Positions 1 through 41,392 of a DNA stretch of 41,392 bases are shown piece after piece. A program made the translations under genes and the position numbers. The stretch comes from Microbacterium sp. Its GTDB lineage: Bacteria; Actinomycetota; Actinomycetes; Actinomycetales; Microbacteriaceae. The notes below the pieces were generated by a model, which saw only the letters and a program-made list of their open reading frames with translations, was not told the DNA's origin and searched no databases. The stretch is from contig JARBUN010000054.1 in NCBI GenBank assembly GCA_029239635.1, positions 1 to 41,392 of the forward strand, written 5' to 3'. Position 1 is the stretch's first letter. Every line of letters begins with the position of its first letter.

Positions 1-1
1 C

Positions 2-955
2 GACCGCCCCCTCGACGCCGGCGTGATGCTGCAGCGACTGCGCGAGGTCGAGAAGGAGCTCGGTCTCGCCCCCCAGGTCGCGAGAGCCGTCTCGGTGGGA
101 ACGGTCGGCCCCGCCAGCCCCGCGGAGTCCCGCGAGCTGACCAAGGTCCTCCCCCAGACCGCCACGATCCCCGACGCCCCGGCCGAGGACGTCGACAACG
201 CGACGCGGTTGCGGGCCAAGACGCGCCGGCGCACCACCCGCGGTGTGTGGCTGCTGCTGCTCGTCCTGTTCCTCGCGGGAGGGTCCGCGGCGACCGGCTG
301 GTGGTTCGGCTCCGGGCCCGGCTCGCTCGTCGAGGTACCCGACGTCTCGCAGCGGAGCTTCGCGGATGCCGAGAGCCTGCTGACCCAGAACCAGTTGCGC
401 GCGCAGTCGCAAGACGTGAACGACCGCGAGATCCCCGCCGGGACGACCGTGGGCTCCGATCCGGCGGCGGGTTCCCGCCTCGACAAGGAGACCGTGGTGA
501 CGGTCTTCGTCTCCGCGGGACCGGCCACGCACCAGCTCCCGGAGCTCCAGGGCAAGAGCGTCGACGAGGTCCGCGGCATCCTCGAAGCCGCCTACGTGGG
601 AGTGGGCGACGTCGCCCAGGAGTTCACCGACGCCGGCCCCGGCACCGTCCTGTCGGCATCCATCACTCCCCGCTCCGGCGGCGACGCGATCGACTGCACG
701 GGCGGCTGCACGGTGTACGAGGGCGACGCCGCGTCGCTGACCGCATCGCTCGGACCGGTGCCGGACGTCGCGGGGCTCAAGACCGCGGACGCCGAGAGCA
801 CGCTGCAGGCGGTGAACCTCCGGACGACGACGAGCGAGGAGTACAGCAACTCCGTCGCCTCGGGCACCGTGATCGCGATCGGGGATCGCGACGGCGGCGG
901 CAACTGGCGTCCCGGAGACACGGTCACGTGGGCATGTCGATCCGGGATGCCGTGA
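2..955 (+). CDS. PASTA-domain Ser/Thr protein kinase, C-terminal part (5' end off window, frameshifted near 928)
   Basis: This is the 3' part of a PknB/Stk1-type membrane kinase that senses peptidoglycan fragments through extracellular PASTA repeats. The first in-window residues (DRPLDAGVML) match the end of a kinase C-lobe. A basic stretch (KTRRRTTR) and one membrane helix follow at about nt 244-300, then PASTA repeats starting with VEVPDVSQRS, HQLPELQGKS and GPVPDVAGLK. The frame reads well to GDTVT (ends nt 928), then turns into ACRSGMP and stops at 955, while the next PASTA repeat continues in another frame. A short deletion of 3n+1 bases at about 926-930 explains this: either one lost G, or about 45 bases including the usual VSxGP...VPDV linker. 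The kinase domain itself is not visible. Confidence 0.85.
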   Translation, partial: DRPLDAGVMLQRLREVEKELGLAPQVARAVSVGTVGPASPAESRELTKVLPQTATIPDAPAEDVDNATRLRAKTRRRTTRGVWLLLLVLFLAGGSAATGWWFGSGPGSLVEVPDVSQRSFADAESLLTQNQLRAQSQDVNDREIPAGTTVGSDPAAGSRLDKETVVTVFVSAGPATHQLPELQGKSVDEVRGILEAAYVGVGDVAQEFTDAGPGTVLSASITPRSGGDAIDCTGGCTVYEGDAASLTASLGPVPDVAGLKTADAESTLQAVNLRTTTSEEYSNSVASGTVIAIGDRDGGGNWRPGDTVTWACRSGMP

Positions 956-1119
956 CCGCGCTGGAGAACCTCGGCTTCGAGGTCAACGCCGGCATCGATG
1001 ACGGCACGCTCCCCCTCGGGTTCAAGTACTGGGACATCTACAAGGTGCGGGCGAGCAACCCGAAAGCCGGAACCACGGCACCGCAGGGCAGCACGATCAC
1101 GCTGACGCCCACGCTGTAG
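928..1119 (+). pseudogene. Last PASTA repeat of the kinase, out of frame
   Basis: Reading from GTG at 928 gives VGMSIRDAVTALENLGFEVN and ends in ASNPKAGTTAPQGSTITLTPTL. This is a complete terminal PASTA repeat ending at a TAG stop, as expected for the natural end of the kinase. It has no credible start of its own and is in a different frame from the upstream gene, so it is best read as the displaced 3' end of the same gene. Confidence 0.75.
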
Positions 1120-1183
1120 CGCCCGGGCTCCGGCCGGAACGTGTGCCCCGGCGCCGCCGGGCGAGCACCGCCGCGCGAACGAC

Positions 1184-1215
1184 GATGCCCCCGACCACAA
1201 CGGATCGGGGGCATC
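1184..1215. terminator. Bidirectional hairpin terminator between convergent genes
   Basis: A perfect 11-bp stem (GATGCCCCCGA with its complement) encloses a 10-base loop. It lies between the kinase 3' end and the convergent aroG stop. There is no T-tract, as is common in high-GC actinobacteria. Confidence 0.75.
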
Positions 1216-1232
1216 GAACGGTCGGTCGCGCC

Positions 1233-2570
1233 TCAGCGCTTCTCGAGCTCCTCGGCCACGAGGAATGCGAGCTCGAGGCTCTGACGGTGGTTCAGTCGCG
1301 GGTCGCAGAGGCTCTCGTAGCGGGTCGCGAGGGTGGCCTCGTCGATCTGCTCCGCGCCGCCGAGGCACTCGGTGACGTCGTCTCCGGTGAGCTCGACGTG
1401 GATGCCGCCGGGGTGCGTGCCCACGGCGCGGTGCGCCTCGAAGAATCCGCGCACCTCGTCGACGACGTCGTCGAAGCGACGCGTCTTGTACCCGGTCGGC
1501 GTCGTGATGCCGTTGCCGTGCATGGGGTCGGTGACCCAGAGCGGGGTGGCACCCGAGTCGCGGACGGCCTCGAGCAGCGGGGGCAGCGCGTCGCGGATCT
1601 TGCCGGCCCCCATGCGGGTGATGAACGTCAGGCGACCGGGCTCGCGCTCGGGGTCGAGCTTGTCGATGAGCGCCAGCGCCGTCTCGGCCGTGGTGGTCGG
1701 GCCGAGCTTGACGCCGATGGGGTTGCGGATCTTCGAGAAGTAATCGACGTGCGCGCCGTCGAGCTCGCGCGTGCGCTCACCGATCCACTGGAAGTGCGAC
1801 GAGGTGTTGTACGGCAGGCCGGTGCGGGAGTCGATCCGCGTCATCGGACGCTCGTAGTCCATGAGCAGACCCTCGTGACCGGTGTAGAACTCGACGCGCG
1901 TGAGCTCGTCGAAGTCCGCGCCGGCGGCCTCCATGAACTTGATCGCGCGATCGATCTCGGTCGCCATGGACTCGTAGGCCTGGTTCGCGGGGGTGCTGGC
2001 GAAGCCCTTGTTCCAGCTGTGCACCTCGCGCAGGTCGGCGAAGCCGCCCTGCGTGAAGGCGCGGATGAGGTTCAGGGTCGACGCAGCCGTGTGGTAGCCC
2101 TTGAGCAGACGCGCGGGATCGGCCTTGCGGGACTCCTCGGTGAAGTCGTACCCGTTGACGATGTCGCCGCGGTAGGCGGGAAGGGTCACTCCCCCACGGG
2201 TCTCGACGTCGCTCGAACGGGGCTTGGCGAACTGGCCCGCCATGCGGCCCATCTTCACCACGGGCATCGACGCGCCATAGGTGAGGACGACGGCCATCTG
2301 AAGCACCGTCTTGATGCGGTTGCGGATCTGCTCGGCGGTCGCGCCGGCGAACGTCTCGGCGCAGTCACCGCCCTGCAGGAGGAACGCCTGACCAGCGGCG
2401 GCACGAGCGAGACGATCGCGCAGGATGTCGACCTCACCGGCGAAGACCAGCGGCGGGAGGGTCGCCAACTCTGCGGATGCCGCGGCCACCGCGCCCTCGT
2501 CATACCACTGCGGCTGCTGCTTGATGGGCAGGGAACGCCAGTGGTCGAGGTCGTGGAGCTGCTGATTCAC
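1233..2570 (-). CDS. aroG: Class II 3-deoxy-7-phosphoheptulonate (DAHP) synthase
   Basis: Catalyses the first step of the shikimate pathway, condensing phosphoenolpyruvate and erythrose 4-phosphate in the cytosol. The 445-residue protein is the normal length for the class II (plant/actinobacterial) family. It carries FLLQGGDCAETFAG with the metal-ligand Cys at residue 70, PVVKMGRMAGQFAKPRS, YRGDIVNGYDF and, near the end, CDPRLNHRQSLELAF. The start is GTG at 2570, preceded at six bases by a TAGACT -10 box, suggesting its own leaderless transcript as well as read-through from the acyltransferase gene nine bases upstream. Sequence appears intact. Confidence 0.96.
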   Translation of the reverse strand: MNQQLHDLDHWRSLPIKQQPQWYDEGAVAAASAELATLPPLVFAGEVDILRDRLARAAAGQAFLLQGGDCAETFAGATAEQIRNRIKTVLQMAVVLTYGASMPVVKMGRMAGQFAKPRSSDVETRGGVTLPAYRGDIVNGYDFTEESRKADPARLLKGYHTAASTLNLIRAFTQGGFADLREVHSWNKGFASTPANQAYESMATEIDRAIKFMEAAGADFDELTRVEFYTGHEGLLMDYERPMTRIDSRTGLPYNTSSHFQWIGERTRELDGAHVDYFSKIRNPIGVKLGPTTTAETALALIDKLDPEREPGRLTFITRMGAGKIRDALPPLLEAVRDSGATPLWVTDPMHGNGITTPTGYKTRRFDDVVDEVRGFFEAHRAVGTHPGGIHVELTGDDVTECLGGAEQIDEATLATRYESLCDPRLNHRQSLELAFLVAEELEKR

Positions 2571-2576
2571 CCCTGA

Positions 2577-2582
2577 AGTCTA
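2577..2582 (-). promoter_or_regulatory. -10 box TAGACT for leaderless aroG
   Basis: TAGACT on the minus strand lies six bases before the aroG GTG, placing the transcription start at the start codon. It overlaps the end of the acyltransferase gene. No clear -35 box. Confidence 0.5.
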
Positions 2583-3293
2583 GTGGCGCGACGCGGGCGC
2601 CTTCGCCGCCTGCGAGGTGGCCAGACGGTCCTTCACGGTCGAGGCGTAGACGTCCTCGTAGCGCTGCTCGCCGAGGCGCTGCAGCGCGACCATGATTTCG
2701 TCGGTGACCGACCGGAGGATGTAGCGATCGCCCTCCATCCCCTCGAAGCGGGAGAAGTCGAGAGGTTCGCCGACGACGATCCCCACCCGCCCGACGCGCG
2801 GCAGCCGCTGGCCGATCGGCATGACCGCGCCGGTGTCGACCATGACCACGGGGATCACCGGGACGCGCGCCTCGATGGCCATGCGCGCGATGCCCGTGCG
2901 GCCGCGGTACAGGGTGCCGTCGGGGCTGCGGGTGCCCTCGGGATAGATACCCAGCAGCTCCCCGCGACCGAGCACCCCGAGGCCGGTGTTGAGCGAGGCC
3001 TCCGAGGCCTTGCCCCCGGAGCGGTCGATCGGCAGCTGCCCGGTGGCGGTGAAGAAGAGGCGCGTGGCCCAGCCCTTCAGGCCCTTGCCGGTGAAGTAGT
3101 CGCTTTTCGCCAGGAACGCCATGCGGCGGTCGATCATGAGCGGGAGGAAGATCGAGTCGGAGAACGACAGGTGATTGCTGGCGAGGATGGCGGCGCCCTC
3201 GCGCGGGATGTTGCGCCGACCCACGAGCCACGGACGGAACACGGCCTTGATGACCGGGCCGATCACGACGTACTTCATGAGCCAGTAGAACAT
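2580..3293 (-). CDS. 1-acyl-sn-glycerol-3-phosphate acyltransferase (PlsC family)
   Basis: Transfers an acyl chain to lysophosphatidic acid in phospholipid synthesis at the inner face of the membrane. The 237-residue protein has the family NHxxxxD catalytic motif as NHLSFSD (His41, Asp46), a hydrophobic N-terminus, and the substrate-binding motif YPEGTRSPDG near residue 117. It starts at ATG with AAGGAG eight bases upstream, inside the end of the ROK kinase gene (2-base gap), and ends nine bases before aroG, so ROK kinase, plsC and aroG form one minus-strand operon. The exact lyso-substrate cannot be told from sequence. Confidence 0.93.
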   Translation of the reverse strand: MFYWLMKYVVIGPVIKAVFRPWLVGRRNIPREGAAILASNHLSFSDSIFLPLMIDRRMAFLAKSDYFTGKGLKGWATRLFFTATGQLPIDRSGGKASEASLNTGLGVLGRGELLGIYPEGTRSPDGTLYRGRTGIARMAIEARVPVIPVVMVDTGAVMPIGQRLPRVGRVGIVVGEPLDFSRFEGMEGDRYILRSVTDEIMVALQRLGEQRYEDVYASTVKDRLATSQAAKAPASRH

Positions 3294-3295
3294 CG

Positions 3296-4231
3296 TCAGC
3301 GCTCCTTGCCCGCCAGATCCGCGACGCCGATGAGACCGGCGTCGTTGCCCAGTCGCGCGATCGTGAACTCGGCCACCGGACGTTCACCGTACCCCGGGAG
3401 CGAGGTCTCGTACGCGAGCTTCACCGGGACCAGCAGATCCGCACCCAGTTGGGCCACGCCTCCGCCGATGACGAAGAGCTCGGGGTCGAGCACGGCCTGG
3501 AACCCCCCGCATGCCTCGCCGAGCGCTGTGGCCACGCGGCGCAGGGCCTCCACCGCACCCGGATCGCCGGCGAGCACCAGGCGCGAGACGGCGGGGCCGG
3601 GGATCGCGCCCCTCTCGTCGCGGATCGCGGCGAGGGCGGCGCCGATGCCGCCTTCGTCGGCGATGGCGTTGGCTTCGCGCTGCAGAGCGCGGCCGGACGC
3701 GTACTGCTCGAGGCATCCGTTCTGCCCGCACCCGCAGGGGTGCCCGCCGCGCACGAACCGCATGTGGCCCAGTTCTGCGCCGATGCCGTGGCCGCCGCGG
3801 AAGAGCTCGCCGTCGGTGACGACGGCGCCGCCCACGCCCGTGCCCATGGTGAGCATCACCATGTCGCGAACGCCCTGTCCCGCGCCGAAGCGGTACTCGC
3901 CCCAGCCGGCGGCATTGGCGTCGTTCTCGATCGTGACGGGGGCGTGCAGGCGGTCTTCGAGCCGCGCGCGCAGGGGCTCGTTGCGCCAGTCGATGTTCGG
4001 GGCGTAGATGACCGTGCTGCGGTCCGAGCTGATGAACCCGGCGGCCGCGACGCCGATCGCGTGGATCTCGTGGGCCCGGCGCAGGTGATCGGCCATGTCG
4101 ACGACGGCATCCACGAGGGCGGCCGGATCGATCGGGGTGTCCACGCGGAGCTTCTCGACGATGGTGCCGTCTTCGGCGACGACGCCCCCCGCGATCTTCG
4201 TGCCTCCGATGTCGATGCCGACGTTCTGCAC
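3296..4231 (-). CDS. ROK-family glucokinase
   Basis: Phosphorylates glucose or a related hexose in the cytosol. The N-terminus has the phosphate-1 motif GIDIGGTK, and the middle carries the ROK zinc signature CGCGQNGCLEQYASG after the conserved ELGHMRF segment. At 311 residues it matches the usual size. I chose GTG at 4231 (MQNVGIDIGG) because GGAGGGG sits six bases upstream; a longer reading frame to 4282 has no family support. First gene of the operon with the acyltransferase and aroG. There is no N-terminal DNA-binding domain, so it is a kinase rather than a ROK repressor; sugar specificity is inferred. Confidence 0.93.
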   Translation of the reverse strand: MQNVGIDIGGTKIAGGVVAEDGTIVEKLRVDTPIDPAALVDAVVDMADHLRRAHEIHAIGVAAAGFISSDRSTVIYAPNIDWRNEPLRARLEDRLHAPVTIENDANAAGWGEYRFGAGQGVRDMVMLTMGTGVGGAVVTDGELFRGGHGIGAELGHMRFVRGGHPCGCGQNGCLEQYASGRALQREANAIADEGGIGAALAAIRDERGAIPGPAVSRLVLAGDPGAVEALRRVATALGEACGGFQAVLDPELFVIGGGVAQLGADLLVPVKLAYETSLPGYGERPVAEFTIARLGNDAGLIGVADLAGKER

Positions 4232-4271
4232 CGTGCTCCCCTCCGGCTCGCCACCCGGCGCGGCCCGGAGC

Positions 4272-4277
4272 AGTCTA
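4272..4277 (-). promoter_or_regulatory. -10 box TAGACT upstream of the ROK kinase operon
   Basis: TAGACT on the minus strand, about 40 bases before the GTG, in the divergent region shared with the acyl-CoA ligase. It would give a short leader containing the GGAGGGG ribosome site. Confidence 0.4.
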
Positions 4278-4338
4278 GCCACCCTCCGCGACCCGTGCGG
4301 GACGGGGCGCCTGCCGCGGCCGCACGGAGTCGTCCGGA

Positions 4339-4344
4339 TAGACT
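4339..4344 (+). promoter_or_regulatory. -10 box TAGACT upstream of the acyl-CoA ligase gene
   Basis: TAGACT on the plus strand, about 42 bases before the GTG start, giving a leader of roughly 35 bases that includes AAGGAG. Same hexamer as used by the divergent operon. Confidence 0.4.
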
Positions 4345-4386
4345 CGACGGACCGATCGACATTTTTCCGGTACCGAAGGAGTTGCC

Positions 4387-6084
4387 GTGATCCAGTTCGA
4401 CCTCCCCCCCATCGTCGAAGCCGACCCGGACGCCAACAGGCGCGACGTCACGGCTGCGGAATTCGAGCGGCAGGTGATCGCGCTGGCCAAGGGCTTCGTC
4501 GCGGCGGGCGTCCAGCCCGGCGAGAAGGTGGGCTTCATCGCCCGCACCACGTACGACTGGACGCTCGTCGACTTCGCGCTCTTCTATGCCGGGGCGATCA
4601 TGGTTCCCGTCTACGAGACCAGCTCGCCGTCGCAGATCTCGTGGATCCTCTCGGACTCGGGTGCCATCGCGGTCGTGCTCGAGTCGCCGGAGCACGCCGA
4701 GCGCCTCGACGAGGTCCGCAGCGACCTCCCTCTCGTGCGCGAGGTGTGGCCGATGCACTCGGGCGCTCTGGACGTGCTCGTCGCGAACGGCACCCACATC
4801 ACCGACGAGGAGATCGAGCGTCGTCGCCGTCTCGCGAAGGCGTCGGATGTCGCCACCCTCATCTACACCTCCGGATCGACCGGCCGCCCCAAGGGCTGCG
4901 TGCTGGTGCACAGCAACTTCGTCGAGCTGGCCCGCAACTCCGCCAAGGCGTTGCACGAGGTCGTGGAGACCCCGGGCGCCTCGACCCTGCTGTTCATCAC
5001 GACCGCCCACGTGTTCGCGCGCTTCATCTCGCTGCTGAACGTGCACGCGGGCGTCAAGACCGGGCACCAGCCCGACACCAAGCAGCTGCTGCCCGCGCTC
5101 GGCACGTTCAAGCCGACGTTCCTGCTCGCCGTGCCGCGCGTGTTCGAGAAGGTCTACAACTCGGCCGAGCAGAAGGCCGAGGCCGGCGGCAAGGGCAAGA
5201 TCTTCCGCGCCGCCCTGGCGCTGAAGGTCAAGTTCGCCCTGTTCGACAAGCTCGTGTATTCGAAGCTCCGGGATGCCATGGGCGGGCGCATCGTGTACGC
5301 CGTCTCGGGGTCCGCTCCCCTGGGTCCGCGCCTCGGTCACTTCTTCCGGAGCCTCGGCGTCGTGATCCTCGAGGGCTACGGCCTCACCGAGACGACGGCG
5401 CCGGCCACGGTGAACCTCGCCACGAAGTCGAAGATCGGCACCGTCGGTCCCGTACTCCCCGGTGTCGGCATCCGTCTCGCCGACGACGGCGAGATCCAGG
5501 TGCGCGGCATCAACGTGTTCCGCGAGTACTGGCAGAACCCGGAGGCCACGGCCGAGGCGTTCGACGGCGAGTGGTTCAAGACGGGCGACATCGGGGCGTT
5601 CGACAGCGACGGTTTCCTCGCGATCACCGGTCGCAAGAAGGAGATCATCGTCACGGCCGGCGGCAAGAACGTCGCCCCCGCCGCGCTCGAGGACCCGATC
5701 CGCGCCAACCCGATCGTCGGCCAGGTCGTGGTCGTCGGCGACCACAAGCCGTTCATCTCGGCGTTGGTGACGCTCGACCCCGAGATGCTGCCGACGTGGC
5801 TCGCGAACAACGGCCTCCCCGCCGACATGTCGCTGACGGACGCGGCCACGAACGAGAAGGTCCGGGCCGAGGTCCAGGGCGCGATCGACCGCGCCAACAC
5901 GCGGGTGTCGCGCGCGGAATCGATCCGCAAGTTCACGATCCTCCCGACGGAGTGGACCGAGGCCAGCGGTCACCTGACGCCGAAGATGAGCATCAAGCGC
6001 AACGTCATCGTGAAGGACTACGCCGACGCGATCGAGGACATCTACGCGGTGCCGATCAACACCACGAACGTCTCGCTGCCCTGA
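4387..6084 (+). CDS. fadD: Long-chain fatty acid-CoA ligase (FadD15-like), short N-terminal internal deletion
   Basis: Activates long-chain fatty acids to acyl-CoA through an acyl-AMP intermediate. The AMP-binding P-loop IYTSGSTGRPKG, the VYETSSPSQISWIL block, GYGLTE and WFKTGDIG...GRKKEIIVTAGGKN hinge/C-terminal motifs are all present. The start is GTG at 4387 with AAGGAG five bases upstream. At 565 residues it is shorter than the roughly 600 expected for this actinobacterial group: residue 17 (DAN) joins directly to RRDVTAAEF, skipping the block of about 25 residues (the L..R....P...A region) that normally precedes the DVTAAE helix. The loss is in frame. The catalytic core is untouched, but folding of the N-domain may be affected. 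Confidence 0.92.
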   Translation: MIQFDLPPIVEADPDANRRDVTAAEFERQVIALAKGFVAAGVQPGEKVGFIARTTYDWTLVDFALFYAGAIMVPVYETSSPSQISWILSDSGAIAVVLESPEHAERLDEVRSDLPLVREVWPMHSGALDVLVANGTHITDEEIERRRRLAKASDVATLIYTSGSTGRPKGCVLVHSNFVELARNSAKALHEVVETPGASTLLFITTAHVFARFISLLNVHAGVKTGHQPDTKQLLPALGTFKPTFLLAVPRVFEKVYNSAEQKAEAGGKGKIFRAALALKVKFALFDKLVYSKLRDAMGGRIVYAVSGSAPLGPRLGHFFRSLGVVILEGYGLTETTAPATVNLATKSKIGTVGPVLPGVGIRLADDGEIQVRGINVFREYWQNPEATAEAFDGEWFKTGDIGAFDSDGFLAITGRKKEIIVTAGGKNVAPAALEDPIRANPIVGQVVVVGDHKPFISALVTLDPEMLPTWLANNGLPADMSLTDAATNEKVRAEVQGAIDRANTRVSRAESIRKFTILPTEWTEASGHLTPKMSIKRNVIVKDYADAIEDIYAVPINTTNVSLP

Positions 6085-6096
6085 CGTGCGGTGACG

Positions 6097-6131
6097 AACG
6101 GCCCGGTTCCCCTTCGCGGGGCCGGGCCGTT
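6097..6131 (+). terminator. Rho-independent terminator after the acyl-CoA ligase gene
   Basis: A 14-bp GC-rich stem (AACGGCCCGG plus CCCC, with a two-base bulge) with a TTCG-type loop, followed by TTTCG, starting 12 bases after the stop codon. Confidence 0.85.
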
Positions 6132-6232
6132 TCGCTGCTCCGAGAACAGGCTCTGCGACGAGAACAGGGGGATCCGCGGCGAGGGGGCCTGTCCTCGCCG
6201 CGTCCCCTGTTGTCAGGGCGGGGCCGAGCCGG

Positions 6233-6724
6233 TCAGAACCAGTCGCTCTCGCGGATCAGACGCATCGCCTCGCGACGGGTCTCGGCGGGGAGACGGGACA
6301 GGTAGAGCATGCCGTCGAGGTGATCGGTCTCGTGCTGGAGGGCCTGGGCCAGGAGGCCCTCCCCCTCGAGCACGACCTCGTTCCCGTCGAGATCGATACC
6401 GACGACCTTCGCCCAGGGATACCGCGTCGCGTCGTGCCAGAGGCCCGGGACGGAGAGGCATCCCTCCCCCACGAGCTGCGGCTCGCCGCGCGTCTCGACC
6501 AGCACCGGATTCAGCACGTAGCCGATGTCACCGTCGATGTTGTAGCTGAAGGCACGCAGGCCCACGCCGATCTGCGGAGCCGCGACGCCGGCGCGTCCCG
6601 GGGGCGCGACGGTGTCGAGGAGGTCGCGGACCAGGGCGTGGATGCCGTCGTCGATCGTCTCGATCGGCGCGCTGGGCGCGCGAAGCACCGGGTCGCCGAA
6701 GAGGCGGATGGGCCGAACGGTCAT
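6233..6724 (-). CDS. def: Peptide deformylase
   Basis: Removes the formyl group from the initiator methionine of new proteins. All three family motifs are present: GVAAPQIG (residues 46-53), EGCLSVPG with metal ligand Cys89, and QHETDHLDG with His131, catalytic Glu132 and His135. The length of 163 residues is normal. The ATG overlaps the stop of the upstream MinD-like gene in an ATGA arrangement, so the two are translationally coupled. Confidence 0.96.
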
Positions 6725-7820
6725 GCCGCCGCCACCGGAGCGCGCAGGCCCTCGACGACCGCCGCCGCGAGCTGACGGGCGGCGAGACGGGTCTCGGGCG
6801 AGAGGTCGCGGAACGAGATGGCGCTTCCGGCCGCGATGCGCGGGTCGTAGGGCATCCGGATCACCGTCTGCACGCGCGTCCGGAAGTGCGCCTCGAGCTC
6901 GCTCTCGCGGACGAGCGGCGTGCCGGGTCGCGCGGAGTTGATCACCACGACGGCGGAACGCACACGGTCGGCGTATCCGTTGGTCTCGAGCCACGTGAGC
7001 GTCTCGGACGCCAGTCGGGCCTCGTCGACGGAGAGCCCCGCGACGACGACGAGGGAGTCGGCGCGCTCGAGCGTCGCCTCCATCACCGAGTGCACGATGC
7101 CCGTCCCGGTGTCGGTCAGCACGATCGAGTAGTAGTGCGCGGCGACGTCGGCCACCTGTCGGTAGTCGTCGTCGCTGAACGCCTCGGACACCCGCGGATC
7201 GGAGTCGGATGCCAAGACATCCAGGCGCGTGGCGTCGCGGGCCACGATCGAGGACACGTCGTGATAGCCGTCGACCTCGTCGTGCGCGCGCACGAGGTCG
7301 CGCACGGTCCGGCCGTTGGGGCGCCCCACGCGGTCGGCGAGCGTTCCGCGGTCGGGGTTGGCATCGACGGCGATGACACGGTCGTCGCGGGCGTCGGCGA
7401 GGGCCATGCCCAGGAGCGAGAGCGGCGATACGACGGTCGAGTTCTTTGCGCTGCCGCGCGCGTCGACCGTCACCGAGGTTGATCCGGCGGCCGGACATGG
7501 AGTAGACGAGCTGCTGCCAGAGGCCCTCCGGCTCGGGCCGCGCGACCTGCCGCGGGTCGAGCAGACGGTCGGCGGTGAGCAGGTCGGGGCTCTCTCGCGT
7601 GTCGTCGATCGCGCTCGACCGCTTCGAGGTGAGCGCGAGGTCGGGACCGGGGGTGCGCACCCGCTCGGCCGCGTGCGCGCGCCCCACGCGCGCCGCCTCG
7701 TCGGCCTGGTGCGCCCCGCGGCGCGTGAGGGGCACGGTGCCGATCGCGCCGGTCGCGGCCCGTTCGGCGCGGGTGCGCGGGATCGCACCCGTGGTCGTCG
7801 CGACGGCACCGGCGGGAACC

Positions 7821-7883
7821 GTGCCGGTGGTGGCGGGGACCGTCCCGGTGGTGGCGGGGACCGTCCCGGTGGTGGCGGGGACC
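7821..7883 (-). repeat. Three 21-bp tandem repeats in the MinD-like gene
   Basis: Three near-identical 21-base units encode the heptad ATTGTVP in the low-complexity linker between the acidic region and the ATPase domain. Degenerate copies flank them. Such repeats may vary in number between strains. Confidence 0.8.
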
Positions 7884-8655
7884 GTGCCGGTCGAGGTCGC
7901 GACAGCACCGGTGGCCGAGGGAACCGCTCCGGTCGTCGTGGGGGTGCCGTCGGTCGGGGCACTCGCGGTCGGCGCGGCAGCGGGCTCCGCGGGCTCCACG
8001 TCGGCGTCTGCGGCGTCGGAGGACGCGATCTCGGCTCCGTGGGGCTCGTTCACGAATGTGGTCGCCTCGATCGCGTTCGACTCGTCGGCGCTCGACACGG
8101 GCTCGTGCGTTCGGTCGTGGCTCATGTCGGCCTCGTTCTGCTCCCGCTCGTCGTTCTCGGTGAGTTCGTCCGCGGCCCTGTCGGCCTCGACCGGAGTCGC
8201 CTCGTCGCCCGGGTGCTCGCCGCTCTCGGGCTCGGCGGCTTCCTGATCAGCGAGCTCGCGTCGGGCGAATTCGTCTTCGGCGAGGTCGTCGTCGAGGTCT
8301 TCCGCCGTGAAGTCCTCGGCGGCGGGGTCCGCGCGGGAGAGCTCGGCCTCCGCGATGTCCGCGTCGGCGGACTCGGCATCGACGTACTCCGCCTCGACGG
8401 ACTCCGTCTCGACGGCGCCGGTGTGAGCGCTCTCGAGGTCGGCATCCACCGCGCCCGTGGACTCCGCGTCGGTGGACTGCGCAGGCTCGTCGCCCGTGTG
8501 GTCGTCGACCGGGCGCTCGTCGCCGTCGGGCTCGACGTCGGCGGGCTCGTCGTCTGCACGCTGGTCGTCTGCACGCAGGTCGTCCACGAGCTCGTCACCC
8601 ACGAGCTCGTCACCCGCGCGTTCGTCATCGACGACGTCGTGCTGGGCATCAACGT

Positions 8656-8745
8656 CCTCGGCACGCTCGTCCTCGGCACGCTCGTCCTCGGCACGCTCAT
8701 CCTCGGCACGATCGTCCTCAGCACGCACGTCCTGAGCACGCACGT
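8656..8745 (-). repeat. Six 15-bp tandem repeats encoding an acidic pentapeptide
   Basis: Six consecutive 15-base units, the first three identical and the others with one to four changes, encode repeats of the type [15 protein letters not shown] in the acidic N-terminal region of the MinD-like protein. Confidence 0.85.
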
Positions 8746-9431
8746 CGTCCGCGGGCTCCCCGTCGAGGTCCTCCGGCTCGAACACGTCGGTCGACAGCAC
8801 GAACGGCGTTACCGGCGCGGGGTCGAATCCGTCGGTCGACAGGATGATCCGGGGCTCCACGCGGTCCTCGTCGAAGCCGGCGACGACCAGATCGTCGCGC
8901 GACGAAGCCTCCGCGGCATCCTCGCTCTCCGGCTCGCCCTCGAACGCGTCACCGGATTCGCCCTCCGATTCTTCGACGATCTCGGCGTCGTGCACCTCCG
9001 GCTCGTCGTGCACCTCCCCGTCGGAGTCGGCATCGGCGTCGTCGTGGGGCTCGAGGATGATGTCGCCGGTCGGCAGGTGCTCGACGTGCACGTCGTCCTG
9101 CACCGTCGGCTGCGGGTCCGTCTGCGGTTCGGGCACGTAGGTGAGAGCGGGCGCACCGTTGCCCCCGTCCAGGGTGAACGGCTGGCCGATGGTCTCGAAG
9201 GAGCGGATCTCGGCCTCGTCGACCGGTACCTCGTCTTCGACCACATCGTCGTCGATGTCGTCGTCGTGCGAGGTCACGGGCAGGTCGACACTGACCTGCG
9301 CGATGTGCCCGCCGAGGATGGTGATGCTGGCTGTGTCGAGATTCCCGCTCTCGTCGAGCACGCCGTGCTCGGCGTTCTCGTCGGGGTTCGCGTCGATGCG
9401 GTCGGGGGTCACTGCAGTCTCCAAACGGGAA

Positions 9432-9453
9432 GAGGGCGCGAAAGCGCCCCCTC
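9432..9453 (-). terminator. Hairpin downstream of pyruvate carboxylase
   Basis: GAGGGCGC and GCGCCCCCTC pair around a GAAA tetraloop, just below the pyruvate carboxylase stop and just above the MinD-like gene start. One mismatch in the stem, short T-run on the minus strand. Confidence 0.6.
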
Positions 9454-9475
9454 CCAGGTTACTGCGCGGGGCGGA

Positions 9476-12400
9476 TTACCAGCAAAAGGTCTCCCGCTTC
9501 ATCGCCGCCTCCATCTTCATCGCCTCGATGGATGCCACCGCCTGGCCGACCGTGACCCGGTCGCCCGGGGCGGCCTTGAGCGTCACGACGCCCGAGAACG
9601 GAGCCGCGACCTGACCGGGCTTGGAGGTATCGGCCTTCTCGGCCTGACGGGCCTCGACATCGATGGAACGGTCACGGACGAACACGGGGCGCAGCTGCCC
9701 GTTGAGGGTGGTCATGACCGTCCGCATGCCCTTGTCATCGGCCTCGCCCACCGCCTCGAGGCCCACGAAGAGCTGCACGCCGCGTTCGATCTCGACCGTG
9801 TGCTCGCCCCCCGCCCGCAGCCCGTAGAGGTAATCGGCCGTGTCCAGCACGCTGAGGTCGCCGTACGCCTCGCGGGTCTCCTCGAACGTCCGAGTCGGCC
9901 CCGGGAACAGCAGGCGGTTCAGGCGCGCGCGACGCTCGGCGGACTCCCCCGCCAGCGCCGTCGCGTCGTCGTCGCTCAGCGGCGTCACCCCGATCTTCGC
10001 GTCGCGTCCGGCCAGCACCTTCGAACGGAACGGCTCGGGCCAGCCGCCGGGCAGGTCTCCGAGCTCGCCCGCCATGAACGAGACGACCGAGTCGGGCACG
10101 TCGTATTTCTCGGGGTTCTGCTCGAAGTCGGCGGGGTCGGCCTTGACCGCCGCGAGGTGCAGGGCGAGATCGCCGACGACCTTCGACGAGGGCGTCACCT
10201 TCGGCACGCGACCGAGGATGCGGTTCGCCGCCGCGTACATGTCCTCGATGAGCTCGAAATCGTCGGCGAGCCCCAGGGCGATCGCCTGCTGGCGGAGGTT
10301 CGACAGCTGTCCGCCCGGGATCTCATGCCGGTACACCCGACCGGTGGGGCCGGCGAGACCGGACTCGAACGGGCGGTAGAGGTGGCGCACGGCCTCCCAG
10401 TACGGCTCGAGATCGCTCACGGCCGCCAGGTCGATGCCGGTGTCGCGCTCGGTGTGCGCGAGCGCGGCGACGAGGGCCGAGAGCGACGGCTGGCTCGTGG
10501 TGCCCGCCATGGGCGCGGCGGCCGCGTCGACGGCATCCGCCCCGGCCGCAGAGGCGGCCAGGAGCGTCGCCAGCTGCCCGCCCGCGGTGTCGTGCGTGTG
10601 CACGTGCACCGGAAGGTCGAATCTCTCGCGCACGGCCGAGACGAGCTTCGCCGCCGCCGCCGGGCGCAGCAGACCCGCCATGTCCTTGATCGCGAGCACG
10701 TGCGCGCCCGCGTCGACGATCTGCTCGGCGAGGCCGAGGTAGTAGTCGAGCGTGTAGAGGTCCTCCGCCGGGTCGAGCAGGTCGCCGGTGTAGCAGACCG
10801 CGACCTCCGCGACCGCGGTGCCCGTGTTCAACACGGCGTCGATCGCCGGCCGCATCTGCGCGACGTCGTTGAGGGCGTCGAAGATGCGGAAGATGTCGAC
10901 CCCGGATGCCGCGGCCTCGGCGACGAAGGCATCCGTCACCCGGGTCGGGTACGGGGTGTAGCCCACGGTGTTGCGGCCGCGCAGAAGCATCTGGATCGCG
11001 ACGTTGGGCAGGGCCTCGCGCAGAGCGTCGAGCCGTTCCCACGGGTCTTCGCCGAGGAAGCGGAGCGCGACGTCGTAGGTCGCCCCTCCCCACGCCTCGA
11101 CCGACAGCAGGCCCGGCGTCATGCGGGCCACGTAGGGCGCCACGCGCACGAGGTCGCGGGTGCGGACACGGGTCGCGAGCAGCGACTGGTGCGCGTCGCG
11201 GAAGGTGGTCTCGGTCACGGCGAGGGCGGTCTGCTCGCGCAGGGCCTTCGCGAAGCCCGCGGGGCCGAGCTCGTGCAGGCGCTGACGCGATCCCGCGGGG
11301 GCCGGAGCGACGAGGTCGAGCACGGGGAGCTTGGCGCTCGGATCGACCGACAGCGGGTTCTCGCCGTGCGGACGGTTGACCGTGGTGTCGACGAGCCACG
11401 AGAGGATCTTCGTGCCGCGGTCCTTCGACTCGCGGCCCTTCAACAGCTCGGGGCGCTCATCGATGAACGACGTGCTGAGGTCGCCGGCGACGAAGGCCGG
11501 GTCGTCGAGCACCGCCTGCAGGAACGGGATGTTCGTCGAGACGCCGCGGATGCGGAACTCCGCCAGAGCGCGCCGCGCGCGGGCGACCGCCGCGGGGAAA
11601 TCGCGCCCGCGGCACGACAGCTTCGACAGCATCGAGTCGAAGTGCGGGCTCACCTGCGAGCCCGCGGCGGTGGTGCCGCCGTCGAGGCGGATGCCGGCCC
11701 CACCGGGCGAGCGGTAGGTGGTGATCTTGCCGGTGTCGGGGCGGAAGCCCTGCGTGGGGTCCTCGGTCGTGATGCGGCACTGCAGCGCCGCGCCGCGCAG
11801 GTGGATGTCGTCCTGCTGCAGGTGCAGCTCGGCGAGGGTCGCTCCCGCGGCGATCCGCATCTGCGACTGCACGAGGTCGACGTCGGTGACCTCCTCGGTC
11901 ACGGTGTGCTCGACCTGGATGCGGGGGTTCATCTCGATGAAGACGACCTCGCCCGCGCGCGGCCCCGCGGTCTCGAGGAGGAACTCGACCGTTCCGGCGT
12001 TCTGGTAGCCGATCGACCGCGCGAAGGCGACCGCGTAGCGGTGGAGGTCCGCGCGCACCGCGTCGTCGAGGTTCGGCGCCGGGGCGATCTCGATGACCTT
12101 CTGGTGGCGCCGCTGCACCGAGCAGTCGCGCTCGAACAGGTGGACCGTCTCGCCCGCGGCATCCGCGAGGATCTGCACCTCGACGTGACGCGGGCGCTGC
12201 ACGGCCTGCTCGAGGAACATGCGGGGGTCGCCGAAGGCGCTCTGCGCCTCGCGCATCGCCTCCGCCAGCGCCGGGGCGAGCTCGCCGAGGTTCTCGACGC
12301 GACGCATGCCGCGCCCGCCGCCGCCGGCAACGGCCTTCGCGAAGAGCGGGAACCCGATCTCCTCCGCCTGCGCCAGCAGTGCGTCGATGTCGTCGGAGGC

Positions 12401-12808
12401 CGGGGTCGAGCGCAGGACCGGAACGCCCGCGGCGATCGCGTGCTCCTTGGCGGTGACCTTGTTGCCCGCCATCGACAGCACCTCGGCCGGCGGGCCGATG
12501 AAGGTGATGCCGTGCGCTTCGGCCTTCTCGGCGAGTTCCGGGTTCTCCGACAGGAAGCCGTACCCCGGGTAGATGGCATCCGCCCCGCACTCGCGCGCGA
12601 CGCGGATGATCTCGTCGACGTCGAGGTACGCGCGCACCGGGTGCCCACGCTCGCCGATCTGGTACGCCTCATCGGCTTTCAGCCGGTGCAGCGACGCACG
12701 ATCTTCGTACGGGTAGACGGCGACGGTGCGTGCACCGACCTCGTACGCGGCGCGAAACGCCCGGATGGCGATCTCTCCGCGATTGGCGACCAGGATCTTC
12801 GAGAACAT
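9476..12808 (-). CDS. pyc: Pyruvate carboxylase, biotinyl domain cut short by a frameshifting deletion
   Basis: Carboxylates pyruvate to oxaloacetate to refill the TCA cycle. Domain order is biotin carboxylase (FSKILVANRGEIA; glycine-rich KAVAGGGGRGMR; EMNPRIQVEHTVTEE), carboxyltransferase (TTFRDAHQSLLATRVRT, KDMAGLLRP, HTHDTAGG) and biotin carrier (EAMKMEAA). The carrier should continue about 25 residues beyond the biotinylated Lys of AMKM, but the frame turns into MKRETFCW and stops at 9476. The native ending [11 protein letters not shown] then stop is still present in another frame and ends at 9459, so about 60-75 bases plus a frame shift are missing near 9495-9502. ATG at 12808 is preferred, with GAGG five bases upstream. 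As written the enzyme would probably not be biotinylated properly. Confidence 0.9.
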   Translation of the reverse strand: MFSKILVANRGEIAIRAFRAAYEVGARTVAVYPYEDRASLHRLKADEAYQIGERGHPVRAYLDVDEIIRVARECGADAIYPGYGFLSENPELAEKAEAHGITFIGPPAEVLSMAGNKVTAKEHAIAAGVPVLRSTPASDDIDALLAQAEEIGFPLFAKAVAGGGGRGMRRVENLGELAPALAEAMREAQSAFGDPRMFLEQAVQRPRHVEVQILADAAGETVHLFERDCSVQRRHQKVIEIAPAPNLDDAVRADLHRYAVAFARSIGYQNAGTVEFLLETAGPRAGEVVFIEMNPRIQVEHTVTEEVTDVDLVQSQMRIAAGATLAELHLQQDDIHLRGAALQCRITTEDPTQGFRPDTGKITTYRSPGGAGIRLDGGTTAAGSQVSPHFDSMLSKLSCRGRDFPAAVARARRALAEFRIRGVSTNIPFLQAVLDDPAFVAGDLSTSFIDERPELLKGRESKDRGTKILSWLVDTTVNRPHGENPLSVDPSAKLPVLDLVAPAPAGSRQRLHELGPAGFAKALREQTALAVTETTFRDAHQSLLATRVRTRDLVRVAPYVARMTPGLLSVEAWGGATYDVALRFLGEDPWERLDALREALPNVAIQMLLRGRNTVGYTPYPTRVTDAFVAEAAASGVDIFRIFDALNDVAQMRPAIDAVLNTGTAVAEVAVCYTGDLLDPAEDLYTLDYYLGLAEQIVDAGAHVLAIKDMAGLLRPAAAAKLVSAVRERFDLPVHVHTHDTAGGQLATLLAASAAGADAVDAAAAPMAGTTSQPSLSALVAALAHTERDTGIDLAAVSDLEPYWEAVRHLYRPFESGLAGPTGRVYRHEIPGGQLSNLRQQAIALGLADDFELIEDMYAAANRILGRVPKVTPSSKVVGDLALHLAAVKADPADFEQNPEKYDVPDSVVSFMAGELGDLPGGWPEPFRSKVLAGRDAKIGVTPLSDDDATALAGESAERRARLNRLLFPGPTRTFEETREAYGDLSVLDTADYLYGLRAGGEHTVEIERGVQLFVGLEAVGEADDKGMRTVMTTLNGQLRPVFVRDRSIDVEARQAEKADTSKPGQVAAPFSGVVTLKAAPGDRVTVGQAVASIEAMKMEAAMKRETFCW

Positions 12809-12862
12809 GCGCACCTCACGTCAAGCTGGCGGAGCTGAATGTGCTCACAGCCTAGGGGACGG

Positions 12863-12868
12863 TAACGT
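12863..12868 (+). promoter_or_regulatory. -10 box TAACGT for leaderless parA-like gene
   Basis: TAACGT eight bases before the GTG of the ParA-family gene. There is no Shine-Dalgarno sequence between them, consistent with a leaderless transcript. Confidence 0.45.
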
Positions 12869-12876
12869 GGACTCTC

Positions 12877-13689
12877 GTGCACGTACTCTCCGTCAGCTCT
12901 TTGAAAGGCGGGGTCGGCAAGACGACCGTGACGCTCGGGCTGGCATCCGCCGCCTTCGCTCGTGGCGTTCGCACTCTTGTCGTCGACCTCGACCCGCAGT
13001 CCGACGTGTCGACCGGCATGGACATCTCGGTGGCCGGCCGACTCAACATCGCCGATGTCTTGGCGAACCCGAAAGAGAAGGTCGTCCGTCAGGCCATCAC
13101 GACCAGCGGGTGGGCCAAGGTCCACCCCGGCACGATCGATGTGCTCATCGGCAGCCCTTCCGCGATCAACTTCGACGGCCCGCACCCGAGCGTGCGCGAC
13201 GTCTGGAAGCTCGAGGAGGCCCTGGCCACCATCGAGAGCGAGTACGACCTCGTGCTCATCGACTGCGCGCCCTCCCTCAACGCCCTCACGCGCACCGCGT
13301 GGGCGGCGAGTGACCGGGTCATCGTCGTCACCGAGCCGGGCCTGTTCTCGGTCGCGGCCGCCGACCGGGCCCTGCGCGCGATCGAAGAGATCCGCCGCGG
13401 CCTCTCCCCCCGTCTCCAGCCGCTCGGCGTCGTGGTCAACCGCGTGCGCCCGCAGTCGATCGAGCACCAGTTCCGCATCAAGGAGCTGCGCGACATGTTC
13501 GGCCCGCTCGTGCTGAACCCGCAGCTGCCCGAGCGCACGTCGCTCCAGCAGGCCCAGGGCGCGGCCAAGCCGCTGCACGTGTGGCCCGGCGACTCCGCTC
13601 AGGAGCTCGCGGCCGACTTCGACGCGCTGCTCGACCGCATCGTCCGCACCGGCCGCATTCCGGTCGAGAACGAGGCGCCGCAGGCCTGA
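12877..13689 (+). CDS. ParA-family ATPase
   Basis: A MinD/ParA-type P-loop ATPase of 270 residues, intact. The deviant Walker A is KGGVGKTT (Lys10 and Lys15) near the N-terminus, VVDLDPQSDVS is the switch I region, and VLIDCAPSLNALT is the Walker B/switch II region. No ParB partner gene is adjacent, so this is probably the accessory ParA that sits beside pyruvate carboxylase and the FtsR/FHA genes in actinobacteria rather than the oriC-linked segregation ATPase; its cargo is unknown. The GTG start has no ribosome site and likely heads a leaderless mRNA. It is divergent from pyruvate carboxylase. Confidence 0.92.
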   Translation: MHVLSVSSLKGGVGKTTVTLGLASAAFARGVRTLVVDLDPQSDVSTGMDISVAGRLNIADVLANPKEKVVRQAITTSGWAKVHPGTIDVLIGSPSAINFDGPHPSVRDVWKLEEALATIESEYDLVLIDCAPSLNALTRTAWAASDRVIVVTEPGLFSVAAADRALRAIEEIRRGLSPRLQPLGVVVNRVRPQSIEHQFRIKELRDMFGPLVLNPQLPERTSLQQAQGAAKPLHVWPGDSAQELAADFDALLDRIVRTGRIPVENEAPQA

Positions 13690-13888
13690 CCCTCCGTGCC
13701 ACCTCCGCGCACGGTCCGTCTTCGGGACGTGCGGCGGCAGGGGCGACGTGTATCGTCACGCGGAGATCGCGCCGCGGCCACGGCACCCGGATCGACGTGT
13801 CGCCCACGACTCCGCACGACGGCGCACCGGCCGGCGGCCATTCCCCGAGGTCGCCCGGCCCCGTCGAGGAATCGCCTTCGACGAGAAA

Positions 13889-13914
13889 GCCCCGGATGCC
13901 GTGGCATCCGGGGC
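13889..13914. terminator. Bidirectional terminator between parA-like and MerR genes
   Basis: A perfect 12-bp inverted repeat, GCCCCGGATGCC and its complement around GT, with A/T-rich flanks on both sides, between two convergent genes. It contains the over-represented heptamer GGATGCC on both arms. The rest of the 240-base gap shows nothing recognisable. Confidence 0.8.
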
Positions 13915-13929
13915 GTGAAACTCTCGAGG

Positions 13930-14475
13930 TCAGGCCGTGCGAGCGGCGCGGCGCGCGGCGAGTTCGTCGACCGTGTCCGCGGAGGCGGCTTCGAAATCGA
14001 CGAGCGTCGACTCGACCTCGCGCAGGACCTTGCCGACAGCGATGCCGAAGACGCCCTGGCCGCGGCTCACGAGGTCGATGACCTCATCGTTCGAGGTGCA
14101 GAGGTAGACCGACGCGCCGTCGCTCATGAGCGTGGTGCCCGCCAGGTCGCGGATGCCCGCGGCCCGCAGCTGCTCGACGGCGGTGCGGATCTGCTGGAGC
14201 GAGATGCCGGTGTCGAGCAGGCGTTTGACGAGCTTGAGCACGAGGATGTCGCGGAAGCCGTACAGGCGCTGAGACCCCGAACCACTCGCACCGCGCACCG
14301 TGGGGACGACGAGCTCGGTACGAGCCCAGTAGTCGAGCTGCCGGTAGGTGATGCCGGCGGCACGAGCGGCGACCGCTCCGCGGTAGCCGGTGTCGTCGTC
14401 CATCTCGGGCAGACCGTCGGTGAAGAGGAGTTCGGTGGCGAACCGGGGTTCACCGACTGTGTCGCCAGCGGTCAT
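13930..14475 (-). CDS. MerR-family transcriptional regulator
   Basis: A DNA-binding regulator of 181 residues with a MerR-type winged helix (YRGAVAARAAGITYRQLDYWARTELVVPT, then the SGSQRLYGFRDILVLKLVKRLLDTGISLQQIR segment), followed by a region including LCTSNDEVIDLVSRGQGVFGIAVG. It is the second MerR-like protein that commonly follows FtsR in actinobacteria. I chose ATG at 14475 because GAGGAGGG lies eight bases upstream; an upstream in-frame ATG at 14493 overlaps that site. No effector Cys ligands of metal sensors are seen. Target genes unknown. Confidence 0.9.
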   Translation of the reverse strand: MTAGDTVGEPRFATELLFTDGLPEMDDDTGYRGAVAARAAGITYRQLDYWARTELVVPTVRGASGSGSQRLYGFRDILVLKLVKRLLDTGISLQQIRTAVEQLRAAGIRDLAGTTLMSDGASVYLCTSNDEVIDLVSRGQGVFGIAVGKVLREVESTLVDFEAASADTVDELAARRAARTA

Positions 14476-14571
14476 GCTCGCGTCCCTCCTCATCGGCTCG
14501 ATATCCCCACGCTAGATCAGCGGTGCGCCCTCGGCAATGACATCCGGCCCGAGCGTCTCGGCGTGTCGCGC

Positions 14572-15258
14572 TCAGGACAGCATCCGGTCGATCGCGTCGC
14601 GCACGAAGAGGCTGCGCACCTCGTCGAGACGCGCTGCGAGCTCGGGGGCGAGCTCGCTCGCCCGGGCACGGGATGCCGCGTCGGGACGCCGCAGGAGCGC
14701 GGACAGCGCCGACTCGACGAGCGCCGCCTCGCGTTCGGCGCTCTGCCGGAGCGAGCGCACGTGGCGGGGTTCGATGCCGTGACGGTCGAGGGCGACGAGG
14801 GTGCGCAGAAGCGAGACCGTCTGCTCCGGATAGGTCTCGGCCGGCGTGATGACCCCGGTGCTGATGGCGTCGTTCAGCAGCTGCGGACCGGCACCCGTCG
14901 TCGCCAGGAGCTCGTCACGGCGATACCGCCGCGGAGTGGCCGTCATCGAGGGCATCGACGTCGGCGGAGCGGGGTTGCGCCCGGCATCCACGTCGGCGAG
15001 GTAGTCGCGGATCACCGCCAGGGGCAGGTAGTGGTCGCGTTGGAGCGTGAGCGCCATCCGCAGCCGCTCGAGGTCGGCCGCCGAGAACTTGCGGTAGCCC
15101 GACTCGGTGCGCGTGGGCGACACGATGCCCTGCACCTCGAGGAACCGGAGCTTGCTCGAGGTGAGGGCGGGGAAATCCGGCGTCAGGCGCGCCAGCACCT
15201 GGCCGATGCTCAACAGCCCCGAGGCCGCCGGACGACCGCGAGCGGGGGCTGCCCCCAT
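14572..15258 (-). CDS. ftsR: MerR-like cell-division regulator FtsR
   Basis: A 228-residue MerR-type protein with the helix-turn-helix LSIGQVLARLTPDFPALTSSKLRFLEVQGIVSP and wing SGYRKFSAADLERLRMALTLQRDHYLPL, then a C-terminal region (RRYRRDELLATTG; IEPRHVRSLRQSAERE). It matches the actinobacterial family named FtsR in Corynebacterium, which affects ftsZ expression; the role here is by homology. Its ATG overlaps the FHA stop by one base (TGATG), so it is co-translated with the FHA gene, and the second MerR gene follows 96 bases downstream. Confidence 0.9.
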   Translation of the reverse strand: MGAAPARGRPAASGLLSIGQVLARLTPDFPALTSSKLRFLEVQGIVSPTRTESGYRKFSAADLERLRMALTLQRDHYLPLAVIRDYLADVDAGRNPAPPTSMPSMTATPRRYRRDELLATTGAGPQLLNDAISTGVITPAETYPEQTVSLLRTLVALDRHGIEPRHVRSLRQSAEREAALVESALSALLRRPDAASRARASELAPELAARLDEVRSLFVRDAIDRMLS

Positions 15259-15776
15259 CAGTGCTCTGCCGGCGGCAGATCGACGGGCGAGACGAAGAAG
15301 TTGAGCCGGAACTTGCCGATGCGCACCTCGGACCCGTTCGCGAGCACCGAGCGGTCGACGCGCTCGCCGTTGACGTAGCTGCCGTTCAGCGACCGCTGGT
15401 CGACGATCTCGAACGACGTCCCCGAGCGCGTGATCTCGGCGTGCCGGCGCGAGACCGTGACGTCGTCGAAGAAGATGTCGGCTTCGGGGTGACGACCGAC
15501 CGTGGTGACGTCGGTGTCGAGCAGGTAGCGCGCGCCCGTCGTGGGACCGGAACGGACGATGAGCAGGGCGACCCGAGACGGCAGCGCGTCGATCGCCTCC
15601 AGCTCGGCCTCGTTGAGGTCGGCGCCGAAGGGGACGAAGGACAGATCGGCATCGTGACCGAACGTCTGCGTCGTGTCGTGCGACCGCTCCGACGCGGGAA
15701 CGTCGGCTGCACGATGGATGTCATCGCGCTCGAATCTGCGGGTCTCGTCCACGGGCTTCTCCTTCTTCTTCACCAT
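15258..15776 (-). CDS. FHA-domain protein of the GarA/OdhI type
   Basis: A phosphopeptide-binding regulator; in Mycobacterium and Corynebacterium the homologue, when unphosphorylated, inhibits 2-oxoglutarate dehydrogenase and is switched off by PknB/PknG-type kinases. The FHA domain is complete (TTVGRHPEADIFFDDVTVSRRHAEI; SLNGSYVNGERV). Upstream of it HDTTQTFGHD (Thr35, Thr36) occupies the place of the ETTSVFR phosphorylation site, which it resembles only loosely. The start is uncertain: ATG at 15776 has no ribosome site, and the frame stays open to GTG at 15899, adding 41 residues (including GVETTAQT) of doubtful coding quality. First gene of the FHA-ftsR-merR operon. Confidence 0.9.
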   Translation of the reverse strand: MVKKKEKPVDETRRFERDDIHRAADVPASERSHDTTQTFGHDADLSFVPFGADLNEAELEAIDALPSRVALLIVRSGPTTGARYLLDTDVTTVGRHPEADIFFDDVTVSRRHAEITRSGTSFEIVDQRSLNGSYVNGERVDRSVLANGSEVRIGKFRLNFFVSPVDLPPAEH

Positions 15777-16148
15777 CACCGACCGGTCCGACGTGAACGG
15801 TCGAACCGACCTCGCGCGGTCGTGGTGGGGCTTCGTCTGTGCTGTTGTCTCGACACCGAGCATCGCTGTTCGGGTAACGCCGATCGCCCGACGGGACACT
15901 CGAACCTACCGATCACACGTCCGCCGTGTCGAGTCCGCCGCCTCGCCCGGTCCCACTGACCGCCGAACGGTGCGGCGGATCCGAGCGCGAAAAGTCGAAC
16001 ACCACCGATTCTTTCATCTCCCCGCGGTCCCGTCTTCCCCTGCCCGACGTTTCGTGACGCACGCGGAGCGACGCACGCCGAGCGGCGCACGCACGGCTCT
16101 CCGGATCGCGGCCAGCCACGGTCCAGAGACGTTCAATAGGGTCGAAGG
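15777..16148. other. Divergent intergenic region, 372 bases, no assigned gene
   Basis: Lies between the minus-strand FHA gene and plus-strand copC. It holds the possible 41-codon extension of the FHA gene (to 15899), a TAGGTT hexamer on the minus strand just above that alternative start, and the copC -10 box at its right end. No RNA structure or other gene was recognised. Confidence 0.6.
16137..16142 (+). promoter_or_regulatory. -10 box TAGGGT for leaderless copC-like gene
   Basis: TAGGGT six bases before the GTG, placing the transcription start on the start codon. Confidence 0.5.
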
Positions 16149-16799
16149 GTGACTTCTTCCGCCCCCCGCCGTTCCCTGCCCGCCGTCCTGGCGAGTCTGC
16201 TGCTCGCCGGAGCCGCTCTCTTCGTCCTGCCCGCGGCCCCCGCGTTCGCCCACGATGAGCTGGTCTCGACCGATCCCCCCGCCGACGCGGTCCTCGACGC
16301 CCTGCCGGGCCAGATCACCTTCACCTACAGCGCCGACATCCTCGCCGAGGAGGGCACGGCCGTCGTCGAGGTCGCGGACGCCGGCGGCACCTCCCTCACG
16401 GAGGGGTCCCCGGTCGTCTCGGGCACCGAGGTGACACAGACGCTGGCGGGAGCGGCATCCGGTCCGGTGACGGTCATCTGGCGCGTGGTGTCGAGCGACG
16501 GCCACCCGATCGACGGCACCTTCTCGTTCACGGTGGACTCCCCGACCCCCACGCCCACAGCGACCTCGACGGCGACCCCCACCGCGACCCCGAGCGCGTC
16601 GGCGACGACGGCTCCCCCGACGGCGACCCCGGATGCCACGACGGCACCGTCCGAGAACGCGTCGGACGCGTCTCCCCTGCCATGGATCCTGCTGGTCGTG
16701 GCGCTCGTGATCGTCGCCGGGGCCATCGTGTGGCTCTTCGTCGCACGCGGGCGTCGCGGGTCCTCCGGCGGCGGTTCCACGGGCACCTCCGGACGATAG
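16149..16799 (+). CDS. CopC-domain copper-binding membrane-anchored protein
   Basis: A secreted or surface copper-binding protein of 216 residues. A signal peptide ends at PAFA, leaving a new N-terminal His (AFA|HDELVSTDPP), which is the Cu(II) ligand in CopC proteins; the second conserved His is in SSDGHPIDGTFSF. A Thr/Pro/Ala-rich linker of about 50 residues follows, then one membrane helix (LPWILLVVALVIVAGAIVWLFV) and a short basic tail, the usual YcnJ-N/CopC layout of actinobacteria. No CopD or PCuAC partner is next to it. GTG start without ribosome site; TAGGGT six bases upstream. Confidence 0.9.
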   Translation: MTSSAPRRSLPAVLASLLLAGAALFVLPAAPAFAHDELVSTDPPADAVLDALPGQITFTYSADILAEEGTAVVEVADAGGTSLTEGSPVVSGTEVTQTLAGAASGPVTVIWRVVSSDGHPIDGTFSFTVDSPTPTPTATSTATPTATPSASATTAPPTATPDATTAPSENASDASPLPWILLVVALVIVAGAIVWLFVARGRRGSSGGGSTGTSGR

Positions 16800-16802
16800 G
16801 AT
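16797..16802 (+). promoter_or_regulatory. -10 box TAGGAT for leaderless lpdA
   Basis: TAGGAT overlaps the copC stop codon and lies six bases before the lpdA ATG. The nine bases between the two genes hold no ribosome site. Confidence 0.5.
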
Positions 16803-16808
16803 TTCCTC

Positions 16809-18206
16809 ATGCCTCATTACGATCTGGTCATTCTTGGTGCGGGTCCCGGCGGGTACGTCGCTGCAGTGCGTGGAGCGCAGCTCGGACTGTCGGTCGCGAT
16901 CGTCGAAGAGAAGTACTGGGGCGGTGTCTGCCTCAACGTGGGGTGCATCCCCTCCAAGGCGCTGCTGCGCAACGCCGATCTCGCGCACACCTTCCACGCG
17001 AAGGCCGACCTGTTCGGCATCTCGGGTGACGTGCACTTCGACTTCGGCAAGGCGTTCGACCGTTCGCGGTCGGTCGCGGCCGGCCACGTCAAGGGCATCC
17101 ACTACCTGATGAAGAAGAACAAGGTCACCGAGTACGAGGGACGCGGCTTCTTCGCCGACGACCACACGCTGAACGTGACCTTGACCAACGGCTCCCAGGA
17201 GCAGGTCACCTTCGACAACGTCATCATCGCCACCGGCTCGACCGTGCGCCTGCTGCCGGGGGTCACCCTCTCCGAGAACGTCGTGACCTACGAGGAGCAG
17301 ATCCTCAACCGCGAGCTCCCCGAGTCCATCGTGATCGTCGGCGCGGGTGCCATCGGCATGGAGTTCGCCTACGTCATGACCAACTACGGCGTGAAGGTCA
17401 CGATCATCGAGTTCCTCGACCGTGCCCTCCCGAACGAGGACGCCGAGGTCTCGAAGGAGATCCAGAAGCAGTACAAGGGCTACGGCGTCGACATCCTCAC
17501 CTCGACCAAGGTCGAGTCGGTCACCGACCACGGCGACAAGGTCACCGTCGCGTACACCGCGAAGGACGGCTCGCAGGGTTCGATCGACGCCGACCGCGTG
17601 CTGATGTCGATCGGTTTCGCTCCCAAGGTCGAGGGCTTCGGTCTGGAGAACACGGGCGTGAAGCTCACCGAGCGCGGCGCGATCGAGATCGACGACCACA
17701 TGCGCACGAACGTGCCGCACATCTACTCGATCGGCGATGTCACCGCGAAGCTGCAGCTCGCGCACGTCGCCGAGGCGCAGGGCGTCGTCGCGGCCGAGAC
17801 GATCGCGGGTGCCGAGACGCAGACGCTGGGCGACTACCGCAACATGCCGCGCGCCACGTTCTGCAACCCGCAGGTCGCTTCGTTCGGTCTCACCGAGCAG
17901 CAGGCGCGCGACGCCGGCCACGACATCAAGGTCGCGAAGTTCCCCTTCTCGGCCAACGGTAAGGCGAACGGCCTCGGCGAGCCCGTCGGCTTCGTCAAGC
18001 TCGTCGCCGACGCCGAGACGCTCGAGCTCATCGGCGGCCACCTGATCGGTCCCGACGTGTCGGAGCTGCTGCCCGAGCTCACGCTGGCGCAGAAGTGGGA
18101 CCTCACCGCCCTCGAAGCGGCGCGCAACGTGCACACGCACCCGACGCTGTCGGAGGGTCTGCAGGAGGCGTTCCACGGCCTCACGGGCCACATGATCAAC
18201 CTCTGA
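16809..18206 (+). CDS. lpdA: Dihydrolipoyl dehydrogenase (E3)
   Basis: FAD enzyme that reoxidises dihydrolipoamide in the pyruvate and 2-oxoglutarate dehydrogenase complexes and the glycine cleavage system. The 465-residue protein is complete: FAD motif [12 protein letters not shown], redox disulfide [13 protein letters not shown] (Cys41, Cys46), NAD motif [20 protein letters not shown], and the catalytic HPTLSE (His444, Glu449). It stands alone here, without E1 or E2 genes, but 0.5 kb from the GarA/OdhI-like gene whose homologues regulate the 2-oxoglutarate complex. Confidence 0.97.
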
Positions 18207-18220
18207 TCGCTTCACGCGCG

Positions 18221-18251
18221 AAGGCCCGCCCGGTTCGTCCGGGCGGGCCTT
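18221..18251. terminator. Bidirectional terminator between lpdA and the CYTH gene
   Basis: Perfect 13-bp stem AAGGCCCGCCCGG with TTCGT loop, 14 bases after the lpdA stop; convergent genes on both sides. Confidence 0.9.
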
Positions 18252-18296
18252 CGTCGTCGTTCGCCGGGCGAGACCTGGGCAGCTCTCGGGGCGTGC

Positions 18297-18941
18297 TCAG
18301 TGGCCGAGCGTGCGGGCCAGTTTGGATCCGGATGCCGCGGGCCGACCGCCCGCGGCGGACACCGCCGCGTCGACCGCGGCGAAGAACGCCGCCCGGCCCT
18401 CGTCGTCGGCGGGCCCGGCGGGGCCGAGCTCGACCTCCCACTCGCGCCACGCGGATTCGACCCCGCGACGCTCGTCGCGGGCGCGGACGTGATCGTCCAC
18501 GAACTCGGCGACCTCTCCCCCGTCGGCGTCGAGGAGCGCGTACGCGGTGCGCTCGTTCCGCACGCGCGCGAGCGGCGTGAACGGAGGGGCGGCGATCGAG
18601 GCGACGGCATCCTGAACCGCCGGAGGCACGACCGGGTCGGCGTCGGGATCGACGTCGGCCTCGAGAGGCCACTGCGTCTCGGTGCGACCGCCCGCCGCGG
18701 CAGGGCCCTTCACATGCCAGCCGGCATCGGGACCCCCGACGCGTCGGCGCACCGCGACGCCGGAGCGGGCGAGATCGGCCGCGGGGGTGTCGAGGTAGCG
18801 CGCATCGAGGTCACGCGGCTCGGGCTCTCCGACGCGGACCACCCCCGGCAGCGCCGACCAGTCCGGCAGCGGCGTCGTCTCGTCGACGTCGTACTTCGAC
18901 TCCACCTCGACGCTCGAGGCGCCGTGAGAGCCTTCGCTCAA
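18297..18941 (-). CDS. CYTH-domain protein (triphosphate tunnel metalloenzyme family)
   Basis: The 214-residue protein begins with the CYTH signature VEVESKYDVDE (ExExK motif) and continues with DLDARYLDTPAADLARSGVAVRRRVGG and HVKGP, then charged motifs RNERTAY and REWEVELG typical of the tunnel fold. Family members hydrolyse inorganic triphosphate or make cAMP; substrate here unknown, and only one domain (no CHAD) is present. The start is probably TTG at 18941, which overlaps the TGA of the preceding small gene (TTGA), so the two are likely coupled; no ATG or GTG fits. Confidence 0.87.
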   Translation of the reverse strand: MSEGSHGASSVEVESKYDVDETTPLPDWSALPGVVRVGEPEPRDLDARYLDTPAADLARSGVAVRRRVGGPDAGWHVKGPAAAGGRTETQWPLEADVDPDADPVVPPAVQDAVASIAAPPFTPLARVRNERTAYALLDADGGEVAEFVDDHVRARDERRGVESAWREWEVELGPAGPADDEGRAAFFAAVDAAVSAAGGRPAASGSKLARTLGH

Positions 18942-19165
18942 TCGTCGCGCCCGTCGGCGTCGGGGTTGATGTCTTCCGTCTCTTCGACGAAGGCGAAGAC
19001 GGCCTGGGTGGGGCCGTCGGACTCGCCCGTGTGCTCGAGACCGCCCTCTCGGCGGTAGACCAGCTGGCCCTCGCTGTAGGGCATGATCAGCGTGTCGTCG
19101 GACTCGTTCTCGAGCGGGAGGACCTGCCCGTCGAGCGGGCCTCCGGTCAGTCGTGCAATAGCCAT
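18938..19165 (-). CDS. Conserved hypothetical protein, 75 aa, acidic C-terminus
   Basis: Unrecognised function. It begins MAIARLTGGPLDGQVLPL, a pattern I recall from small actinobacterial proteins of unknown role, and ends in an acidic tail (EETEDINPDADGRDD). ATG at 19165 was chosen because a TACGCT -10 box lies six bases upstream, implying a leaderless mRNA; a longer frame to 19204 has no support. It is co-transcribed with the CYTH gene and divergent from the amidotransferase. Confidence 0.75.
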   Translation of the reverse strand: MAIARLTGGPLDGQVLPLENESDDTLIMPYSEGQLVYRREGGLEHTGESDGPTQAVFAFVEETEDINPDADGRDD

Positions 19166-19171
19166 GCCGCC

Positions 19172-19177
19172 AGCGTA
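19172..19177 (-). promoter_or_regulatory. -10 box TACGCT for leaderless 75-aa gene
   Basis: TACGCT on the minus strand six bases before the ATG. The same hexamer at the same distance occurs in front of the yihY gene. Confidence 0.5.
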
Positions 19178-19220
19178 GACCGCCCCTCCGACACCGCCGG
19201 GCACCTTGACAGCACTGGCC

Positions 19221-19226
19221 TAGAAT
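19221..19226 (+). promoter_or_regulatory. -10 box TAGAAT for leaderless amidotransferase gene
   Basis: TAGAAT seven bases before the GTG. The TTGACA at 19206-19211 is only nine bases away and so is not a normal -35 for it. Confidence 0.5.
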
Positions 19227-19233
19227 CGCTCGA

Positions 19234-19989
19234 GTGACGTCGACGGACCTGCCCGGGAAGCGACCGTTCGTGTTGCTCGCCACCCGCGCCGAGGATCGCC
19301 CGGCCGACGAGGAGTACGCCCTCTTCCTGCGCTACACGGGTCTCCCGCCCGAGCGGCTGCTCCGCGTGCGACTCGAGCGCGACGCCATGCCCGACCTGGA
19401 TCTCGACGCGATCTCTGGCATCCTCGTCGGCGGCAGCCCGTTCAACGCCTCGGATCCCCTCGAGAAGAAGTCGACCGTCCAGCGGCGGGTCGAGGCCGAG
19501 ATGGCGACCCTGCTCGACCACGTGGTCGCGCGCGACCTGCCCTTCCTCGGTGCCTGTTACGGAGTGGGGACGCTGGGGACGTACCTGGATGCCGAGATCG
19601 ACGGCACGTACTCCGAGCCGATCAGCGTGGTGGAGGTGACGTTGACACCCGCCGGGCGCGAGGATCCGCTGGCCGCGGGGCTGCCTGAGACCTTCACCGC
19701 CTTCGTCGGCCACAAGGAGGCGATCACGTCGCTGCCGCCGCGAGCGACCCTGCTGGCGTCGTCGCCGACGTGTCCCGTGCAGATGTTCCGGGTGGGGCAC
19801 AACGTCTACGCGACGCAGTTCCACCCCGAGCTCGATGTCGACGGCATCGAGACACGCATCCACGCCTATGCCGCATACGGGTACTTCGCCGCCGATGAGC
19901 TGGACCTCACGCTCGCGGCGGTGCGGAGCGCTCCGGTAACGGCGCCGTCGCGGATGCTGCGGACGTTCGTCGAGCGCTACGCGCGCTGA
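19234..19989 (+). CDS. Class I glutamine amidotransferase-like protein
   Basis: A GATase1-fold protein of 251 residues resembling the stand-alone GMP synthase-like amidotransferases. The nucleophile elbow is FLGACYGVG (Cys108), and the His/Glu pair of the triad is in ATQFHPELD (His197, Glu199). Conserved VGGSPFNASDP and VGHKEAI flank the site. Such proteins release ammonia from glutamine or hydrolyse gamma-glutamyl compounds; the partner or substrate is unknown. GTG start without ribosome site, probably leaderless. It converges with the epimerase gene with ten bases between them. Confidence 0.9.
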   Translation: MTSTDLPGKRPFVLLATRAEDRPADEEYALFLRYTGLPPERLLRVRLERDAMPDLDLDAISGILVGGSPFNASDPLEKKSTVQRRVEAEMATLLDHVVARDLPFLGACYGVGTLGTYLDAEIDGTYSEPISVVEVTLTPAGREDPLAAGLPETFTAFVGHKEAITSLPPRATLLASSPTCPVQMFRVGHNVYATQFHPELDVDGIETRIHAYAAYGYFAADELDLTLAAVRSAPVTAPSRMLRTFVERYAR

Positions 19990-19999
19990 GACGGTCTGT

Positions 20000-20758
20000 C
20001 TACGCCGCGCGCGGCGTCTCGCGCACGACGTCGATCGCGGCCGTCACGGCGGGATGCGCGCGACGCAGGTAGGGCTCCAGACCCAGGTCGACGAGGTGGA
20101 CGCGGCCCGCGAGATCCGGACCTCTGCCGCGCACGAGACCGGCTTTGAGCGCGCCGAACGTCACCGTGACGTCGGCGGGGAGGATGACGGCATCCGCGGT
20201 CCCGTCGTCGGGATCGAGGCCGCTCGGCACATCCACGGCGATGACCCGTGGGCGGTGCGGGAGGGCGAGCAGACGCTCGACGAGGGCACGGGCGCTTCCG
20301 CGCAGGCGACGGTCGGCGAGACGTCCGATCCCCAGGATGCCGTCGAGCACGAGCGTGTAGTCGCCTGCCCCCGCCGACGCCTCGGACACGGAGACGACGC
20401 GTGCGCCGGCGGCGACGGCCGCGTCGAGGGCTTCGCGGTGGACGCGGTCGCGGACGAGCACGACGTCGACACGGCTCGCGGAGGACACGAGCTCCGCGGC
20501 CGCGAACAGCGCGTCTCCCCCGTTGTCTCCGGCGCCGGCCAGGACGAGCGCGGGCCCGGGGGTGGCGTGCGCCTCCGCGGCCGCGACGTCGGCGAGCGCC
20601 CGGGCCGCCGCGCGCATGAGGGGGCGTCCCTCGGCGAGCAGGGGCGCCTCGGCGGCGCGTACGGCGTCGGCGGTGTAGGCGGCGACGCGTTCCCGCGCAG
20701 CGGGAGCGGGAGACTCCTCCGCGCGTTCGGCGACGGGGCCGCGGGCGGAATCAGCCAC
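20000..20758 (-). CDS. nnrE: NAD(P)H-hydrate epimerase (YjeF N-terminal domain)
   Basis: Repairs damaged NAD(P)H by epimerising the R-hydrate so the dehydratase can act on it. The 252-residue protein has only the YjeF_N domain: YTADAVRAAEAPLLAEG, VLAGAGDNGGDALFAA, LVLDGILGIG, IAVDVPSGLDPDDG and ADVTVTFGALKAGLVRGRGPDLAG. The kinase-like dehydratase half (NnrD) is not fused and not in the window. GTG at 20758 overlaps the end of yihY by eight bases, so translation is coupled. The first 25 residues are low in conservation, and a later start is possible. Confidence 0.92.
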   Translation of the reverse strand: MADSARGPVAERAEESPAPAARERVAAYTADAVRAAEAPLLAEGRPLMRAAARALADVAAAEAHATPGPALVLAGAGDNGGDALFAAAELVSSASRVDVVLVRDRVHREALDAAVAAGARVVSVSEASAGAGDYTLVLDGILGIGRLADRRLRGSARALVERLLALPHRPRVIAVDVPSGLDPDDGTADAVILPADVTVTFGALKAGLVRGRGPDLAGRVHLVDLGLEPYLRRAHPAVTAAIDVVRETPRAA

Positions 20759-21815
20759 GGGACGCCGCCTTGTCGGCGTCGGTCTCGCGCGCCGCGGCCG
20801 CGGGGTCGTTCTCGGCGAGCGTCTCGCGCTCCTTGGCCTCGGCTTCCCGCGCGGCGTCGAGCTCGCCCGTCGCGGCGCGGACGGCCTTCTCGGCGCGGCG
20901 GACGCGGAACTGGATCATGGTGGTCGCCCCGTACTTGGCGCGGACGCGATCGTGGTCTTCCTCCGTCGCGACGGTGATCCAGGCGCCGGCGATGAGGATG
21001 ACCTGGCTCGAGAGGTTGAGCCACAGCAGGAGCGCGATCAGCGACGCGAAAGTCGCGAGCAGCGGGTTGCTGCCCGCGCCGCCGACGAACAGGCCCGACA
21101 GCTGCTGGAGGACCACCAGCCCGACGCCGCCCAGGAGCGCCCCGCGGATGAGCGTGCCCTTGCGCGTGCGAACGCCGGAGAGCAGCGCGAAGGCCGCCGC
21201 GATCGCCGCGGCGTCGAGGACGAGCACGATCGCGGTCGACACCAGCCACGTGAGGAAACCGGTGATCCACGAGTCGACGGAAACGCCGAGAAGATCGCGG
21301 ACGAGCGTGAGCCCGGCCGTCGCGAGGAACGTCACCGCCGCCGCGGCCACGAGGGCGACGCCGATGCCCAGAGCCAGGGCGAGGTTTCGCAGCAGCACCC
21401 AGACGATGAAGGTGTCGTCGGTGGTCACGCCGGCGATCTGCCGCAGCGCCGATCGCAGCGAGCCGATCGCACCGATGGCGGCGCCGACGAGACCGAGCGT
21501 TCCGATGATGCCCGCGATCGTGAGGCCCTCGGGCGCCTGGATGTCGCGCACGTCGATCAGCCCGTTCTCACCGACCAGGTTCGGCACGACGCCGTTCACC
21601 GAGCGGACGAGGGCGTCGAGTCCCGCGGGATTGCCGGAGAGCCACAGCGCGGCGAAGGAGAAGCCGATCAGCACCGCGGCGAACAGGCTGAACAGCGTGC
21701 GGTACGTGACGCTGTCGGCCAGCATGGGGCCCCGCGCACCCGAGTAGACGAGGAAGGCGCGCACAAGGCGGAGCGACAAGGCCCACGCGGTGACGCGACG
21801 GATGAGGTCGGCCAT
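20751..21815 (-). CDS. YihY/BrkB family inner-membrane protein
   Basis: An integral membrane protein of 354 residues with about six helices and a long charged, Ala/Glu-rich cytoplasmic tail (REAEAKERETLAENDP). Family hallmarks are GARGPMLADSVTYRTLFSLFAAVLIGF near the N-terminus and LLLWLNLSSQVILIAGAW near the last helix. Despite old names (RNase BN, virulence factor), the function is not established. ATG at 21815 is chosen because TACGCT lies six bases upstream; longer readings to 21980 lack support. Confidence 0.9.
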   Translation of the reverse strand: MADLIRRVTAWALSLRLVRAFLVYSGARGPMLADSVTYRTLFSLFAAVLIGFSFAALWLSGNPAGLDALVRSVNGVVPNLVGENGLIDVRDIQAPEGLTIAGIIGTLGLVGAAIGAIGSLRSALRQIAGVTTDDTFIVWVLLRNLALALGIGVALVAAAAVTFLATAGLTLVRDLLGVSVDSWITGFLTWLVSTAIVLVLDAAAIAAAFALLSGVRTRKGTLIRGALLGGVGLVVLQQLSGLFVGGAGSNPLLATFASLIALLLWLNLSSQVILIAGAWITVATEEDHDRVRAKYGATTMIQFRVRRAEKAVRAATGELDAAREAEAKERETLAENDPAAAARETDADKAASRG

Positions 21816-21821
21816 GGAGTC

Positions 21822-21827
21822 AGCGTA
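21822..21827 (-). promoter_or_regulatory. -10 box TACGCT for leaderless yihY
   Basis: TACGCT on the minus strand six bases before the ATG, identical in sequence and spacing to the box before the 75-aa gene at 19165. Confidence 0.5.
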
Positions 21828-21912
21828 ACGAGCCGGAGGATCGCCCTCATCGGGGGTTGACCGCCGTGCCCCGCGGCGACAGCGCCCTCTTCCCGCGCGC
21901 CGGACCCCGCGC

Positions 21913-22371
21913 TCACAGCCCCGTGAGCACCCGCCACCACGCGCCGAACAGCAAGAAGGGCCCGAAAGCGATCGACGCACCCCGCGCGCTCGCGAGAAGC
22001 GCGCCCGCGGCTCCGATCCCGCCCGCGAGGAAGGCGAGCGCGAGTCCGGATGCCACGGCCTCGAAGCCTCCCCACCCGAGCACCGCCCCGCACAGGGCGG
22101 CCAGCTTCACGTCTCCCCCGCCGAACGCGGCCGGGCGCGCGAGGTGCAGCGCAAGACACGCGGTGAACGCGCCGACCGCTCCCCCGCCGATCCCCGCGAG
22201 CCGCGCGGGCTCCCCGATCGCGAGCGCCGCCGCGTCCAGCAAGAGCACCACTGCAGCGCCGCCCGGCAGCACGATCGCGTCGGGGAGGTGACGGGTGCGC
22301 GCATCGACCACCGCGAGCACGCCGCTGAGCACCGCGAACACCGACAGGGCGGGGACGAGGGCCCACGGCAT
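21913..22371 (-). CDS. Prepilin peptidase, A24 type (short, without N-terminal methylase domain)
   Basis: A 152-residue membrane protease with the two catalytic aspartates of the type IV prepilin peptidase family: Asp23 in VVDARTRHLPDAI and Asp87 in FGGGDVKLAAL. Four to five hydrophobic helices cover the rest. The short form lacking the methyltransferase domain is usual for actinobacterial Flp/tad pili. No pilin or tad gene lies in the window, so its substrate is encoded elsewhere. It starts eight bases after the DUF1905 gene, in one operon. Confidence 0.9.
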   Translation of the reverse strand: MPWALVPALSVFAVLSGVLAVVDARTRHLPDAIVLPGGAAVVLLLDAAALAIGEPARLAGIGGGAVGAFTACLALHLARPAAFGGGDVKLAALCGAVLGWGGFEAVASGLALAFLAGGIGAAGALLASARGASIAFGPFLLFGAWWRVLTGL

Positions 22372-22379
22372 CCGGGACC

Positions 22380-22676
22380 TCAGGCGTCCAGGACGACGAG
22401 ATCGACCGTGACGACACCGTCGGGGGCGATCCCCTCGGCGTCGCGCACCGCGCGCTTCAGAGGCAGGACGTAGAACCCGCGGGTCTGCGGGAAGATCGAG
22501 GTGCGCCAGGTCGAGCCGCCGATCGTCGCGTCGACGCGGACACCGCCGAAGCCGCGACGATACGTCTGGGTCTCGCGGATGTCGTCACTCAGGTCGGGCG
22601 GGAGCGCGACGAAGTACCAGTCGCTGTCGGTGCGGGCCTCCCAGCGGTAGACCTCGCCCTCGAAACGCACGATCAC
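22380..22676 (-). CDS. DUF1905-domain protein
   Basis: A 98-residue soluble protein matching the DUF1905 pattern: FEGEVYRWEARTDSDWYFVALP at the start, then GFGGVRVDATIGGSTWRTSIFP and GFYVLPLKRAVRDAEGI. Function unknown; the domain is often found with YdeI-like domains. GTG start with GAGAGGAG eight bases upstream. The C-terminal VTVDLVVLDA ends the domain, so it is complete. Confidence 0.87.
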   Translation of the reverse strand: MIVRFEGEVYRWEARTDSDWYFVALPPDLSDDIRETQTYRRGFGGVRVDATIGGSTWRTSIFPQTRGFYVLPLKRAVRDAEGIAPDGVVTVDLVVLDA

Positions 22677-22702
22677 GCGATGCTCCTCTCGTCGCGGTCA
22701 CC

Positions 22703-23125
22703 CTACTCGGGACCTCCGACGCGGGGCGCGGCGTCTCCCTCGTGCAGGAGGAGTGCGCTCACCCCCGCATCCACGACCGCCGCCGTCACGACGGCGCACG
22801 CGTAGACCGCCAGGTCACGCGGGTCGAACCCGCTGCCCAGCACGAGCGCGACGGGCGGGAAGCGGTCCGCGAGAGCCACCGGCAACCCGGTGAGCTGGAG
22901 GAGCTCCACGCTCCCGCACCACGCCGCGGCGACGGTCCCGAGCACGACTCGACGCGCTCGCGGCCACACGAGCACCAGTCCCGTGTACGCGGCCGCGGCG
23001 TACAGCGCGTCTCCCGCGACATCGGTCGCGACGGAGTCCGGCAGCCCCCGAGCGACCACGAGCCCCAGAATCACCACCCCGACGAGGGCGATCGCCGCCG
23101 CGGGCCGTCGGCGGGCGGGGGTCAC
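22703..23125 (-). CDS. DUF2809 membrane protein
   Basis: A 140-residue protein with four hydrophobic helices. It shows the DUF2809 pattern of small VanZ-like membrane proteins: SVATDVAGDALYAAAAYTGLVLVWPRAR, then CGSVELLQLTG and SGFDPRDLAVYACA. Function unknown. GTG at 23125 overlaps the stop of mug (GTGA), so it is translated with that gene. Confidence 0.83.
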   Translation of the reverse strand: MTPARRRPAAAIALVGVVILGLVVARGLPDSVATDVAGDALYAAAAYTGLVLVWPRARRVVLGTVAAAWCGSVELLQLTGLPVALADRFPPVALVLGSGFDPRDLAVYACAVVTAAVVDAGVSALLLHEGDAAPRVGGPE

Positions 23126-23688
23126 GCGAGCACCCCCGCGGCGCGCGCCGGCTCGGCGTACGCGCGCGCGAGGGTCGCGACGGTGTCGTGCGCGTTGAGG
23201 CCGCTCGGATTGGGGAGGACCCAGGTGGGCAGCCCGGCGATTCCCTCGTCCTGCCGCCCGGCGACGGCTCTCGGACGCTGGAAGCCGTCGCGGTACGCGG
23301 TGAGCCCGACCACGGCGACCGCGCGCGGACGCCAGGCAGCGACGCGGTCCGTCAGCGCCGCCGCCCCCGTCCGCAACTCCTCGCGCGACAGCTCGTCGGC
23401 GCGCGCCGTCGCCCGCGCGACGAGATTCGACACCCCGAGACCTGCGTCGAGGATCATGCGCCGATCCTCGTCGCTCAACGGCTCGGCGTAGACGGGAAGG
23501 CGCGGCAGGATCCCGGCCGCGACCAGCGCGGGCCAGAACCGGTTGCCGGGGCGCGAGAACGGGGTGCCGGTCGCGGCGGTCCACAGCCCCGGGTTGATGC
23601 CGACGAAGAGCAGCCGGACACCGGGCTCCACGAGGTCGGGGATGGTGGCATCCCGGAACGACTCCAGCTCGGCGCGCGTATAGCCCAT
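23122..23688 (-). CDS. mug: G/U mismatch-specific DNA glycosylase (Mug)
   Basis: Removes uracil or ethenocytosine opposite guanine in DNA. The 188-residue protein has the family-2 UDG motif A as VGINPGLWTAATGTPFSRPGNRFWP (catalytic Asn in INPG) and motif B as LPNPSGLNA. ATG at 23688 follows CATAGT by six bases, consistent with a leaderless transcript; longer readings to 23991 overlap the divergent hydrolase. It is the first gene of a run with DUF2809. Confidence 0.93.
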   Translation of the reverse strand: MGYTRAELESFRDATIPDLVEPGVRLLFVGINPGLWTAATGTPFSRPGNRFWPALVAAGILPRLPVYAEPLSDEDRRMILDAGLGVSNLVARATARADELSREELRTGAAALTDRVAAWRPRAVAVVGLTAYRDGFQRPRAVAGRQDEGIAGLPTWVLPNPSGLNAHDTVATLARAYAEPARAAGVLA

Positions 23689-23694
23689 GAGACC

Positions 23695-23700
23695 ACTATG
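23695..23700 (-). promoter_or_regulatory. -10 box CATAGT for leaderless mug
   Basis: CATAGT on the minus strand six bases before the ATG; close to the TATAGT consensus. Confidence 0.4.
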
Positions 23701-23745
23701 ACCACTACCCGCGTCGGAGCCCGCCCGTCTGCCAGGATCGGACGA

Positions 23746-24543
23746 ATGGATGCCGTCCCCGCGCTCACCGAGATCCCCGCGCCGCAGTTCGTCATCGTCG
23801 GCGACAACGTCCGGCTGGCGACGTACACCTGGGGCGACCCCGACGCGGAGGCGGTGCTGTGCGTGCACGGCTTCGGGTCGAGCACGCGCGACAACTGGGT
23901 GAACACGGGGTGGGTGCGCGATCTCCTGCGTGCGGGGTTCCGTGTCGTGGCGGTGGATCAGCGCGGACACGGTGCGAGCGACAAGCCGCACGACGCGGCG
24001 TCGTACACGATGCCCACGCTGGTGAGCGATCTCGTCGCGGTCCTCGACACCTATCTACTGGATTCGGTGCCTTACCTGGGTTATTCCCTCGGCGGGCGGG
24101 TGGGGTGGCAGCTCGCCGTCGACGCGCCCGAGCACGTCGAGCGCGCGGTGCTCGGCGGCATCCCGGACGGTCGTCCGCTCGCGCGGCTGAAGGTCGACCA
24201 GGCTCGCGCGTTCCTGGATCACGGCACCCCGGTCGAGGATGCCACGACCCTGCGCTACGTCTCGCTCGCCGAGCGCGTGCCGGGGAACGACCTGCGCGCG
24301 CTCGTCGCCATCGCGGAGGGCATGCGCCTCGGCGAGACCGATCCCGACCCCGCGTCACCGCCGCAGCAGCCGGTGCTCATCGCGACGGGAACCGAGGACC
24401 CGATCCACGACCAGTCGCAGCACCTCGCGTCGCTGCTGCCGCGCGGAGAGTTCGCGGACATCCCCGGCCGCCACCATGTCAACGCGCCCGGGGCGCGGGC
24501 GTTCCGCGAGGCCGGGGTGCAGTTCCTCTCGCGCGAAGGCTGA
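23746..24543 (+). CDS. Alpha/beta hydrolase
   Basis: A 265-residue alpha/beta-hydrolase-fold enzyme with oxyanion motif VHGFGSS (about residue 40), strand-turn VVAVDQRGHGASDKP, nucleophile elbow LGYSLGGR (Ser114), acid region ATGTEDPIHDQ and the catalytic His in GRHHVNAPGARAF. Substrate unknown: esterase, lactonase or C-C hydrolase are all possible. ATG at 23746 was chosen because it begins the conserved region; CAGGAT seven bases upstream could be a weak -10 box. Divergent from mug. Confidence 0.9.
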   Translation: MDAVPALTEIPAPQFVIVGDNVRLATYTWGDPDAEAVLCVHGFGSSTRDNWVNTGWVRDLLRAGFRVVAVDQRGHGASDKPHDAASYTMPTLVSDLVAVLDTYLLDSVPYLGYSLGGRVGWQLAVDAPEHVERAVLGGIPDGRPLARLKVDQARAFLDHGTPVEDATTLRYVSLAERVPGNDLRALVAIAEGMRLGETDPDPASPPQQPVLIATGTEDPIHDQSQHLASLLPRGEFADIPGRHHVNAPGARAFREAGVQFLSREG

Positions 24544-24589
24544 GCCGGGCCGGCGCCGAGCGCGTCGCCCACGGGCGGTTCCCCGCGCC

Positions 24590-26572
24590 TCACCCGCAGT
24601 CGTACACCGTTCCGGGAGCGGACGAGTCGACCGCGCAGTTCTGCTCGACCCACTGGCGGATCTGCGCCGACGCCGTGTCGGTGTTCGTCGACCGGGCGGA
24701 TCCGGTCCCGCCGAAGCCCCCTCCGCCGGTGCCTCCCGCCCCGCCGAACCCTGTCGCTCCCGTTCCCGCTCCGCGGTCCTCGCCGCCGATGACGTAGCGC
24801 AGCTCGCCGGACTGGACGAGGGAGAGGAACCTGTCGAGCGTCGGGACGTCGTCGCTGCCGTTGTACGTCGTTCCCGTGTCGCGCGCCTCCAGCCACGCGA
24901 CGAGCTCGGTGTCCGCACTCCGCGAGGTGCCCGCCTGGCCGCCGAAGCCCTGAGACGAATCGGTCCGCCCGGTTCCCGGAGCCGTACCCGGGCCGCCCGC
25001 CGCGGAGCCGTTGCGCGCTCCCCCGCCCTGCGCACCGCTTCGCCCGCCGGCCTGACCGCCGCCCTGCGCGCCGCCGGGAACAGAGCCGCCGTCGGGGCGC
25101 GCGCCCGTCCCCTGTCCCCCGGGACCTCGCCCGGCGCCGCCGAAGCCGCCGGCGGACATCTCGGACACCCCGCCGGCGACGGGGTTGATCGAGCTCGGGT
25201 GGGCGATCGTGACCGCCGACCACACGGCCGGCGTGAGCAGCAGCCCGACCACCGTCACGACCGTGGTGACCAGCCGAGCGCGGTGACGCGAGAGCAGCAG
25301 GACGATCGCCGCCGCGGCGGCGGCCGCCTGGATCAGGGAAACGGGGATGCTGTACCCGCCGTACGAGAAGCCGATGACGACGGCGGTCAGCCCGGCCACC
25401 CCGACGATCGCGACGCGCGGCCAGACCTTCCCGGCGCGCTGCGCGGCGGCGAAGGCGACGGCGACGACGAGGGCGAGCGGGACCGCGAGGGCCGCCGTGT
25501 AGAACTGGTGCATCCCGGCGACGGTCGAGAACATGACCGCGAACGTCGCCGTCCACACCGCCAGCAGCACGGTCAGGGGCCGCGGGAAGCGGAGGATCCA
25601 CAGCACGACGATCCCGAGGATCGCGGCGGGGATCAGCCAGGCGATCTGCCCGGCCAGTTGCACGTTGAACAGGCGCAGGATGCCGGGGTCGCCGGAGAAC
25701 GGCGGGGTGAAGGACTCGTACGTCGCGCTGTCCGCCGTCGCCGAGAAGCGTCCGAGGCCGTTGTATCCGAAGACCATCTCCCAGGGGTTGTCGCCGATCG
25801 TGCTGCCGATGTACGGCCGGGTGCCGGTCGGGATGAGCGAGACGATCGCGACCCACCAGAGCGAGGCAGCGAGGCTCACCGCCCCGGCCACGGCGAGATG
25901 GATGATCCGGCGCGCCCAGCTCTGGCGCGTGCAGAGGTACGCCGCGGCGAGGGCGGGCCAGACGGCCCAGGCCTCGAGCATGTAGAACTGGAACGACAGG
26001 CCCACGAACGCACCCGCGACGACGAGCCAGCCGAGGCTCCGCGCCTGGACCGCCCGGACGGACGCCCACGCCGTCAACGCCAGACCGAGCACGAAGAACG
26101 ACTCGGGCTGATTGGAGCGCGAGACGGCGACGAGGATCGGGGTGACCGCGGTGATCGCCCCGGCGAGCAGTCCCGCGCGCAGGCCCGCGAGCCGGCGACC
26201 GGCCACGGCCGTCACGATCGCGGCGGCGGTCGCCGCGAGGGCGTTGGGCAGGATCACCGTCCAGGCGGAGTACCCGAACACCCGCACGAACAGCGCGGGG
26301 ATCCAGAACGAGCCCGGGATCTTGTCGAGGGTGACCGTGCCCGCCGGGTCCACGGCCCCGAAGAAGAAGTCGGACCACGACCGGCTCATGGACAGGGCGA
26401 TCGACGCGTAGTACTCGGACGGCGCGCCCGCCCAGACCTGCCAGCCGGTCAGGATGAGCGCCAGGGCGCCCACCGCGACCAGGCCGCCCGTCCAGGCCCG
26501 CGAACGGCGAGCGGCGGGAGGCGGAGCGGCCTCGGGGAGCGGCGCAGCGATCGGGTCGAGCGTGGCGGTCAT
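24590..26572 (-). CDS. GT39-type membrane glycosyltransferase (YkcB-like), internal deletion in the C-terminal domain
   Basis: Polytopic enzyme expected to transfer a sugar from a polyprenyl-phosphate donor to an extracytoplasmic acceptor. The N-terminal half shows the early Asp loop (DPAGTVTLDKIPGSFWIPAL), SRSNQPESFF and about eleven membrane helices; a long Gly-rich linker follows (about residues 480-560), then a small C-terminal domain ending AQIRQWVEQNC. In that domain LVAWLEARDTGTT joins directly to YNGSDDVPTLDRFLSL. The family usually has 35-40 residues between these (the ...AAS..L.TG..VM.IGGF block), so an in-frame deletion near 24864-24868 is likely. ATG at 26572, TACCAT six bases upstream. 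Confidence 0.9.
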   Translation of the reverse strand: MTATLDPIAAPLPEAAPPPAARRSRAWTGGLVAVGALALILTGWQVWAGAPSEYYASIALSMSRSWSDFFFGAVDPAGTVTLDKIPGSFWIPALFVRVFGYSAWTVILPNALAATAAAIVTAVAGRRLAGLRAGLLAGAITAVTPILVAVSRSNQPESFFVLGLALTAWASVRAVQARSLGWLVVAGAFVGLSFQFYMLEAWAVWPALAAAYLCTRQSWARRIIHLAVAGAVSLAASLWWVAIVSLIPTGTRPYIGSTIGDNPWEMVFGYNGLGRFSATADSATYESFTPPFSGDPGILRLFNVQLAGQIAWLIPAAILGIVVLWILRFPRPLTVLLAVWTATFAVMFSTVAGMHQFYTAALAVPLALVVAVAFAAAQRAGKVWPRVAIVGVAGLTAVVIGFSYGGYSIPVSLIQAAAAAAAIVLLLSRHRARLVTTVVTVVGLLLTPAVWSAVTIAHPSSINPVAGGVSEMSAGGFGGAGRGPGGQGTGARPDGGSVPGGAQGGGQAGGRSGAQGGGARNGSAAGGPGTAPGTGRTDSSQGFGGQAGTSRSADTELVAWLEARDTGTTYNGSDDVPTLDRFLSLVQSGELRYVIGGEDRGAGTGATGFGGAGGTGGGGFGGTGSARSTNTDTASAQIRQWVEQNCAVDSSAPGTVYDCG

Positions 26573-26578
26573 GCCGGG

Positions 26579-26584
26579 ATGGTA
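26579..26584 (-). promoter_or_regulatory. -10 box TACCAT for leaderless GT39 gene
   Basis: TACCAT on the minus strand six bases before the ATG, no ribosome site between them. Confidence 0.5.
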
Positions 26585-26660
26585 GGCAGCCGTTCACTCA
26601 CGGTTGCTTCACCGCACCTATGAGCGCGGCATGTATCACGAGGCCGTGGGCGGGGCGGCG

Positions 26661-26845
26661 GGGCGCACAGCCCGTCGTAGGGCGGGGCGGCGCACGGCTC
26701 GTTATGGGGCGGGCGGCGCACAGCCCGTCGTAGGGCGGGGCGGCGCATGGCCCGTTATGGGGCGGGCGGCGCACAGCCCGTCGTAGGGCGGGGCGGCGCG
26801 TGGCCCGTCGTGGGGCGGGCCGGCGCGGCGCACGGCCCGTCGTGA
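26661..26845. repeat. 53-bp tandem repeat (about 3.5 copies) with nested hairpins
   Basis: GCGCACAG recurs at 26663, 26716 and 26769, a period of exactly 53 bases. Each unit is two related halves of 26-27 bases, one carrying GCCCGTCGTAGGGC and the other GCCCGTTATGGGGC, each able to form a 4-bp stem around six bases. The array fills the gap between the GT39 start and the cellulase stop and ends three to seven bases before that stop. Short open frames inside it show no protein character. Confidence 0.88.
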
Positions 26846-26851
26846 TCCGCT

Positions 26852-28492
26852 TCAGGACGCGCGGACCGTCAGCTTCGGCGACGACGGGGCCCGCGTCGCC
26901 TTCGCCTGGAGGCCGACGCGTACGGTCTGCCCCGGCGCCAGCGCGGCGGCCCAGTCGGCACCGCGGCAGGTGACCGTGGTACCGGCGAGGCTGCAGTTCA
27001 TCCCCCACGCGTTCGAGACATCGGTGGTGCCGGGTGCCTCGAACGACACCTGCCATCGCGACACCGCCCCCGTCGCGGTGACCTCGACCTCGGCGACGTA
27101 TCCCTCACCCCAGGAACTCTGGGGGATCCACGACGCCGTGATGCCCGCCGGCTTCGGGGAGGAGGATGCCGAGGGCCGAGGTGTGGACGTGGGCTTCGGG
27201 CTCGACGTCGGTTTCGGGCTCGAGGTCGGCGTCGGCGTCGGCTTCGGGCTCGAGGTGGGCTTCGGGCTCGACGTCGGCTTCGGCGTCGGCTTCGGGCTCG
27301 ACGTCGGCTTCGGCGTCGGCTTCGGGCTCGATGTCGGCTTCGGCGTGGGCACTGCCCCGGGCGTGAGGATCGGCCGGAGCGCCGTGAGCTTGGCGGTCTG
27401 CCACGTGCGCCAGTCGTCGGCGACGAGCCCACCCGTGTCACCGCTGTTGGGGTTGAACGACCAGTAGGCGTAGCTCATCTTCGTCTTCGCGAGGTAGGCG
27501 ACGAGGGTCTTCAGCCACGCGCGATCACTCGCGGTCTCGAGCTTCGTGCCGAACTCCCCCAGGAGCACGGGGGCGATGTTCTCGCGCGCGAGGTATCCCC
27601 AGTTGGCATCCCAGATCCCCTCGAGGTTCGCGGGGTAGTCGGCCGCCGAGAACCAGGACTGCGCGTGCACCGTCGCGGGGTACTCGTGCGGCGAGTACAC
27701 CACGCGGTTCTTCACCGCCAGCGTGACCGGCGCCGCCCGGACGTCCTTGAGACCGCCGCCCCACCAGGTGGCGGAGCCGTCGCGCTGGTTCTCGACGCCC
27801 TCGACGATGATCAGGAGCTTCGGGTTGACCGACAGCACGGCGTTCCCGGCCCGGGTCGCGGCCGCACGCCAGTCGCGCGACGCGTCGCCGCAGTTCCAGC
27901 AGGCCGGGCCGTGGGGCTCGTTGTGCAGGTCGGCACCGATCACGGCCGGCTCGTTCTTGTACCGCGCCGCGAGCATCTTCCAATCGTCGATCCAGCGTTT
28001 CTCGCTGTACTGGCCGGTGTACCAGAGCTCGCTCTGCGCGCCGGAGTCGGGACGGTGCCGATCGAGGATGACCGACAGGCCGTGGGCCTTGGCGCGCGCG
28101 ATGACGGTGTCCATCAGCTGCAGCGGCGAGAGGGAGACGAGTCCGGGGTTCACCGACGCGTTGATCGAGTTCGAGCTCTTCGCGGCGAGGCACTCGTTCG
28201 AGAACGGCAGCCGGATGGTGTTGAACCCCATCGCCGCGATGGCATCCATCCCCTCGTCCAGCGAGATCGACCAGAGCCCGTGCGGGGCGCAGTTCGAGGT
28301 CTCCATGCCGAACCAGGCGGTCGCCTTGATCGTGTACGCGGAGCCTGACGCCGTGACGATCGTCGAGCCCTTGGTCGACAGCCAGCCGGGCACCGTCGCG
28401 GCGCTCGCCGCCGGCACGACCGCTCCCGCGCTCAGGAGCGCCGCAGCCACCGCGACGGCTGCCGCACGCAGGCCCGCACGCCACACGCGCAT
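26852..28492 (-). CDS. Secreted GH5 cellulase (endoglucanase) with C-terminal CBM2
   Basis: Hydrolyses beta-1,4-glucan outside the cell. Order of parts: signal peptide ending PAASAA (residues 1-32), GH5 domain (about 33-378) with acid/base Glu192 in LHNEPHG and nucleophile Glu313 in LLGEFGT, plus HEYPATVH and YWSFNPNSGDTGG; a Lys/Pro/Thr/Ser linker (about 381-445) built of PKPTSS repeats; and a family 2 cellulose-binding domain (SWGEGYVAEVEVT, WQVSFEAPG). Complete at 546 residues. ATG at 28492 chosen as it starts the signal peptide; a GTG 21 bases upstream is an alternative. TAGGAT about 45 bases upstream may be its -10 box. Confidence 0.94.
   Translation of the reverse strand: MRVWRAGLRAAAVAVAAALLSAGAVVPAASAATVPGWLSTKGSTIVTASGSAYTIKATAWFGMETSNCAPHGLWSISLDEGMDAIAAMGFNTIRLPFSNECLAAKSSNSINASVNPGLVSLSPLQLMDTVIARAKAHGLSVILDRHRPDSGAQSELWYTGQYSEKRWIDDWKMLAARYKNEPAVIGADLHNEPHGPACWNCGDASRDWRAAATRAGNAVLSVNPKLLIIVEGVENQRDGSATWWGGGLKDVRAAPVTLAVKNRVVYSPHEYPATVHAQSWFSAADYPANLEGIWDANWGYLARENIAPVLLGEFGTKLETASDRAWLKTLVAYLAKTKMSYAYWSFNPNSGDTGGLVADDWRTWQTAKLTALRPILTPGAVPTPKPTSSPKPTPKPTSSPKPTPKPTSSPKPTSSPKPTPTPTSSPKPTSSPKPTSTPRPSASSSPKPAGITASWIPQSSWGEGYVAEVEVTATGAVSRWQVSFEAPGTTDVSNAWGMNCSLAGTTVTCRGADWAAALAPGQTVRVGLQAKATRAPSSPKLTVRAS
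27180..27353 (-). repeat. Degenerate tandem repeats encoding the cellulase linker
   Basis: Repeated units encoding PKPTSS/PKPTPKPTSS, built from 12- and 18-base blocks, separate the catalytic and binding domains of the cellulase. The number of copies may vary between strains. Confidence 0.85.
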
Positions 28493-28559
28493 CGATCTGT
28501 TCCCCACCGCCACCCCCGCCTTTCCGGCACATCCTATGTCGACGGGAGCCGTGTCGGGC

Positions 28560-30209
28560 TCACGAAGGCCGGGCCCCGGATGCCGCCGTCCCCGCGTGCG
28601 CGCGATGCACCGCGAGCGCGAGGTGCAGAGCGGCCAGCACCTCACCGTCGTCGAGGCGGACCCCCAGCACGTCCTCGAGGGCGTCCAGGCGCTGGTAGAA
28701 CACGGAGCGCGAGACGTGGGCTGCGGTGGCCGCGGCGGTGCGGTTGCCGGGATGCGCGACCACCGCGCCGAGGGCGTCGAGGAGGTCGTCGCGCCGCGCC
28801 GGAGGGAGGGCGAGGACGGGCGCGAGCATCGACTCCGCGTGAGCGAGGAGGCGGTGGTCGCCGCGCAGTGCGGCCACGAACCGGCGGAGCGGATGCCGCC
28901 GCACCCACATCACGCCCCCCTCCCCGACTTCGCCCGACTCGGCGAGGTCGAGCGCCTCGCGCGCCGAGTCGAGGGTGCGCGTGAGCACGGCCTCGGGCGA
29001 GCCCGGGTCGACCCGCGGCCCCACGACGAGACGCACGCGGCCGCCGCCGGCGCGCAGGCGCGCGAGGAAGCGGTCGACGGTGGCACCCGAGAAGCTCGTC
29101 GCGGGCGGGACGGCCAGGAGGATCGGCATCCATCCCTCCGCCGGTTCGTCGGCACGGCGCGGGGTTCCGCAGAGCGCTCGGCCCCCGACCTCTCCCGCGG
29201 CGCCCTCGACCGCGCTCACGCCGGCACCGCTCACGGCGAGGCCGAGCAGGGCGACCCCCTCGGCCAGGAGCCCCGCGGCGGAGAGACGCATCGCGGCCTC
29301 GGGAAGCGAGCCGTACCGACCCGCGAGCAGTGCGTCGACGAGGCGGCGTCGGCCGAGGTGCGACCAGTCCTCGCCGTCGGTGTCCGCCAGCCGCCCGAGG
29401 GCGAGCGCCGTCGCGCCCTGCTCGAGGACGGCGAGGCGACCGGCCGGATGCGCGGGACCGGCGAGGGCGACGAGAGAGCCCCAGCGGGTGCCGCGGGCCT
29501 GCACGGGCACCACCGTGCGGTCGTCGACCGGGTCGCGCCCGGAGAGGCGGGAGCGCTCCTGCCAGCCGTCGAGGACCGTGTGCTCGGCATCGGCGAGATC
29601 GGCGACGATCACCTCGTGGGCCAGGGACTCGAGGATGACGGGCGCGCGGAGTGTCCGCGCGAGTCGTTGCACGACGTAGTCGGCCGGAGCGCCCCGCAGC
29701 GCGAGCTCGGTGAAAAGCGTCCGCACCTCGTCCCGTGCTCGGAGCGCCATGGTCTGCTCGTCGATGATGCGTCGGTGCACCTGTTCGGTGACGGCGACGA
29801 ACTTCACCTCGCGGTGCAGGGCGATGAGGACCAGTCCCGTCGCGCGCGCCGCATCGATGACGACCGCGGGGACGTAGCGGTAGTGCGCTCCGAGCTCGAT
29901 GACGATCCCGACGAGTCCCGCCGCGGCGAAGGCGGCGACGAGGGCGCGCAGGTCCTCGGGCTGTTCGGGCCACGCGGACGCGGTGGTGAGCAGCAGTTCG
30001 CCGCCGTCGAGCAGCCGAGCCACCCCCGGGCTGTCGGAGACGTGCACCCAGCGCACGCGCGCGTCGAGGGCGGTCCGCCCGACCAGGACCTCGGGCATCC
30101 CCTGCACGAGGGCCGGCATCTCGAGGGCCTCGGAGAGCGTCGGCAGACCGGACTCCGTCGAGACAGGACGATCTGTCCGGAGAGTCTCGAATTCGCGACG
30201 ATCAGGCAC
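28560..30209 (-). CDS. PucR-family transcriptional regulator
   Basis: A 549-residue regulator with the PucR N-terminal domain (PTLSEALEMPALVQGMPEVLVG, then VRWVHVSDSPGVARLLDGGELLLTTA), a central GGDEF-like region, and the C-terminal PucR helix-turn-helix (LLDALGAVVAHPGNRTAAATAAHVSRSVFYQRLDALEDVLG). GTG at 30209 is chosen: GGGGGG/GGGGAG lies just upstream, while the alternative GTG at 30251 abuts a TAGGGT -10 box and would precede the transcript. Divergent from mmsA, which it probably controls in response to an amine or its breakdown product; the ligand is inferred. Confidence 0.9.
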   Translation of the reverse strand: MPDRREFETLRTDRPVSTESGLPTLSEALEMPALVQGMPEVLVGRTALDARVRWVHVSDSPGVARLLDGGELLLTTASAWPEQPEDLRALVAAFAAAGLVGIVIELGAHYRYVPAVVIDAARATGLVLIALHREVKFVAVTEQVHRRIIDEQTMALRARDEVRTLFTELALRGAPADYVVQRLARTLRAPVILESLAHEVIVADLADAEHTVLDGWQERSRLSGRDPVDDRTVVPVQARGTRWGSLVALAGPAHPAGRLAVLEQGATALALGRLADTDGEDWSHLGRRRLVDALLAGRYGSLPEAAMRLSAAGLLAEGVALLGLAVSGAGVSAVEGAAGEVGGRALCGTPRRADEPAEGWMPILLAVPPATSFSGATVDRFLARLRAGGGRVRLVVGPRVDPGSPEAVLTRTLDSAREALDLAESGEVGEGGVMWVRRHPLRRFVAALRGDHRLLAHAESMLAPVLALPPARRDDLLDALGAVVAHPGNRTAAATAAHVSRSVFYQRLDALEDVLGVRLDDGEVLAALHLALAVHRAHAGTAASGARPS

Positions 30210-30306
30210 GTGCGCTCCCCCCAGAAGACCCGAAGAATCAATCTCACACACCCTAGTGCGCGACCGGTCGGAGTGTCCGGGCGCCGCTCAGCCGAGGAGG
30301 ACCCGC

Positions 30307-31794
30307 ATGACCTTGATCCGCCACCACATCGCCGGCGCCGCGCGCGGGACCGACGCGCGCACCGGGGACGTCTTCGACCCCGCGACCGGTGCGGTGCAGG
30401 CGCACGTCGCCTTCGCCACGACCGCCGAGGTCGACGAGGCGATCGCCGCGGCCGCCGCGGCGCTCCCCGCGTGGCGGGCGACGAGCCTCATCAAGCGTGC
30501 CGACGTGTTCTTCCGGCTGCGCCACCTGCTCGTCGAGCGCACCGACGAGCTCGCGGCGATCATCACCTCCGAGCACGGCAAGGTGCTCTCGGATGCCAAG
30601 GGCGAGATCAGCCGCGGCATCGAGAACGTCGAGTTCGCCGCGGGGCTGGTGCATCTTCTCAAAGGCGAGCATTCCGAGCAGGTGAGCCGCGGGGTCGACG
30701 TGCACTCCGTCAAGCAGCCCGTGGGAGTGGTCGCCGCCATCACCCCCTTCAACTTCCCCGTCATGGTCCCGCTGTGGATGACGGCATCCGCCATCGCCTG
30801 CGGGAACACGGTCGTGCTCAAGCCGAGCGAGAAGGATCCCTCCGCCGCGCTCTTCCTCGCGAAGCTCTTCGAGGAGGCGGGCCTCCCCGCGGGTGTGCTG
30901 AACGTCGTGCACGGCGACAAGGTCGCCGTCGACGCCCTGCTCGACTCGCCCGTCGTCCGCGCGGTGAGCTTCGTCGGCTCGACGCCCATCGCGAAGACGA
31001 TCTACGCGCGCGCGGCCGAGAACGGCAAGCGCGTCCAAGCGCTGGGCGGAGCGAAGAACCACATGGTGGTCATGCCCGACGCCCACCTCGACGCGGCCGC
31101 CGACGCCGCCGTCTCGGCCGCGTACGGTTCGGCGGGCGAGCGCTGCATGGCGGTGTCGGTGCTCGTCGCGGTCGGAGACGACGTCGCCGACGCCCTCGTC
31201 GAGAAGGTCTCCGGCCGCATCGCGGGACTGAGAATCGGCCCGGGAACGGATGCCGAGAGCGAGATGGGCCCGCTCATCACCCGCGAGCACCGCGACAAGG
31301 TCGCCTCCTACGTGACCGGCGCCGCCGCGGAAGGCGCCGAGGTCGTCGTCGACGGCACGACGCAGGAGTTCGAGGGCGACGGCTTCTTCGTCGGCGTCTC
31401 GCTCGTGGACCGCGTGGCCCCGGGCATGAAGGTGTACGACGACGAGATCTTCGGCCCCGTGCTCTCGGTCGTCCGCGTGCAGAGCTACGACGAGGCCGTG
31501 GCCCTCGTCAACGCGAGCCCCTACGCCAACGGCACCGCGGTCTTCACGCGCGACGGCGGCACGGCTCGGCAGTTCGAGTTCGACATCGAGGTCGGCATGG
31601 TCGGCGTGAACGTGCCGATCCCCGTCCCGGTGGGCGCCTTCTCGTTCGGCGGGTGGCGCAACTCGCTGTTCGGCGACTCGCACATCTACGGTCCCGAGTC
31701 GATCCACTTCTACACGCGCAGCAAGGTCGTCACCACCCGCTGGCCCGACCCCAGCGAGAGCCAGATCAGCCTCGGCTTCCCGAGCAACCACTGA
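30307..31794 (+). CDS. mmsA: CoA-acylating methylmalonate/malonate-semialdehyde dehydrogenase
   Basis: Oxidises malonate or methylmalonate semialdehyde to acetyl- or propionyl-CoA with NAD and CoA. The 495-residue protein is intact: TPFNFPVMVPLWM, VVLKPSEKDPSA (Lys172), catalytic Cys280 in GSAGERCMAVS, and the family's GGAKNHMVV in place of the usual general-base Glu, which separates MMSDH from ordinary aldehyde dehydrogenases. ATG with GAGGAGG seven bases upstream. First gene of an operon with the aminotransferase and the second dehydrogenase, suggesting beta-alanine or beta-aminoisobutyrate breakdown. Confidence 0.95.
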   Translation: MTLIRHHIAGAARGTDARTGDVFDPATGAVQAHVAFATTAEVDEAIAAAAAALPAWRATSLIKRADVFFRLRHLLVERTDELAAIITSEHGKVLSDAKGEISRGIENVEFAAGLVHLLKGEHSEQVSRGVDVHSVKQPVGVVAAITPFNFPVMVPLWMTASAIACGNTVVLKPSEKDPSAALFLAKLFEEAGLPAGVLNVVHGDKVAVDALLDSPVVRAVSFVGSTPIAKTIYARAAENGKRVQALGGAKNHMVVMPDAHLDAAADAAVSAAYGSAGERCMAVSVLVAVGDDVADALVEKVSGRIAGLRIGPGTDAESEMGPLITREHRDKVASYVTGAAAEGAEVVVDGTTQEFEGDGFFVGVSLVDRVAPGMKVYDDEIFGPVLSVVRVQSYDEAVALVNASPYANGTAVFTRDGGTARQFEFDIEVGMVGVNVPIPVPVGAFSFGGWRNSLFGDSHIYGPESIHFYTRSKVVTTRWPDPSESQISLGFPSNH

Positions 31795-31813
31795 GAACCG
31801 GAAGGGAACCCTC

Positions 31814-33211
31814 ATGACCCTCACGACCCCCGATCTCTCGGCGGGACCCACCCCCGGCCCCACCCCCGACCCTGACGCCGACGCCCGCGTCCGCGCGAAC
31901 GACCGCGGCCACGTCTTCCACTCGTGGAGCGCGCAGGCGCTCATCGACCCGCTGCCGGTCGCCGGCGGCTCGGGCGCCACGTTCTGGGACTACGCGGGCA
32001 ACAGCTACCTCGACTTCTCGTCGCAGCTGGTCAACCTCAACCTCGGGCACCAGCATCCCGATCTCGTCGCCGCGATCCAGCGCCAGGCGGGAGAGCTCGC
32101 CACCATCCAGCCGGCGATGGCGAACGACGTCCGCGGCGAGCTCGCCCGCCGCATCGTCGAGGTCGCCCCCGAGGGCATGTCGAAGGTCTTCTTCACCAAC
32201 GGCGGGGCGGATGCCAATGAGAACGCGGTCCGCATGGCCCGCCTCGTGACGGGGAAGCGCAAGGTCCTCGCCATGTACCGCAGCTACCACGGCAACACCT
32301 CGACGGCGATCACCCTCACCGGTGACCCGCGGCGCTGGGCGAACGAACCGGCTGACGCCTCGGTCGTGCACTTCTTCGGTCCGTACGCCTACCGCTCGGC
32401 CTTCCACGCCGCGGACGAGGCCGAAGAGGCAGCCCGCGCGCTGGAGCACCTCGAGCAGACGATCATCCTCGAGGGCGCGTCGACCATCGGCGCGATCATC
32501 CTCGAGACCGTCGTGGGCACCAACGGCGTGCTCGTCCCGCCCCCGGGCTACCTCCCCGGCGTTCGCGCCCTGTGCGACAAGTACGGCATCGTCTACATCG
32601 CCGACGAGGTCATGGTGGGCTTCGGGCGCATCGGCGAGTGGTTCGCCGTCGATGCCTTCGACGTCACGCCCGACCTCATCACCTTCGCGAAGGGCGTGAA
32701 CTCCGGCTACGTGCCGCTCGGGGGCGTCGTGATCTCCGACGCGATCGCCGCGCACTTCGACACGGTGGCGTTCCCCGGCGGTCTCACCTACTCGGGTCAC
32801 CCGCTCGCGTGCGCGCCGGGTGTGGCCACCTTCGAGGTGTTCGCGCGCGACGGAATCCTCGAGCGGGTGCGCGACCTCGGCGAACGCGTCGTCGAACCCC
32901 GCCTGCGGGCGATGGCCGAACGGCATCCGTCCATCGGCGAGGTCCGCGGACGCGGACTCTTCTGGGCGATCGAGCTCGTCCGCGATCGCGAGACGCGCGA
33001 GCCGCTGGTGCCGTTCAACGCGGCAGGACCCGCGGCCGCCCCGATGACGGCGTTCGCGGCGGCGTGCAAGAGGGCGGGGCTCTGGCCGTTCACGCACTTC
33101 AACCGCGTGCACGTCGCCCCTCCCCTCGTCATCACCGAGGAGGAGCTCGTGCGCGGCCTCGACATCATCGACGAGGCGCTCACGGTCGCCGATGAGGCAG
33201 CCGCCTCATGA
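31814..33211 (+). CDS. Class III omega-aminotransferase
   Basis: PLP enzyme that moves an amino group from an omega-amine or omega-amino acid to pyruvate or 2-oxoglutarate. The 465-residue protein is intact: NGGADANENAVRMAR, RSYHGNT, ETVVGTNGVLVPP, Asp264 in IADEVMVGFGR and PLP Lys293 in TFAKGVNSGYVPLG. The N-terminal 20 residues are Pro-rich and may be disordered. ATG with GGAAGGGA upstream. It lies 19 bases after mmsA and overlaps the next dehydrogenase by four bases (ATGA), so with mmsA it fits transamination of beta-alanine to malonate semialdehyde. Exact substrate is inferred. Confidence 0.92.
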   Translation: MTLTTPDLSAGPTPGPTPDPDADARVRANDRGHVFHSWSAQALIDPLPVAGGSGATFWDYAGNSYLDFSSQLVNLNLGHQHPDLVAAIQRQAGELATIQPAMANDVRGELARRIVEVAPEGMSKVFFTNGGADANENAVRMARLVTGKRKVLAMYRSYHGNTSTAITLTGDPRRWANEPADASVVHFFGPYAYRSAFHAADEAEEAARALEHLEQTIILEGASTIGAIILETVVGTNGVLVPPPGYLPGVRALCDKYGIVYIADEVMVGFGRIGEWFAVDAFDVTPDLITFAKGVNSGYVPLGGVVISDAIAAHFDTVAFPGGLTYSGHPLACAPGVATFEVFARDGILERVRDLGERVVEPRLRAMAERHPSIGEVRGRGLFWAIELVRDRETREPLVPFNAAGPAAAPMTAFAAACKRAGLWPFTHFNRVHVAPPLVITEEELVRGLDIIDEALTVADEAAAS

Positions 33212-34515
33212 GGGTGCTGCGGAACGTCGTCGACGGCGTCGCCGTGGCATCCACGGGTCCCCTCCTCGACCTCGTGAGCCCGGTGACCGGTGCGGTGTAC
33301 GCCCAGGCGCCGGTCTCGACCGCCGCGGAGGTGGATGCCGCCGTCGCCGCGGCCGCAGCCGCGTTCTCCGCGTGGAAGCGCGCCACTCCCGCGGAGCGCC
33401 AGCTCGCGCTGTTCCGCCTCGCGGACGCCGTCGAGGCACGCGCGGAGGAGTTCGCCGACCTCGAGTCGGAGGACACCGGGAAGCCGCGCGCGAGCCTCGT
33501 CGCCGACGAGGTCGTGCAGTCGGTCGATCAGCTGCGCTTCTTCGCCGGGGCCGCGCGCGAGCTGAACGGCCGCGCTGCGGCGGAGTACGCCGAGGGGTTC
33601 ACCTCGTACGTGCGCCGCGAGCCGATCGGCGTCGTCGCGCAGGTGACGCCGTGGAACTATCCGCTGAACATGGCGGGTGTGCTGAACGTCGTCCTCGGCG
33701 ACCGCGACACCGGCCGGGCGCTCGTGGAGCACCCGACGCCGCAACTCGTCGCGATCACGGGTTCCGTGCGCGCCGGGATGCAGGTCGCGGCCTCCGCCGC
33801 GCACGACCTCAAGCGCGTGCACCTCGAGCTGGGCGGCAAGGCTCCCGCGATCGTCTTCCCCGACGCCGACCTCGAGGCCGCGGCATCCGGAATCGCCGAG
33901 GCGGCGTTCTTCAACGCCGGTCAGGACTGCACCGCGGCCACACGCCTGCTCGTGCACGCGTCGCTGCACGACGCGTTCGTCGAACGTCTCGTGGCGTACG
34001 TCGAGCAGAACGTCCGCGTCGGGGCGCCGGACGATCCGGAGGCCTTCTTCGGACCGGTGAACAACCCCGACCAGCTCGCGCGGGTCGAGGGTTTCATCGA
34101 GCGCCTGCCCGCGCACGCGCAGGTCGCCACGGGCGGCGCGCGCGTGGGAGACACCGGATGCTTCTTCCCCCCGACCGTCGTCACGGGTCTGCGTCAGGAC
34201 GACGAGCTCGTGCAGCAGGAGGTGTTCGGGCCCGTGCTGTCGGTGCAGGTGTTCGAGACCGAGGAGGAGGCGCTCGCCCTCGCGAACGGCGTGCCCTACG
34301 CGCTCGCCGCCTCGGTCTGGACGCGCGACAACGGCCGCGCGCTGCGCCTGAGTCGCGATCTCGACTTCGGGTGCGTGTGGATCAACGCGCACATCCCGTT
34401 CGTCTCGGACATGCCGCACGGCGGGTTCAAGCACTCGGGCTACGGTAAGGACCTGTCGATCTACGGCTTCGAGGACTACACGCGCCTGAAGCACGTCATG
34501 GCGAGCCTGGGCTGA
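33208..34515 (+). CDS. Aldehyde dehydrogenase (gamma-aminobutyraldehyde type), internal deletion in the NAD-binding domain
   Basis: NAD-dependent dehydrogenase related to gamma-aminobutyraldehyde dehydrogenases. General base Glu207 (HLELGGK) and catalytic Cys241 (NAGQDCTAATR) are present, and the C-terminus (MPHGGFKHSGYGKDLS) is normal. At 435 residues it is about 40 short: VTPWNYPLNMA runs straight into GVLNVVLGDRD near nt 33673, skipping the block with AAGNTVVLKPS whose Lys contacts the NAD ribose. The neighbouring mmsA keeps that block (residues 163-180), which makes the loss plain. The deletion is in frame, but the enzyme as written should not bind NAD. The ATG overlaps the aminotransferase stop. 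Confidence 0.9.
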   Translation: MRVLRNVVDGVAVASTGPLLDLVSPVTGAVYAQAPVSTAAEVDAAVAAAAAAFSAWKRATPAERQLALFRLADAVEARAEEFADLESEDTGKPRASLVADEVVQSVDQLRFFAGAARELNGRAAAEYAEGFTSYVRREPIGVVAQVTPWNYPLNMAGVLNVVLGDRDTGRALVEHPTPQLVAITGSVRAGMQVAASAAHDLKRVHLELGGKAPAIVFPDADLEAAASGIAEAAFFNAGQDCTAATRLLVHASLHDAFVERLVAYVEQNVRVGAPDDPEAFFGPVNNPDQLARVEGFIERLPAHAQVATGGARVGDTGCFFPPTVVTGLRQDDELVQQEVFGPVLSVQVFETEEEALALANGVPYALAASVWTRDNGRALRLSRDLDFGCVWINAHIPFVSDMPHGGFKHSGYGKDLSIYGFEDYTRLKHVMASLG

Positions 34516-34570
34516 GAGGCGTGGCCCCGCGCCCGATCGCGCGCGCCGCAGACACCGCTGGCCGGCCGAC

Positions 34571-35104
34571 TCACCGAGCGTCGCGCCGGCCAGCACCCCC
34601 TCCCGAGATGCTCGTGCATCGAACCTCAGGCGGGCGGAAAAACTCGTCGGTGACCGACGATGACGCGCCGGCCGCCACAGCCCACGTCGAACCGGTCGGC
34701 GCTCCCTCAACACGCACCTTCAACCGAACGCCCACGCTCCCCCACTCGTCCTCCACAACAATCGCTTGTGGCTCATCGCTGCACGGGAGCGCGAGAGCAG
34801 TCGCATCGTCGACGCTTACCCGCGCCTCGCCCGCCGGACCCTGGCATATCGCGTAGATCGACGTTGCGCCCCGATCGCCAGCGATCTGAACGGTCCCTTC
34901 TCGCGCAGCCCCACCACCCCCGGACAGACCGCCGTAGGGCGTATGCCCTTCCGCACGCAGATACGCGTCCAGGCGGCCTGCGAGAGCAGCAGCCGCGGTG
35001 AGATCTTTAGCGGAAACGGAATCTCCCGACGTGCAGGACGCCAAACCAAGACACAGTCCCGTTGCGGCGACGAAGCCCATCATTCGCTTTCGCGCACGCT
35101 TCAC
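34571..35104 (-). CDS. Putative lipoprotein of unknown function
   Basis: A 177-residue protein with a basic N-terminus and lipobox LGLASC (Cys24), so probably lipid-anchored outside the membrane. The mature part has no recognised domain; it includes two further Cys (AICQGPAG and LPCSDEP) plus one near the C-terminus. GTG at 35104 overlaps the sigma-factor stop (GTGA), so it is the last gene of a three-gene coupled operon. Codons such as AAA, GAT and GCT are commoner here than in neighbouring genes. It may be the sensed or secreted output of the sigma system; that is inference. Confidence 0.75.
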   Translation of the reverse strand: MKRARKRMMGFVAATGLCLGLASCTSGDSVSAKDLTAAAALAGRLDAYLRAEGHTPYGGLSGGGGAAREGTVQIAGDRGATSIYAICQGPAGEARVSVDDATALALPCSDEPQAIVVEDEWGSVGVRLKVRVEGAPTGSTWAVAAGASSSVTDEFFRPPEVRCTSISGGGAGRRDAR

Positions 35105-35616
35105 CCCGGATCACCCGCATCCTCAAGAACGGATCGCAGTTGCTGTTTCGCTTTTGCCAGACGCGATCGAGCTGTCGAGGGGTTCACGCCGAGGACGGCC
35201 GCGGCCTCGTGGGATCGAAGTCCGTCCCAGTAGACGAGTCTCACTAATTCGGCGTCATCGGTGGGAAGCGCCGCGATAGCGGCCCTCACCTCGATCGACG
35301 CGTCATCCATGGCGGACGACGGGGGCGAGGTGTGCATCTCGTCTGCGAGTCGTTGCACGGCGGCGGAGCGTCTCGCGACGCTGCGGCGAGAGTTCAGCGT
35401 CACATTCCGCGCGGTGGCGTACAGCCACATTCGGCCTTCTACCGGGTCCGCCGGAATTCTCCGGCGAAGTTTCCATGCGGTGAGAAGAAGTTCGCCGAAT
35501 GCATCCGCGGCGTCTGCGGCGTTTAGCAGGCGTCGTTGGAAGTAGCGGGAGAGGTCGTCCTCGTTCCGGCGTATGAGCTCGTCGAACGTCGACGTCTGAG
35601 ACGTGGTCGAGCCCAT
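35101..35616 (-). CDS. ECF-type RNA polymerase sigma factor
   Basis: A 171-residue sigma-70 family protein with region 2 (FDELIRRNEDDLSRYFQRRLLNAADAADAFGELLLTAWKLRRR, then MWLYATARNVTLNSRRS) and region 4 (LPTDDAELVRLVYWDGLRSHEAAAVLGVNPSTARSRLAKAKQQLR). The ATG overlaps the stop of the upstream membrane-protein gene by one base (TGATG), and its own stop overlaps the lipoprotein GTG. There is no recognisable zinc-type anti-sigma factor; the upstream membrane protein may serve that role. Confidence 0.9.
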   Translation of the reverse strand: MGSTTSQTSTFDELIRRNEDDLSRYFQRRLLNAADAADAFGELLLTAWKLRRRIPADPVEGRMWLYATARNVTLNSRRSVARRSAAVQRLADEMHTSPPSSAMDDASIEVRAAIAALPTDDAELVRLVYWDGLRSHEAAAVLGVNPSTARSRLAKAKQQLRSVLEDAGDPG

Positions 35617-36215
35617 CAGCCGCAATCGCTCGTCTGGCTCGAAAGGCTCACTTCCTGACCTGGTCGCATCTCGTGAACACGATCGCCGAGCCCCGCCCAC
35701 AGGTGCTCGCTGACCAGCTGGTGGATTGCTTGCTGCGTGATCTCCGCGTCCGTCATCTCGATGCGTCGCACTTCGCCGTCCAGCTGCTGGACGGGCTCAG
35801 AGTTCGCAAGATCGTGACGGATTTCGGCCTCTTTCTCCGTGGTGTCCAGCGTCGCCAGGTCGATACCACTGACGATCGCTTTCGCGTCGCGGACAAGGGC
35901 GTCGTCGTCGGCCAGGCCCTCCCACTTGACGACGATGCCCTGGAAGCATGCGGAGCCGTCTGCTCGACCGATGGAGAACACATTGTCTGCGACCCACCCC
36001 CACGGTGTCTCCGTTCCCCCACTCGCCACAGCCACCGACCCGCCCCCGATCAGAAGCACAGACGCGATCGCGCTCGATGCCCAGAACCGGAACCGGCGCC
36101 CACGAGGCCTCCGCGCTTCGGCGAGGATCAGCGAGCGATGCGAGGCGAGGCCCTTCGGGGCCGTCACCCGCGGTCCGGCGGCACGGATACGTGCTTCAAG
36201 CTCGTCGTCATCCAT
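35616..36215 (-). CDS. Single-pass membrane protein, possible anti-sigma factor
   Basis: A 199-residue protein with an acidic N-terminus (MDDDELEARIRAAGPRV), a basic patch, one membrane helix at about residues 44-65 (FWASSAIASVLLIGGGSVAVAS) and an outer domain of about 130 residues with two Cys. The N-in, single-helix layout upstream of an ECF sigma gene suggests an anti-sigma factor, but no anti-sigma motif is recognised. ATG at 36215 was chosen for GAGGGG eight bases upstream; ATG at 36239 lacks a ribosome site. First gene of the cassette. Confidence 0.78.
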   Translation of the reverse strand: MDDDELEARIRAAGPRVTAPKGLASHRSLILAEARRPRGRRFRFWASSAIASVLLIGGGSVAVASGGTETPWGWVADNVFSIGRADGSACFQGIVVKWEGLADDDALVRDAKAIVSGIDLATLDTTEKEAEIRHDLANSEPVQQLDGEVRRIEMTDAEITQQAIHQLVSEHLWAGLGDRVHEMRPGQEVSLSSQTSDCG

Positions 36216-36441
36216 AGCGGCACCCCTCGTCTCAGACATTGTTTCTCGGTACATGTCCGCAGCTGAGAAAACTGTCCAACACCCGGGTGCTACGTTCATC
36301 GGCCCGGTCGTCATCGAGGGAGTCGTCCTGGCGGTACTCGCGCCGAGCACGGTGAGAAGCCCGCCGGTGATACACGCGGTCACCGCGGTAAATCGCGACG
36401 GTTTCCGCCGTGTTTCCCTGCTTTAAATTCCGGATTCAGCA

Positions 36442-36471
36442 TTGATATCCGCTTTGTTCCGCTGATACCGT
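36442..36471 (+). promoter_or_regulatory. Promoter of the lrp-aminotransferase operon
   Basis: TTGATA (36442-36447) and TACCGT (36466-36471) separated by 18 bases, with the ATG eight bases beyond. This is the best-formed sigma-A promoter seen in the window and fits a leaderless transcript. It lies in an unusually AT-rich gap of about 260 bases shared with the divergent sigma cassette. Confidence 0.65.
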
Positions 36472-36479
36472 CGCCCATC

Positions 36480-36950
36480 ATGAGTTCCGCGACTGATCGC
36501 AGCGTCTCCCTCGACCGCGTGTCGAAGGCGATCGTCGAGCAGTTGCAGGAAGACGGGCGGCGCTCCTACGCCGAGATCGGCAAAGCCGTCGGCCTCAGCG
36601 AGACCGCCACGCGTCAGCGCGTGCAGAAGCTGCAGGATGCCGGCATCCTGCAGATCGTCGCCGTCACCGATCCGCTGCAGCTCGGCTTCGCCCGTCAGGC
36701 GATGATCGGCGTGCGGGTGTCGGGAGACACCCGCGTCGTCGCGGCCGAGATGGCGGAACTCCCGGGTGTGACCTACGTGGTCTCCACCGCGGGATCGTTC
36801 GATCTGCTCGTCGAGGTCGTCTGCGAGAGCGACGACGACCTCATCGACCTGCTGAACGACCGCGTCCGCGCCCTCCCCGACGTCGTCTCGACCGAGACGT
36901 TCGTCTACCTCAAGCTCCACCGTCAGCTCTACAACTGGGGAACACGATGA
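36480..36950 (+). CDS. Lrp/AsnC-family transcriptional regulator
   Basis: A 156-residue regulator with an N-terminal helix-turn-helix (LDRVSKAIVEQLQEDGRRSYAEIGKAVGLSETATRQRVQKLQDAGILQ) and a RAM ligand domain (IGVRVSGDTRVVAAEMAELPGVTYVVSTAGSFDLLVEVVCESDDDL). It overlaps the aminotransferase start by four bases (ATGA) and so very likely controls that operon in response to an amine or amino acid. The resemblance to PutR-type regulators of polyamine genes is inference from context. Confidence 0.93.
   Translation: MSSATDRSVSLDRVSKAIVEQLQEDGRRSYAEIGKAVGLSETATRQRVQKLQDAGILQIVAVTDPLQLGFARQAMIGVRVSGDTRVVAAEMAELPGVTYVVSTAGSFDLLVEVVCESDDDLIDLLNDRVRALPDVVSTETFVYLKLHRQLYNWGTR
36630..36653. repeat. 24-bp perfect palindrome inside the lrp coding sequence
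   Basis: The two 12-base arms, CTGCAGGATGCC and its exact complement, meet with no spacer at 36641/36642, within codons for KLQDAGILQI at the end of the DNA-binding domain. It contains the heptamer GGATGCC on both arms. Could be an operator, a hairpin or chance constrained by codons. Confidence 0.7.
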
Positions 36951-38341
36951 CCCTTCTCGATACCGACCACGACGCCGCCCTCCAGGCCAAGGCCCGCGAC
37001 CACCTCTGGATGCACTTCTCCCGCCAGTCGGTGATGACCGACGGACCCGGCGTGCCGATCATCGTCAAGGGCGAGGGCCACCACATCTTCGACTCCACCG
37101 GCAAGCGCTACATCGACGGCCTCGCCGGGCTGTTCGTCGTCAACGCCGGTCACGGGCGCCGTCGCATCGCGCAAGCGGCGGCGAAGCAGGCCGAGGAGCT
37201 GGCGTTCTTCCCCCTGTGGTCGTACGCCCACCCCGCGGCGATCGAGCTGGCGGAACGGCTCGCGAACCTCGCCCCGGGCGACCTCAACCACGTCTTCTTC
37301 TCCACCGGCGGCGGAGAGGCGGTCGAGACCGCGTTCAAGCTCGCGAAGCAGTACTGGAAGACGCAAGGGAAGCCCACCAAGCACAAGGTCATCTCGCGCG
37401 CGATCGCCTACCACGGCACCACGCAGGGCGCCCTGGCGATCACGGGTCTGCCCGTCATGAAGCACATGTTCGAGCCCGTCACCCCGGGCGGCTTCCGCGT
37501 GCCGAACACGAACTACTACCGCGCCGAGGAGTCGGGCTTCGGGGGCGGCACGCCCGAGGAGTTCGGCCTGTGGGCCGCCGACCGCATCGAGCAGATGATC
37601 CAGTTCGAGGGTCCCGAGACGGTCGCCGCGGTGTTCCTGGAGCCCGTGCAGAACGCCGGCGGCTGCTTCCCCGCACCCGCCGGCTACTTCCAGCGGGTGC
37701 GCGAGATCTGCGACAAGTACGACGTACTGCTCGTCTCCGACGAGGTCATCTGCGCCTTCGGCCGCCTCGGTCACTACTTCGGCGCGAGCGCGTACGACTA
37801 CCAGCCCGACATGATCACCTTCGCCAAGGCGGTGACCAGCGGCTACTCCCCCCTCGGCGGCACGATCATCAGCGACCGCATCTACGAGCCCTTCGCCCAC
37901 GGCGACGCGACCTTCCCGCACGGCTACACCTTCGGCGGGCACCCGGTGTCGGCGGCGGTGGCGCTGGAGAACCTCGACGTGTTCGAGGAGGAGGGACTGC
38001 TCGAGAACGTCCGCACGAACTCGCCGCTGTTCCGCTCGACGCTCGAGCAGCTCCTCGACCTGCCGATCGTCGGCGACGTGCGCGGCGACGGCTACTTCTT
38101 CGGCATCGAGCTCGTGAAGGACAAGGCGACCAAGGAGACCTTCGACGACGACGAGTCCGAGAGGTTGCTGCGCGGCTTCCTGTCGAAGGCGCTCTTCGAC
38201 GCGGGCCTGTACTGCCGAGCCGACGACCGGGGCGACCCCGTCATCCAGCTCGCCCCGCCCCTGACCCTCGGCCCCGCCGAGTTCACGGAGATCGAGCAGA
38301 TCCTCCGCTCGGTCCTGACGGAGGCGTCGAACCGCCTCTGA
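36947..38341 (+). CDS. Class III aminotransferase (polyamine or omega-amino acid type)
   Basis: PLP aminotransferase of 464 residues, intact: STGGGEAVETAFKLAKQYW, AYHGTTQGALAITG, EPVQNAGGCFPAP, Asp265 in VSDEVICAFGRLG and PLP Lys294 in TFAKAVTSGYSPLGG. It resembles putrescine/pyruvate or beta-alanine/pyruvate transaminases. Different from the aminotransferase at 31814 (only motifs shared), so the two probably act on different amines. Co-translated with the Lrp regulator and followed by a permease. Confidence 0.92.
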   Translation: MTLLDTDHDAALQAKARDHLWMHFSRQSVMTDGPGVPIIVKGEGHHIFDSTGKRYIDGLAGLFVVNAGHGRRRIAQAAAKQAEELAFFPLWSYAHPAAIELAERLANLAPGDLNHVFFSTGGGEAVETAFKLAKQYWKTQGKPTKHKVISRAIAYHGTTQGALAITGLPVMKHMFEPVTPGGFRVPNTNYYRAEESGFGGGTPEEFGLWAADRIEQMIQFEGPETVAAVFLEPVQNAGGCFPAPAGYFQRVREICDKYDVLLVSDEVICAFGRLGHYFGASAYDYQPDMITFAKAVTSGYSPLGGTIISDRIYEPFAHGDATFPHGYTFGGHPVSAAVALENLDVFEEEGLLENVRTNSPLFRSTLEQLLDLPIVGDVRGDGYFFGIELVKDKATKETFDDDESERLLRGFLSKALFDAGLYCRADDRGDPVIQLAPPLTLGPAEFTEIEQILRSVLTEASNRL

Positions 38342-38348
38342 CCCGGGA

Positions 38349-38379
38349 GGGATGCCGGCGCCACCCCTGTCGGCATCCC
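38349..38379 (+). terminator. Hairpin after the aminotransferase gene
   Basis: 9-bp stem GGGATGCCG/CGGCATCCC around a 13-base loop, eight bases after the stop codon; no T-run. The rest of the gap to the permease is C-rich with no feature recognised. Confidence 0.55.
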
Positions 38380-38553
38380 ACCCGCCCCGCCGGCCGCGCC
38401 CGGCCCCCGCCGCACGACGACACCGACCCCACGCTCTCCCGGCACCATCCCCGCCGACACTCCCGCTCCCACCCCGAGCGGTGCTTCCGATGCTGTACCC
38501 GACACCATCTCCGGTCACGACCGCGTCGTGACCCGCACCCTCTTGGAGGAGCC

Positions 38554-39978
38554 ACGAACGACAACATCGGTGCCGCCACGGCACCCGCGAACTCGGGCGC
38601 CAAGCTCGCCCGCACCCTGGGACTCTGGTCGATCGTCGGCCTGGGCCTGGGGTATATGACCCCGACCGTCGTCTTCGACACCTTCGGCCTCGTGGCCGAG
38701 AAGACGAATAACGTGGTTCCCGCCGCGTACGCCGTGGCACTGATCGTGCTGGTCTTCACCGCGATCAGCTACGGCAAGATGGTCCGCGTCATCCCCAGCG
38801 CCGGTTCCGCGTACACCTACGCCCGCGAGTCGATCCACCCGGGCGTCGGCTTCGTCGTCGGCTGGACCGCGCTGATCGACTACATGCTCCTGCCGATGGT
38901 GAACGCGCTGATCCTGCGCAGCTACATGGAGGCGCTGTTCCCCGACGTCCCCGGCTGGATCTGGGTCGTCGTCTTCACCGCCGGTGTCACCGGGGTGATC
39001 TACCTGACGATGCGCGGCACCTCGAACGTCAACATGATCCTGCTCGTCTTCTCGATCCTCGTGATGACCGTGTTCGTCGTGATGGTCGTCGTGCAGCTCG
39101 TCGGCGGAGCCGGAGCGGGAACGCCCGTGTCGATCGCTCCTTTCGCCCACAGCGAGGTGCAGTTCGGCGCCGTTCTGGCGGGGGCCACGGTCGTGTGCTT
39201 CTCCTTCATCGGGTTCGACGCCGTGTCGATGTACTCCGAAGAGGCGAAGACGCCCAAGATCATGCCCCGGGCCATCGTGCTGACGCTCATCGTCGGCGGC
39301 ATCATCTTCCTCATCGCGTCGTACGTGACCCAGCTGCGCTTCCCCGACTCGACCGCGTTCCCCCAGGAGGCGATCGAGGACAGCACGCTCCCCGAGATCG
39401 GCGTGCAGGTCGGCGGACCCGTGCTGCAGGCCGTGCTCACCGCGGCCGGGTTCGCCGCGACGCTCGCCTCGTGGCTCGCCTCGCACGCCTCGGTGTCGCG
39501 CATGCTCATGGTGATGGGACGCAACAACGTGCTGCCCCGCCGCGTCTTCGGCTTCATCAACCCGAAGACGCACACGCCGACGTTCTCGATCGTGATCGTC
39601 GGGATCATCAGCCTGCTGGCGATCTCGTTCACGCTCGAGCAGATCGCGGCGTACATCAACTACGGCGCGCTGGTCGCGTTCTCGTTCGTGAACATCTCGG
39701 TCATCGCGTGGTTCGCCATCCGCAAGGGCCTGCACAAGACGCCGGGCGACATCGTCCGCTACATCGTGATGCCCGGCATCGGCCTGCTCCTGACGGCCCT
39801 GCTGTGGGTGAACCTCGACATGCACGCGCTCGTCGGCGGTCTCATCTGGACCGCTCTGGGAGTGGTGTACCTCGTCATCCTCACGCGCGGGTTCCGTCGT
39901 CCGATCGCCTCGTTCGATGAGAACCAGCCGGTCACCGGGGTGAACAAGACGTTCCCGGGGCCGCGCTCGGAGGTCTGA
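38554..39978 (+). CDS. APC-family amino acid/amine permease with an apparent ACG start
   Basis: A 12-helix transporter of 474 residues in the amino acid-polyamine-organocation superfamily. It has GLWSIVGLGLGYMTPTVVFDTFG in helix 1, SAGSAYTYARESIHPGVGFVVGW after helix 2, CFSFIGFDAVSMYSEEAKTPKIMPRAI and SRMLMVMGRNNVLPRRVFG. The conserved part begins within 20 residues of ACG at 38554, which follows GGAGGA by three bases. No ATG, GTG or TTG occurs in frame between there and a Met inside helix 1 (GYMTP), nor for many codons upstream. Either ACG is used or an ATG has changed by one base. Substrate is probably an amine or amino acid used by the upstream aminotransferase. Confidence 0.88.
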   Translation, partial: TNDNIGAATAPANSGAKLARTLGLWSIVGLGLGYMTPTVVFDTFGLVAEKTNNVVPAAYAVALIVLVFTAISYGKMVRVIPSAGSAYTYARESIHPGVGFVVGWTALIDYMLLPMVNALILRSYMEALFPDVPGWIWVVVFTAGVTGVIYLTMRGTSNVNMILLVFSILVMTVFVVMVVVQLVGGAGAGTPVSIAPFAHSEVQFGAVLAGATVVCFSFIGFDAVSMYSEEAKTPKIMPRAIVLTLIVGGIIFLIASYVTQLRFPDSTAFPQEAIEDSTLPEIGVQVGGPVLQAVLTAAGFAATLASWLASHASVSRMLMVMGRNNVLPRRVFGFINPKTHTPTFSIVIVGIISLLAISFTLEQIAAYINYGALVAFSFVNISVIAWFAIRKGLHKTPGDIVRYIVMPGIGLLLTALLWVNLDMHALVGGLIWTALGVVYLVILTRGFRRPIASFDENQPVTGVNKTFPGPRSEV

Positions 39979-39998
39979 AAGCCCGGGTCTGGCAATCG

Positions 39999-40040
39999 CG
40001 TCGGCCGCGGCACCCCTCGCGCGGGGTGCCGCGGCCGACG
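39999..40040 (+). terminator. Strong terminator after the permease gene
   Basis: 18-bp perfect stem (CGTCGGCCGCGGCACCCC and complement) with a six-base loop, 20 bases beyond the permease stop. Confidence 0.85.
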
Positions 40041-40176
40041 CATGTTCCGCGCTCCGGAGATCCGCCGTGCCCGAGGCCCGATGCGCGCCCGCCCACCGTC
40101 CGGGTGAGCGACGGCTCCGGAGCGCGGGACGGGGCGGCCACGCGCCGGCGCTCGCCGGCCCTCCGGGCACGGTGGG

Positions 40177-40182
40177 TAGTCT
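40177..40182 (+). promoter_or_regulatory. -10 box TAGTCT for leaderless gene at 40189
   Basis: TAGTCT six bases before the ATG with no ribosome site between. Confidence 0.45.
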
Positions 40183-40188
40183 GCATCG

Positions 40189-40725
40189 ATGCGCATGATC
40201 GACGGCTCCGACCGCACCGCGTGGACCATCGACGTCGGCGGGCTGAGCCGTGGCGACCTGATCGAGCGGCTCGATGCCCACGGCATCCATCGCAATCCCC
40301 TCGCCGAGGCCCTCCTCGTGGATGCGATCTTCGACGACGCCGCGCACGAGACCGTCACGGTGGTCGAGAGATCCGTGGCTGACCTGGGGTTTCCTGACGG
40401 CGCGACCCTGCCTCGCGTCTTGGACGCCGCCGCCCGGCACGACCTGGCGTTGTGCCCCGCCGTGACCGCGCCGTACCTGCGTCTGGCGACACTCGATCAG
40501 GCAACCGCTCCCGACCGCATCCTGAGCACCGGGCGTGCGCCCTCGGGCTCGCTGCAGGTTGCATCCCCCGTGCTCCGCGCCGACCACGACTACCCCAAGG
40601 GCTTCTATCTGCGTGTCATCGACGGGGTGCCGTGGCTGCGGGGGTATCGCTGCGACGACGAACATGTGCTGTCGCCGGACGATCGCTTCGCGTTCCGGGC
40701 TCGTGCCTGCGGGCCGAACTCCTGA
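40189..40725 (+). CDS. Conserved protein of unknown function, 178 aa
   Basis: Function not known. It has several stretches I recall from a widespread family of small proteins sometimes mislabelled as helicase: GIHRNPLAEALL, VADLGFPDGATL, LALCPAVTAPYLRL, GRAPSGSLQVASPVL and the C-terminal YPKGFYLRVIDGVPWLRGYRCDDEHVLSPDDRFAF. No helicase motif, signal peptide or membrane helix is present. It appears to be a single-gene unit between the permease terminator and the XRE regulator. Confidence 0.8.
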   Translation: MRMIDGSDRTAWTIDVGGLSRGDLIERLDAHGIHRNPLAEALLVDAIFDDAAHETVTVVERSVADLGFPDGATLPRVLDAAARHDLALCPAVTAPYLRLATLDQATAPDRILSTGRAPSGSLQVASPVLRADHDYPKGFYLRVIDGVPWLRGYRCDDEHVLSPDDRFAFRARACGPNS

Positions 40726-40827
40726 GTTCTTCGGCTGAACCGTGCGACGGAGCGCCCGGATAGAGCTGCGCGCACGATTCCTCAGGAGTCTTGTACGCCG
40801 GAGCCTGCGTCACGCCATCGCTCGAGA

Positions 40828-41392
40828 TCACCGCTCGAACGGCGTGACCGCCCCGAGCACCACCGTCTCGGCGTCGTGGCCGTTCGCCCACCAGTGCGGC
40901 TCCGAGCAGCCGTAGGTGACCGTGTCCCCGGCGCGCAGTTCGACCCTCCGATCGGCCTGACACACCACGAGCACGCCGGACTCGACGGTGACCGTCTCGG
41001 TGCCGATGTGACGGAACGGGCTCGCCTCGTTGGAGAACCCCGCGGGCAGCGTGGAGCGGATCAGCTGGAGCATCGACTCGCCGCGCGGCGTCAGCAGCTC
41101 GCGCACGGCGCGCTGCGAGGCCGGAGCATCGACGGCGACCGGCATGACATGGCGCTTCGCGCGGGTCACCACGGCCAACGGCACCGCCGGTTCGTCGAGA
41201 AGCTGGGCGACCGGGATGCCGAGGGCCCCGGCGAGGCGTTGAAGGGACTGCAACGAGGGGTTGCCGAGCCCCCGCTCGAGCTGGCTGACCAGACCGAAGC
41301 TCACCCCGGCCTTCTCGGACAGCGCCTGAACGCTCAGGCCGAGGCGCTTGCGGGCGTCGCGCACCGCGGCACCGAGGGTCTCGACGGTGCGC
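40828..41392 (-). CDS. XRE-family regulator with cupin domain, N-terminus off window
   Basis: A DNA-binding regulator with an N-terminal XRE helix-turn-helix (RLGLSVQALSEKAGVSFGLVSQLERGLGNPSLQSLQRLAGAL) and a C-terminal cupin (GTETVTVESGVLVVC, VELRAGDTVTYGCSEPHWWANG). A GTG at 41364 could start it, but the frame stays open to the window edge and reads TVETLGAAVRDARKRL, typical of the true N-terminus, so the start is probably just beyond 41392. Regulators of this type often control amine or amino acid uptake genes; target unknown. Confidence 0.9.
   Translation of the reverse strand, partial: RTVETLGAAVRDARKRLGLSVQALSEKAGVSFGLVSQLERGLGNPSLQSLQRLAGALGIPVAQLLDEPAVPLAVVTRAKRHVMPVAVDAPASQRAVRELLTPRGESMLQLIRSTLPAGFSNEASPFRHIGTETVTVESGVLVVCQADRRVELRAGDTVTYGCSEPHWWANGHDAETVVLGAVTPFER

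Follow-up and report, generated by a model that had tools for sequence, protein, structure and literature searches.

Blocks missing from conserved genes of a Microbacterium draft genome are very probably assembly gaps closed end to end

The stretch of DNA analysed here (the window, 41,392 nt) is the whole of contig 155 in a 3.57-Mb draft genome, and seven blocks are missing from six of its conserved genes. We hold with high confidence that these are an assembly artefact, in which gaps without reads were closed end to end with no N between the pieces. The genes themselves are presumably intact in the living organism, and a gap in coverage is the cause that we infer. The missing blocks are therefore likely not a real feature of this genome, but rather a warning about its assembly.

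Judged from the sequence, the window belongs in Microbacterium near M. testaceum: its MinD-like protein is 88–90% identical to its best relatives, several of which are named M. testaceum. With 207 contigs, 85.45% completeness and no match in a search of the genome for the 23S rRNA gene, the draft is unfinished, as a local assembly error would suppose, and the missing 23S rRNA match would fit a metagenome-assembled or similar draft origin.

Blocks missing from the window

We compared the window by DNA alignment with up to 11 relatives (G006, G007, G009, G013, G020, G024, L003, L004, L005, L007 and L008), of which G007 and G013 are single contigs, and located seven junctions at which sequence carried by the relatives is missing.

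J1, 924..928, + strand: PASTA protein kinase; 49 nt missing, blunt join, frame shifted ahead of the final PASTA repeat
J2, 4436..4438, + strand: acyl-CoA ligase, near the gene start; 75 nt missing, in frame
J3, 5210..5220, + strand: second junction in the acyl-CoA ligase of J2; 54 nt missing, in frame
J4, 7418..7421 (break at 7419), − strand: MinD-like ATPase; 71 nt missing, frame shift
J5, 9500..9501, − strand: 3' end of pyruvate carboxylase; 58 nt missing, frame shifted directly downstream of the biotinyl motif EAMKMEA
J6, 24862..24863, − strand: GT39/YkcB-like mannosyltransferase; 84 nt (28 codons) missing, in frame
J7, 33671..33675, + strand: aldehyde dehydrogenase; 117 nt (39 codons, including VVLKPSE) missing, in frame

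An earlier note on this DNA had claimed that six genes each lack one compact block and that the frame shifts in three of them. The alignments bear out both claims, with blocks of 49, 75, 71, 58, 84 and 117 nt and frame shifts at J1, J4 and J5, and the comparison with orthologues that it had proposed showed the blocks in up to 11 relatives, the two single-contig ones included. Its statement that everything else was intact has to be corrected, as the acyl-CoA ligase also lacks the 54 nt of J3.

The 49 nt of J1 were present in nine of the 11 relatives, and the gap could not be placed in G013 and L003. All 11 carried the 75 nt of J2 (split as 30+45 in G013 and placed at 4428 in L007), a net 54 extra nt at J3, corresponding to 18 residues absent here, and a net 71 nt at J4 (split as 36+35 in G013 and G020), where the block region codes for the P-loop RKGGVGKTT in G006, G007, G009, G013, G020 and G024. 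At J5 the gap of 58 nt was likewise seen against all 11 relatives (net 57 in G006), and 17 of 38 other genomes of the genus matched both flanks up to the junction, each with 58 extra bases, while the remaining 21 match the flanks too loosely to tell. Among the four aligned copies for J6, the gap of 84 nt was clean against G020 and G024 and fragmented against G006 and G009, and the block of 28 residues was present in the proteins of all four. The 117 nt of J7 were present in the sole relative with a syntenic copy (G009), and the 39 residues in all four aligned homologues.

The Pfam model Biotin_lipoyl was matched at positions 15–45 of 73 in the window, as compared with 15–73 in G007, and YkcB_C at 41–72 of 85, as compared with 1–85 in G020. 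Besides the window's pyruvate carboxylase, the genome has no full-length copy; two further sites match mainly the biotin carboxylase part, at 47% identity. Over window 9300–9501, G007 and G020 were 95% and 92% identical to the window, against 84% and 82% over the adjoining part of pyruvate carboxylase, a pattern that is the reverse of that in most other relatives. A tandem repeat region of GTVPATT-like units, read from the sequence by eye, lies at window 7801–7890 and falls within the N-terminal portion of the MinD-like protein.

The lengths of the homologous proteins bear on whether the short forms are ordinary members of a genus in which protein length varies naturally between species. Variation of that kind does occur: at window 19210 only G024 differs, by 54 nt, and near 7691 two of six relatives differ by 21 nt. 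At the five well-covered junctions of the window, however, all placeable relatives agreed on the length, and 118 of the best 119 non-self aldehyde dehydrogenases listed measured 471–492 aa and one 432 aa, against 435 aa in the window (lengths from the best 120 of 7993). We consider the chance of natural length variation as the explanation to be negligible. The 119 non-self acyl-CoA ligases listed measured 587–622 aa, against 565 aa in the window, and one of them (P0122), 97% identical to the window's protein outside the gaps, has both blocks. For the aldehyde dehydrogenase, the existence of an intact and nearly identical copy (P0002, which has the 39 residues and, gap aside, 99% identity) speaks for an artefact. 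That P0002 is 99% rather than fully identical is a point against closed-up gaps, and it may come from a sister species.

Recurrence in the draft and rate in related loci

We sampled 20 stretches of the genome (252 kb) and compared five 20-kb pieces with relatives. Of the five other contigs compared, all but one held further junctions, seven in total, of 77–238 nt.

C115:14350: 94 nt, from the alignment of relatives; gene without a Pfam match
C115:18661: 238 nt, from the alignment of relatives
C25:4272: 171 nt, from G024 only
C25:6849: 137 nt, from G024 only
C175:4430: 77 nt, from the alignment of relatives
C175:11456: 131 nt, from the alignment of relatives
C165:765: 141 nt, from the alignment of relatives

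The fifth contig, C65, showed no junction, with only 6.3 kb of it aligned to relatives. According to Pfam matches in the intact relatives, the genes struck encode a transport permease, a class II aldolase, a luciferase-like monooxygenase, ribosomal protein S15, a membrane transport protein and a MoeA/MobA-like pair. The lesion thus recurs in seven more places, rpsO among them, irrespective of the gene, frame or function struck, as is expected of local assembly errors.

The sole match of the genome to ribosomal protein S15 covers model positions 39–81 of 81. This remnant of rpsO, about half of S15, lies at 11376–11504 of L146 (contig C175) with the frame shift at 11456, and the frame that starts from the intact 5' end gave no match to the family. 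The intact relative matches positions 1–81, and the S15 family was present in all 14 control genomes. In Escherichia coli rpsO is dispensable in the laboratory, so that its loss by itself does not exclude life.

Several differences were left uncounted. Relatives disagreed at C165:11600, C165:14770, C175:11666, C165:15584 and window 19210. Three short differences in two other contigs, common to both relatives, were C115:15225 (21 nt) and C165:87–129 (19 and 20 nt). Those at window 7691 and 22756 (21 nt) were seen in two of six relatives, and gaps of 20–44 nt were set aside where they rested on one relative. One-base differences occurred at window 15732–15766, C175:11338, C165:17253 and C115:6065, which on our reading sit outside coding cores. 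At 15584 of L145 (contig C165) about 42 bases are present here and absent in G024 and G007, and G009 differs again; at 13240 of L146 about 2.35 kb are present here and absent from the corresponding place in G024.

To set these numbers against a background rate, we scanned 70 loci of the window's region from other genomes for consensus indels (1,155,656 testable bases). The scan called 19 events of at least 20 nt, of which four entries were deletions in the query locus, the largest of 43 nt, and two of these four adjoin each other in L033. No deletion of at least 49 nt was called in the 70 loci, while the window, scanned alike, gave five deletions of 49–75 nt in 15,244 testable bases. A second, smaller scan, covering 16.0–18.6 kb in each of 10 relatives, turned up a single event of at least 20 nt, which measured 21 nt. 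The deletions in the window are therefore more than chance would give. Nine loci titled as MAGs among the 70 showed no event, indicating that the lesion is not a general trait of MAGs. Taken together, the lesions are absent from independent close relatives, both in the 70 loci and in the relatives that carry the blocks, in agreement with a local assembly error.

Character of the joins and rival explanations

The joins are blunt. The longest stretch shared across a join was 4 bases, and microhomology in the best-matching relative averaged 0.85 bases, as compared with 0.86 bases for random pairs of positions (13 junctions, of which J6 is poorly aligned; K7, a junction on another contig, was excluded from this test and from those of repeats, GC and folding). 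Direct repeats, inverted repeats and hairpin energy showed no enrichment at the 13 junctions as compared with 2000 random positions, and the impression by eye that several junctions resembled small inverted repeats was given up on that ground. Blunt joins without shared words argue against overlap merging, slippage and microhomology repair, and with shared words at chance level we rejected microhomology-mediated deletion.

The same result bears on a false overlap, in which a short overlap arising by chance would have led to the merging of contig ends and the loss of the intervening sequence. This is a known failure of assemblers, and it would be specific to one assembly, as is seen here. It leads one to expect a shared word at the join, however, and none longer than 4 bases was found, with the mean at chance level, making such a misjoin improbable in our view.

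It was also possible that GC-rich or hairpin sequence had failed to sequence and dropped out, which is plausible in a window whose 2-kb bins range from 0.66 to 0.74 in GC, and the lost segments at J7 and K3, and at J4 in G007, did form more stable folds than random segments. Taken from the relatives' sequences at 12 junctions (J6, without an anchor, was excluded from the GC and folding averages), the lost segments nevertheless had a mean GC of 0.711, the same as their surroundings, and on average folded about as random segments do, most of the others less stably. Around the junctions GC was even slightly lower than the background (0.674 against 0.710, with 98% of the resampled background means higher). 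Since the lost segments are of ordinary GC, dropout by composition is argued against, and we think it an unlikely cause. The earlier note's preference for an assembly artefact over biology thus stands, while the two routes that it had favoured, dropout of GC-rich sequence and false overlap, fail on the GC of 0.711 and on microhomology at chance level, respectively.

The earlier note had named real deletions, frequent and short, as the alternative; they could be blunt ones, made for example by end joining, in a lineage undergoing gene loss. The blunt joins are as expected of end joining, and the deletions occur specifically in this genome. Against this, the sole rpsO match, the P-loop of the MinD-like protein and the only full-length pyruvate carboxylase are all broken, and the sizes ignore the reading frame: six of the 14 are multiples of three, near the third expected by chance, and eight are not, so that neither were conserved genes spared nor was the frame kept, as a deletion-prone lineage would suppose. 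Furthermore, no consensus deletion of 7–48 nt was called in the window, and none of at least 49 nt in the 1.156 Mb of related loci. Frame-blind losses in conserved genes, many here and none of such size in 70 loci, argue against biology, and we give this explanation very little credence; a living Microbacterium whose whole genome underwent a burst of blunt deletions, each of about 50–240 bp and free of any motif, that break even ribosomal protein and central-metabolism genes is very improbable.

With the evidence against overlap, dropout and biology, gaps closed end to end remain. In this mechanism, stretches without read coverage would have been left between correctly sequenced pieces, and two such pieces would then have been set end to end, the unsequenced bases being dropped with no N as placeholder. 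The join may have been made either by a scaffold gap that was stripped of its N or by a local error of the assembler. N characters were absent from the window and from the 252-kb sample of the genome, and N runs are kept in a few other records of the collections used. Removal of N throughout the data resource is not supported, as five of the loci used contain N, and a fixed 500-base polishing grid was rejected, as the junction positions fall off such a grid (by mental arithmetic).

Two features of the junctions speak against closed-up gaps. One is the junction GC, slightly below background; the other is that the sizes span 49–238 nt with a floor near 49 nt in the window, which a plain model of random gaps does not predict. 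A fixed trimming of contig ends could, as a conjecture, yield such a floor.

Implications and comparison with known assembly errors

About 110 kb of alignment to relatives contained 14 junctions; by rough extrapolation, hundreds of falsely shortened gene forms probably occur in the draft, so that gene losses, pseudogenes and odd short proteins reported from it should be distrusted. The consensus indel length against relatives, combined with the microhomology at the join, makes a simple test that helps to tell closed-up gaps from false overlaps or real deletions without raw reads.

Local assembly errors and scaffold-gap errors in MAGs are treated by Chen et al. 2020. In the parts of that study available (PMC7111523), local errors are described as unsupported by even one read, and without curation incomplete or incorrect gene sequences are said to spread in public databases. 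Among the literature matches listed, no description of exactly the present pattern was found. As in the MAG errors of PMC7111523, a local fault here disrupts protein-coding genes between correct flanks, and it would be expected to lack the support of any read. The available parts of that source deal with sequence that lacks support, with N gaps and with N placed between flanks that overlap, in contrast to the blunt closed-up gaps of 49–238 nt seen here. The gene-fragmenting errors of long-read assemblies treated by Kastor, as far as the available text goes (PMC12007338), are similar in that artefactually broken genes are found by comparison with references; there, however, the errors are frameshifts and premature stops that arise from read errors, whereas in the present draft whole blocks are missing.
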